Shown here: one piece after another, positions 1 through 64,000 of the stretch
Layout: every line of letters begins with the position of its first letter
Position numbering within the stretch: the stretch's first letter is position 1
NCBI RefSeq assembly: GCF_003073045.1
Contig: NW_020229207.1
Location: forward strand, 1-64,000
Length of the DNA stretch: 64,000 bases
Reading direction: 5' to 3'
Source: Pomacea canaliculata
Taxonomy: Eukaryota; Mollusca; Gastropoda; Architaenioglossa; Ampullariidae
The notes under the pieces: model-generated
Database searches by the model: none
What the model saw: only the letters and a program-made list of their open reading frames with translations
What the model was told of the DNA's origin: nothing
Translations under genes and position numbers: made by a program

Positions 1-2432
1 CTGCATCAATACATTTAAATTACTGTATTTTATGGTACCCAATTAGTGTGCGATATTGCTATGAAGCATTTTAACTCCATTGTCCACAATTGATACACAT
101 ATGCATGTCATAACTGCGTGCATCAAACATGTAGCATGAATTTTTGAAAAGCCATTTGCAAAAGCAGCTAAGAAAAGATAAACTGTAAAAGTGTATGTAC
201 TCACCGGCTTTGCTTATCTATGGCTTATGTATTTGTTATAAGTTTTTTAAATCTTTATATATCTATATGTATTGAAGTATTTTAATTTATTTCTTAAGGT
301 TTTGGGGCATTGGAAAATATACGGTAATGGATATTGGGTTGATGTCAGTAGATCATTCTTGAGCATAGAATGTTATGGAGAAAATATTAACGCTATGTTG
401 CATAAAGTGCGGGCTACTTGTATCTGGCTGTATGGTTTTTTATTGTATTGGTCGAGATTGGAAGTGACAGTACAATTTTTGCCAATCTCCCTTGCCTTCA
501 AGGGGCAAAATTGTGGTTTTTCAAAGTTTAGCTTGGATCTTCAGAATTTGAGAAGTACTCAGGAGACTAATTTTTCATAATCCTCACCTAGTAATACTTA
601 ACAGGTTTTATTATCTTTGCACTGTATAATACATGACATGTTCAAAAATATGTGCAAAATAATGTTGTGTTTTTATGCTTTTTCGCATATCGATATTTCT
701 TGTTTATTTTGTATGAAATGTTTTTACAGCGTTGTTCCTCACCTTTTATTTTTATCTTTAGATCTGAAATAGATCTTAGTTACTTTCACTCTGGAATTTT
801 GAAGGCTTGATGCTTGTGACACTGGGAGGAAAGTATGTCGTTTGTGAAGATCTAAGTAAAGTGTTTGATTTAATATGCCATCTTTTGGTATACAAAGCAC
901 CTGTCATTAACACGTGTCCTCGCAATTTGGGACAAAGAAGACGATAAGAGCCCCACAGTTTTTTCCATAAAGATAAGGTACATTTTGTAAAGATTGCTCT
1001 AGTATTTTTTGTGTTATTTACATCTTCAAAAATTGCATTAAAAATTTCTTTCTTTGGCATGCCCTGCTGGATAAAAATGTTATTAAATCACCAAGTTGGT
1101 TTTTTGTCTTGATGAACTGGGTAATGCAGGTGTCGTTTTCTGTGGGTGCACAAATTAATTTGGCAGAGTATATCTCTCAGTATTTATAACCAAAAATCTT
1201 ATTTGGCGTCATTTGTCCCGTATTGCAGTTCTTCATTTCTGAATGACGTAAATATTGTCTGAATGCAACATAAAAGTATCTCATTTATTGATTTAAATTT
1301 TGGTTTATTTCAGTAAACTTAGTGATATCTAGTCAATCAAATGTTTGTAAAATGTTTGAAATGAAAGATTCTTATGATTTGTGATTTTTATTAGCTAAAG
1401 TGCATGCTTCTTACTAGCCCAAAAGCATAAATGCACAACGCACACCACCATAATCTAAGTTTCACAGCGAAACACAAGAACCATGTATAGTGGAAAAAGA
1501 GATGCATAGAATAACTTCATAATGTACTTTTTGTGGAGGTCTTTACTATTTTGCTATTTTATTTGTTATATTATATATTCTTTTTCCTGTAATGTTTCAC
1601 TTTAACTTTCATTACCTGTGTATTCTTTAACCTGTGGCTAAATGTGTTTGGTGTCAGCATATTATTGTTATCCAGCTATTTTAATGTCATTTCTTTATTA
1701 TCATTGGTCAGCGCAGAGAGTGTGACCTGCTTTGGCTGCAGTGGTGTGCGATATAAGTGCTTTATTATTTATTCTCTAAATATTAAGTTTTAATTTTTTT
1801 TAAACTTTTCATATGCAGGAGGGTCGTCGCCCTAGAGCAATAAGCACAAATCACTGCTTAGTGAGACAGCTGCCGGTTAGACTACACTGAGCTTCTATCG
1901 ATTGCTGTAGCTGCTGTGAATGACCGCAGCAAAGTGATATTACGGGCATATGCTGGAAGAGCACCTGGCTTGGAAGATCTCCTAGTCATCGAACTTGGTG
2001 GGCCCATCCACCATCATCCGAGAGGTGAAGACCATTTTCTTGCTTATGATTGATAAGTGGACAGATATGTTGAAGCTGTTTGAGTGCGTCGCAATAAAAC
2101 TTAATATAATGATGATGATGATGATATGGATATGATGATGATATTTTAATTTATAACCCCTTTCCTTTGAAGGCAACCGCCCATGCTAATGACTACATCA
2201 GACATGTCAGCTGTTTTATTGTTATCTTTCTACTTGGTGTGATTTCTAGCGCTGTTATGCTTGATGGATTTCAATCATATTAACCTAGGCTGAATTTTTT
2301 TTTAAATGAAGAACACGTGCACCTCACAATTTCCCACCCTAATAAGTACTTTGCCACCCCTGGCATAACAGGTAAAATCCTTGCAAATTACTACAACAAA
2401 AACATCACATTAAGTATTAACTTTTAAAACAG
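1..2432. other. Intron or upstream flank, nothing recognised
   Basis: AT-rich sequence before the first traced exon of the large FN3-like gene. Short open frames near 272-580 (+) and 776-1060 (-) have no recognisable motif and no convincing splice partners. The stretch around 1820-2100 has higher GC and ends in an AATAAA-like sequence followed by ATG/GAT trinucleotide repeats (2107-2150), which could be the tail of an old retroposed element, but I cannot name a family. Because the first traced exon starts in the middle of a domain, this region is most likely intron of the same gene. Confidence 0.4.
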
Positions 2433-5400
2433 AGGCTGCCAGTGTCAGGAGATTCTGTCTACATCAAAGTCAGAGGCATCAATAATAATGGTGCAAGCAG
2501 TGAGGTGACATGTATCTTGGACAATTATGATGTCACACTACCAACAGGCCGGCTGGAAGCAGATTTTACAACAACTAGCAACAGGTATTTTTATTATTGC
2601 TTGCCAGTATGAGTTGGTTCATTACTTGGTTGACTAGTTCTGTGTGGCAACAGGTTAGTCTAGTGATAGTCTAATTTTTTTTTTCATTTGATAGTTAATG
2701 TTGGGTATGTTTTTTTTCTTAATCTTATGCCTTCTTCAGTTTTAAGTCTGTTGGCTTTGTATTGAATTACTTGAATATATGAATACACCCATCTCTTGCT
2801 ACATATTCATGCTAATGTTTATGTTGTGTTTTAGCTACGCTTTTATAAGTCTGCTTTTAAAAAAGAGTTGCTTGATGAGTAGATGCATGGACTTTTGACT
2901 ATTTCCAAAATTTTTTGCAGTATATATATATATATGTAAATGTAAATCTTACCTGATGTTACTCCCAGGCATATGCTGCATGGCTCATTGGTAGTGTATG
3001 AAGATTCTCCAATCATTAAGTCAGACTTGCTGTTGGACTTGGAAAGGGTGTGTATGGCTATGGTGTCTACCCATGGACAGCTGTTGAACCTCAGTGATGA
3101 CCAAACACCTGCGTATGATGGTGAGGTGTCCTTTGTTCTTATTTAGTGTGTGCATATGTCATGTGTCTTGTGTGCATGTATGCATAGTCCACATGGAAAT
3201 ATTGTTAAAATATGTAATATATATAGCACAGTAGTACTTGATTGACTCTAGGCAGGGCATTGCAGCAACTCAGTAATCTATAATAAAATTAAATGAAGCC
3301 TAACAAAATGTCATAAAGTTCACATTCACTATTCAGTAGCATTAATAAATGGTAGGAGCAAAAAAAAAAGTTGTTTTGAGTGGTCTGGTATTGCAGTGGT
3401 AAAGATTTTATGGTAAAGATGGTTACTGTTTTGTTACTGGTGTTGATGTGATATTCATAGATGTGTTCTCTTCATATGGCAAGGTAGGGTACTTCCAACA
3501 TTGTATGACTACCTTTAGAACAGGGGTGGGCAATTAATTTTCCCAAGGGGCCGCATGAGAAATTGGGGTGGTTTTAGAGGGCCGGACTAATATAGTTAAC
3601 TCAGTTTTACCCAGTACTGTATGTTAGTATATAACTATCCTTCGCCAGCGGCGGCCGGTCAGAGACAGGAGGCGGGCCGGCCTTTGCAGGTACTTTAGAA
3701 ACAAAAAAATCTTTTTCTTTTACAGCAAATGGGGATCCATTTGGAAATAAGGCATTACAGCAGTTTACAGACTTCAAGAAAGGAAAGCTGGTTCCACAGT
3801 CAAGCCACTTTGTCACTCGGACATTGACTGCTCAGCATGTTGGGGAATGTGCCCGCCAGTGTCTTCTTCTCCCTGAACTCAAGTGCATGAGTTTTAATTA
3901 CCACAGTAAAGGTGCTTGTGAGCTGTTGGCAGCCATAATAGGGCATGACCATAAACTGGCACAGGTTTGACTTTTTTTTTCACATAGCCACATCTTTTGT
4001 TGTTTGCATATCTCATCATCGTTTTCTGCTTGTACTTATTTGTAAGTTAGGTAATATTGCTTATATACCTTGGATATTTATGACAATCTTCATTATTTTA
4101 TCTCTGGACATGCATACACAGATGTTCAAATGCATCTGAAGTAAAACTTAGTTTATAATGATTTTCATTTCCTATTAAATCTGTTAAAATATTTTTAAGG
4201 AACTGTAAAACTATTAATGATTAAGATCTTCATTAAAATAATGGAGACATTTGTACATTGTCTTGAACATAGAAGACAAACCCTGTAACTTTTGTTTGTA
4301 AACCTCAAGCTTCATTATAATTTTATTTATATACTGTATATTTACACATCTTCAGGCTGATCTCACATTACACTACGAGCGGATTGGTGTTGGCCTTGCC
4401 AAACAGTTCCAGCTAAACATTCCAAAACCTATGCTGCACAACTCTGTTTACTTCTTCAACCTTCATCTCCAAAACAGCTTACTAATGAGCCGAATCATCC
4501 ACTCTCAGGGGACTTTGGTTGATTTAACACCACCATCACCAGGTAGGTCCAAGTTACAAGTTAAAAGCAAGCACTAAAAATTCATTTGATTGAAACATTT
4601 GTTGATGGAATAACTAATTAACTAAACTATTCACATATTTATTTCAAGAAAAATCCTATTCATATGAAAGGTTAAGCATCTTGAACACCTTTCATTTTAA
4701 CATTTCAGGCCCTGTAAATATCACCACATCATATATGGAGGTAGTTCCTTGTCTGGAGAATCTACCACATGAGAGAGCTGGTCAGGATGACTGGGGAAAG
4801 TGGTGTCGTGTGTGGACCCTTTGCTTCCAACCATTTGGTCATAGTGGATGGTCCTGGTTCCAAAACTTGTTCAATGGACACACACCCCTGGAGGATCTGA
4901 TGTACACCAAAGCTAATACATTTATATCAGGTAAGCAGGTGCAAAGAAACTGCAGTCATTTTCAGTTCTATGCATCCAATTATAATACATGATCTTTAAT
5001 GACTGGTGACCAGTGATCGACATTCTGCTGAGTGCCAAAGGAGGTAAAGGTTTAAATGTCAATGCAGTCTTATTTCTTTATATACAGTGCACTGCCAAGC
5101 TGTGATTGAAATAAGCTTACAAGATTTTGGTTTTAAACGCTTTGTATGGTTGCCAGTAATGGTTGCACTTCCTTTCTGATCTTCTTACAGCAAACTGGGA
5201 TGGCTTTCATGATGACCAGAGCAGTATCCGTGGATACTCACTAACAGCAGGTCGCAAACCCTGCGAGGAGCTGCTTCATGAGTACCATGATCCACACCGC
5301 CACTTGGTACCACTAGATGACGAGACACAGTGGACTCACACCGGCATCATGAACATGAAGGAAGGCAGAAAAGTCCCAGGTGAGTTGAAAAAATCCCCTT

Positions 5401-6218
5401 TTGTTCCTTTTACTATGGTTTGGTGTTCTGGACAGAAGTATGAAATACAGAATTTATACTTAACCGTAGTAATCAGTGGATGCTTGTTTGCAGTTTATTC
5501 CTTATGTTCAAAAGTGGATGACATGGTCTTCAAGGCTATGATCAAATTGCAGATGGCAAGTATTATGTCACAATACGTGCCTTGAATAAAGTGGAGTATG
5601 GAGGGCCTCTAGCCACAACTGTGTGTCACACAACACCTTATGTCATTGACACGACTCCTCCTGTCATATATGAAGTATATGGCACACGATATGATGAGAT
5701 GACCTATCTGATCACTACTAAGTACAATGCTAGGTGAGTGCAAGCAAACATAACATCAGCTCTATCTGCATTCCTGGGCATAGCAATGATGAGGTCTGGC
5801 TGGCTGCTTGGCTAGTATGACACACTCCTGTGAAGGTTAATGAATGTGTTTCAATCTTAATTTTGAAAAATTTGTCCAAAGCTTTGATAACTTTTGTTTT
5901 CTAATTTGGAAAAAGATCCTATATGTCACAATTTTAGCATGCTATTGTCTGTCTTTAGTACATGTCTGAGTGTCAGAATGTCAGAGTCATAACAAGCTAA
6001 ATATGATTTTAGAAGTTATTTCTTTAAATATTTCCCCAGTGACCCTCACTCCGACATAAAAAGTGCATGGATCTGCTTGGGGCGCACTGTTCTCAACTGT
6101 GACATTCTGGGATGGTTAGAGGCAGATACAGAAAGCAAAACTGAGGGCCCAGCTAGCATTACCAATCAGATAATAAATGGTGTTCCTGTCTGGATCAGGA
6201 TAAGAGTGCAGAACAATG
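2433..6218 (+). CDS. FN3-like gene, exons 1-8: PAN/apple-like domain and first TPP linkers
   Basis: Exons: 2433-2584, 2969-3120, 3726-3964, 4356-4542, 4709-4930, 5191-5379, 5535-5733, 6040-6218. Exon 1 encodes an FN3 end strand (YIKVRGINNNGA). Exon 3 encodes a PAN/apple-like domain: C-ARQ-C, then LKCMSFNYHSKGACEL, the usual C...C...C-x-SF-x-Y...C spacing. Exon 4 ends in VDLTPPSPG. Exon 5 adds a cysteine/tryptophan-rich insert (CRVWTLCFQPF) before the ANWDGF core of exon 6. Exon 7 carries VIDTTPPV. Its acceptor (CTTCAAG before GCTATG) is weak but is the site I found that avoids an upstream stop and keeps phase with exon 6. Confidence 0.8.
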
Positions 6219-9200
6219 GTAAGTGAGAAAAATTGATCAAGAATGTGATTCATGTTAGGAAAAATGATTTGATGTGCAAAAGGTTTTATTTTTGTCTTAA
6301 ACTTTTAATGCTGACTATACTTCAACATATTCTAACAAGTTATTTATGTTATGCAGTGGAGCTGCAGGCCGTGGGTCATGCAAACAGCCCCATCATTGTG
6401 GACATGACTCCTCCTCTTGTTGGCAAAGTGTATGATGGACCACTGACCAGACATGACCTCAGTTACAGCAAGGACAGCAACATGGTGAAGTTATTCTTGG
6501 TTTAGTGCAGGGGAGGGGGTTGTTCTTGTACACAACTGAGCGTCTTCCTGCATGCAGCCACAGAAGAAGACACAGAAAAATAGCCAAGTGTACTTGTTGT
6601 GCATTGCACTTTGTTGTATACACAAAAAGTAAATAATGGGTTCAAATCATCAACTAAAAAGACTTGGGTGCAACTTTTGAAAATCATTTCTACATTAGAA
6701 TTTGAAGCTTTACATTTTGTTCACTAAGTATTAAAAAAATGAATGATAACACTACCACAACAAATAGCATGCATTACAGCTTTTCTAAAACAAAAGCCAT
6801 AAAGGTTTGTCAGAGTTAAAAAACTTCTCTCAACAGTATTGTGCAAACTGGTATAACTTCACTGACCCTGAGTCAGGCATTGGTTTCTACATGGGCGCTG
6901 TGACATCAGCTAGTGGCCAGTTACTGACAGAGCTAGAAGTTCTAGACCGCCGCCAGTCCATGCAGTGCATTCAGTTCAGCAACCCTTCTCTGAAGCACAA
7001 CACCTCATATCACTTTATGCTGGTGGCCTTCAATGGGGGACATAAACAGCTCAATGTGACAAGCATTTCAGATGGAGGTACTTATATTTTATTTATTTAG
7101 TTTACCAGAAGCTAAAACTTAGCACTTGTTTCAAGCAGAGTTATTAAGTCTGTCACACAGCAAAACTTATCACAGCCTATTTTAAGGTGCCAGATTTCAA
7201 GTTCTTTAAGTTCAGCGATCATATAATAAAATGTTACAGTGGTTATATTAATGAAGCTTAAACCTAACATTTCTGTCTTAACAGTTCTTGTGGACCTTAC
7301 ACCACCTAAAGAAGGTAAAGTTATCGATGGTCTCTCAGAGAACTTTGAGGACCTTCACTTCAGTGTGCACAAGTCCACAGTAGCAGCTCGCTGGCAGGGT
7401 TTCAGCGATTCAGAATCAGGCATCATGCAGTATGAAGTGCAGATTGAACGAGCTGAGTAAGTGCTTGATTGAGCAATGCTTTCTATGAAGTGTATTTTTC
7501 ATTATGCCCTTGATCTTCATTCTGATACTTTTCAAAAACTCTACTAAAATGAGAATCTTAAATTTTTGGTAGTAAGCTGGAAAGCAGAGGTTTTGTAGAA
7601 AAAAGATAACTGTGTGCAGTGGAGTGAAAGGGAAGAGAGAGTAAATTATGTTGGCAACATCGTGAGACCCTTTTTAACCATATATATGGTAAGAAAGACA
7701 TTGAGGGGAAGGGGGCAAGAGTGTAGAAAGACACGTTTACTGACACCTAAACAAAAGTAACATGTCATTGTTGTTAAAAGTATTGTTGATGGGTCAGTTT
7801 TAATTTCTGCACAGGAATCTCACAACAAACTTCCAGGTTCTTCAAGACTGGGAGAATGTAAATCTAGACACAACATTCGAGAAACACAGGTTCAGCCTTA
7901 GACACAGGGATGTTGTCAGGACTAAGCTGAGGGTCAGCAATGGTGCTCTCAACACTATTACTTCTGAGACAGACTCCTTCATCATAGACCTGACTCCACC
8001 AGAACTTTACAGCTTGTGGGATGGACTAGGAAGTTCAGATATTGAATACCAGGCAAGAAATTTCTGTTAATGGATGCAGTTGGTTATTGCAGCATAATTT
8101 ATGTGCATTATTTATTCCCATAAGCTTGGCTTTCCTTTAGAAGGATGAGGCATCGCATCCTAAAGTCACTGGGAATACAAACTGGGTGGGCCAGGATTCA
8201 TAGAGTGGTCAAGCCAGGAGACTTTTGATTGACAGGAAAGATAGTTGCTGAATACACAAAGTTGTTTTTGTTAATGTGTCATGAACCTTACAAAATATGT
8301 GACGACCAGTTATCCTGACTTGGAATCTGCACAGGATCTAAAATTTAAAGCAGTTCACCTGCAAGGCAGGTGTCTTCCAATAGCAATCTGACCACAGTTG
8401 ATTTGTGGTCATCATGGTATCTACTTGTACAGAGCATTGTTAGAGCCAAACATGACTGATTTGCACTGTTACATTTCTATAAGGGCTTTAAATGTAATGT
8501 TTGTATCACTTTTAAATGGGATACATGGCTTTAAATTTTGTTTTTTATTTGCTGAAATAACTTATCAGGTGACCTTATATCCTGTTGGGTTTTTTTCCCC
8601 TTCTGACATCAGTCTGACATCACCAGCCTTTCAGCCAAATTTGAATTTCATGATGATGAATCTGGCATTGACTACTACAAGTATCAGGTCTACCAGACAA
8701 TGCATGGACACCATGCACAAATAATTCCAGGTTGGGCACAGTTTTCAAGTGATTAGATAGACCTATTCAAAATAAGGGGAGGCTACAAGTCATAAATGTG
8801 TGGACATATGTGTGTAAATATGTGGATGCATTTAATGCTTATAGTTATTGTCGAACAAATGATGGTATATGTGCTGCTGTGCAGTTTTCAGTATAAATTG
8901 TTTTCATCTAATAGGTCTATAAATATTTACATTTAATTATTATAACTGCACTATATGTGCTTTTATTTTTATTTGTTTTTTATTTTTAGCAACAAAAAAT
9001 GATTGGAATCGCCTACCATCTGGACAAAGGAATAGTCTGATGGTGAATGGCCTTACATTAACCAGTGGTTTGCGATACTCCATTCGCATGGCTGCTGTCA
9101 ACTCTGCAGGATCTGTCACCACCTACGATACAAATGGTGTTCTGGTCGACAACACTCCTCCCTCTGTAAATTTTATAATGATCATTAATTATTTCTGACA

Positions 9201-12200
9201 TAACTTTTCGATTATATTATGCTGGTATGTCATAGATGGATGAATACGTAATTGACAAATAATCTGTGCTATATAATATTAATAGCTTTGACAAGTTGGT
9301 GGAGGTTACATTAATCCAGTGATGCCCAACCTTTTTCGGCCTGAGGGCCATACACATTTCCGACATGCGTGACACGGGCCGCTTCACGCAAAAATACAAA
9401 AAAAGAAAAAAAAATAGAGCAGATACCATTTTTATTAGAAACAAGTTGTACTTACCATTAATTATGTAGTAATTAGTGGGATATTTGAAGTTGTTTACCC
9501 AAAACCAACTTCTGAATGTCCGGCTGCATAGTAGAGACACCAAGTCAGAGAACTGAATCGAAATGTTCGTCCATCGAAAAAAAGATTGAGAGACGCCCAT
9601 ACATAGGGATAAATACTTCTTCCTTTTTTTCGTTTTTTTAGGTCTTTTTTTTTATTACTAACATGGCGATTTCCTGCACTATGGGCAGAAGTTTCGCAGG
9701 CCGGATGGCACCGCGTCGCGGGCCGGATATGGCCTGCGGGCCGTAGGTTGGGCATCCCTGCATTAATCAATTTAAATAGTTTACATTACTTCATGTCTAT
9801 ATTTTGACTGTTTGTAGGCTTGCTGTAAAGCACTTTGGAATGTGTGTGTTGGTTTTTACATCAACACTTAGAAGGTGTTGAAGTATTTTTATATCTTTAC
9901 TGTTAATTTTATAACGGGTTTACTCTAATGAGATCTGAGCTACTTAACTCTCATGTGGTGCTCTCTAGTATTTACACAAAAGTGACTTGCTTGTTTTTTT
10001 TCAGATGGAGAGGGTGCATGTTGGTGTTCTTTCCACCGAAGATGAGATAGATTTAGATGGCTATGTTCTTCAGAGTGACCAGTCTGGCATCAAGGCTAAC
10101 TGGCTGGCCACTGACCATGAGAGTGGAATTGATCATTATGAGGTGGCTGTGGGCACCAGTCCAGGTCAGCCAAGATAAACTTGCTTCATAGCAGTGCTAT
10201 AAATTAGTTTTATTGTTTAGTTTGCTTCTCATTGTTGTAAAATAAAAGTAACTTACATTCATCTGTAATAAAAGGTAAAAAGTCCCTAGCCCAGTGGCCA
10301 TAGAGGCTGTTAACATAAAGAGGTTCACAATATCAAGGGCATGGCATGTGGAAAGCAGAGCTCAGCATTCCCCTTTCGTCTTAAATCAAGTACCCATTTC
10401 TGCTCAATGCCTTCTGAGTGGGTGGAAGAGTTAACTAGCCTCAGGCCCAATTAGGTCAGAAGCCAGCAATCTTTTGCTTCACAGCTGATCACATTAGCCA
10501 ACAGGCTACAGTGCCTTCCCTAGGTCTTTGTAGATGCCTGTGTAATTGTAACTGGGTTGTCCTGCAGTTCAGCATACAGTTTAGGCATATTGCTTTCTTC
10601 TGGATGTTCTTTTCTCAATTTGTTTAGGTGCCACTGATGTGCTGGATTGGCGGAATGTGGGTAAAGAGCAGGACAGATATATCTCAGGATTGAACCTCCA
10701 ACTCACAGACAACAACACTGACATTCCCTTGTATTACGTCACTGTCAGAGCTTACAATGGTGCAGGGAATGTCAGTCCGTCACTAATTTCAAAGAAGATC
10801 AAAGTACTTCAAGAGGACAAAGCAGGTATATAAGTACTGAAGAGCTGATGGCTATTAATCATAACATTCTTTCTTTTCAAGGGAATCTTGCCTCCCAACA
10901 AGAAAAATTTGAGTAGTTCATTAGTGTTTTATATTCATGTGTATTAATGGGAATATCACCTATGTTCATCAGTTTATATGTACTGCTTACAACACAGTGT
11001 GGTAAGGGGTCTGATGTATTTTTGTTAAGGTATGAAGAAAATATGCAACAGAGTTTTGTTGGCATAAATTTAGACAGGAGTACACCCCTGTTGAAGCATT
11101 AGGAATAAAACAAGCATGACGCAATGATGCTGTGAGTGATCATGGTAACTATTGGACTGTGTGCAGGTGTGGTAGTCGATGGCGGGCTGGACACTGTTCT
11201 CTTGAGCAGTGCGGGCCAGAACGATGAGGACTATCAGAGTAACATGTGGAGTGTCACAGCACAGTTCCGCGGCTTCTCAAGTCACCTACATGGTCTTACG
11301 CACTTTGACTGGTCCGTAGGTTCAAGTCCTGGTGCTGAAGATGTGCTGCCTCTGATGGCCATGGGTATTGTGCATGATGAGGAAGAGGACCAAACACCTG
11401 GCATGGGTGGGTCTTTCAGTTGTTAGCACCAGGCATGTGACTGTTTTTGGCTTTATCGCTAGGATGTCTATTTATGATTGGGGTCCTTACTGCCACGAGC
11501 ATTTCCGGAGCATGGTAGTGGTTGTAGTAAATGCTCTTGTAATAAATGTCAGCAAATAAGAAAGATGCTCAGCTCATTTTAATTTGTGTGGTTTTTTGGT
11601 AGATCTTATTTTGTAAACCGTAATTTTATGTTGGTCTACAGGAATAGCCAGTCGAGGCATTGCTCATGCTGTGCTGCCCTTGGAACCAGGCAAGAAATAC
11701 TACACCACTGTACGTGCTCTCAACAACAATGGTCAGGCTGTGCAGTCAACATCAGATGGCTTCACTGTTGACAGAGAGAAACCCAAGCTTGGACTCATCA
11801 GGTCAAGATTTTAATTGAATGTTGTGGGGAATCCTTCAGTTATTGTGTATTCAACTATTGTACTGTTACTTTTGGGTGCATGCCTAATTGCATTTAGCAG
11901 ATGACAAATTGAACCACAATTTACTGCAGATCTGATCTTGCCAGTCCTGCAGTTGGTGGATATAACTGTGGTAAAGCATCATATTAGTCTTATTTTATTG
12001 ACATCAGCCTTGCCATCAATGATGTGCATTGCTTCTTTCCAGTTCTGCATTGTTTATGTGTGGCAGTTGTGATGTCCAACATGCTTGAGAGACATTGTTG
12101 CTGTTTTCAGCCTGTCATCTGAGACAAACACAAGTACACTTCAGATGCCAGAGAAAGTTTTCTACCAGCAGGAGCCAGATGCACTCACGGCTAGGTGGAC

Positions 12201-15200
12201 ATTTGGTGATGCAGACAGTATTGTGAAAAAACTTCATTTTTCTGTTGGCTCTTACCCTGGTGCCTCTGACATCAAATCAATCACAGAGGTGACTGTAACT
12301 GAAACTGGGGAAGCTGCTTTACCCTCTGGACGAATTGACTTGAAGACAGATGGTATTGTGTGAATTTTTGTTTTCACTTTCTTCATAATCTCTTTTCTTT
12401 TGTGTGTGGGAGCAGGGGAGGGGGAGCTGATTCATGTACTTTTTCAGAAACTGTGAACATCGATTTCAGAACATCGATAGGAGAAGTTTAGGGTTTGAAT
12501 TATGTGAAAAGCTGGACTGAGATTTAAGGCTTTAAGGGGGTTAAGGCTTTTAAAGTGCTAGATCAGGGTGAACTAGGGATGTGTGTTAATTTTCAGGGTT
12601 TTTTTTTTTCTTTACAACTTATTTTTTTAATTTGGTAAGAGTTTAGCACTCTCATAGTGTACTAAGCTATGTCTTTGTTTTTGTAGGGAGTAGGGGTCGA
12701 ACAGTTCCCAAACTGTCTATTTCTCACACCTGTAGAAATTTACTGTTACTGGTTTGGGTTTGTAAACTGGCAACCTACCACATGACATATGCTTGCACAC
12801 ATAATGCAAAGAGAACTCTGCATGCATAGCTGGAGGTTGTTGATGCCTTTATTTATGGGGACCACTTGCTGGTCACCTGCAGGTAATAGTGCAACTACTG
12901 CCAAGAAAACCAAGAAAAGTAAACAAGGCAACTCTTTCTCATCATGACCCCCTCCATCCCCTTGGACCAAACCAAACTTGCGCACCAATCAGCGCTGTTA
13001 ATCAGTCAGCCTTCAGCTGGCATCTAATCCAACCTCTACTTCAGCTGTATGCTTCGTGTGTGTGTTCCCAGTCTCTTTCTCTTGCTCTGTGTGTGTGTGA
13101 TAAAGATGTTCTTATATTTTTGTTTCTTTTAAAATGTCAATATGTCTAGAAATGATTGTTTTAAAAAGACAGAACTAGTATCTAAGATTTGCTGCAGTTT
13201 GCTTAACTCTTTCTGATTTATTTACAAACCAGGTCGTCCCAGTATATTGACACTTTGGGCAGAGGATTCTGTTGGACTCAAAACTCAGCTTATCTCTCCC
13301 ACTGTTGTGGTGGACACTAGCCCTCCGGATCAAGGCACAGTTGTGTGCCCTTCTTTCATCCAGGTTAGAAGATCAGAGGATAGAGAGAAAAAAGCTAATG
13401 TTGCTTCACTAAGCAAATCGAAGTTTCTGAATCTAAATCTCATTTTATGTACATTTTTTGTAGCTCCTGGTAATGCATAATCATGTATGTTAGCATGTGT
13501 GTTTGTGTGCATGTCTTATACAGACTCATTCGCAAGTGGAGTGCACATGGGCAGGTTTTGAGGATTTGCAATCTCCAATAACCTCCTTCACTTTCTACAT
13601 GGGCACACAACCTGGTCTAGATGATGTTATTGCACCTGTGATCATGGAGGGACATGTGACCAGCTATACTGTATCTGGTAAATCAAAAAGTCCTTTTTCT
13701 TTGTGTCAGTGACTGTAATTTTTTTTTAAAAAAAGCTAGAAGAAATATATTTTGTAGATTGCTTTATCAAAACAGTATGGTCATGTCTGAGTGCTGACCA
13801 TTTAGAAACTAGCAACTCTTTAGTTAATGAACAGACATCCCCTAACTGTCCCTTCAGCCCTGTCTCCCCAGATCGTTGAGGCTTGTAGAAACTCCCATAC
13901 CATCATCCACAATTCTCTCCAAACAAATAGCCAGCTACTTTATCATTGTCCTTTGATTTCTCCAAAAATATATTTTTTTTTAGATACGACCTGTTGTGTT
14001 AGTGAAAATTCATTATACTTGATAAGATATGGTAGATGTAGATGAATAATGACTATGTGTGCTTCCATGAAAAGGTCTGAAGGACATTGTGGAGCACCAG
14101 ACCAAGGTATACGCTACAGTTGTAGCTAAAAATGCTATTGGTCTGACGACAATGGCACAGTCACATCCTATCTCCATGGATACAAGTCCTCCTCTTGCAG
14201 GCACTGTGGTAGAACTTAATGATGCATACATTATCATCGCTGACAATGCTACAGCTACCAGCCTGGCCAATGTTTTCACTTGCAATAGCCAAGATGGTAA
14301 AAAATGTTTTCATTCCTTACTTAGATAAATTGTTGTGATTTATTGTTTATCCTGTACCTTTATAAATTTGCTGTAAATGTAAGTTTTTAAAATATGTTAA
14401 AATTCTCCATCAGACTCGTAGGTCAGTTTATTTTCATGGTTTGAAATCTGCAGCTGTTAATATTTGTGAGAAATGCATTTTAAAACTTTAGTGGTATCAG
14501 AAACTTGTAAGAAGTAATCTGACTTTCACACTTCATACATTAAATGCATACTTACATAATTTGTTGTTGTTGTTGTTGTTTGTTTTTTATTTGTTTTGGG
14601 TGGGTTGTTTTTTTTTAACAGAGTGCAAGACAATTGACATAGTATGTCAGGAATCACTGACTAGTGTTTTAGTTGCCTGGTCACCCTTTGAAGACCCAGA
14701 AACTGGAATTAGCAAGTAAGTGCATGGTATTTTTGTTCCTAGAAAAATGTAAAGTCCACCAATCTGCCTCTCCATCTTTTCAGTCTATAAAATGTTAATG
14801 CATATTTAATGCACATATTTCAACATACTTTAAAAAGACTTTTGTGTAATATATTCTACCTCCCATTTCTGCTCAACAGATATGAAGTTGCAATTGGGTA
14901 TACACCTGGTGGTGGGCAGATCAAAGAATTTCACGAGGTGCCCAGTGGTGTTCGGTATCAGTTGGTCAGTGGACTTGACCTCTATGGTCAAACAAAGGTG
15001 AGCAGATGAGAACACGTGCATGTGGAGGAACACTGTTCATTTTAAAAATGAATTATAAAACCTGTGTATCATGGACCAACATTTACAGGGATGTACAGTA
15101 GGTTAACAATTTAGTTTGTGCACAATACCAGAATAGTCAGCACATGCAGCAATATTTGCTGCATTAATGTAGTATTTATAGAAATCATTGGTATACCTGT

Positions 15201-18200
15201 ATCGTTGTAGATATTCGCAAGTGTCAAGGCTACAAATGGTGCTGGGGCCTCAACTGTTGCTACCTCCAATGGTGTGTACATGTCTTACCTGAGCCAGGGG
15301 CTGACACCAGCTGGACCGGTTGTTTTGTGGGATGGCAACAGCACCAATGGGGACCTGTGAGTTGGTGTATGCTGATGAAAAACGGTGTTCCAAATGCACT
15401 GAGGTGGCTCTGTAACAGCAAATATTATGTCTGTTCTATGTAGAGACCTTTTAGACTGCTTTTCCTACTTGATTTCTTCATAAACTGATCTTTAGAAACG
15501 TTTAAGTCGCGGTAAAAAGTCCAAAGACCTGAAGAAATATACAGAACATAAATCATGATAATAATAATAGTCCAAACGTTGCATGCAAAATTTTCTTTTC
15601 ACAGCGGAGTAAATAATGTGTGAAAAAGAGTGTAATGATAATTATACACAATAAGGATAATTATAGATGGGAAGGATAAATATAATTTCACCATCTTCTT
15701 TTGGCTGGCTTATTTTTTTTCAGAGAGATTCAGTGTAATTTTCACATGTTCTAATTTCATTTTCTTACAAGAAATGTTTTGTGCTTGTTTTCTAGTGACT
15801 ACCAGACAGATCTGATGTCGATCTCAGCCTCCTGGGAGACTGATGGAGACCCTTGTCCAGCAGTTAGCTATCAGTGGGCAATAGAGAGAGTGGACGGTCT
15901 TCGGATACAAGAATTTACTGAAACTTATGGTGAGACAACTATCTTGAACACAATGCAATGTATATCAAAGAGCATGGGGTGTTTTCAATTTATGAAGGGT
16001 TGGATTTTTATTAGTATATCTTTTATAGTAAAACAGTAATAGCCTCATCTTTGAAAAATATTTTACCAGGTTTCTTGGTTAGAAAAGTGCTTGGATAAAG
16101 GATTTTTTTTTTTTGGAGTCTACAGACCAGTGCCAACTGTTAACAAACTGCAATCATTATTGATCATTGCTGTTAGACTTGTTGTTGATTCCCATGTTCT
16201 GACTTTCAGGGAAAATGAATGGTCTGAATGATGGTCTTTCTCTGTTGGACTTGGAAACATATTACCAACTTCTAAAAGTCACAAATGCTCTTGGGTACTC
16301 ATACACACTACGATCAGATGGAATCACTATCAAGCAGGACTCTCTTATTCCAGGACTGGTAAGCATATTTGATCTTGTCTGATCTTGACTACCATTAGAC
16401 TGGTCAATGGTAAAAAGCAAAAATTAATGCTTACTTTGTGTGGGTTGTGCAGTCACATTTGTTTGCATATTTTTATCTTCCTCAGCAGGACAGGATATTT
16501 AGGTTGACTCCATAGTTTCACATGGGTTTTTGTTGTGTTTTAATTGCTTTAACTTTAAAATATTTTTTCGTTAAGGACAGGGTTTTGCATTATAAATTTT
16601 TTGATGCACAGGTGTTCGATGGAAGCAAAACTGGATTTGATCTTAGCTACCAACCATCAAACAAAAGAGTCTCAGCTAACTGGAACGGCTTTGGCGAGAA
16701 GAGTAGCACCAGCCAGGTGTCACAAAATGAAACCAGTTCAAGTGAGAATGCTTGAAACATGCATGATGCAACTGCCTTTTCTGCTACCCATTTTTCACAG
16801 ATGCAAAACATTTTACTATCTCTTTTTTTTTTTTCCTTCAAATTTTACTACCATTTAATCATTTATCCTAAAGTTTTTGTGGTTTGTTTCAGTTGTTTTC
16901 ATTTTCAATAAACAAATGTGAAACCTCTAACTCTTGATCCAATCATACGTTCAAAGTTCATAATTACTTTGTGGTCACAAATTTTACTTCTTGTTGATGA
17001 AAAAATATATAACTTTTTCAATTAGCTTTTATATCCACATTAGGACAAGACTGGCCCAGAAATAGCAGTGATAATTTACTCTCAAAACTACAGAACAAGG
17101 TTATAAATTCTTTATTTATTCTTCTAGTCTGCGTTGACAATTAAGCAATTCTTCGTCCTTTTTCAGTTGTTATAGAAATTGCACAAAATGGAATGCAGTC
17201 CTCACAGGAAGTGGCCTTTTATGAAGTTGCTCTGGGAACAGATCGTCGCTATGACAGCACTAGAGACAACATAGTGCCATGGACAAAAGTTGGCCAGAAC
17301 ACATCTGTGACTTTTTATGACCTTGACCTGGTGCCAGGCGAAGCCATGTACTACTTCAGTGTTAGAGCACACAGCAGTAGTAACTCCATTGCAGAGGTCA
17401 CATCCAATGGTTTCTCAGTCGGATATGATGGTGGAGTTCAAGGTATGTTTCATGTTTATCTTTTATAAATAAAGAAATTTACATTTTTTCATACCTTTTT
17501 CTTTAAATGTCACCTGTTTGGTGGCTTTTATTTAAGATTTTCTTCGTAATCCTCTTGGACAATGAGGAAGTTAATTAGTGGTTGTGATGGTTTGGTAGTA
17601 AATGGGCAAAAGGCTTGTCACAAACGTAGAGAATGTCATATACAGTCATGGATGCAGATCATCTCATGGCACAGCCATATCTCTGAGTACTTGTGTTCAG
17701 GTTGGACATCAGGGGTATCAAGGTAACAGGGTACTTTGGTTTATTTGTGCTTCATCACACCTTCCACCTCGACATATTTCTGTTATCCTATTCAATGACG
17801 AGTGACTAGAACTGCTTTGACCTTGAATTTGTGCAGGTGGAGGAATAGAGGTTGCTTCGTACATCAGTAGTACTAACCAGGTTCAGTTTACGTGGAATGG
17901 CTTTCAGTCAAACGTGGGCATGTTCCTCTATTTTGCTGCATTGTCAACACAACCTGTGGATAACAGCTCCTGCCAAGTGTTTGTGAGTCTCTATAGTTCA
18001 CTGCATTCCACTGACTGAATTAGACTTTGTGAAAGGTGGTTTGTGTGAGTGTAAGAGAGAGAGAAAGAGAGTGACAATGACAATTCTTTATTAATGTAGA
18101 GGATAGCATAAGCAAACAAGATGCAGTGTGATCATCATAATGAAGGAAAAAATGTTAAATAGCAAAATAATCCAATAACATGCATGAAATACCAATGGCA

Positions 18201-21200
18201 GAGGTAGAATGTCAGGGGAGAGCAATTAGAGACTTTCTGACACCACTAAATGTTTGCATTTTTCACAAATATTAACAACGGCAGATTTCAGACCAAACTT
18301 TCAATTAATTTAGGGTTTTGCAAACCATAAAGATAGACTAAAATTTATAGCCTTAAAACAATTTGGCTATAAATAAAGTTTTAAATTAACACAGCTGTTA
18401 TCCATTGTAAACTCTTATCAAAAATAGCTTTAGTGAGTCATGGATGTCACTAAATGTTTGAAAATTCTTGATGCTTTAGGTTGATGGTGGTGGCATGAGC
18501 ACCTCAGATCGCCAAAAACTGTTTGATGTTGCTGACTGTGTCAACACTGGAATGAATACTTACGCCACATTCACCAATATCAGCATGATGCAAAATACAG
18601 ATGTCTATGCACATGTTATAGGTTTAGTACTTTTACTGATGTGACCTAAGTATATAAATTTGCTTATATAGTAACTGTTACAGAAAATGCACATATCCTA
18701 TGAAACATTTTCAGCAAACATTTTAAATAAAAGCAATAAATTGTTTGGGATCTTGAGTCTGTGTGTCAGTTGACTTTTTAGTTTTGTAGTTTTTGTGTCA
18801 AGTCTGAACAGATGATTTTTTTTTTTTGAAAATCATATATCACTTTAGAATTGTACGCGTTTCATCAAAGCAGATGAAAATGTATGGCTAAAATAAACTG
18901 CAAACAGTTTTGTTCACACTTTACTCTGTAGTGCATGAATATTTTAAGATGGCTTCAAAATTAAATAGATATGTGATAAGAAGTTTAAGTGTGCATGGAA
19001 ATATATGTCTAGGTGTGGACAGATCTGGTGAATGCCACATGGTGTCCACATCATTCCATATAGATGTCACTCCTCCTTCTTCTGGAAAGATCCGTGTTGG
19101 ACCATACTTTGACATGGTTAGCGCATTCATTTGAATGATAATGGTGAAGAAAACTAAGTACGAGACATATAACAGTGTTTTTTAGTTTAGGATTGACCTG
19201 AGTAAATGTCTGTAGCTGGACTGATTCCCTTTACAAAATATAAATGACCAGTTATGAATTACAGGCACTGACTTTTGCCCCATCCAAGAGAGAAGTTACT
19301 GCTGTGTGGCAAAACTTCTGGGATGATGAGTCACCACTGATCTCTTATACACTGGAACTTTTGGCTCAGATAAAATGTGATGCAACTGTCCAGCCTGGAG
19401 GAGACATGATTGCATCTGTCAATATCAACTATACACTCACCACCTACACATTTAGGGATCTGGATCTTACGGTAAATAGTCTGAGGGATGTTGATCAGGA
19501 AGGCGACATAATGATCGACCATTTTGATTTTATCTCCCTTTATTCTGTTTTTTTGTGACCTAAAAAACTGTTATGACTGTAACAAAGGAAAAATGGGATG
19601 ATGCATGACTCAGCTGAATGATCAAAGTGCGATTCCATCTCGTGCATGTAACTTGGAGTCACATGGAACAACTAAGTCCAATGATAATATTACATATGTT
19701 TTGATACAACTACACGTTAAATTTGTAATACAGGAAGTGTTGATCTTTACTGGTTCTTATATGTATTGCTGGTGTTTGCACAAATCTTAACTCTTTACAT
19801 TTCTGAGTTTCTTACTCAACCATCATACAAATGTAATTTTAAAATATTCAACTGAACTAGAGAGAAATTTGCAAAACTAGATTTTCTATCTATTCAGTTA
19901 TTATTATATATTCAGTTATAATTATCTGTTCAGTTACCTTATGGTGCACTTAGTAGTTGTACAATTTCCATATGCATTGTCAAAATGTTGTCATTGTCAA
20001 ATACATGACACTTAAAACACCTGATTGTATATTTGTGACTGTTTCATTGTTAAATGTGAATGTTTTAGGATGGACATCCCTACTTTGTACGAATTACTGC
20101 AACAAACAAAGCTGGTCTAGCAACAAGTGTCACATCAAGCCCTATACTTTTTGACACCTCTGGTCCCACACCTGGCAGAGTTGTACTTGGCAGAGATTTC
20201 CACACAGAGGCTACCTGGATTAATACCAACACTGAAGTGACAGGTACTGCTAGCATGATGCATACAGCCATTGCACGTGTGTGTGTAATGCAGTGTGGGG
20301 GAGTGTGCATGCATGTGTGTGATGTGGGGTGGAAGGGTAGGTATTTGTGTCTGTATGTGTACACATACACTTTCATCTGAGTGTCTGTCTCTTCTGTCCT
20401 CTTTTTTCTTTAAAGAAAACATTCTATTACCAAGAATGATCTTGTATTGTCTCAGCCACAGTTCTTCATCATCCAACGCCCCAAGGCTCAGCATGTCCCT
20501 CAAGACACATTCTCTTCACAGACAGTGGTTGGAGATATCTTGAAGGCAGCCATCTTTTTGATACAAGTGGTCGACAGCTTGACCTCATCAGCAGCCGTCA
20601 TAAAGCTGTGGTCTCTTCTGATGGGTCACAAGTCACAGTTACTTTGACCCGTGACACAAATTTACAGCACATGTATGGCACAAGTTTACTGCATAAAGCT
20701 GATTTGCTTAAAAATAGTGTCTATGAGGTGAGGATCAAGTCTGTATTTACAGGAATAATCAAAGGAGCCTTATCTGAAAATTTCAAGAATTAAATTAGGC
20801 GAAAGATTTCTTTTTTTTTTTTTTTTTTTTTTTTGCATTATCTTCAGCATTCAATCCCCATTATTCATGTACTTGAAAATAAAATAGTCAGGTTGTGTGT
20901 TCAGTATTTTCGCTCAACATACCATAATCTCATCAGACTATTTTATAGATTGTTTACTGAATAAAGCAGACACTATTTCTGCACAGATGAGCATCAAAGC
21001 AGCAAATGGTGATGGCAAAGCAGTGACTGCTGTGACACTGTGGGATGGAGACACCAGTAGTATGACACACTTTGACTATACTGTGAAACTCCAAGAGGAG
21101 TTTTGCATGTGCTGTTATGACAACCCTCGTACAGTTGTAAGAATACACCAACTGATGTGAACAATTTCTATTGTTATATCATTTTTATTATATAAAAAGT

Positions 21201-24200
21201 TTTAAAAATTAAAATGTTTATGAAAATATTATAAATATCCTTTTTATTTTGTTGACAAGAGTGCATACTTTGATAATAGAGTGCCTTTCAGCGCAATCAG
21301 TAGGAAATGAATTAATAATAATAAATAGATAGCTTTAGTACATCAAGAATTAAAGAGCAAGACCTTTTGATCACTGTTAAATGAATAATTTAGGAAGAAA
21401 GTTGCTCTCATCAATCCTTTTTTTCTATTTGTTCAATATTTTACTGGCTTACTTGATACACTAGCTAATAATTTTGTCCCATTGTAGAACATTTTCTGCC
21501 ACCCAAAAACCACAGAAGAAATGAAAAAGGGGAAACAAGAAATTGGCCCACATTATTATTATGTTTGTATGTTTTTCTTTTTAATAAAGCACTTTGATCC
21601 CACCTTTAATGGTGGGGAAAAGCGCTATATAAACAAACATATTATTATTATTATTCTCCTCTTAAGCAGACTAAATCTCAGTAATTATTTTATATTTCAG
21701 GAGTGTGTCAGCGTCTGTTTGGATTGTGACAGCTACATTGCTGGTAAAGGTCCATCACGTACCAGGCGTTCAGTGGATTTTACTGGTGATAACATTGATG
21801 AAATATCCGCAGTTCAGAATGTCTTGAATTTACGTAAAAAGAGAGAAGTGGTAAAATTAACAGATAAGAAGAAAGAAGAGTTGCTCAACCATGGCTTGAG
21901 TGATGACCTCTTAACAGCCTCTGCTCCTGAAGCACCTGCTTGTGGAATTCAGCTGTATACCCGTAAGCCCTTGTCTTTGATTAAAAAGCTTCCCTCAAAC
22001 CTCAAGCTACTCTTCTTATTCTATCTTCTCTCAAAAGTTTCAGAACCATCCACCTCTTTTCCCATGGTCACACCTACCCTGCCCTGTCTGGTCATGGTCT
22101 CCCCAGGTGGCTCAGGCAACTTCGTAACTTCGGGTGTAACAATAGGTCTAGTCACCAGTAGCTTTGGGTGAGCAGTTCAAGGCTGGCTATTACGCACACA
22201 GCCGGCAGGAGAAAGGGACAGTCCTGGGAGCTGTTCAACCCCTACCCTCTACGAAACACATAGCTTAGTACAATACTAGAGTTCTATATTCTTTCAAAAT
22301 TTTTCTATTTTAAAAAATAGTAAGCATAGCATTGTATACTAAATACCTTATCCTACATACATTCATCCTTTGAGGTACCAGTTGAAGAGCAGTTATACTG
22401 TTCGCTAGTTCTGGCTATTGGAGGAAAAAAAAAAACCTGGATAAATGTCACAGCTGACAAGACTGATCTTTTGGGCATGTCTAGAGCAGTGGTGAACATA
22501 ACATGATTGTTATAGTACCCAAGGATGCTATCAGCCCCAGAAATAATAATTCTGATCCTGTAACTCAGGTGGTGTCTTTAGTTTGCTGGTCATACGATGC
22601 CTTGACATAGCTCGATTCTGATGTGAGCTTTATTCTTCAGTCAGGAAATTAGCTTCGCCTTCCTGCAGGGAGGATGGGAGGGCATAACAATTGGCATACC
22701 TTTCTAACCTTCCTAAAACTTATTTTACTTTAGGAAAACTTACTTTGGTTAGAAATGTATACTATGTGCTGAGTCCTGAACAAGAGGAGGGAGGGAAGTG
22801 ACAACTGGCAACAACAACTCAAAAATAAGAAACCTACCACTAACCAGCTGAACTGAAGGATTTGTGCATTAGACTCTTGATGGAGAAAGAGAGAAACTGT
22901 ACCATGTACAGGGTCAAAAAAGATAAAGACACTTTCTATACATTTATTTTACATTTTTCATGTGTTTCAAGTGAGCACACAAGATCCTGATTATTCCAAT
23001 GGATTCCGAGGGCGCCTGGTAACTTGGTGTACCTATGGGCCTAAGGTCACATATGAGCCAAAGTCTGTGATGAGACTGCTGGAGTTTGACCCAACCATAC
23101 AAAAACATCACTACAAGCTGGTCTTCTATGAGTCAGCAGATGAGGCAACCACTGTGAGTGTCTCATATCTAAAGTTTCTACAAAGAATAGGACATTTCAT
23201 ATGAAGACCTTAGTACTTCTCTTTCACTGAAATTTCCGATTTCTCTGTGATTCCCTGCCAGTAGTGAGCTGTTTGCTAAAGTCACGTGGGTTAATACCAG
23301 CTTTGCTTTTGCTGAGACAATCCTAGATGTTACATGTAGTAAGTGGTTATTTTGGTATGAATTGATTTAGTTCTGATAGATCTTATAGTTTGTCATCCAA
23401 AAGCAACCTCAGAAATGTAAGCAAAATTGAACAATTTCCCATGAGTTAATGTCAAATAATAATTATTGTGAGAATAGTAAGTTCTCAGAGTAACCACACT
23501 GTTTCTTGTTTTTGCAGCCAACCAAGTGCCTAGGTGTCTATGTCGACCATGAACTCAGCTCCACAATCTGTGGAATTCCAGACCTAAGTCAAGACACTGA
23601 TCTGGTACTTAATGTGTGGAACTGGAAGAATTTCAAGAATTCTCCTAATGTCACCTACGCCAGCATTGCTCTGTGGCAGACCTTTGCCACTTTTTCAGCT
23701 CTCATCATGCCGGCTCCTAAAGAGTCTCTCTGCCGTTACGGTGATCCATTCCGTGGTGGTCAGAATCCCATTGTTCGTTTTGAGGGTGGCATTGGCTCTG
23801 CTGTGGGATTGGATAATGTCGTTCCATTTACAGAGGTGTGTGATGCCAATATATCTTCATCTGTTTGTGCTTGTGTGTGCTTTGAATATTTGTAGACACA
23901 TGTATCATTACGTGTGCATTTCTTTTTGTTTTTCGGGGTTTTTTGGGCAGGGACTTGGGGTGAGCCCATGGGTGTGCATGGTGTGTATGTGTATGTATTA
24001 CTGCTGTTTGATGTCTGTATACAAATGGGAATAATAGCACATGCTACAGATGCTCCGATTTGGTTTGGATTTATCTGCAATTATATTTTTCTCAAACTGT
24101 ACATAAAATTCTGTCATCTTGTTGAAAAAATTTAAGTTTTTTTTTTTTATCAGATTTATTCCCCCTGCATTCCATGTGAGAGAGACTGTAGCAGATACAA

Positions 24201-27200
24201 CTGTGATCCCAAGTGTGATGCAAACATCACTTCAGGTCTGATTTTGAACCTCAGAAACCTGACACTCCAAGTTGTGAAAGACACTGGTGATGGAGATGAG
24301 CAGCCACAAGTTTATTTCTTTACTGGTAAACAGACACTTTGCATGTCTGATAATCTGATATAACTTTGCACTAGGATCAGGTTTATGCCCTTATCTTGAC
24401 ACAATCCACGCTGAAAGCGTTGGTCCAACAAGCCTCAATATGTTTGACTTCAATGACAGATGCTTGTAACTGTTACGGATTTTCTAATCAGTCTTTGATT
24501 TGAGATAAGGTTTATGTTAGTTTTCACCTGTCATGATAGACATTATCAAAAAACAGACAATTGTGACATTAACACTTTCATTACAGGAACATTGTTGATT
24601 TAAGAAATATTTTTATTGGAAAAGGAGTCTGGATTATATTGATTATGCTTGAGATGCTGAAAAAGAAAAAAATGGATAGCACACTAGTGTAGAATTGTTG
24701 AAATTCATTTACATAATTGTAGTTTTGTGACCAATAAAAAATGGATTGAGGATTACCCAGAAAGTCTAAATTTTCATAATGAAATTGGTTTCAGTGAAAG
24801 CAGTTTTGGGGTCAGGGAAAACAGCCATGGCATCATCCAATGGCTTCTCCATTGATCAGACACCACCCATATTTGACCAGACACTATTTCTGTACATGGA
24901 TGCTGCTCATGGTGAGGCAAAGCCTGTAGAGAAGTTAATGGCTTCCAACTCGACAATACAAGTTGTTTATGGATGCAGTGACAACCAGAGCTCTGTGATG
25001 GTGAGCTGTCTTTACTTTCAATTTTGAATATACCCATCTGAGTTGTGTCACTTCTGACCTATACTATTCTGAGATGAAAATCAGAGGATGTTAAATAAGC
25101 ATCTATTTGGATAGATTGGTTGATCGAAAGCTTAGTATGTGAATGAATGCAATGCTATTCACAAATAATTACTCTAATGCAGCATTAAAATTTTTTACTG
25201 ACTTCAGTTAAAAAAAGATTATTTGTTATGTGCAAAATATTTCCAGCCACTAGACTGAACATTTAGCCTCCTGTTCTTTCCAAAAGATGAAGAAAAGAAT
25301 ATTTTAATGTTTGAAATGGGTTACTCCACGTACAAATGGTGGTTTTTCAGCTATCACATTCAAAGTGAAGCTTCACTATTGTGCTAATCTTATCTAAGAA
25401 GGTTCTAGAAATGTGTTCTTCAAGCCCTGAGACAATTTGCTATGTTACAGGAATATAAGTGGGCTATTGGCACAACACCAGGAGGTCAGGACATTCAGTC
25501 TTTCACATCAACAGGGATAAACCCTTCAGGCATCAACAGCAGTTTGGAGGGCATTATTGTCCACAACCAACGATATTACGTCAGTGTTCGCTGTACCAAT
25601 GCTGCTGGATTGACTACAACCTATGAAGACCATGTTGGTAAGTGAGGGTTTTCTATCTCTCATGCATAGTTTCATGACTTTACCTACTCCGTCTGTGATC
25701 ATGATATGCTATCAACTCCAAGAGTGTTTATTTGTGTTTGTAGTGTCTAAATGTTTACCAGCAATCATTTTGGTGATAGCAGCAAAAATATATGTATGGT
25801 GTATTTGTGTGCATGTACCTACGAGTAAGTGGGGAAATATTTTAGCTTTAGAAGATGTTAGATTTAACTAAGTGATTAACTTATAAAGTGAATAATTTAA
25901 CAGATTTGAATGATGATACTTGTCTGCATGAAAAATGTTTTAAAATGAAGATTTTCAACAACAGTAACCAGTTCAGTTAGTAATTCAGAAATAGGATTGA
26001 AAATTTCCTCCTGACATGTCTCAAATTTTCATTTGCCATTCTTGACCATGTACAGGAGTTCTTGCCATCCTGGAGAATCCAGCACTAGATGACATTGGAG
26101 TGCAGATGAATGGTACAGAGGAACTTGATCCAGATACCAGACCAGTCACCTCACGCAAATCTAGTGACAAGAACTCCATCAGCATCAACCTGCAAGTCAG
26201 CGCTGATCCTACTGTTGATGAATACTGTAAGCTATTCAGCAATGAAAGAAATTCTTGGACTCTGTTCAGTTTGGAAGCTGAGCTAAATGGTTTTATCATA
26301 TTTTTAAAATTTCAGTCTTCTGCAAACAAAATTATGATGTAGTCAACTAAACGCAAAATGGGGTCTGCAGTTGCACATCTCTTGTAAACTGATGATTACT
26401 GAAAGCACTAGTCTATAAGCTGCAGAAGTGTGTGCAGTACTTTGTCTGATGATATGGTTTTGATGCAGACATCAGCATAGGCAGCCAAAAGGAGGGTCGA
26501 TGCTGTGATATTTTGCCACGCACACTCGTTGCCACCAGTATGTCAGGTGTGGTCTCCATTCGCAATGGCTGCCTTTACATTAATGACGAAAAACTAATAG
26601 ATTTGCGAAACAGCCACCCTGGTACCAATGGCAGTGACACAGCAGCATCTCCTTCAGGTAACCAAGCAACATTTTTTACCATTTGAATTGCAGAGAGAGC
26701 TTTTGTTGAAAGTGTTACTGATTGTAAAATATCACATTTGTTTTACTAATTCAAAACAGATACAAAGAGGGAAGTTTCCTATCACTTCTCAAATCTTGTG
26801 AAAAGACATCATAACTTTTTTGTTGCTGTTGTAGACAAATGAGTAATAGGGACACAGCTGAAGACATTATTCTGCAGGTCTTTCATTCACCCTCGTCCTC
26901 TCTCTCTCTTCCTTTTTCTTCTCCTCATCCTTCTGCTTCTCTTCTTCACACTTTCTCCTCTTTCTTCTTCGATCAACTGAATAAAAAAAATTGCTCTCGC
27001 TACTCAAATGTGGAACGAATCGTTTGTCTTTACTGTATGCCATTACAGTCTAAGTCCTAGAGAGAGTTAACAAAGCTTTGAAATTCATCCTTCTGGTCAA
27101 ACAGTTGATCAGTTTTTGTAGCATGTCTGCCATTCATCTTGTTTCCTTTCTTGTGCATGTCCAGATTTCCAGATGGCTCCAGGCAGTGAGCTTTTCCTGT

Positions 27201-28926
27201 ATGTTGATGCCTGCAATGAGGCCCGGTGTACTGGACCAGAAATGAAGGGTAGTGTTCTCATTGTTGGTGACCACTCGGAGCAGGCAGTGTCTCGTAATGG
27301 AAGCAGTGTTCAGCTGGCACTGTCGACAGCCAGACGTCAGAAACGATCAACCTCAAACATTGTTATCAACACACCCAATGGTTAGTGTGTCTGCAACACA
27401 AAAGAGAGGAATTCACCATTAGCATCAACTACTGATTATAACAACAAATATTTTTTCAATTATAAAGTGAAAAAGTAATAAAAGAAAAATAAATGTATAT
27501 TGCTCCTGCTTGATTTGGTGAAGTAAAGACTTTTTTGTTCATTATTACACATATAGCTGGCCTAGGTTCTGAAACATGTTTCACAAAGTATTGTACATTG
27601 ACAGGTATGGCTGTTGGACAGACTGTGGTGCTTACACCACTGACACATGCAGACCTTAATGCTACGTATGACTCTGTGGCCTCTACTGATTTTGTGTCCT
27701 ACCTGACTAACCCTGAAGATACTGTTCATTCAGTGGACACGGTTGATCGCATCTTGGCACACAGGTAGGATGCTGGAGATTTTTGTGCTGCTTTCTCATA
27801 GGATAGATCAGTACAGATTCATATTTGAATGATACATTTGATGGCATTATAGACATGTCTCTACTGGTAATCTGAACCTGATGTAATTGCTTCATGAATC
27901 CACATACTTCAGCCTATTCTCTGTCCATCTTTATGTTGTCTTTTGCATAAACACTGACAAAATACTTGATCCTTGTGGATCCTTGCAGCAGCTTTTGAGT
28001 GCTGCTGTCTGCACATCAATACTACTGATACTCAAAGATGCATTTCAAGAGGCAGCTGTCGGGAGACATGCTGCAGGTCCTAGATTCACCCTCATCCTTG
28101 TTCTTTTTCACTCTCCTTCTCCTAGTATACAAGCCTAAAACCTTCTTTGCAAGCTTGGCAGTGTGTCCAGAGATCAATATCTATTGGAATAAATCTCTGT
28201 TGGGTTGCGTCTTTCAACTGCTGTAAGCTCTCACTAGAAAGGGGTTTTCAAAGGTGCCAGGGTCAAGTGCAGGGGATAATGGGTTTTACGTTAAGATTTT
28301 GCTACTGGTACACATGATTTTTCTGACACACTTTTGTTTTTTATGATGGAAGCTCTTTATCAGGCTAGACAAGCTTGCTATTAATTACTTGTAGTTAATG
28401 AAAGCACCCACATCCAATCATGTATGTTACTTGTGTGTGTTGCAGGGCTTCATACTCACCCACAGAGAGCATTTCTTTCTCCTTAGCATCTGTGGGGCAA
28501 GTGGAAATGCCAGGACCTTTCACAGTGACCTACCCTTATGATCCCAGTGACTCTGACAGTGTGCTCACCCTTCTGCATTGGAATCCTGGTAAAGAATGTC
28601 TTTCAGACACTATTTTTCTGCCTTATCGTCTGCCTTACTGGCAGATATTCTTTCTTTGACCTTTCTCTCTCCATCCCCATTCTTTTCCACTCTTGTATGA
28701 AAAGTATGCATACTTATTCACAAACACAGAAGACATAGATATGCACATGTTCATAAACATTTACATCTACTGATGTGTATGTGTATTCATACATAAATTG
28801 ATTTTGCCATTGCAACAACTGAGTATGTTTACAGATCTACAGAAGTGGCAGCAAAGTGCTGACACATGTAACAACAAGACAGATAGCATTGTTATTGATG
28901 AAGCCAGCCAAACAATAACAGTCAAG
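2433..28926 (+). CDS. Giant FN3-like-repeat extracellular protein gene, 48 exons, both ends open
   Basis: Forty-eight exons can be joined with GT-AG borders (one GC-AG) and mutually consistent phases, giving 2,880 codons without an in-frame stop that I noticed. The protein is a chain of about 16 fibronectin-III-like modules. Each has a linker such as VDLTPPKEGKVIDG, a W-x-GF-x-D-x-ESGI-x-x-YEVA-x-GT-x-PG segment, then a YY-x-(S/T)VRA-x-N-x-(A/G)G strand. A PAN/apple-like domain lies near the start and a cysteine-rich non-FN3 stretch in the last third. Proteins of this build are known as large uncharacterised predictions in molluscs, annelids and amphioxus; an extracellular matrix or cell-surface role is inference. 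No signal peptide, membrane segment or stop codon lies in the window, so 5' and 3' exons are missing. Exon coordinates are in the five block entries. Exon 7 (5535) has a weak acceptor. Confidence 0.85.
3521..3692 (+). mobile_element. Small hAT-derived element with 8-bp target duplication
   Basis: The element starts with CAGGGGTGGGCAATTAATTT, a typical hAT terminus, followed by GGGGCCGCATGAGAAATTGG and GAGGGCCGGAC, as in Charlie-like elements. The 8-bp CTTTAGAA lies directly before it (3513-3520) and again at 3693-3700, matching the hAT target duplication length. The right end is not a clean inverted copy of the left, so it has decayed or been internally deleted. It sits in the intron just upstream of the PAN-domain exon. 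Confidence 0.6.
6357..12352 (+). CDS. FN3-like gene, exons 9-19: regular FN3-like modules
   Basis: Exons: 6357-6484, 6837-7077, 7285-7456, 7815-8052, 8613-8730, 8990-9165, 10005-10164, 10628-10825, 11167-11406, 11642-11801, 12111-12352. Linkers VDMTPPLVGKVYDG, VDLTPPKEGKVIDG, IDLTPPELYSLWDG and VDNTPPS alternate with cores such as WQGFSDSESGIMQYEV and WLATDHESGIDHYEVAVGT. Most modules are split over two exons, one starting near the linker and one starting inside the core, as in other repeat proteins that grew by exon duplication. Exon 12 ends in CAG followed by GCAAGAA, so its intron is probably of the GC-AG type. Exons 17-18 hold degenerate modules where the linker is reduced to VDREKPKLG. 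Confidence 0.8.
9317..9760 (+). mobile_element. Non-autonomous hAT element, 444 bp, with exact 8-bp TSD
   Basis: The left end CAGTGATGCCCAACCTTTTT and the right end (reverse complement CAGGGATGCCCAACCTACGG) form an imperfect terminal inverted repeat. Both subterminal parts contain GGCC-rich words (CGGCCTGAGGGCC; GGCCTGCGGGCCG). The 8-bp CATTAATC flanks both sides (9309-9316 and 9761-9768). There is no transposase frame, so it is non-autonomous. It lies in the intron between exons 14 and 15 of the FN3-like gene. A fragment of a related end occurs near 41030-41071. Confidence 0.8.
10267..10526 (-). mobile_element. SINE-like element, reverse orientation
   Basis: On the minus strand this GC-richer stretch reads from a GGGAAGGCACTGTAGCCTG start through GTGATCAGCTGTGAAGC and an AGATTGCTGGCTTCTGACC word resembling a pol III B box (GGTTCRANNCC), followed by a body without coding potential. 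The layout resembles a tRNA-derived SINE. No target duplication was resolved. It lies in the intron between exons 15 and 16. Confidence 0.4.
12353..13232. other. Long intron without recognisable element
   Basis: An 880-bp intron of the FN3-like gene between exons 19 and 20, with T-rich runs (12598-12632) and TG-rich words near 13090. Nothing further is supported. Other introns above 300 bp with nothing recognised are 15357-15795, 16742-17166, 17443-17836, 19472-20068, 24326-24794, 25001-25450, 25638-26055, 26658-27164 and 27765-28445. Confidence 0.6.
13233..20727 (+). CDS. FN3-like gene, exons 20-35: FN3-like modules continued
   Basis: Exons: 13233-13363, 13524-13677, 14075-14296, 14622-14715, 14880-14997, 15211-15356, 15796-15929, 16210-16358, 16612-16741, 17167-17442, 17837-17982, 18480-18621, 19013-19116, 19265-19471, 20069-20243, 20456-20727. 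Recognisable linkers are VDTSPPDQGTVV, MDTSPPLAGTVV, IDVTPPSSGKIRVG and FDTSGPTPGRVVLG; YEVAIGYTPGGGQI and YEVALGT mark the cores. Exons 30-33 are more divergent, with added cysteines (SSCQVF, VADCVN, GECHM). Introns of 300-900 bp between these exons hold only AT-rich sequence and short homopolymers, apart from the repeat entries listed separately. Confidence 0.78.
18064..18240 (+). repeat. Possible LINE/SINE tail
   Basis: The stretch beginning ACAATTCTTTATTAATGTAG and continuing with AGGATAGCATAAGCAAAC resembles a conserved 3' tail seen on dispersed retroposons in mollusc genomes. There is no coding frame and no resolved ends. It lies in the intron between exons 30 and 31 of the FN3-like gene, and the family call is a guess from pattern. 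Confidence 0.25.
20810..20834 (+). repeat. Poly-T tract
   Basis: About 25 consecutive T residues in the intron between exons 35 and 36. It may be the tail of a reverse-oriented retroposed copy, but no body is recognisable next to it. Confidence 0.7.
20987..24325 (+). CDS. FN3-like gene, exons 36-40: cysteine-rich stretch with furin-type sites
   Basis: Exons: 20987-21136, 21701-21962, 22972-23153, 23518-23835, 24154-24325. This part does not follow the FN3 pattern. Exon 36 ends with EEFCMCCYDNPRTV and exon 37 opens with ECVSVCLDCDSY, giving a cysteine cluster. It is followed by a charged linker with two multibasic motifs, SRTRRSVD and LRKKREVV, that fit furin-type cleavage and would split the precursor. 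Exons 38-40 encode a distinct globular segment (LVTWCTYGPKV, CGIPDLSQDTDL, CRYGDPFRGGQNP, CIPCERDCSRYNC). I do not recognise it as a named domain. Intron 21963-22971 holds no recognised gene. Confidence 0.75.
21574..21656 (+). mobile_element. SINE/LINE 3' tail (AGCGCTATATAAA type) with ATT repeats
   Basis: The sequence AAAGCACTTTGATCCCACC, then GGGGAAAAGCGCTATATAAA, then ATT repeats is the stereotyped 3' tail shared by several SINE families and their partner LINEs (an inverted AGCGC/AGCACTTTG hairpin followed by a short tandem tail). Only the tail is recognisable, so the copy is 5'-truncated or its body has decayed. It lies just before exon 37. Confidence 0.55.
24795..28926 (+). CDS. FN3-like gene, exons 41-48: last FN3-like module and C-terminal domain start
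   Basis: Exons: 24795-25000, 25451-25637, 26056-26226, 26469-26657, 27165-27380, 27605-27764, 28446-28588, 28835-28926. Exons 41-42 form a clear module (IDQTPPIFDQT, then YKWAIGTTPGGQDIQSF and YYVSVRCTNAAG). Exons 43-45 hold a different region with CCDILPRTL and a multibasic ARRQKRSTS site. Exons 47-48 encode FSLASVGQVEMPGPFTV and LHWNPDLQKWQQSADTC, the start of a further domain that needs at least one more exon. Exon 48 ends in phase 0 at a GTAATG donor, and no continuation exon was found before the transposon at 29227. Confidence 0.75.
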
Positions 28927-29226
28927 GTAATGTTCAGTTGTAGTTTGTATGGTACTATGCTAATTATGCTCCTTATGACCACCAGAAGGTACCAAGCTAT
29001 CTTACAGGAGATCTCACTTTCACGCGAATCTTGAAATTTATTTAGAAAAAAAAAATGGTAATTCTAATTCTCCTCTTTTTTGAAATAGTTTAAATAAGCA
29101 CAAAGTATTGTCCCTGCCCCCCATTTTTGTGTGTGTGTGTGTGAGCGCGCACTGCGGCCCTATGCTCCTTAAGTAGTAACAAGGAATAAACATGAGTGTG
29201 AGACTACAGCACAGAATATTTTCATG
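28927..29226. other. Start of an unfinished intron of the FN3-like gene
   Basis: Intronic sequence after exon 48 with a short TG repeat (about 29129-29144). No acceptor or coding exon continues the protein before the hAT end at 29227. Confidence 0.5.
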
Positions 29227-30568
29227 CAGGGCCGTGCTTAGGGGCAGGCGGACGAGGCATCTGCCTAGGGCCCCGCGCTTCAAGGGGCCCCGCGCTTTTG
29301 ATTGATATTTTAACTAGGCAGGTATGTTACTGATGTTGTGACCACTCTGTGAACCGACATGGTGGAGGCACGCCCCTGGCGCTGCAGCCTGTAAGCGAGA
29401 GACATCAAGGCTGCTTTTTTTCGTAGTTACTAAGCAACACTGAGACTTTCTTTAACCGTATCTCCATCACCAAGCAAACAACTACATTAGTCTACACAGT
29501 AGATCCTTGATACAATGAGACTATATTATCCTGTAATACTATCGCAGCCAGCAAAATAGAACACATTATTGCAAAACATTTTAAAAACTGCTGTCCCGCA
29601 AATATTAGGCTTATAAATTGATCACGGTGGTTCTTTTGCTCTTTGCCGACAAAGCCCCCGGTAAAAAGGAGATACTATCTACCGACCATCCGTCCCCAAA
29701 AGCCACCTCCGAATCTTTCTTATTGTGCGCTAGTTGTCTTCAAGGAAGCTGTCATATATGGTGCTGTATATTGAGTTTTGCGGTGGCTGCGACATTTGCT
29801 TTTCGAATTATCACATATATTTGAATGTGTTTTTAAAGGAGCTTCGTGTAACGTACATTTGTTTCACGATGAAGAATGGAAGAAAAGAAAAGTTTACAGA
29901 TGTGTTATGAGTTATGACATAAGTGTTAGTTTGTCCACGTTTTCATTAAATTTCTCCATGTCTTGAACACCACAATCAAGGTAGAGGCAAATTATGTTTT
30001 AGTTTAGAGGCCAGTGACTAAGATGACAGCAACTTCCACCCATGCCGGCCATCGTGGGCCGTAATGCATTGTTGCTGACAACACGACAAAAAGGAAAGGG
30101 GGTGGGGGTGTGATAGTTTCTGGAAGACTCCACGGAATGGACTGGGAATTAAATGGTCGGGGTTTGGAGCAATTGGAGGTGTAGACTGATATTTTTATGA
30201 CATAGACGAGTCAGCGGTAAAGTCGCCGTGTGTTTGACCTGACACTTAATTTTCCCATCCCTTTCGATCGGAGTCATTGGACCAAAGAAAGCTTGGACAG
30301 TTGGACCTGAGAGATAGCCATAGTCACTTAATTTCACACCGCACTCTCCTGCCTGTCGCACGCTGTCTTCTACACTCGAAAAGCCGAGATACGCTGCACT
30401 TTGTTATTATGGTAAGTACACTATTTTTTTATTTATGCTTCTATGATTTTCTGTTTATTGGCAAATAGCATTTGACAAGGCAGGAACATCAGTGTCAATG
30501 AGAGTGACTAGCGTCTCAAATTGACTGACAATAATGAAGTTTGTGAGAAAAGCTCATAAAGTTTGTAG

Positions 30569-31007
30569 CACTCTAGTAGTGTATGAAGTATAATGTCTTT
30601 GGGTTATAGATTTGCATCTATATTCTAGAATGTTCAGCACGGCAGCAATGTAAAAGGTAGAATGCGTTGTGCGAGGGAGGAAGTGATGTTCAACAATGTA
30701 GCGATGTTCACAGTAAAATGTCTTGTGCGAGGGAGGAAATGATGTTCAACAATGTAGCAATGTTCAAAGTAAAAATGTCTTGTCTTTGCGCGAGGGAGGA
30801 AATGATGTTCAACAATGTAGCGATGTTCAAAGTAAAATGTCTGCGAGGAAGGGCTAGAATGTTCGAGGGTAGGGAGAATAAATAGTAGGACTGACAGTGA
30901 ATTTGAGAGAGAGCAGTTAGGCCAGACGCTGAGCAAAACTGAATAAAACACTTCAGTGCGGAATTCAATCTGTTATTTCTGGTACGACAGCCCACTCTAT
31001 GTAGCCA
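30569..31007 (+). repeat. LTR-like dispersed repeat with internal minisatellite, copy 1
   Basis: This segment and the one at 36285-36712 share over 80 percent of their sequence by eye, from TAGCACTCTAGTAGTGTA to CGACAGCCCACTCTA. Each holds tandem copies of a roughly 57-60 bp unit (GCGAGGGAGGAAATGATG, then TTCAACAATGTAGC); three copies here. A GAATAAATAG word, a GAATAAAACACTTCAGTG polyadenylation-like region and a TTATTTCTGG end resemble a retrotransposon LTR, so it may be a solo LTR, now a fossil without coding parts. Ends and target duplication were not resolved. Confidence 0.4.
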
Positions 31008-31512
31008 TATTAGTACTGTATAACTTTGTTCTATGAACTATTACGATTTAGCTAAAATATGCTAAACATTTCTATTTTTATGTCATTGTCACAAAACCTT
31101 CTGATCTCCTTAAGTATTAAAAGTATTAACAGTTACTAGCTAACTAGTCTTTAAAACAGTTGCTTTGTCTTCTAAAACTGAGCAGGTATTTTAACAGATA
31201 ATGACTGATGAAGGTCTCGGCTCGCAGGAACAATCCATTTCGACTGTATTATCGAACTTTTCGTGAGTCGTAAAGCCCGCAAAGCAATACTGCTGTAATT
31301 TTAAGGCAATAGATACAACAGGTATTGAATAGACCTATATTGTCAGAGCGGACATTTTATTTTTTTTCCCTTCCTGTTGTTTGAACGGTGATTTACGAGT
31401 GCATTAGTATTGCCGAACATTCGCGTTTTTTCTCTTTTTAGTATTACATCAGTCGTTTGATTGCTTTCAGAGTCACTTTTGAGCAAAACAAAACAACGCT
31501 CCAAGAAAGAAA

Positions 31513-34119
31513 ATGAATAGACACAGGGACATTGGTCGCCATTATCCTAGCGGTAGCCAAAAACGTGCTTTGCAATCTAAGAGACAGGAATCAGCGAAAA
31601 AACAACGTGGAGCGATCGACAGGTACCTTGTCCAAGCGTCGGCTTCTGAACCGCAGCAAGTTGTTGAACAGTTGCAAACACAAAACTATGAAATTAATCA
31701 AGAGAATGTGTTACAGACACATGCTCCACCTCCACCTGCACTAGTCACCGCGTCCGATGAATTGGTTGATCGTCTCGATGGTGGAAAATCTGACCATAGG
31801 CCTTCTAGTGAGACCATTCAAAACTGTAGTGAATGTAATGACAATTCGTCTGACCAAGATGATCTAATTCTAAAGGACGTAAATATGACTATAAGTGACA
31901 GTGATGTCCATGATGGTGGACAACACCAATACTTTCTTGTGAATTTCGAGGATCCTGCATTTTGGCCCGACTGCCTAAGCACTTCTGATCGAGACTTCTT
32001 GGTAATGAAAGGTGCTAAACAAATTGAAGATATGGAATTTCCGAGAGACTGTGAAACAAAACGCAGATTTTCAATTAACTACCTGAAGAGATGCTTACCA
32101 AATGGACAAATTGGGAAGCGTCAATGGCTGGTGTACTCCAAATCGAAGGACTGCGTCTTTTGTTTCTGCTGCAAACTGTTTGCAAACGCGAATTGCGCTT
32201 TAGCGTCTGATGGATTCCGTGATTGGAAAAATGCAAGCGTTCGTCTTTCTGAGCATGAAAGATCAGAATCTCACATGACAGCAATTAAAGAGTGGCTGGA
32301 ACTTGAATTACGACTGGATAAGAAATGCACAGTGGACAAAATTAACCAGCAAATAATTAACGAAGAGAGGTCTCGATGGCGAAGCGTTTTTGAACGTCTG
32401 CTTGCTATTGTGCAGTTCCTAGCAGAACACAACATGGCACTCCGTGGATCAGTCGACAAACTGTATGAGCCACACAATGGTAACTTTCTTGGGCTAGTTC
32501 AACTGATTGCTCGATTTGATCCGATCATGCAAGAGCACTTGAGAAGGGTAATGACCGGTGAAATTCATGATCACTACTTGGGAAATCGAATTCAGAATGA
32601 ACTGATTTCTCTCATGGGAAACAAGGTGCAATCGACTATCATCAAGAGAATAAAATCTGCAAAGTACTTTAGTGTGATACTAGACTGCACACCTGACATC
32701 AGCCACGAGGAGCAAATGTCGTTAACAATACGGTACGTTTCAGACGGTTCCGTCGATGACGTTCCTCCAGGAGTCTATGAACATTTCATTTATTTCATTG
32801 TTGTTTCTGAAAGTACGGGAGAGAATCTGACTAATGTCCTTCTAGAAGAGCTCGAAAAACTGGGGCTAGATTTTGCTGATATACGTGGCCAAGGTTACGA
32901 CAACGGCGCCAACATGAAAGGAGAAAAGTCTGGAGTCCAAGCGCGTCTTAGGGAAATAAATCCACGCGCCTTATTTTCCCCCTGTGCATGTCACAGTTAC
33001 AACCTCCTGCTTGGTGATATGGCCAAATGTTGCCCAGAAGGTATGACATTTTTCGGCATCCTGCAACGATTGTACCTTCTCTTCTCTGGATCTGGGAAAA
33101 GGTGGAAAATCTTGCGTCAGTTTGTGACAGACCTGACTCCCAAACCTTTATGTGAAACACGATGGGAGTGTCGTGTAGACAGCGTGAAAGCTGTGAGGTA
33201 TCAGGCTGGAAACTTTTATGACGCATTGGTCAAACTGTCGGAGGAAACGAACGATCCCAAAACTCGAAGTGAAACTGAATCACTGGCTAACGAACTGAAG
33301 AATTTCAAATTCCTTGTTTCCTTGTGCTTCTGGTATGACTTGTTGTTTCGAATAAACACGGTCAGTAAAGAACTTCAAGGTCTGACTGCGGATTTTTCAG
33401 ATGCACTAAATGGCTTGGAGGGCATTTGCACATGGCTGACAGATTATCGTCAAAATGGATTTTCAAGCTCTCTGATTAATGCAAGAGAAATTGCAGAGGA
33501 TTTGGATACAGAACCAGTTTTTAAAGCTACACGAATTAGAAAGAGAAGGAGAATGTTTGATTACGAACAATACGAAGGAGAAGATGTAGGAGGAAGAAAC
33601 GCCCAGGAGGATTTCCGCATCAACTGCTTCAACATGATAGTGGATACAGCAATTGCGTCTCTTCAAAGAAGATTTGAACAATTAAGGAATCATAATCAAA
33701 TTTTTGGATTTATCTACAACTTCAAGGAGTTGCCAAAGTCGGTGCTGAAGTCATGTGGGAAGAATTTGGAAGATGTGTTAACACATGGAGAAAGCCGAGA
33801 TGTCGATGGATACATGCTTGCCGAGGAAATGGACGTATTGAAGTATGTTTTTCCAGATTCTGTGCATGGAGACCTTCGTAAGATGTTGACTTTCCTCTCC
33901 ATTAAAGGACGATCATTCGATTTTCCGAATTTATGGATTGCCTTAAGAATTGCCCTCACAATACCTGTGACAGTAGCTTCCGGAGAACGAAGTTTCTCGA
34001 AGCTGAAATTAATTAAAACTTACCTGCGGTCAACGATGTGCCAAGATCGGCTGAGGAACATGGCCTGTGGCCATACTCTCCATCGAGAACAGTGTTTCTC
34101 GGGAATTAGATTTCAGTGA
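31513..34119 (+). CDS. hAT transposase, ZMYM1-like, near-intact
   Basis: The 868-residue frame starts at an ATG soon after a likely splice acceptor. Residues 1-140 are polar and low in structure. Residues about 145-265 form a TTF-type zinc finger (WLVYSKSKDCVFCFCCKLF, later SEHERSESHMTA). The RNase H-like catalytic core follows: FSVILDCTPDISHEE with the first Asp near 391, GQGYDNGANMKG with the second near 463, then CACHSYNLLLGD. The end carries the hAT dimerisation region (WIALRIALTIPVTVASGERS, FSKLKLIKTYLR), including the likely catalytic Glu. The usual continuation (AILSIENSVSRELDFSELID) lies in a different frame from about 34066 to a stop at 34165-34167, so this copy has a small indel that removes roughly the last 35 residues. 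Confidence 0.88.
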   Translation: MNRHRDIGRHYPSGSQKRALQSKRQESAKKQRGAIDRYLVQASASEPQQVVEQLQTQNYEINQENVLQTHAPPPPALVTASDELVDRLDGGKSDHRPSSETIQNCSECNDNSSDQDDLILKDVNMTISDSDVHDGGQHQYFLVNFEDPAFWPDCLSTSDRDFLVMKGAKQIEDMEFPRDCETKRRFSINYLKRCLPNGQIGKRQWLVYSKSKDCVFCFCCKLFANANCALASDGFRDWKNASVRLSEHERSESHMTAIKEWLELELRLDKKCTVDKINQQIINEERSRWRSVFERLLAIVQFLAEHNMALRGSVDKLYEPHNGNFLGLVQLIARFDPIMQEHLRRVMTGEIHDHYLGNRIQNELISLMGNKVQSTIIKRIKSAKYFSVILDCTPDISHEEQMSLTIRYVSDGSVDDVPPGVYEHFIYFIVVSESTGENLTNVLLEELEKLGLDFADIRGQGYDNGANMKGEKSGVQARLREINPRALFSPCACHSYNLLLGDMAKCCPEGMTFFGILQRLYLLFSGSGKRWKILRQFVTDLTPKPLCETRWECRVDSVKAVRYQAGNFYDALVKLSEETNDPKTRSETESLANELKNFKFLVSLCFWYDLLFRINTVSKELQGLTADFSDALNGLEGICTWLTDYRQNGFSSSLINAREIAEDLDTEPVFKATRIRKRRRMFDYEQYEGEDVGGRNAQEDFRINCFNMIVDTAIASLQRRFEQLRNHNQIFGFIYNFKELPKSVLKSCGKNLEDVLTHGESRDVDGYMLAEEMDVLKYVFPDSVHGDLRKMLTFLSIKGRSFDFPNLWIALRIALTIPVTVASGERSFSKLKLIKTYLRSTMCQDRLRNMACGHTLHREQCFSGIRFQ

Positions 34120-34565
34120 ACTGATTGATGATTTTGCTTCAATGAAGGCCAGGAAAGTTCACTTGTAAATATTTTTTAGTGTTGAAAACTTACATGTTAT
34201 ATTATGCCGTATGTTTACGTGTTGCTATGTTATTTGGTTACTAAATCTGAATGTCTTTCGCATGTACGTGTGTCGGTGTGTGTGTTGTGTGTTACTTAAT
34301 GGCGGATGCAAACCCATCAACTCAACCTCAACTACGACTGCAGACTGTAGGGTTCCCTTCGTTGTAACCTATTGACGAACGTTACAAATAAATTAATCGT
34401 AGGCTTATGTTGTAATGTGTATGCAGCGTGCTGTCAATGATAAAAGACGAGATATCCCTGAGGAAAAAAATGACTTTAGATCCCAACTAAAACCGTGTGA
34501 TCGTGGCGTGAGGGCCCCGCACATGCCCTTTGCCTCGGGCCCCGCGGGGGCTAAGAACGGGCCTG

Positions 34566-35407
34566 ACTATAGCAATGATATCACTCTCTCTTTCTCTCTC
34601 TCTTCTTCTTGACTCTTATTCCGCTTGGTCTGACTTTTCTGGAGATGTGCAGATAACTATTCCTTCGCTATTAACTTTTCCTCTTTTAAAGTTTTCACAA
34701 ATATACGGGTAAACGAAGCCGACACACCTGAGATGATAAATGTATAGTTTTTACAACAAAAATACTGTTTTATTTTCAACTTTACAGGAGCTCGACCTTG
34801 TTCTCCTAATGTTACTTTAAATCCTAGGACTTAATTAAGGTTTTGCTTTTCTTTATATATTTTCGCTTTTGTTTTTGTCTTCATTAATATCTTTATTAAT
34901 TTCACATCATTTTCTTTTGTCTTACTTGTCATTTTACCCTTCTTTCTTTTATTTATTTATACATAGAGAGACAGAAATCGCACTTAAAAGAAAAAATCCC
35001 AATAACAGCAGGATAGCGCTGGACTAGCAATCTCAAATCATCATCATCATCGTCATCATCATCATCATCAGTCCACACAAAACTATCTACTTTATAGTTA
35101 GCCTGATCATTTTGGTACAGCTGTAGTTTCGCCAATGTGTGTTAACACTTTTGTAACCTGCACCATCAACCTTGCACTGCTGTCCTCTGAGTCTCCACAA
35201 TCCTCCTTTTCATAATTAATGCACGAAAAATATGCTTTGCTCCTATCAAAAGCATAAAGAAACAACTGTTTGCACGAAGTAAAATATATGTTAATATTAA
35301 GAAAAATGTTATAGATACAGCATATATTTAGAAAACCTTTTTTTCTTACCAGCCAGAGCTTTACCATTTGCTCATCCTCTATACTTCTTTTTATAAACAT
35401 GGACTGT
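34566..35407. repeat. Array-edge repeat sequence
   Basis: From 34566 to about 34950 the sequence is an inverted, diverged copy of 42340-42760 (shared words include GATAACTATTCCTTCGC). From about 35060 to 35400 it resembles 43560-43940 in direct orientation (TAGTTAGCCTGATCATTTTG; CCAATGTGTGTTAACACTTT). A CAT/CGT trinucleotide run lies at 35038-35068. No gene is supported. Confidence 0.6.
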
Positions 35408-36170
35408 TCACTAATACGTGGCAGTCCCGTTATGTACTCGTCTGTGTCCCGTAATGGACGCTCATTGTGTCTCTTAATATTTACTATATTATTATGATCG
35501 CAAATTTATGTTGATATGAAAACAAATCTCTTGTGTTTACTCAAATTTTGCTTTCCTACTGTAACAACTGATTACATGATAACGTATTTTTGTTTTCTTG
35601 AATTGTTTGAAGCACTATTAAGGCTTTAAAAATTATAGAGTCCTTCGTTTAGCTATTAGAAAGTTTTGAGCTACTTACATATGTTATATGACACTTTTTA
35701 TGTTTTTACAAATTGAGTTTCTACCTGTCTACAGTACGTGCACTGCCTGAATACATGGGCAGACTTCCGCGTGCTTGCACACACGCACGCATACAGACAC
35801 ACGTACACACGCATGCAACTACAAACGCTCACAAATGTATAAACATATTAACGGTTGTTAATGTTTATTTTTCCAGTTATATCAAGCCAAATGGAGTAAT
35901 CGCTGAGATATGCTTCATGCAAGGTTAAAGCCGATTTCTAATATTGTTCTAAAGTTTTGTATTCAGTCTTAATTCATAACCATAGTAACTTCAGCAACAC
36001 CCCACCACCCCCACCACTCTTCCTTTTTGCTGTTTAGAAGAAGGAATCTGAGAATCAAATCGTCTTTCAGTAGTCAGTGTAGCCATGTTACGTTCGCAAA
36101 ATGTGGGTGAGATGTCAGCCGCCACCTTGGTGACACAAGGACGACTCCTGAGTTTGTCTTTAGTCATCTC

Positions 36171-37560
36171 CAGGGATGGGGAGTAGCTGTAGCCTAGCTA
36201 CAAATTAAAAAAAGTAGCTTGTAGCCGTAGCTACATTTTAGAAAGTAGCTGTAGCTTGGCTACATGTTGGCTACTTTCACGACTATAGCACTCTAGTAGT
36301 GTACAAAGTATAATGTCTTTGGGTTGTAGATTTGCATCTATATTCCAGAATGTTCAGCACGGCAGCAATGTAAAAGATAGAATGTCTTTGTGCGAGGGAG
36401 GAAATGATGTTCAACAATGTAGCAATGTTCACAGTAAAATGTCTTGTGCGAGGGAGGAAATGATGTTCAACGATGTAGCGATGTTGAAAAATGTCTTTAT
36501 TGCGACGAAATAGAATGTCTGTGCTAGAATGTTCGAGGGGAGGGAGAATAAATAGCAGGGCTGACAGTGGTGTGGGACCTCTTTGTGAATTGGAGAGAGA
36601 GAGAAGTTAGGCCAGCTGCTGAGAAAAAGATACTGAATTAAAGAAAACTTCAGTGTGGAATTCAATCTCTGTGTTATTTCTGGTACGACAGCCCACTCTA
36701 CGTAGCCATTTGACGTGTTGGTTACACGACCATTCGTCGACAGCGTGTCAGCAAGACGAGGACAGCCACTGCTCTCACTGCTCGGTGTCTTGACAGCCAG
36801 ACACCACGTGTCTCGCACGCTCAGTAACCGGAAGTACCGGGTCGTCCATGTGGCGGGAGCGATTTGAAAAACGAAGATGGACGTACCCATCAATTTCCAG
36901 CCTTATTTGAAATTTTTTACATTTTGCGAAGCCACAAAATGTGGGTATAGTTTCAAATGCAAGAATTGTTGAGAGATTGTTCAGTCTGGCAGGACTTATC
37001 ATGACAAAAGCTGCGCACTAGGGTGACAGACAGCAACTTCGAGGCCAAAGTTCTGGTCAAATTCAATTCCATGAAGGACTAAAAGAATGTAGATTTGTTT
37101 TAAGGTTACCGGTACACTGCAAAAATTAAAATCCATATTTTAAATATCTTTAAGGGTTTTTAAATATAGAGTAACAAAATAACATAAATATAGCACTTTA
37201 AAACTGTTATTGAGTACCTAAAGTGAAAATTGTGACTTTAATGGATTTACTAAATAAAATTGTCGGTATATCGCAGTTCTCCGTTTCATTATTATAATAA
37301 AAACTTTGTAAAGCAAGTAATAGTGTTTTGTGTGTATGTTTGATGTTTGTGTATGTTGCTACAGCCAGTTGGCTACAGCTAACTTGTTATAACATCACGC
37401 TTTTAAAAGTAGCCAAAAGAAGCTGGCTACATATTAAAAGTAGCCGAAAGTAGCTGGCTACTTTTTGCAAAATTGTAGCTGTAGTGTAGCTGGCTACATT
37501 TTGAAAAAAAGTAGCTGTAGCCTAGCCGGCTACAAATTAAAAGTAGCTTGCCCATCCCTG
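36171..37560 (+). mobile_element. Non-autonomous hAT element with perfect TSD, 1,390 bp
   Basis: The left end CAGGGATGGGGAGTAGCTGT and the reverse complement of the right end CAGGGATGGGCAAGCTACTT form an inverted repeat, with many GTAGCTGTAGC/GCTGGCTAC words inside both ends. The 8-bp GTCATCTC is present exactly at 36163-36170 and 37561-37568. Sites in modules B (about 45607) and D (about 61656) are uninterrupted, so insertion followed duplication. Within 36938-37082 a remnant of the hAT dimerisation region is readable (NARIVERLFSLAGLIMTK; later SNFEAKVLVKFNSMKD) in two frames, so the transposase is dead. The LTR-like repeat 36285-36712 is nested in it. Confidence 0.92.
36285..36712 (+). repeat. 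LTR-like dispersed repeat, copy 2, nested in hAT
   Basis: Second copy of the repeat at 30569-31007, with two rather than three of the internal tandem units and an extra GTGGGACCTCTTTGTGAATT stretch. It lies wholly inside the hAT element 36171-37560, as copy 1 lies inside the larger hAT. Treated as a fossil solo LTR-like piece; family uncertain. Confidence 0.4.
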
Positions 37561-37974
37561 GTCATCTCTGCGGATAAAGCGACAAGGACGACTCTATGCA
37601 GCTCATGGAAATTGCATTTTGTATATTATTCTGATGTGATTACCGGTGAAGTAGGATTTTAGGAGAACCACGTGATCTTTAACATACTTCGACTACTTAG
37701 TGGCGCGATGAGGGGCTGTCTTCTTTTTCTTGAACTTAAAGCGTTGGGTTTCCTCGATCTGTTCTTAAGATGCTAGTAAAATAGTTACGAACTACGTGAC
37801 TACATGAAAAATAACACTAACATTATAATATCTGGTGAAATAAAATCCCAGCTTTTCATTTTGCCTGCGTTTGTCCCAACGTTTCTAATTTTATCTTTAT
37901 CGGTTTTCCTGCTGGCAAAAATGCGATTCCTTAAGGCTTGCACCCTGAAGAGCTACATTTCTACCAGGCACTTT

Positions 37975-38331
37975 CTAGATTTCTCGCAAGCGATTGCTTG
38001 AGATGTTCACGAAGTACTTTGAGAAAGCGTCTTCATCCGCGAGCTCTGCGATGCTCATGTTACCTATCTTCTTCATCAGTTCCAGGTCCTCCAAGTCATC
38101 TGGTCGAGCCATCGGGATGAAGCTACCAATTATGAAGTCAATCATGTTGCCAAGCTCGCCAAAAATGTCTGCCTTCTTCACCCTGGTGACTCGTCGGTGA
38201 CGAACCAGTCGTGCAGCGGAGTCCTGGGTCAAGGAGTCCAGCGGTTTATGACCAGAAGGAAGAGCAGACGCTATGGTAACCATGGCGACAGTCATCAGGA
38301 GAAGGGTTGTAAACAGCTGGACACCTGCCAT
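37975..38331 (-). CDS. Secreted peptide precursor, module A copy
   Basis: Start chosen at the Met of MAGVQLFTTLLL because it sits one base after a splice acceptor (TTCTTGATTCTGCATAATGTTTAG). An upstream in-frame ATG at 38340 would lie in the intron. Signal peptide of about 23 residues ending TIASA before LPSGHK; propeptide LPSGHKPLDSLTQDSAARLV; cleavage sites RHRR and VKK. The mature region (ADIFGELGNMIDFIIGSF) is hydrophobic and acidic. Then comes ARPDDLEDLELMKKIG, shared with B, and a C-terminal tail with two possible N-glycosylation sites (NMS, NIS). Total 118 residues. The 5' exon ends at 39478 with donor GTGAGTGAAA, giving a 1,145-bp intron. Function unknown; a secreted bioactive peptide is inferred. 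Confidence 0.75.
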   Translation of the reverse strand: MAGVQLFTTLLLMTVAMVTIASALPSGHKPLDSLTQDSAARLVRHRRVTRVKKADIFGELGNMIDFIIGSFIPMARPDDLEDLELMKKIGNMSIAELADEDAFSKYFVNISSNRLREI

Positions 38332-39180
38332 GCTAAACATTATGCAGAATCAAGAATTAAAGAAATTATAAGAATTAGAGAAGAAGGAAAGAAATAGAAA
38401 CAAACATTAAGAGATGAAAGAAAAATTGAAGGAAATAAGTAGTGAAAAAGAAACACAAAAAAGAAAACATAAGAAGAAAGGTTGGTAGATATCATAGCTA
38501 GCCAAATAAATATCATGACATAAATATATCGTGGGATCATCTTTAACTGGAAGAAAAGAAAGATAAAAGGCAAAGAGATGTAAAAGAAATAAAGATAGAA
38601 ATTGAGACAATAGCAAGGAACAAATTAAATAAATTAAAGGAAACACTAAAGTCTTAGAATTTAAAATGACAATAGGATGACAACAGCATACTTAAAGTTA
38701 AAAACAAAATACTCTTTTTGTTGTAAAGTCTAGACATTTATGATTCCACGGCCCTATGCTCCACTCGGGGTGATAAGGAACACGAAAATGTATGATTCCA
38801 AGTGTGTCGGCTACGTTTAACATGATATTTGTGAGCAAATCCAGTTATCTGACTGTCACACTTTCTGAACGAGCAGGTTGGGCGGTATAAGAGTGGAGAG
38901 AAAGAGAAGGAGAGAGAAGATCCTTGCTAGCAGTGTACATGTGGTAACAGATATCCAAGCAGGCGGGTGCATACATCTAGACTTCATAGAACGACAGTTT
39001 TCACATTTAAAATTCGTATGTCATAAGTAGGAAAGTTTATATAGAATTGTTCGACAGTCAAATGTGTGACAAGCTCTATCCTTGGAAACATTAGCAGTGT
39101 GTGGTAAAGCTACGTGTGTTTATGTGCAAAAAGACGACTACTTCTGCTGCCAATGAAACTCAAAATGCTGAATCGGCTAG

Positions 39181-39444
39181 CAGCACTATTACCACCCCCG
39201 CAATAACCATGCGAAAGATGTGGAGACTAGCATCAGTACTGTACAAGTAGAAATACTTACTAAACATACACTGGACGTGTCTGTTCTCAAAAGAAATATA
39301 AAGCAATTAAAATATTTCCTGAGAAATACAATTGCAGGTGAGGGAAAATGCCTGCAAGATTATTACCGGAATCGCCTAAGCGTGCTTCAGCAAAACATCG
39401 AAACTGCAAAGAGGCCAACGTCTTTAGCTCGACTCAAACAGTAA
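39181..39444 (+). other. Small open frame kept in modules A, B and D, antisense to intron
   Basis: A frame open from 39181 reads ...DVETSISTVQVEIL... to SLARLKQ and is kept open in B (to 47475) and D (59774-59998, minus strand) with a few substitutions. It has no ATG, only a GTG codon, and lies antisense inside the first intron of the peptide gene. No domain is recognised. Because the modules are young, the open frame may be chance. Confidence 0.25.
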
Positions 39445-39477
39445 GACAGAAGATGATGCAAAGAAGCTTTCACTCAC

Positions 39478-39700
39478 CTTGTGTTCAGAAAGCAGAGTCC
39501 AACCGGCGTAACGGAGCTGCAGGTATTTGCCAGGTGTTTGCCAGGTGTTTGCCAGGTGTGGTGCCAGGTGCTTGCAGCAGTCAGCGGCTGTCTGTGGCCG
39601 TCTGGTGAGAAGCTCTTCGTCCGCGAGGTCTTTTCTAGGGTCGTCGTGTTCGTGTACAATGGTCGTTTCTGTGCATAGCCAACGTGAGTGTTTTTTAAAT
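39478..39700 (-). other. 5' exon of module A peptide gene (mostly untranslated)
   Basis: On the minus strand the sequence ends CTGAACACAAG followed by GTGAGTGAAAG, a good donor that is the same in B (47509) and D (59740) and recognisable in C (51580) and E (55676). It pairs with the acceptor one base before the start codon. Several short frames cross it but none joins the signal peptide in phase convincingly. The left boundary is given; the transcription start is not known. A repeated GCCAGGTGTTT word lies inside on the plus strand. Confidence 0.5.
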
Positions 39701-40360
39701 TTGGGTACAAAGGTAGACGACTGGTCTCCTTGCACAAAACAAACATTCATCTGCGACGGTGATGAGCAATCAATTCAATTTTCAATACGCGTTGCCCAAC
39801 CCTCCCAACAAACAGAAGACATGAACAGATTTGGAAGAAAACTACTGTGAGCAGCAAGTGAACGTTGACTGCTCTTCCTTTCACTTTCATTTCTTTGATG
39901 TGCTGTCAACTGAGGCAAGGACCCGTGCTGGCTCTCAACGGCCATCAGTTCCAATCTGCAGGTTGGAAAGACTAAGTCTTCTGTAGAAACGCAGAATACA
40001 TCAACAGAGACTCGTGTCGACGGAGCTAAAATTGCCAGAAGACTGCTGGCAGAGATGAAATCACAAACCAGAGGAAACTTGCTCTAACATTTTTAAAGGA
40101 AAGGACTGACTGTGTGGTCTTGAACATCTTCAAAATGAACCGTTATATAGAAAAAAAAACCGGAAGTCGACGGACAATTCGAAAGTCGCAGAAGAAAATA
40201 ATAGCCAAACAGTTCTGTACGGCAACGGAAAAAGCTACGGCCTATACAATGGGCACCAAAAACACAACAATCTATTCTAATAAAAGTACAAAAAAAAAAA
40301 AAAAAAAAAAATTACCGAGAGCCGCCTTCCTCAAGCCTGCTAGGCGAAGGGACGCCACTC

Positions 40361-40375
40361 CTATATATAAAGGGT
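40361..40375. promoter_or_regulatory. TATA-like word kept in every module
   Basis: Module A has CCTATATATAAAGGG between GACGCCACT and TGATGTGAAGACAACGG. The same place in B (49205-49218), C (50789-50802) and E (56473-56486) reads CCTATATATATAGG, a perfect palindrome, and in D (58057-58071) a slightly longer TA run. It could be a core promoter for a transcript in either direction; no transcript start is visible from sequence. Confidence 0.35.
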
Positions 40376-41015
40376 GATGTGAAGACAACGGTATCACAGT
40401 GTTGGATCACATCATCAATGCCACCTTCAACTGACAGCCACCAAAGCTGGCGGAGGAAAGGTGTAGGCTTGTCCGCATGTCACCCACGGACGACAATACT
40501 ACGACATATTATTTGAGCCTTTTGAAGTCTTCCAGTCAGTGATTAAGGACATCGACGAAATGAGAGATGCAGCAACCTGCTGGCACAACACAAAGCTTAC
40601 ATGAGATCTTTGGTGGAATAAACTGAAGGATCAGACTGATGCTACCCTTTAAGGAAGATAGACTTACAGAATATATCACTCAGAAAATAATGATGCATTG
40701 AAGATAAAATAAAACCAATAGTTTGGGAGAGACGATCACCCCATAAAAGGTAAAACTAGTATAGAACGGCAGACCTCAACTTACTTGAAGAAACTACTGG
40801 AAAGGTCTCATTTCTTTTATAATTCTTTTTTATAATCTTTTGATTGTAGTGAGAAAGAAAGACAGAGAGAGAGAGAGAGATGTGGATGTGAGAACAAGAA
40901 TAAAGATGACGGATATTATCTAATCCTCTGCAATGAACGGTTGGCATAACGGATCGGCTTGAATTGAAGCGGCGCGATGACAGTGAACCCACCAGCCAAC
41001 ATGTTCTCATGACAG

Positions 41016-41075
41016 GACCATCCTGAGGAAATGTGTATGGCCCGCAGGCCGAAAACGTTTGGGCATCACTGGTGT
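41016..41075. mobile_element. Fragment of hAT end (family of 9317-9760)
   Basis: GTGTATGGCCCGCAGGCCGA followed by AAACGTTTGGGCATCACTGG is the reverse complement of a CAGTGATGCCCAA end like that at 9317. Only one end remains. It sits exactly where module A stops resembling module B, so it marks a breakpoint. Confidence 0.6.
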
Positions 41076-42010
41076 AGGAGAAGCAATGACAAAGAGAAAG
41101 GTTGTTCCCTAAACTTTCAGTCCTTAGAAACTGAGGTGTGACATAGAGATCTGACATCTTGAGGCAGCCTATCTTGTGGTGCCCATGCTCTCCCTGGCTG
41201 TCTTTACCTTCCTCAACCATCTTTAAGCAACAATTCAGCATCTGCGACACACGGGTGTCGAAGCGGCTTCTGCGCGCCTCCGGCTAAAGATGCTAGTTCT
41301 TTAATCACACAACTGTCCGTTTTCCCTTAAAAAAAAAAGACCACAAAAGAAAGAAAAAAAAGTGATTGACCCCCATCCGTATCTTTCTCACACTCTTTCC
41401 ACGGCTTTTATTTTTTAATCATGTAAAACACAACATAGACATTTTGTTTCTACTGCATTTTAAAGTTTTTTAAAATTTAATTTTATTTGACAGTTGTTCC
41501 GCGAGGGACAGTACGTACCATGATCCATCCATATTCAGCTCTAAAATCTGAAAGAACTATAGAGAGGTATCTTGACGACACAAACGACGATAAAAACAGT
41601 TACAAAATGAAAGAGCGGTGGTCGAGCTCTGTCCATCGTGCGTCAAGCCACACACACACAAATAAATAAAAAAATAAAATAAAAAATAAAAATAAAAATG
41701 AACCAACAAAAAACAAAAAAATAAAACCAACAAGAACAAAACAAATAAAACCAACAAGAACAAAACAAATAAAACCAACAAGAACAAAACAAATAAAACC
41801 AAGAAAAATCAAAACAAAAATTAAACTGTCTCATTTCAACACTTTTAATTGGACAACTAGAAGCAATGCACAGGATGAAAATGTCCCCCACCTTCCATGT
41901 TTATCGTGGCCGCCATAACTTTCAGTTTAGGAATGAAAATAACAATTGAACAGCAGATTCTGCTTTAAAAATAAGTAAAGAATAAAATCACTTTATTGAA
42001 AGTGTGCATA
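41076..42010 (+). repeat. Flank repeat X, copy 1
   Basis: Matches 63018-63930 in direct orientation and 53570-54296 inverted. It includes AGGAGAAGCAATGACAAAGA, a GCGCGCCTCCGGCTAAAGATGC word and an AAAT/CAAACA-rich low-complexity middle (41655-41820), and ends near AAATCACTTTATTGAAAGTG. The open frames through the A-rich part are low-complexity artefacts. No gene is supported. Confidence 0.75.
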
Positions 42011-43559
42011 TATGCATATGCATATACGTGTGTGTGTGTGTCATAGAGAGATGACTAAGCAGCCAGCAAAACGAGGGTGGCGGAGCTTCGCCTGTTGCAT
42101 GACTAACAGGTTTTTTTTTTTTTAGAAAGTGGGAAAGAAAGAGGGAAGATTATTGAATTCACTGTCCCCGGCCAGCTCTTCACTTCCCAAGGAAACACAG
42201 CAAGTGGAGGAACAATGAGTGGAGGGGAGTGGAGGTTGCGACTGCCGAGCAAGATGCTGTATTTGTATTTTTGTGCATCTCAGGTTTTTGTACTTCGGAT
42301 TTGTTATGCTGATGACACACAATTTTGTCTCTCTCTATGTATATATAAATAAAGGAAAAAAGGATAAAAAGACAAATACGACAAAAAGAATGATGTGAAA
42401 TTAGTCAAGATATAAATGAAGACAAAAATAAGAACGAAAATAAATATAGAAAAGCAAAAACTAAAGTCCTGAGATTTAAAGTAACATTAGGAGAACAAGA
42501 GCTCCTGTAAAGTTGAAAATAATATAGTATTTTTGTTGTAAAGTCTAGACATTTATGATCCCAGGTGTGTCGGCTTCGTTTAGCCGTATATTTTTGACAA
42601 CTTTAAAAGAGGAAAGGTTGATAGCGAAGGAATAGTTATCTGTCACATCCCCAGAAAAATCAGGCCAAGTGGAATAAGAGTCAAGAGAGAAAGAGAGGAA
42701 GAGAGAGAGAGAGAAAGAGAGAGTGAGATCATCGCTAGTAGTGTACACTAACAGCAACCAAGGAGAAAATGCATGGCGATTCTGAAACTTCGTCAAATGA
42801 AGAGTCCACTAATCAGAATTGAAGCAAGTGACCGTCTCTGTCTAGGCTTTAAATAATGACAGTCAGCACATCTTATAACGAGAATGGCATAAGTAGGAAA
42901 GTTGACATAGTCTTGTTTAAGAGTAGAATGTGGCGCCAGCTTGATGTTAGGAAACAATTGTTGTTTGTGGTAAAGCTACGTGTGTTTATGTGTAAAATAC
43001 TGCTGCTGAATGCTAAATCGGCTGATCTGAAATTATCTCTTGTCAATAGTAATGCAAAGTCATTAAAATATCGTACTAAAGAGAAATCCTCCTCCTCTTC
43101 CTCCTCCTCCTCCTCCTCATCATCATCATCGTCGTCGTCGTCGTCGTCAGCACCATTCTTTTTGAGTAGCACCGATCGGGTCTACCAGTGCTAATCGTCA
43201 GGGGACATGATGAGGCTCAGCAGTGACAATGGGGTCAGTTCTGAGCCCCTCCGAGTAAGTCCCCCTCATATGGCGGTCTCCCCACTGTTTAATGTTCGCC
43301 AGTACTCCCTGACACCTCTTGATACTAATACACTTACAGAATGCGATAGCTGTAGAGGCAATATTACTAAATGACAGTTGTGAAGAGTACCCACTGTATG
43401 ACAGCTGGGGAGGTAGTAGGTAGTAAGGACTATAGTTTCTCGCCATAACTATATGTATGCCGTGGTGTGACTCAGTATAACAGACTGACATTGACCTCTC
43501 TGATTTCAATTACCTAGAGCAAGAGAGGGGAATCGTTTTTCCTCCAAGAACCATTTCTA
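42011..43559. repeat. Diverged module-like sequence and unassigned spacer
   Basis: 42340-43070 is a diverged, direct-orientation relative of 38400-39310 in module A (TTGTTGTAAAGTCTAGACAT; GGTAAAGCTACGTGTGTTTA), but it lacks a readable peptide gene. 43087-43148 is a TCC/TCA/TCG trinucleotide tract. 43200-43559 matches nothing else noticed in the window. No gene is supported. Confidence 0.5.
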
Positions 43560-44181
43560 TATTTACAGCATCATTCTCAGTCCATACAAAAACTTTCTAC
43601 TTAATAGTTAGCCTGATCATTTTGGTACAGCTCTTGTTTCGCCAATGTGTGTTAACACTTTTGTAACCTGCACCATCCGACTTGCCTTGCACTGCTGTCC
43701 TCTGAGTCACCACAATCCGCCTTTTCGTGATAAGATGCGAGAAAAATATGCTCTGCTCCTATCAAAAGCATAAAGAAACAACTGTTTGTATGATGCAAAA
43801 TATATGTTAATATTAAGAAAGTTGCTAAAAGAGATAGAGCATATTATTACAAAACTTCTTTTTATCAGTCAAAGTCTTATCCTTTGGTCATTCTCTGGAA
43901 ATCCATGAAAGGACAATGTTAGACTTTTTTTTTGTAAACCTGGACTGTTCACTAATTCCACAGCAATGTCAACGATATATATGTATTGTATTTTCTTGGT
44001 CAAATAAGTCTACACGTGTCAACAGCCGACATCAAACTGGAAGTGGTCTATCCACAGTTTGGGGTGAACGTAACAAGCATGCACAATTCTCCTAAATTTT
44101 ACAAACAGGGTAAAAGTTTATATGTCAAGTATTCATTTATTCCTGTGTATCCAGTAATGAACGTTCCTTGGCCCTCAAAAA

Positions 44182-44280
<99 letters not shown>

Positions 44281-44865
44281 TGCACAACATAAATTTATGA
44301 TGCTGTTAAAAAAGTTGATAGATTTACTTAAATCTGTGGTTGCATTGTGTGTGTGGGGGAGCGGATCAAATGATGTTGCCCAGCCTTGCCCTTTGAGGTA
44401 GATAAAACACATCATATGAAACAATGTCCGTTTTGCGACCAATATGGCAGAGTACATAAGAAGAAGCATTCATGCGGAAAGAAGGACATCAGTTTTGGCA
44501 TAAACTGTAATTACCGTACATGTGTGGTCTTATGTCGGGCGACGTTGAGCTTAAGAAGACCATTCGAAAACGGCCTGCGCATGCGCACAAAGTTCATTAA
44601 TTCTCTGTATCTAATCTACACAGTTAATCTGTAGACAGCAGTTTTCATGGGGAACAGATTTTTCTGGCAGCCAAGAGACTAGACAACGCTCATTTACTTC
44701 TTGTGAAGTCTCTTCACTTCCAGGAAAACCTGATCACCATACGTACATAAATTGTTGTGAATAGCGTGTGTTATTATTGTGTAGATAATGAACAGACAAT
44801 CAACTTTATGCGCATGCGCAGACCATGCCAAGAAATCGGGGCAAACGACGAGAAGCATACGTGGC
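43560..44865. other. Spacer between modules A and B with a large ATT microsatellite
   Basis: 43560-43940 resembles 35060-35400. 44182-44281 is an uninterrupted ATT tract of about 33 units. A short frame at 44386-44634 encodes KQCPFCDQYGRVHKKKHSC, which looks like a lone Cys/His zinc-binding fragment, possibly of a transposase, but nothing supports a gene. The remainder to 44865 is unassigned. Confidence 0.5.
44182..44281 (+). repeat. (ATT)n microsatellite, about 33 units
   Basis: About 100 bp of pure ATT repeat. The poly-Tyr, poly-Leu and poly-Asn frames across it are artefacts. Confidence 0.98.
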
Positions 44866-46018
44866 AGTCCCGTTATGTACTCGTCTGTGTCCCGTAATGG
44901 TCGCTCATTGTATCTCTTAATATTTACTATATTATTATGATCGCAAATTTATGTTGATATGAAAACAAATCTCTTGTTGTTTACTCAAATTTTGCTGTCC
45001 TACTGTAACAACTGATTACATGATAACGTATTTTGTTTTCTTGAATTGTTTGAAGCACTTTTAACGCTTTAAAAATTCTGGTGTCCTTCGTTTAGCTATT
45101 AGAAAGTTATAAGCTACTTACATATGTTATATGACACATTTTTATGTTTTTACAAGTTGAGTTTCTACCTGTCTACAGTACGTGCACTGCTGATTACATG
45201 GGCAGACTTTCGCGTGCTTGCACACACGCACGCATACAGACATACGTACACACGCATGCAACTAGAAACACTCACAAATGCATAAACATATTAACGGTTG
45301 TTAATGTTTATTTTTCCAGTTTTATCAAGCCAAATGGAGTAATCGCTGAGATATGCTTCATGCAAGGTTAAAGCCGATTTCTAATATTGTTCTAAAGTTT
45401 TGTATTCAGTCTTAATTCATAACCATAGTAACTTCAGCAACACCCCACCACCCCCACCACTCTTCCTTTTTGCTGTTTAGAAGAAGGAATCTGAGAAACA
45501 AATCTTCTTTCAGTAGTCAGTGTAGCCATGTTACGTTTGGAAAATGTGGGTGAGATGTCAGCCGCCATCTTGGTGACACAAGGACGACTCATGAGTTTGT
45601 CTTTGGTCATCTCTGCGGATAAAGCGACAAGGCGCCTCTGTGCAGCTCATGGAAATTGCATTTTGTATATTATTCTGCTGTGATTACCGGTGAAGTAGGA
45701 TTTTAGGAGAACCACTTGATCTTTAATATACTTTCGCTACTTAGTGGCGCGATGAGGGGCTGTCTTCTTTTTCTTGAACTTAAAGCGTTGGGTTTCCTCG
45801 ATCTGTTCTTAAGATGCTAGTAAAATAGTTACGAACTACGTGACTACATGAAAAATCACACTAACATTGTAATATCTGGTGAAATAAAATCCCAGCTTTT
45901 CATTTTGCCTGCGTTTGTCCCAACGTTTCTAATTTTATCTTTATCGGTTTTCCTGCTGGCAAAAATGCGATTCCTTAAGGCTTGCACCCCGAAGAGCTAC
46001 ATTTCTACCAGGCACTTT

Positions 46019-46369
46019 CTAGATTTCTCGCAAGCGATTGCTTGAGATGTTCACGAAGTACTTTGAGAAAGCGTCTTCATCCGCGAGCTCTGCGATGCTC
46101 ATGTTACCTATCTTCTTCATCAGTTCCTGGTCCTCCAAGTCATCTGGTCGAGCCTTCGGGACTAAGTCACCAAGTATGGTGGCGGCAACGATGCCAACAG
46201 CCGGTACTAAAAATTTCTTCCAGGCCAATCGTCGGAGACGAACCAGTCGTGCTGCGGAGTCCTGTGTCAAGGTGTCCAGCGGTTTATGACCAGAAGGAAG
46301 AGCAGATGCTATGGTAACCATGGCGACAGTCATCAGAAGAAGGGTTGTAAACACCTTGACACCTGCCAT
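46019..46369 (-). CDS. Secreted peptide precursor, module B copy (cationic amphipathic core)
   Basis: 116 residues from the Met of MAGVKVFTTLLL, one base after the acceptor. An upstream ATG at 46378 would be intronic. The signal peptide and propeptide match the A copy almost exactly. After the RLRR cleavage site the core starts LAWKKFLVPAVGIVAAT and continues to LGDLVPKA: lysines near the start, then a hydrophobic helix, as in many membrane-active or antimicrobial peptides. It then rejoins the A copy at ARPDDLEDQELMKKIG and the NMS/NIS tail. At DNA level, A and B are almost identical on both sides of a core of about 90 bp (46150-46240) but unlike within it. The 5' exon ends at 47509. Antimicrobial or venom use is inference. 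Confidence 0.75.
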   Translation of the reverse strand: MAGVKVFTTLLLMTVAMVTIASALPSGHKPLDTLTQDSAARLVRLRRLAWKKFLVPAVGIVAATILGDLVPKARPDDLEDQELMKKIGNMSIAELADEDAFSKYFVNISSNRLREI

Positions 46370-48204
46370 GCTAAACATTATGCAGAATCAAGAATTAAAG
46401 AATTTATAAGAATTAGAGAAGAAGGAAAGAAATAGAAACAAACATAAAGAGATGAAAGAAAAATTGAATAAAATAAGTAGTGAAAAAGAAACACAAAAAA
46501 GAAAACATAAGAAGAAAGGTTGGTAGATAGAAATAAATATCATAACATAAATATATCGTGGGATCATCTTTAACTGGAAGAAAAGAAAGATAAAATGCAA
46601 AGAGATGTAAAAGAAATAAAGATAGAAATTGAGACAATAGCAAGGAACAAATTAAATAAACTAAAGGAAAAACTAAAGTCTTGGAATTTAAAATGACAAT
46701 AGGATGACAAAAAATCCCGTAAAGTTAAAAACAAAATACCGTTTTTGTTGTAAAGTCTAGACATTTGTGATTCCACGGCCCTATGCTCCACTCTGGGTGA
46801 TAAGGAACACGAAAATGTATGATTCCAAGTGTCGGCTACGTTTAACATGATATTTGTGAGCAACTCTAGTTATCTGACTGTCACACTTTCTGAACGAGCA
46901 GGTTGGGCGGTATAAGAGTGGAGAGAAAGAGACGAAGGAGAAGAGAGAAGATCCTTGCTAGCAGTGTACATGTGGTAACAGATATCCAAACAGGCGGGTG
47001 CATACATCTAGACTTCATAGAACGTCAGTTTTCACATTTAAAATTCGTATGTCATAAGTAGGAAAGTTTATATAGAATTGTTCGACAGTCAAATGTGTGA
47101 CAAGCTCTATCCTTGGAAACATTAGCAGTGTGTGGTAAAGCTACGTGTGTTTATGTGCAAAAAGACGACTACTTCTGCTGCCAATGAAACTCAAAATGCT
47201 GAATCGGCTAGCAGCACTATTACCACCCTCGCAATAACCATACGAAAGATGTGGAGACTAGCATCAGTACTGTACAAGTAGAAATACTTATTAAACATAC
47301 ACTGGACGTGCCTGTTCTCAAAAGTAATATAATGCAATTAAAATATTTCCTGAGAAATACAATTGCAGGTAAGGGAAAATGCCTGCAAGATTATTACCGG
47401 AATCGCCTAAGCGTGCTTCAGCAAAACATCGAAACTGCAAAGAGGCCAACGTCATTAGCTCGACTCAAACAGTAAGACAGAAGATGATGCAAAGAAACTT
47501 TCACTCACCTTGTGTTCAGAAAGCGAAGTCCAACCGGCGTTACGGAGCTGCAGGTGTTTGCCAGGTGTTTGCCAGGTGTGGTGCCAGGTGCTTGCAGCAG
47601 TCAGCAGCTGTCTGTGGCCGTCTGGTGAGAAACTCTTCGTCCGCGAGGTTTTTTTCTAGGGTCGTCGTGTTCGTGTACAGTTGTCGTTTCTGTGCACAAC
47701 AAACGTGAGTGTCTTTTAAATTTGGGTACAAAGGTAGACGACTGGTCTCCTTGCACAAAACAAACATTCATCTGCGACGGTGATGAGCAATCAATTCAAT
47801 TTTCAATACGCGTTGCCCAACCCTCCCAACCAACAGAAGACATGAACAGATTTGGAAGAAAACTACTGTGAGCAGCAAGTGAACGTTGACTGCTCTCCCT
47901 TTGACTTTCATTTCTTTGATGTGCTGTCAACTGAGGCAAGGGTGTAAAGAAACAAATCATGAAAGAACTGGACAAACAACTTGAAAAAGAGTGAAAATGG
48001 GTTGTAGCATTTTTTTGGACTTAATCGGCAGTTGGCAGATCGGCTAAGAAGATATTCTGTTTCTGATGAAATTTAATAAAAATGTTCAATCTGAGTAAGC
48101 ACCATTGTAAAATCTGAAAGTACATTATGGAAATAATGCAACCAAGGTATTCCCTGTTGAATTAGAGTGACAAGGCTTTACGTCTGCTGTTTTTTCATTC
48201 CCTC

Positions 48205-48416
48205 AAAAAACAAACAAACAAACAAACAAACAAACAAACAAACAAACAAACAAACAAACAACAAACAACAAACAAACAAAACAAACAAACAAACAAACAA
48301 ACAAACAAACAACAAACAAACAAACAAACAAACAAACAAACAAACAAACAAACAAACAAACAAACAAACAAACAAACAAACAAACAAACAAACAAACAAA
48401 CAACAAACAAACAAAC
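48205..48416 (+). repeat. (AAAC)n microsatellite
   Basis: About 210 bp of CAAA repeat with occasional 3-bp slips. Frames reading CLFV or TNKQ across it are artefacts. The corresponding place in module D (near 58860-58880) has only a short TA run, so the expansion is specific to B. Confidence 0.97.
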
Positions 48417-48754
48417 CCCAATATACTATGTGAAAACCAATGCTAAAAGCAATAAATGATATCATGTGTAGAGCGCATTCCTCAATATGGAGGCGAGCTC
48501 AATTCGCTATACACAACCAACTCCAAAACCAACCGATAGCCAGCCATAAAAGAAAGATAACTACAACTGAAGTATAGCACCATTATAAACAGATACCAAA
48601 TGCATGGATAAAGGTAAAGAATTTAGAAGTGAGGGAATAGGAAATATGCTTCTTAAAGAGATTTGTTCCGAGATCGGACTTGTAAGTTTCGAATGTAGAC
48701 ACTGTTCACAGATAAAGGGGATGATCACAAACAGCAGATGGCTGTCAAGCAGAC

Positions 48755-48949
48755 ATGCAGCAGGTGATGGCAGGGTTAAAGGACCCGTGCTGGCTCTCAA
48801 CGGCCATCAGTTCCAATCTGCAGGTTGGAAAGACTAAGTCTTCTGTAGAAACGCAGAATACATCAACAGAGACTCGTGTCGACGGAGCTAAAATTGCCAG
48901 AAGACTGCTGGCAGAGATGAAATCACAAACCACAGGAAAATTGCGCTAA
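48755..48949 (+). other. 64-codon frame identical in modules B and D
   Basis: The frame MQQVMAGLKDPCWLSTAI to MKSQTTGKLR is identical in translation at 58346-58540 on the minus strand of D. Module A keeps only its later part. No domain is recognised; identity may reflect only how recent the duplication is. Confidence 0.25.
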
Positions 48950-49999
48950 CATTTTTAAAGGAAAGGACTGACTGTGTGCTCTTGAAGATCTTCAAAATGA
49001 ACAGTTATACAGAAAAGACCGGAAGTCGAAGAAAATTCGAAAGTCGCAGAAGAAAACGAAAGTCAGACAGTCCTGCACGGCAACGGAAAAAGCTACGGCC
49101 TACACTATGGGCACCAAAAAACAAATTAATTAAAGTACCAAAAAAAAAAAAAAAAATTACCGACAACCGCCTTCCTCAAGCCTGCCAGGCGAAGGGACGC
49201 CACTCCTATATATATAGGGAGGTGATGTGAAGACAACGGTATCACAGTGTTGGATCACATCATCAATGCCACCTTCAACTGACAGCCACCAAAGCTGGCG
49301 GAGGAAAGGTGTAGGCTTGTCCGCATGTCACCCTAGGAAGACAATACGACGACATACTATTTTGAGCCTTTTGAAGTCTTCCAGTCAGTGATTAGGGAGA
49401 ACGACGAAAAAAGAGATCCAGCAACCTGCTGGCACAACACAAAGCTTACATGAGCTCTTTGGTGGCAAAAACTGAAGGATCAGACTGATGCTACCATTTA
49501 AGGAAGATGGGCTTACAGAATACGTCAATCAGAAAATAATGATGCATTGAAGATAAAATAAAACCAATAGTTCGGGAAAGAGAGATGATCACCCCATAAT
49601 ATGTAAAACTAGTATAGAACGGCAAAGACCTCAATTTACTTGAAGAACCTACTGGAAAGGTCTCATTTCTTTTATAATTCTTTTTTCTAATCTTTTGATT
49701 GTAGTGAGAAAAAAAAAGACAGCGAGAGAGAGAGAGAGATGTTGATGTGAGAACAAGAATAAAGATGAAGGATATTATCTAATCCTCTGCAGTGAATGGT
49801 TTGGCATAACGGATCGGTTTGAATTGAAGCTGCGCGATGACAGTGAACCCACCTGCCAACGTGCTCGATATTTCCACAAGACGTCCTCATGAAGATGTCT
49901 TCCCAACGTGCTCTCATGACAGGACCATCCAGCCTCCATTTCTTAACATATTGTGGGTATTTCATCACTCTGGCAATGGCGGTCACATTATGTCATCTT

Positions 50000-52900
50000 C
50001 ACTGACGATACACACTTCAAGTTGGTCCTCGCCCCTCCGCCCCGCTAATCACCATGTATCACCCCTTCTCCTCCCCCTTTCAAACTGCATCTGCCCCCCC
50101 CCCGCGCTAACCTTTGCTGTGGTCAGCTATTCCAATACAAAACTTCCCGCACGAAGAATCCTTAAATGTAATATAAACAGGAATGGAATATAATTACGAT
50201 GTTCTAACTTTCCTGGAGCATTAAAAGCAATAGGTGACAGTTCTTCAAATGGAAAGGAATCTTTATTCTTATTAACACATCCACATCTCTCTCTCTCTCG
50301 CTGTCTTTCTTTCTCACTCCAATCAAAAGATTATAAAAAATGAACGATAACAGAAAGGAGATCCTTCCAATAGGTCTTTCAAGTAAATTGAGGTCTTTGC
50401 CGTTCTATACTAGTTTTACCTTTTATGGGGTGCTCGTCTCTACCAAACTATTGTTTTTATTTTATCTTCAGTGCATCATTATTTTCTGATTGACGTATTC
50501 TGTAAGTCCATCTTCCTTAAAGGGTAGCATCAGTACCATCCGACAGTTTTTGCCACCAAAGATCTCATGTATGCTTTGTGTTGTGCCAGCAGGTTGCTGC
50601 ATCTCTCTTTTCGTCGATCTCCTTAATCACTGACTGGAAGTCTTCAAAAGGCTCAAAATAATATGTCTTCCTGGGGTGACATGTGGACAACCCGACATCT
50701 TTCGGCCGCCAGCTTTGGTGGCTGTCAGTTGAAGGTGGCATTGATGACGTGATCCATCACTGTGATACCGTTGTCTTTACATCACCTCCCTATATATATA
50801 GGAGTGGCGTCCCTTCACCTGGCAGACTTGAGGGCGTCTGTTGGTAATTTTTAGTTGTTGTTGTACTTTTATTAGTTTGTTGTGTTTTTGGTGCCCATTG
50901 TGTATGCCGAAGCTTTTTCCGTTGCCGTACAGAACTGTTTGACTGTTATTTTCTTCTGCGACTATCGAGTGTTCCTTCGACCGCCGGTCTTTTTTGCCTT
51001 TGAAGTATTTGTTATTATTTAGTGTCTTCTTTTTTATTTTGAGGGAATGGTAGCAGGATGAGAAAACAGCAATCTGACAGCCTTGTCACACTTACTCAAC
51101 AAGAAATATCGTGTTTACATATATCTCAATAGTATTCTTTCTATTTAAAATGTGCTTTCTCAGATTTAACGTTTTTATTACATTTCTTCCATATGTAAAT
51201 CCAAATACCATGCTGTGTATACTTACTCTTAGCTTACAAATGTTTTCAAATGATTTGTAGTTATGTTACCTTTCCTTTAACTAACAAAATGACAGTCAGA
51301 AACAGAATATCTTTTTAACCGATCTGTCGACTGCCGATTCAGTAAGTCTAAAAAAATGCTACAGCTCATTTTCCCCTTTTAAGTTGTTTTGTTCAGTCCT
51401 TTAATGATTTAAATGTTTTTATTAGTTGCCATTGACTGCTCTTGTACACGAATACGACGACCCTAGAAAAGACCTCAGACGAAGAGTTCTCACCAGACGC
51501 CACAGACAGCTGCTGACGCACCACACCTGGCAAACACCTGCAGATCCGTTACGCGGTTGGACTTCGCTTTCTAACACAAGGTGAGTGAAAGTTTCTTTGC
51601 ATCATCTTCTGTCTAACTGTATGAGTTGAGAGAAAGAAGGAAGTCTCATTATATTTTATAAAATTATTTTTGCTACCAATATTTTGAAGTCGAGAGATCG
51701 AATTTAGAAGTTCGTTAAGTCATTTTAGCACGATTCTCCCTTCAATACTCGAAGAATTAGTGTACAGAGAGTGAGAGAAAGAATGAGAGAGAGACGAGAT
51801 GAGACATGGAAAAAGGAAAGGAGAAGAAAAAAAGAGGGAAAAGAAAAAAAGTCAGGCAAAGGTCGTCGAAGGTATAAGGCCATTCGCACCCAATCTATAT
51901 TATTTTAAGGAAAGGGTTGGATATTTTGTTAATATTTAAAGCTTCTCAAACGTCTTTTTTTTTCTCTGTAGTTCAGATGTTTGGTTAAAGCTCGCTTAGG
52001 CATTTTCCCTCACCTGCTTGTTTCTTGTTATTTTCTAAATTTCTATCTTTATTTATTTTTTATCTCTTTGCCTTTTATCTTTCTTTTCTCTTCGAGCTTA
52101 ACATTAGCCCTTATATATTTATATAGCTTGTCTTGATATTTATTTGGCTGGCTACACTATCTAACAAAGGTTCTAAATACGTCTGTGTTTATTTTTCACT
52201 GCTTACTTATTTCCTTTATTTTTTTTTCTCTCATCGCTTAATTTTTGTTTCTTTTCTATCTCTATTTCCTTCCTTCTTCTTTAATTCTTATAATTTCTTT
52301 AATTCTTGATTCTGCATAATGTTTAGCATGGCAGGTGTCCAGCTGTTTACAACCCTTCTCCTGATGACTGTCGCCATGGTTACCATAGCAACTGCTCTTC
52401 CTTCTGGTCATAAACTGCTGGACACCTTGAGCCAGGACTCCGCTGCACGACTGGTTGTCACGGACGAGTCACCAGGTGTGCCGAGACTGTCCGTTGACCT
52501 GTCTCTCGGCACCCTGGCCAATGCGATTCGCCAGGAGGAAACTGGCCGATACTTGGAGGACCTGCAGCTGATGAAGCAGAATCGGCAAGAGGAACTTCGC
52601 AGAGCCCGCTACTTCCAACGCCTTGCGCCTCCGCAACAGCGACGATGTCTAGGAATCGCTTGCGAGAAATCTAGTGCCTGGGAGAAACGGAGCTCTGCAG
52701 GGTGAAAGCCTTAAGGAGTCGTCTTTTTGCCAAGAAGAAAACTTAAATAAAATCAATTAGATTAGAAATCGGCTTTAACCTTGCATGAAGCATATCTCAG
52801 CGATTTCTCCTTTTGGCTTGATAAAACTGGAAAAATAAACATTAACAACCGTTAATATGCTTATCATTTTTGTGAGGGTTTGTAGCTGCATGCGTGTGTA

Positions 52901-53036
52901 CGTGTGTCTGTATGCGTGCATGTAATCAGGCAGTGCACGTACTGTAGACAGGTAGAAACTCAACTTGTAAAAACATAAAAAGTGTCATATAACATATGTA
53001 AGTAGCTCATAACTTTCTAATAGCTAAACGAAGGAC
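50000..53036 (-). repeat. Array module C (inverted orientation)
   Basis: Shorter, more diverged module in inverse orientation, mirrored by module E (54292-57190). In map order it holds tail, TATA-like palindrome (50789), 5' exon (donor at 51580), a 746-bp intron, the C peptide copy and the head sequence (CTTGCATGAAGCATATCTCA onward). C and E introns are about 750 bp against about 1,140 in A, B and D, so C/E form a sub-lineage. Confidence 0.8.
52328..52705 (+). pseudogene. Secreted peptide precursor, module C copy, degraded
   Basis: Shares the MAGVQLFTTLLL signal peptide, the propeptide and part of the core with the E copy, but the remainder no longer follows the family. It looks broken, with about two breaks, and is treated as a fossil of the gene kept in module E, of which it is the inverted partner. 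An AATAAA lies about 40 bp beyond the frame (near 52746). Age is recent, since flanks still align closely with E. Confidence 0.55.
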
Positions 53037-53349
53037 ACCAGCGATTTCTCCTTTTGGTTTGATAAAATTGGAAAAATATACATCAACAACAGTCAATATG
53101 TTTATAAATTTGTGTGCGTTTGTAGTTGCGTGTGTACATGTGTGTATGCGTGCGTGCGAGCGAACGTGTCAATACACGCGCAAGTCTTTCATGCAAAAAA
53201 ACTGTATTCATCCATCTCTCTCTCTCAAGTAAACTGCGTCATATTTGTTTAAAATATATCACATTTTTTAAAAGTACATCATACTTGTTATCGTTATCGC
53301 CATTATTCTCTGTTATTTGATTGTTTCCCCGTGCATTTATTTACTTAAT
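53037..53349. other. Palindrome centre, left part: partial repeat of the module head
   Basis: 53040-53160 is a second, diverged copy of 52798-52930 (GCGATTTCTCCTTTTGG; TTTGTAGTTGCGTGTGTAC). From about 53230 the sequence is the inverse of the end of the window (64000 downward; GTGCATTTATTTACTTAAT). No gene is supported. Confidence 0.6.
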
Positions 53350-53524
53350 CAGGGCTTCTGCTAAGGCTAAATTCTTTGGGGTCCCAGGGACCCCTTCTTC
53401 AGATTTTTAAGGGGTCCCTGTTCTTCGCCCAACTTTGGAGGGGACCCCATTGACGAAAATTGAAGGGGTCCTCCGAACTTTTAATGCGTACTGTACGCAA
53501 TTTTTTGCGTAAGCAGAAGCCCTG
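53350..53524 (+). mobile_element. MITE, 175 bp, with 6-bp TSD and empty site
   Basis: The left end CAGGGCTTCTGCTAAGGC and the reverse complement of the right end CAGGGCTTCTGCTTACGC are inverted repeats. CTTAAT flanks both sides (53344-53349 and 53525-53530). The inverted counterpart near 63955-63990 reads straight through with one CTTAAT, so it is the empty site. Ends are hAT-like; a 6-bp duplication is unusual for hAT (typically 8), so the superfamily is not certain. Confidence 0.8.
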
Positions 53525-54291
53525 CTTAATACATAAGCCTTGTTTCAATTAGTTTATTATTGAGGTGCACACTTTCAATAAAGTGATTTTAATCTTCACT
53601 TTTTTAAAAGCAGAATCTGCTGTTCAATTGTTATTTTCTTTCCTAAACTGAAAGTTATGGCGGCCACGATAAACATGGGAGGTCGGGGACATTTTCTTCC
53701 GGTGCATTGCTTCTGGTTGTCCAATTAAAAGTGTTGAAATGCGACAGTTTAATTTTTGTTTATTTTTCTTGATTTTATTTGCTTTGTTTTTTGTTGGTTT
53801 TATTTGTTTGTTTTTTGGTTTATTTTTTTTTTTATTTTTTTTTTTTTGTGGATTGACGAACGATGGACAGAGTTCGACTTCCGCTCTTTCATTTTGTAAC
53901 TGTTTTAATCGTCGTTTGTGTCGTCAAGATACCTCTCTATAGCTCTTTCAGATTTTAGAGCTGAATACGGATGGATCATGGTACGTACTGTCCCTCACGG
54001 AACAAATGTCAAATAAAACTAAATTAAAAAAAAAACTATTTAAAATGCACGAGAAACAAACTGTCTATGTTGTGTTTTACATGATTAAAAAGTAAAAGCC
54101 GTGGAAAGGGAGTGAGAAAGACATGGATGGAGGCAATCTTTTTTTTTTCCTTCTGTCGTGCTCTTTTTTTTTTTTTGAAAGGTAAATGGACAGTTGTGTG
54201 ATTAAAGAACTAGCATCTTTAGCCGGAGGCGCGCGCAGAAACCTGTTCGACACCCGTGTGTCGCAGATGTTGAATTGTTGCTTGAAGAGGG
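53525..54291 (-). repeat. Flank repeat X, inverted copy at palindrome centre
   Basis: Inverse of 41230-42010 and of 63180-63960, including the T-rich middle and the CCGGAGGCGCGCGCAGAA word. It joins directly to module E at GATTACAAGGGCAGACTTTC, which marks a breakpoint. Frames in the T-rich part are artefacts. Confidence 0.75.
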
Positions 54292-57190
54292 TTGAGGATT
54301 ACAAGGGCAGACTTTCGCGTGCTTGCACACACGCCCGCATACAGACACGTACACACGCATGCAGCTACAAACTCTCACAAATGTATAAGCATATTAACGG
54401 TGTTTAATGTTTATTTTTCCAGTTTTATCAAGCCAAAAGGAGAAATCGCTGAGATATCCTTCATGCAAGGTTAAAGCCGATTTCTAATCTAATTGATTTT
54501 ATTTAAGTTTTCTTCTTGGCAAAAAGACGACTCCTTAAGGCTTTCACCCTGCAGAGCTCCGTTTCTCCCAGGCACTAGATTTCTCGCAAGCGATTCCTAG
54601 ACATCGTCGCTGTTGCGGAGGCGCAAGGCGTTGGAAGTAGCGGGCTCTGCGAAGTTCCTCTTGCCGATCTGCTTCATCAGCTGCAGGTCCTCCAAGTCAT
54701 CGGCCAGTTCCTCCTGGCGAATCGCATTGGCCAGGGTGCCGAGAGACAGGTCAACGGACAGTCTCGGCACATCCCTGGTGACTCGTCCGTGACCAACCAG
54801 TCGTGCAGCGGAGTCCTGGCTCAAGGTGTCCAGCAGTTTATGACCAGAAGGAAGAGCAGTTGCTATGGTAACCATGGCGACAGTCATCAGGAGAAGAGTT
54901 GTGAACAGCTGGACACCTGCCATGCTAAACATTATGCAGAATCAAGAATTGAAGAAATTATAAGAATTAAAGAAGAAGGAAGGAAATAGAGATAGAAAAG
55001 AAACAAAAATTAAGCGATGAGAGAGAAAAAAAAATATAAAGGAAATAAGTAAGCAGTGAAAAATAAACACAGACGTATTTAGAAACTTTGTTAGATAGTG
55101 TAGCCAGCCAAATAAATATCAAGACAAGCTATATAAATATATAAGGGCTAATGTTAAGCTCGAAGAGAAAAGAAAGATAAAAGGCAAAGAGATAAAAAAT
55201 AAATAAAGATAGAAATTTAGAAAATAACAAGAAACAAGCAGGTGAGGGAAAATGCCTAAGCGAGCTTTAACCAAACATCTGAACTACAGAGAAAAAAAAA
55301 AGACGTTTGAGAAGCTTTAAATATTAACAAAATATCCAACCCTTTCCTTAAAATAATATAGATTGGGTGTGAATGGCCATATACCTTCGACGACCTTTTC
55401 CTGACTTTTTTTCTTTTCCCTCTTTTTTTCTTCTCCTTTCCTTTTTCCATGTCTAATCTCGTCTCTCTCTCATTCTCTCTCTCACTCTCTGTACACTAAT
55501 TCTTCGAGTATTGAAGGGATAATCATGCTAAAATGACTTAACGAACTTCTAAATTCGATCTCTCGACTTCAAAATATTGGTAGCAAAAAAAATGTAATAA
55601 AATATAATGAGACTTCCTTCTTTCTCTCAACTCATACAGTTAGACAGAAGATGATGCAAAGAAACTTTCACACACCTTGTGTTCAGAAAGCGAAGTCCAA
55701 CCGGCGTAACGGATCTGCAGGTGTTTGCCAGGTGTGGTGCAGTCAGCAGCTGTCTGTGGCCGTCTGGTGAGAAACTCTTCGTCCGCGAGGTCTTTTCTAG
55801 GGTCGTCGTATTCGTGTACAAGACGCAGTCAATGGCAACTAATAAAAACATTTAAATCATTAAAGGACTGAACAAAACAACTTAAAAGGGAGAAAATGAG
55901 CTGTAGCATTTTTTGGACTTACTGAATCGGCAGTCGACAGATCGGTTAAAAAGATATTCTGTTTCTGACTGTCATTTTGTTAGTTAAAGGAAAGGTAACA
56001 TAACTACAAATCATTTGAAAACATTTGTAAGCTAAGAGTAAGTATACACAGCATGGTATTTGGATTTACATATGGAAGAAATGTAATAAAAACGTTAAAT
56101 CTGAGAAAGCACCATTTTAAAATAGAAAGAATACTATTGAGATAATGTAAACACGATATTTCTTGTTGAGTAAGTGTGACAAGGCTGTCAGATTGCTGTT
56201 TTCTCATCCTGCTACCATTCCCTCAAAATAAAAAAGAAGACACTAAATAATAACAAATACTTCAAAGGCAAAAAAGACCGGCGGTCGAAGGAAAATTCGA
56301 AAATCGCAGAAGAAAATAATAGTCAAACAGTTCTGTACGACAACGACTCTACCAAAACAAAGCTTCGGCCTACACAATGGGCACCAAAAACACAACAAAC
56401 TAATAAAAGTACAACAACAACAAAAAATTACCAACAGACGCCCTCAAGTCTGCCAGGTGAAGGGACGCCACTCCTATATATATAGGGAGGTGATGTGAAG
56501 ACAACGGTATCACAGTGTTGGATCACGTCATCAATGCCACCTTCAACTGACAGCCGCCAAAGCTGGCGGAGGAAAGGTGTAGGGTTGTCCACATGTCACC
56601 CCAGGAAGACAATACAACGACATATTATTTTGAGCCTTTTGAAGACTTTCAGTCAGCGATTAAGGAGATCGACGAAAAGAGAGATGCAGCAACCTGCTGG
56701 CACAACACAAAGCATACATGAGATCTTTGGTGGCAAAAACTGTCGGATGGTACTGATGCTATCCTTTAAGGAAGATAGACTTACAGAATATGTCACTCAG
56801 AAAATAATGATGCACTGAAGATAAAGTAAAAACAATAGTTTGGGAAAGAGAGATGATCACCCCATCAAAGGTAAAGCTAGTATAGAATGGCAAAGACCTC
56901 GATTTACTTGAAAGAACCTATTGGAAGGATCTCATTTCTATTATCGTTCATTTTTTATAATCTTTTGATTGTAGTGAGAAAGAAAGACAGCAAGAGAGAG
57001 AGAGATGTGGATGTGTTAACAAGAATAAAGATTCCTTTCCATTTGAAGAACTGTCACCTATTGCTTTTAATTCTCCAGGAAAGTTAGCACATTGTAATTA
57101 TATTCCGTTCCTGTAAAGCTTGTATTTTAGGATTCTGCATGTGGGAAGTTTTGTATTGGAATAGCTGACCGCAGCAAAGGTTAGCGCAGG
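54292..57190 (+). repeat. Array module E (direct orientation)
   Basis: Mirror partner of C. It holds the module head (truncated at GATTACAAGG), the E peptide gene on the minus strand, a 751-bp intron with donor GTGTGTGAAAG, the 5' exon (about 55676-55830), the TATA-like palindrome (56473) and the tail, which runs into the E/D junction. Confidence 0.8.
54597..54923 (-). CDS. Secreted peptide precursor, module E copy: CRF/sauvagine-like amidated peptide
   Basis: 108 residues from the Met of MAGVQLFTTLLL, one base after the acceptor (upstream ATG at 54932 not used in this model). Signal peptide ending TIATA, propeptide LPSGHKLLDTLSQDSAARLV, basic sites GHGR and VTR, then a core of about 36 residues starting DVPRLSVDLSLGTLANAI and ending LEDLQLMKQI. 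This is followed by GKR, the standard amidation-plus-cleavage signal, and a C-terminal tail. The N-terminal P-x-x-S-(I/V/L)-D-L-(S/T)-x-x-x-L pattern and an L-M-x-x-I-amide end are shared with CRF, urocortin and sauvagine (sauvagine PISIDLSLELL; CRF ends KLMEII-amide). The core is about four residues shorter than CRF. Homology versus mimicry cannot be settled here. Confidence 0.75.
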   Translation of the reverse strand: MAGVQLFTTLLLMTVAMVTIATALPSGHKLLDTLSQDSAARLVGHGRVTRDVPRLSVDLSLGTLANAIRQEELADDLEDLQLMKQIGKRNFAEPATSNALRLRNSDDV

Positions 57191-58117
57191 GGGGGGGGAA
57201 TGCAGTTATAAAGGGGGAAGGAGAAGGGGTGATATATGGTGTCTGAGCGGGGCGGAGGGGCGAGGACCAACTTGAAGTGAGTATCGTCAGTGGAGATGAC
57301 ATAATGTGACCGCCATTGCCAGAGTGATGAAATACCCACAATATGTTTAGAAATGGAGGCTGGATGGTCCTGTCAGACATTGGCATCTTCATGAGGACGT
57401 CTTGTGGGCACATCGAGCACGTTGGCTGGTGGGTTCACTGTTATCGCGCAGCTTCAATTCAAACCGATCCGTTATGCCAAACCATTCACTGCAGAGGAAT
57501 AGATAATATCCTTCATCTTTATTCTTGTTCTCACATCCACGTTTCTCTCTCTCTCTCTTTCTTTCTCACTACAATCAAAAGATTATAAAAAAGAATTATA
57601 AAAGAAATGAGACCTTTCAAGTAGGTTCTTCAAGTAAATTGAGGTCTTTGCCGTTCAATACTAGTTTTACATATTATGGGGTGATCATCTCTCTTTCCCA
57701 AACTATTGGTTTTAATTTATCTTCAGTGCATCATTATTTTCTGATTGACGTATTCTGTAAGCCTATCTTCCTTAAAGGGTAGCATCAGTACCATCCGACA
57801 GTTTTTGCCACCAAAGATCTCATGTAAGCTTTGTGTTGTGCCAGCAGGTTGCTGCATCTCTCTTTTCTTCGATCTCCTTAATCACTGACTGGAAGACTTC
57901 AAAAGGCTCAAATAATATGTCGTCGTATTGTCTTCCTGGGGTGACATGTGGACAACCCAACATCTTTCCTCCGCCAGCTTTGGTGGCTGTCAGTTGAAGG
58001 TCGCATTTATGATGTGATCCAACACTGTGATACCGTTGTCTTCACATCACATCTTCATATATATATATAGGAGTGGCGTCCCTTCGCCTGGCAGGCTTGA
58101 GGAAGGAGGCTGTCGGT

Positions 58118-58151
<34 letters not shown>

Positions 58152-59559
58152 TACTTTTATTAGTTTGGTTGTGTTTTTGGTGCCCATTGTGTAGGCCGAA
58201 GCTTTTTCCGTTGCCGTGCAGAACTGTTTGACTATTATTTTCTTCTGCGACTTTCGAATTTTCCGTCGACTTCCGGTCTTTTCTGTATAACGGCTCATTT
58301 TGAAGATCTTCAAGAGCACACAGTCAGTCCTTTCCTTTAAAAATGTTAGCGCAATTTTCCTGTGGTTTGTGATTTCATCTCTGCCAGCAGTCTTCTGGCA
58401 ATTTTAGCTCCGTCGACACGAGTCTCTGTTGATGTATTCTGCGTTTCTACAGAAGACTTAGTCTTTCCAACCTGCAGATTGGAACTGATGGCCGTTGAGA
58501 GCCAGCACGGGTCCTTTAACCCTGCCATCACCTGCTGCATGTCTGCTTCACAGCCATCTGCTGTTTGTGATCATCCCCTTTATCTGTGAACAGTGTCTAC
58601 ATTCGAAACTTACAAGTCCGATCTCGGAACAAATCTCTTTAAGAAGCATATTTCCTATTCCCTCACTTATAAATTCTTTACCTTTATCCATGCATTTGGT
58701 ATCTGTTTATAATGGTGCTATACTTCAGTTGTAGTTGTGTTTCTTTTATGGCTGGCTATCGGTTGGTTTTGGAGTTGGTTGTGTATAGCGAATTGAGCTC
58801 GCCTCCATATTGAGGAATGCGCTCTACACATGATATTATTTATTGCTTTGAGCATTTGTTTTCACATAGTATATATATATTGAGGGAATGGGAGCAGGAT
58901 GATAAAACAGCAGACGTAAAGCCTTGTCACTCTAATTCAACAAGGAATACGTTGGTTGTATTATCTCAATAATGTACTTTCAGATTTTACAATGCTGCTT
59001 TCTCAGATTGAACATTTTTAGTAAATTTCATCAGAAACAGAATATCTTCTTAGCCGATCTGCCGACTGCCGATTAAAAAAAAAAAAATCCAAAAAATGCT
59101 ACAACCCATTTTCATTCCTTTTCAAGTTGCTTTGTTCAGTTTTTTCATGATTTAAATGTGTTTTTGTTAGTTGCTATTGACTGCGTCTTGTCTAGATGAT
59201 GATGCTGATTGATACTACTCGTACAACCCACAACAGTTCATCGTCTTTTTTTTATCGGTGTCATCGCCATTTTCTGTTCGTTCACACATTTTTTGTGATT
59301 TGTGTCTTCACCCCCTTGCCTCAGTTGACAGCACATCAAAGAGATGAAAGTGAAAGGAAGAGCAGTCAACGTTCACTTGCTGCTCACAGTAGTTTTCTTC
59401 CAAATCTGTTCATGTCTTCTGTTTGTTGGGAGGGTTGGGCAACGCGTCTTGAAAATTGAATTGAATGCTCATCACCGTCGCAGATGAATGTTTGTTTTGT
59501 GCAAGGAGACCAGTCGTCTACCTTTGTACCCAAATTTAAAAGACACGTTTGCTGTGCAC

Positions 59560-59740
59560 AGGAACGACAATTGTACACGAACTCGACGACCCTAGAAGAG
59601 ACCTCGAGGACGAAGAGTTTCTCACCAGACGGCCACAGACAGCTGCTGACTACTGCAAGCACCTGCACCACACCTGGCAAACACCTGGCAAACACCTGCA
59701 GCTCCGTTACGTCGGTTGGACTTCACTTTCTGAACACAAG
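59560..59740 (+). other. 5' exon of module D peptide gene
   Basis: Ends CTGAACACAAG at 59740, followed by donor GTGAGTGAAAG. Intron 59741-60881 ends TAATTTTTAG, and the start codon follows one base later. The left boundary is only a guess. The exon contains two tandem ACCTGGCAAAC words. Frames cross it but none is clearly coding. Confidence 0.5.
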
Positions 59741-60882
59741 GTGAGTGAAAGTTTCTTTGCATCATCTTCTGTCTTACTGTTTGAGTCGAGCTAAAGACGT
59801 TGGCCTCTTTGGAGTTTCGATGTTTTGCTGAAGCACGCTTAGGTGATTCCGGTAATAATCTTGCAGGCATTTTCCCTCACCTGCAATTGTATTTCTCAGG
59901 AAATATTTTAATTGCTTTATATTACTTTTGAGAACAGGCACGTCCAGTGTATGTTTAATAAGTATTTCTACTTGTACAGTACTGATGCTAGTCTCCACAT
60001 CTTTCGTATGGTTATTGCGGGGGTGGTAATAGTGCTGCTAGCCGATTCAGCATTTTGAGTTTCATTGGCAGCAGAAGTAGTCGTCTTTTTGCACATAAAC
60101 ACACGTAGCTTTACCACACACTGCTAATGTTTCCAAGGATAGAGCTTGTCACACATTTGACTGTCGAACAATTCTATATAAACTTTCCTACTTATTACAT
60201 ACAAATTTTAAATGTGCAAACTGTCGTTCTATGAAGTCTAGATGTATGCACCCGCCTGCTTGGATATCTGTTACCAAATGTACACTGCTAGCAAGGGTCT
60301 TCTCTCTTCTTGTTCGTCTCTTTCTCTCCACTCTTATACCGCCCAACCTGCTCCTTCAGAAAGTGTGATAGTCAAATAACTAGAGTTGCTCACAACTATC
60401 ATGTTAAACGTAGCCGACACTTGGAATCATACATTTTCGTGTTCCTTATCACTCCGAGTGGAGTATAGGGCCGTGGAATCATAAATGTCTAGACTTTACA
60501 ACAAAAACGGTATTTTGTTTTTAACTTTACGTGAGCTGTTGTCATCCTATTGTCACTTTAAATCATAAGACTTTAGTTTTTCCTTTAATTTATTTAATTT
60601 GTTCCTTGCTATTGTCTCAATTTCTATCTTTATTTATTTTACACCTCTTTGTTTTCTTTTCTTCCAGCTTAAGATGATCCCACTATATATTTATGTCATG
60701 ATATTTTTTTGGCTAGCTACGATATCTACCAACATGTCTCCATCTGTTTTCTTTTTTGTGTTTCTTTTTCACTACTTATTTTCTTCAATTTTTCTTTCAT
60801 CTCTTAATGTTTGTTTCTATTTCGTTCATTCTTTTCTAATTCTTATAGTTTCTTTAATTCTTGATTCTGCATAATTTTTAGC

Positions 60883-61242
60883 ATGGCAGGTGTCCAGCTG
60901 TTTACAACCCTTCTCCTGATGACTGTCGCCATGGTTACCATAGCATCTGCTCTTCCTTCTGGTCATAAACCGCTGGACACCTTGAGCCAGGACTCCGCTG
61001 CACGACTGGTTCGTCGCCGACGAGAAACCCGGGCGTTGCCGGAAGTGGCCTCTGGTATTAATTCCGGCTCCATTCTTAATGGGCTGATCCGGATGACTCG
61101 ACCCGCTGACTCGGAGGACCCGGAGCCGATAAATAACAATGGTAAGAGGATCGTCTCTCCCCATGCCACTTCCATCTTCGGCGGCTCAAAGCCCTTCCCG
61201 AACAGGCTATACGATCCAATGCATCCCTTGATACTAAGCTAG
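60883..61242 (+). CDS. Secreted peptide precursor, module D copy
   Basis: 119 residues from MAGVQLFTTLLL. This copy lacks the in-frame ATG upstream of the acceptor that A, B, C and E have, which supports MAGV as the true start in all copies. Signal peptide ending TIASA, propeptide LPSGHKPLDTLSQDSAARLV, cleavage site RRRR. The core (ALPEVASGINSGSILNGLIR, then TRPADSEDPEPINNN) differs from all other copies and ends in GKR, so it may be amidated. The tail after GKR is also unlike the others, although DNA similarity returns right after the stop (GAGAAATGTAGCTCTTCAGG). Function unknown. Confidence 0.7.
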   Translation: MAGVQLFTTLLLMTVAMVTIASALPSGHKPLDTLSQDSAARLVRRRRETRALPEVASGINSGSILNGLIRMTRPADSEDPEPINNNGKRIVSPHATSIFGGSKPFPNRLYDPMHPLILS

Positions 61243-62410
61243 AAAGTGCCTGGGAGAAATGTAGCTCTTCAGGGTGCAAGCCTTAAGGAATCGTCTTTTC
61301 GCCAACAGGAAAACCGATAAAGATAAAATTAACAACATTTGGGACAAATGCAGGCAAAATGACAAGCTGGGATTTTATTTCACCAGATATTACAATGTTA
61401 GTGTGATTTTTCATGTAGTCACGTAGTTCGTAACTATTTTACTAGCATCTTAAGAACAGATCGAGGAAACCCAACGCTTTAAGTTCAAGAAAAAGAAGAC
61501 AGCCCCTCATCGCGCCACTAAGTAGCGGAAGTATGTGAAAGATCACGTGGTTCTCCTAAAATCCCACTTCACCGGTAATCACATCAGAATAATATACAAA
61601 ATGCAATTTCCATGAGCTGCATAGAGGCGCCTTGTCGCTTTATCCGCAGAGATGACCAAAGACAAACTCAGGAGTCGTCCTTGTGTCACCAAGGTGGCGG
61701 CTGACATCTCACCCACATTTTCCAAACGTAACATGGCTACACTGACTACTGAAAGAAGATTTGTGGCTCAGATTCCTTCTTCTAAACAGCAAAAAGGAAG
61801 AGTGGTGGGGGTGGTGGGGTGTTGCTGAAGTTACTATGGTTATGAATTAAGACTGAATACAAAACTTTAGAACAGTATTAGAAATCGGCTTTGGCCTGGC
61901 ATGAAGTATATCTCGGCTATTTCTCCTTTTGGCTTGATTAAACTGGAAAATAAACAACAACAACAACAGTTAATATGTTTATACATTTGTGAGCTTTGTA
62001 GTTGCATGCGTGTGTACGTGTGTCTGTATGCGTGCGTGTGTGCAAGCACGCGAAAGTCTGCCCTTGTAATCAGGCAGTGCACGTACTGTAGACAGGTAGA
62101 AACTCAATGTGTAAAAACATAAAAAGTGTCATATAACATATGTAAGTAGCTTAAAACTTTCTAATAGCTAAACGAAGGACACCAGAATTTTTAAAGCGTT
62201 AATAATGCTTCAAACAATTCAAGAAAACAAAAATACGTTATCATGTTATCAGTTGTTACATAAGAAAAGCAAAAATTCAGTAAACAACAGGAGATTTGTT
62301 TTCATATCAACATAAATTTGCGATCATAATAATATAGTAAATTTTAAGAGACACAATGAGCGTCCACTACGGCACACAGACGAGTACATAACGTGACTGC
62401 CACGTATGCT

Positions 62411-63017
62411 TCTCGTCGTTTGCCCCGACGTCTCTGCTTGGTGTTTGCAAAGATCCGCAATTACTTTGAATGGGAAGATTTTTAATGGTACTTTTTAAAA
62501 TTGTATTCACTCTCTGAGAGTAAGACCAACAGGTGTTTAAGCTTGAAAAGGAACTTTACTTCTCCAGTCTCAAGTGACAAGAAGACTACTATGACCAGGG
62601 CTTTTCTCAAACGATACACTACATCAGAGTTGGAAGAGGAGGTTCAAGTGAAGGGTAAAGACACAGAAGCTAAACGACCTGGTAGTCATACTCTCAGTGG
62701 GTGAATACTATTAGATTTCAGCATACGAAGGCACAAAAGTACAGACCTTCCAAAATCAATGTCCTGAAGCAGTTTCTAATAACATTCCCATGAAAAAATA
62801 ACAAGTAAAAATTTTCCAATTCAAAGTAATTGTAGATCTTTGGCCACTATGTGTATTGGTCGCAGGCTAGTTGAAAAACGACAAGATTCGGCCAAGCTTG
62901 GGCAAATGTTTATATCTTTTTTGGGAATGTTTGCTGGGAATATTGCCAGTCAGGGTTAGTGCGATGTCTTTGTAAAGTTGCTTTGTAATCTAAGAGCAAC
63001 AGCGTTTGTAGTATTGT
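62411..63017. other. Unassigned spacer
   Basis: Sequence beyond the head of module D. A 67-codon frame at 62501-62704 (KTTMTRAFLKRYTTSELEEE) has no recognised motif. Nothing else is supported. Confidence 0.4.
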
Positions 63018-64000
63018 CTAGGAGAAGCAATGACAAAGAGAAAGGTTGTTCCCTGAACTTTCAGTCGTTAGAAACTGATGTGTGACATAGATACGTGACA
63101 TCACGAGGCAGCCTATCTTGTGGTGCCCATGCTCTCCCTGGCTGTCTTTACCTTCCTCAACCCTCTTCAAGCAACAATTCAACATCTGCGACACGCGGGT
63201 GTCGAACAGGCTTCTGCGCGCGCCTCCGGCTAAAGATGCTAGTTCTTTAATCACAAAACTGTCCATTTACCTTTCAAAAAAAAAAAAAAATAAATAAAAA
63301 AAAAATAAAAGAGCACGACAGAAAGAAAAAAAAAAGATTGCCTCCATCCATGTCTTTCTCACTCCCTTTCCACGGCTTTTACTTTTTAATCATGTAAAAC
63401 ACAGCATAGACATTTTTTTTCTACTGCATTTTAAATAGTTTTTTTAAAATTTAGTTTTATTTGACATTTGTTCCGTGAGGGACAGTACGTACCATGATCC
63501 ATCCATATTAAGCTCTAAAATCTGACAGAGCTATAGAGAGGTATCTTGACGACACAAACGACGATAAAAACAGTTACAAAATGAAAGAGCGGAGGTCGAG
63601 CTCTGTCCATCGTGCGTCAAGCCACAAAAATAAAATAAAATAACTTAAAAAAAAAATTAAAAAAATACAAAAAATACAAAAACAAATAAACCAACAAAAA
63701 ACAAAACAAATAAAACCAAGAAAAAAAAATAACAAAAATTAAACTGTCGCATTTCAACACTTTTAATTGGACACCTAGAAGCAATGCACAGGAAGAAAAT
63801 GTCCCCCACCTCCCATGTTTATCGTGGCCGCCATAACTTTCAGTTTAGGAAAGAAAATAACAATTGAACAGCAGATTCTGCTTTTAAAAAAGTGAAGATT
63901 AAAATCACGTTATTAAAAGTGTGCACCTCAATAATAAACTAATTGAAACAAGGCTTATGTATTAAGTAAATAAATGCACGGGGAAACAATCAAATAACAG
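63018..64000 (+). repeat. Flank repeat X, copy 2
   Basis: Direct copy of 41076-42010 (shared AGGAGAAGCAATGACAAAGA start) extending to the window edge, where it includes the empty MITE site matching 53350-53524. Contains A-rich low-complexity sequence at 63270-63335 and 63625-63740. No gene is supported. Confidence 0.75.

Follow-up and report, generated by a model that had tools for sequence, protein, structure and literature searches.

Five copies of a gene for a small precursor lie in the first 64 kb of contig C17 of Pomacea canaliculata (72,265 bp; this 64-kb stretch, the whole of the DNA analysed, is called the window below), and in one subfamily the core of the predicted mature peptide is clearly under positive selection by substitution. 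We read the locus as a cluster of two-exon genes, so far found only in P. canaliculata, that would encode small linear secreted effector peptides, with exocrine or haemolymph defence as first choice of function (probability roughly 0.5). Judged from the analyses below, the family appears to be new and so far lineage-restricted, and its role is most likely defensive or exocrine.

The window copies, A to E, are open frames with a common signal and pro-region (Table 1). Just beyond the window there is a sixth copy, F (LOC112556029), and three near-duplicates, B4, E4 and F4, are all on contig C4. A genome search confined the family to these two contigs, with nine copies in the assembly; the five-gene array of the preliminary description therefore stands as to its five copies but not as to its full extent. 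Gene E is the C-terminal part of LOC112556026, and open frames are kept in A, B, B4, E and E4. The 34.5- to 72.2-kb part of C17 aligns with C4 (14.670 to 14.691 Mb), and 1 to 34.5 kb is without a match longer than 150 bp in 170 kb of C4. For the one exon searched (20440 to 20793 of C17), the sole match in the genome is the exon itself. C17 may simply be the other haplotype of C4.

Table 1. Coordinates of the precursor genes, their parts and the repeated blocks within the window.
Feature	Position	Strand
Open frame A	37975-38340	-
Open frame B	46019-46378	-
Open frame D	54597-54932	-
Gene A, exon 2 coding part, MAGV to stop, intact, subfamily I	37975..38331	-
Gene B, exon 2 coding part, intact, subfamily I	46019..46369	-
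Copy C, open frame, subfamily III, small indels shift frame versus D	52319..52705	+
Gene D, exon 2 coding part, subfamily III	54597..54923	-
Gene E, exon 2 coding part, intact, subfamily II	60883..61242	+
A core, RHRR to before RPDD	38107..38202	-
B core, under positive selection	46151..46240	-
D core; CRF-motif peptide extends into tail up to LMKQIGKR	54708..54794	-
E core	61012..61098	+
Exon-1 donor block of A, 26/26 identical	39467..39492	-
Exon-1 donor block of B, 26/26 identical	47498..47523	-
Exon-1 donor block of C, score 22/26	51567..51591	+
Exon-1 donor block of D, score 24/26	55665..55690	-
Exon-1 donor block of E, 26/26 identical	59726..59751	+
Intron of E, donor ACAAG/GTGAGT to acceptor TTTAG/C	59741..60881	+
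Left arm of inverted duplication, holds B and C	44822..52923	+
Right arm of inverted duplication, holds D and E	54329..62442	-
A block, further copy of left-arm parts 45604-47941 and 48779-49866	37559..41006	+

The precursor runs in the order signal, short pro-region, basic site, core and acidic tail. Pairwise comparison of A to E (ten pairs) gave 1 to 6 differences over the 66 bases of the signal and 0 to 4 over the 63 of the pro-region, bearing out the near-invariance previously ascribed to both. MAGV is the more likely start of translation, since its ATG directly follows a 3' splice site (TTTAG/C). An exon-1 splice-donor block was found upstream of all nine copies (9/9) and is identical in seven; islands of identity mark the end of exon 1 and the start of exon 2, and the introns may diverge. 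On our reading the genes have two exons, the first probably untranslated. Exon 2 holds the entire precursor: signal, pro-region, a basic site of the furin/proprotein-convertase type, a core of some 25 to 30 residues that lacks cysteine, and an acidic extension at the C terminus. No cysteine occurs in the eight unbroken copies. RXRR, core and tail are all kept in three of the five window copies (A, B and E). The preliminary description had placed a basic cleavage site in all five; it is present as RXRR in A, B and E but not in D, which has GHGR where others have RXRR and a tail shortened relative to F. The secreted-precursor anatomy that it had proposed is supported at the sequence level. The B core, described there as cationic and amphipathic, does carry a charge of +2, but its hydrophobic moment was reached by 642 of 1000 shuffles. 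Since amphipathicity by hydrophobic moment was found for neither the A nor the B core, a classical helical antimicrobial peptide (AMP) is not indicated. The helices obtained by structure prediction had low confidence (mean pLDDT 54.4 and 53.0).

Divergence within subfamily I (A, B and B4) is focused on the core. A and B differ at 35 of 90 core positions compared to 1 of 132 in the tail, 18 of 315 in the 5' flank and 1 of 112 in the 3' UTR (core against flanks, P = 4 × 10−20), consistent with the earlier observation of nearly identical DNA around a core of about 90 bp. The core is the most divergent window both between A and B4 (37 of 90, next 8; 25 windows) and between B and B4 (19 of 90, next 6; 34 windows), supporting focal divergence inside young duplicates. 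Substitutions rather than indels account for most of these differences (A/B, 35 plus one 6-bp gap; B/B4, 20, gap-free), in answer to a check that the preliminary description had posed. In the B/B4 pair, whose flanks diverge by about 3%, core changes amount to 18.5 over 65.2 nonsynonymous sites and 1.5 over 24.8 synonymous sites, a pN-pS difference reached by 11 of 2000 neutral simulations (uncorrected for the number of pairs). The nonsynonymous rate of the core is about nine times the flank rate (P = 5 × 10−11), and its synonymous divergence is on a par with the flank (P = 0.20). Outside the core, nonsynonymous changes number 1 over 195 sites (signal, pro-region and tail pooled). The A/B and A/B4 cores also show an amino-acid excess, but their silent divergence is raised too.

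Hypervariable cores had been claimed for the whole family. This holds for A, B and B4 and is rejected for the family at large by the copies on C4: E and E4 behave neutrally (nonsynonymous 14/261 versus 62/1061 in the flank; P = 0.88), and the F and F4 cores are identical (0/87), with nonsynonymous changes at 4/290 versus 43/994 in the flank (P = 0.02). Thus, of the features of a diversifying secreted-peptide family, a conserved signal and pro-region were found, and core divergence beyond the flank with pN > pS was found in subfamily I only.

Searches beyond the locus agree with the earlier impression of a family without a name. Protein searches of 5.8 billion proteins returned no relatives outside P. 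canaliculata, only two Pomacea proteins being matched. Pfam gave no named family for the copies tested (A to E, P0001 and P0002), the three NCBIfam matches, for A and B, were all far below cut-off, and Rfam gave nothing at the gathering threshold. Among solved structures, neither A nor the P0001 core had a match, and a profile search gave two matches at chance level. The proposed gastropod origin of the DNA was supported. No paper was found for the signal string, short family strings or LOC numbers, and none of the titles and abstracts among the matches listed in topical literature searches described the family. Pom-1 and Pom-2, peptides reported from the congener Pomacea poeyana (PMC7690686, available text), were rejected as relatives: the best of eight comparisons (E with Pom-1) was reached by 24 of 2000 shuffles.

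By analogy, the best reading of the organisation is one like that of myticalins, conotoxins or frog-skin peptides. The myticalins of Mytilus, as set out in the accessible part of PMC12294457, likewise form a multigene, lineage-specific mollusc family with a signal, a variable cysteine-free mature part and an anionic C-terminal extension, a layout found here in A and B (cysteine-free; tail charge −5). However, mature myticalins are strongly cationic in that account, whereas the snail cores have charges of 0 (A), +2 (B), +1 (B4), 0 (E) and −1 (E4). In conotoxins, to the extent covered by the portion of PMC10561478 consulted, signal and pro-region are conserved and positive selection acts, and the mature part outpaces flanking non-coding DNA, as here; conotoxin genes mainly have three exons, whereas the snail precursor lies within one coding exon, and the eight unbroken snail copies differ from conotoxins in being cysteine-free. 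Both comparisons are indirect, with no Mytilus or Conus protein among the protein-search matches and no Pfam match.

The venom or immune role suggested by the preliminary description is an inference. The signal would route the precursor for secretion; a convertase would cut at RXRR and, in A, B, B4, E and E4, probably also behind the Arg that flanks the core on its C-terminal side. The freed linear, hydrophobic and possibly helical peptide would then act extracellularly against changing targets, which may be microbes, parasites, predators or mates. Reproductive peptides are equally expected to combine a constant signal with fast cores. It is possible, at modest odds, that these are egg-mass, seminal or pheromonal peptides diversified by sexual or sperm-egg conflict and not by defence, although none of the copies tested had a Pfam ELH match.

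Silent sites indicate a second process at the locus. B-C and D-E are the arms of an 8-kb inverted duplication, which differ by a median of 3.5 positions over 78 windows of 100 aligned bases; the two most divergent windows are the B/E core and tail (45 and 38 differences; next 22, 17 and 12). For B/E and A/E, core and tail have a silent divergence far above that of the flanks (P about 1 × 10−14), as does the A/B4 core (7/22 versus 26/629; P = 4 × 10−5), so amino-acid selection alone is no full explanation for these regions. Conversely, D and F differ at 2 of 84 silent exon-2 sites between flanks differing at 216 of 567 (P = 1 × 10−13). Block exchange also shaped the locus, by these measures. 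Gene conversion or block exchange could further be taken to have produced the whole contrast, with old divergent cores sitting amid the repeatedly homogenised flanks of a repeat-rich, partly palindromic locus, and the core edge marking a conversion boundary and not recent adaptive substitution. The silent-site figures for both sets of pairs, the inverted duplication and the repeated blocks speak for it; however, we consider it unlikely given the B/B4 core, where silent divergence at flank level beside a roughly ninefold nonsynonymous rate means that exchange is not the whole story for subfamily I.

D and F have one conserved core, which starts with P-x-L-S-[IV]-D-L and ends with LMKQIGKR, the conserved GKR being an amidation-type signal. 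A CRF-like core had been attributed to E, and the D core called unrelated. Instead, E scored no better than shuffles (P = 0.10 to 0.97 with six references), and the CRF-like core sits in D and also in F. The likeness is a motif resemblance that fails the Pfam CRF test: D and F have a start motif and an LMKQIGKR end that resemble those of CRF/DH44/ELH peptides (PF00473, PF02323), but the motif is absent in E and at most weak in A and B, and no Pfam match was obtained. With hand-typed reference sequences, D scored 47 against urotensin I (fly DH44, 48), and the best of five reference scores was reached by 8 of 20000 shuffles of D and 121 of 20000 of P0001. Unrelated window peptides scored up to 38, and the protostome references did little or no better than shuffles (DH44, 28-29; ELH, 20-22). 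A five-sequence local HMM with filters off gave at most 7.1 bits. PF00473 had no match up to E 10 for A to E, P0001, P0002 or the P0001 core, and genome-wide it gave four sub-threshold places, none above cut-off and none at this locus. PF02323 had no match for A to E and P0001, whereas an Aplysia ELH control did match. On these tests we do not accept CRF/DH44/ELH membership. That the D/F core is a true hormone of that family, and the whole cluster descended from a neuropeptide gene, is improbable, despite the urotensin I and shuffle scores, the conserved GKR end and the identical F/F4 core. Subfamily D/F has the look of a hormone-like member of this precursor family, one with a constant target. 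The pipid frog peptide cluster, in the part of PMC3731216 seen, also combines duplicated genes with hormone-like and diversified members; its hormone origin, expression and activity are shown there, whereas those of the snail cluster are putative. A slightly less improbable, still speculative scheme would unite both kinds of peptide in one cluster of one design, in a freshwater snail with no known venom: a constant, hormone-like amidated D/F peptide with a vertebrate-CRF-like motif, possibly acting on vertebrate receptors, and, by duplication, the hydrophobic effectors A, B and B4 with cores under strong diversifying selection, as an independent mollusc counterpart of the frog-skin route from hormone to defence.

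Small indels shift the frame of copy C relative to D, making C either a decayed copy or an assembly error. With C frameshifted and E/E4 neutral, part of the array may therefore be decaying. Least probable is that F is the one functional gene and most of the array its decaying duplicates, core differences reflecting lost constraint: the frameshift in C, the truncation of D and the flank-rate divergence of E/E4 fit it, but the B/B4 core amino acids change far faster than the flanks, the signal, pro-region and tail do not, and A, B, B4, E and E4 all have open frames.

In this young and compact family, cores that are frozen (F/F4), drifting neutrally (E/E4) and positively selected (A/B/B4) stand side by side, and their flanks are recent enough for use as a neutral clock. 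The shares of selection and of conversion or block exchange in the evolution of hypervariable mature peptides can therefore be asked about directly. P. canaliculata ranks among the major invasive pests. A review of apple-snail immunity (PMC9178244), in its available text, knew a single AMP report for Ampullariidae, that of Pom-1 and Pom-2, and an undescribed effector family would thus, if expressed, fill a gap.

Two Pomacea canaliculata proteins, both annotated as uncharacterized, matched copy A in a protein search: LOC112556029 (P0001), which is a sixth copy, F, beyond the window on the same contig (C17), and LOC112556026 (P0002), whose C-terminal 119 residues are exactly identical to copy E. 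The window covers positions 1-64000 of C17 (72,265 bp in all), and its gastropod origin is confirmed. With copy A (118 aa) as query and E values up to 10, the whole genome (440 Mb, 24 contigs) yielded 11 match rows; these represent nine gene copies, the C-terminal parts of F and F4 matching in rows of their own. Six copies lie on C17 and three on contig C4 (B4, E4, and F4, near-duplicates of B, E, and F), a count that rests on ten first-look candidates scored and that distant copies may escape. In the window, five copies were recovered, the other rows being weak (E above 0.6); when 170 kb of C4 was searched in six frames, the rows listed for queries B, E, and F showed B4, E4, and F4 again and one weak row (E 0.11). 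An alignment query and a signal-plus-pro query against 5.8 billion proteins again retrieved only the two Pomacea proteins. The family thus appears restricted to P. canaliculata among the proteins searched, in a database that may not cover other Ampullariidae.

Positions of the peptide gene copies (subfamily in parentheses) and of other features of the locus
Feature	Contig	Position	Strand	Source
A (I)	C17	37975-38340	minus	
B (I)	C17	46019-46378	minus	
C (III)	C17	52319-52705	plus	
D (III)	C17	54597-54932	minus	
E (II)	C17	60883-61242	plus	
F (III)	C17	66935 (start)	minus	protein and genome searches with A
B4 (I)	C4	14672036	minus	genome search with A
E4 (II)	C4	14679396	plus	genome search with A
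F4 (III)	C4	14685200	minus	genome search with A
Arm with B, C	C17	44822-52923		
Arm with E, D (reversed)	C17	54329-62442		
Run of open frames	C17	~3600-26000	plus	
Single-match exon	C17	20440-20793		
56-bp tandem repeat, 3 copies	C17	30667-30842		
Region resembling the tandem repeat region	C17	36286-36709		
hAT-type frame	C17	31483-34119	plus	
Perfect (ATT)33	C17	44182-44280		
Long CAAA array	C17	48204-48416		

In the unbroken copies, a 23-residue signal ending in A-[ST]-A is followed by the pro-region LPSGHK..LD.L[ST]QDSAARLV, a basic site, the core, and an acidic tail. A, B, B4, and E carry RXRR at the basic site; E4 has GQRR, F and F4 have GHRR, and D has GHGR. Cysteine is absent from all eight unbroken proteins and present in the shifted frame of C. 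A 3' splice site (TTTAG/C) directly precedes the ATG of MAGV, which the predicted protein P0002 links to an exon ending in ACAAG/GTGAGT. A 26-base donor block lies 0.76 to 2.2 kb upstream of each of the nine copies (identical in seven; 24/26 in D, 22/26 in C). Its surroundings (100 bases before, 50 after) were 86 to 100% alike per block in six pairs from eight copies, C being left out; further in, the intron stayed alike in A/B4 and, over part of its length, in D/F but was unrelated in the other four pairs. The donor block and its conserved surroundings speak for real, spliced genes. Set against window positions 59484-60883, P0002 places about 86 residues translated from the exon-1 region in front of E, an arrangement that would conceal the signal peptide of E; the start of P0002 is probably misplaced.

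The preliminary description had proposed a hypervariable core. Between A and B, the core differed at 35/90 positions, the tail at 1/132, and the 5' flank at 18/315. The same pattern was found in B/B4 (core 20/90, tail 3/132, 5' flank 18/638, 3' flank 17/441) and A/B4 (core 36/87, tail 2/132, 5' flank 26/629); the far 3' flank of A diverged (84/433 versus B, 89/433 versus B4) because the repeat ends at that point. The 5' flank differed at 38/631 positions in E/E4 (core 6/87) and 27/590 in F/F4 (core 0/87). Among 90-base windows, the core ranked first of 25 in A/B4 (37 differences; next, 8) and first of 34 in B/B4 (19; next, 6) but fell outside the top five in E/E4 (42 windows) and F/F4 (60 windows), indicating that hypervariability is a property of subfamily I (A, B, B4). 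The divergence that separates the subfamilies is older: the inner cores of A/D and B/D were alike only at dinucleotide-shuffle level (P = 0.78 and 0.27), whereas whole cores and tails of these pairs were alike beyond 500/500 shuffles.

The B/B4 core carried 18.5 nonsynonymous differences in 65.2 sites and 1.5 synonymous differences in 24.8, a pN-pS reached in 11/2000 neutral codon simulations. Compared with the flank on counts rounded to integers, nonsynonymous divergence was raised (P = 5e-11) and synonymous divergence was not (P = 0.20). Over the signal, pro-region, and tail combined, there was 1 nonsynonymous difference in 195 sites. Given this excess with silent sites at flank level, the B/B4 core is under positive selection acting through substitutions, not indels. 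A/B (68/2000) and A/B4 (50/2000) pointed in the same direction, but silent divergence was raised (A/B4 core 7/22, flank 26/629; P = 4e-5). The same simulations gave 218 for E/E4, 319 for D/F, 1 for B4/E4, and 39 for E4/F4, each of 2000; the selection tests overlap in sequences, and P values are uncorrected for the number of tests.

In a separate simulation set, the B/E and A/E cores showed no pN-pS excess (671 to 706/2000; P = 0.34 and 0.35), nor did any tail. Silent sites across core and tail of B/E and A/E lay far above the flanks (P ~1e-14). Conversely, D and F differed at 2/84 silent exon-2 sites inside flanks with 216/567 differences (P = 1e-13). The raised silent sites and this exon-2 match indicate that block exchange or conversion has also shaped the locus, and part of the contrast between subfamilies therefore does not reflect recent selection.

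The locus contains an inverted duplication whose arms lie 1.4 kb apart. The arms differed at a median of 3.5 positions per 100 aligned bases (78 windows); the two top windows (45 and 38 differences) were the B/E core and tail, and those over the C/D gene reached 8 at most. Parts of the B arm recur once more in the A block. C17 from 34.5 to 72.2 kb is collinear with C4:14.670-14.691 Mb (~91 to 96% in the main blocks) except for the extra copies of C17; its first 34.5 kb had no match in 170 kb of C4, and the exon at 20440-20793 matched only itself genome-wide. The C17/C4 pairs may be alleles or segmental duplicates; the divergence and selection tests require only that the pairs be young. Small indels make up most of the differences between C and D, with hardly any substitutions (a cluster of eight resembles two offset indels), so the frameshifts of C could reflect misassembly instead of decay. 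Adjoining the cluster is an uninterrupted 878-aa frame of the hAT transposase type, in which DUF4371 and the hAT C-terminal dimerisation domain both exceed the Pfam cut-offs. The run of open frames resembles one long multi-exon gene, FN3-like by eye; nine of its exons had no Pfam match. The tandem repeat region is ~77% alike to a region just beyond the peptide array. (ATT)33 and the CAAA array lie between gene copies, the latter forming a large gap region in the arm alignment.

E had been described as carrying a CRF-like core, but it did not resemble the reference hormones; the motif occurs in D and F (P-x-L-S-[IV]-D-L close to the start, LMKQIGKR at the end). Against reference hormones, of which Pfam confirmed 4/6, the score was 47 for D versus urotensin I and 42 for F versus CRF; 8/20000 shuffles of D and 121/20000 of F attained the top score over five references. 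Unrelated six-frame peptides of the window scored up to 38, and likeness to the protostome members tested (fly DH44, Aplysia ELH) was at or near shuffle level. Pfam CRF and ELH profiles matched no tested copy (E up to 10), an unfiltered local HMM gave 7.1 bits at most, and a genome-wide CRF profile search found four sub-threshold places, none at the peptide locus. We treat the D/F likeness as a resemblance in motif and do not accept CRF-family membership.

Gene structure, copy number, adaptive focal divergence in one subfamily, and conservation in another are read directly from these comparisons. The precursor would be secreted and cleaved by a convertase, setting free a linear hydrophobic peptide of ~25 to 30 residues that may act extracellularly on changing targets. 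Structure models were helical at low confidence. Both the A core (charge 0) and the B core (charge +2) are hydrophobic, and neither has a significant amphipathic moment (155/1000 and 642/1000 shuffles); the target may thus be a membrane or a receptor, but a classical amphipathic antimicrobial peptide is not indicated. A defence or other exocrine effector ranks first among predicted roles, a reproductive peptide second, and mostly decaying duplicates last; these readings overlap, and their likelihoods do not form a partition.

The family is real, without a name in the sources searched, and of a known kind. Nearest in kind, by description rather than by pairwise alignment, are myticalins (PMC12294457), conotoxins (PMC10561478), and a cluster in pipid frogs, where duplication of a gastrointestinal hormone gene produced hormone-like as well as antimicrobial peptides (PMC3731216). 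No sequence relation to any of them emerged from the searches of 5.8 billion proteins. The subfamilies offer a useful internal contrast, with clean evidence of positive selection in one; the effector role of the family is a prediction.
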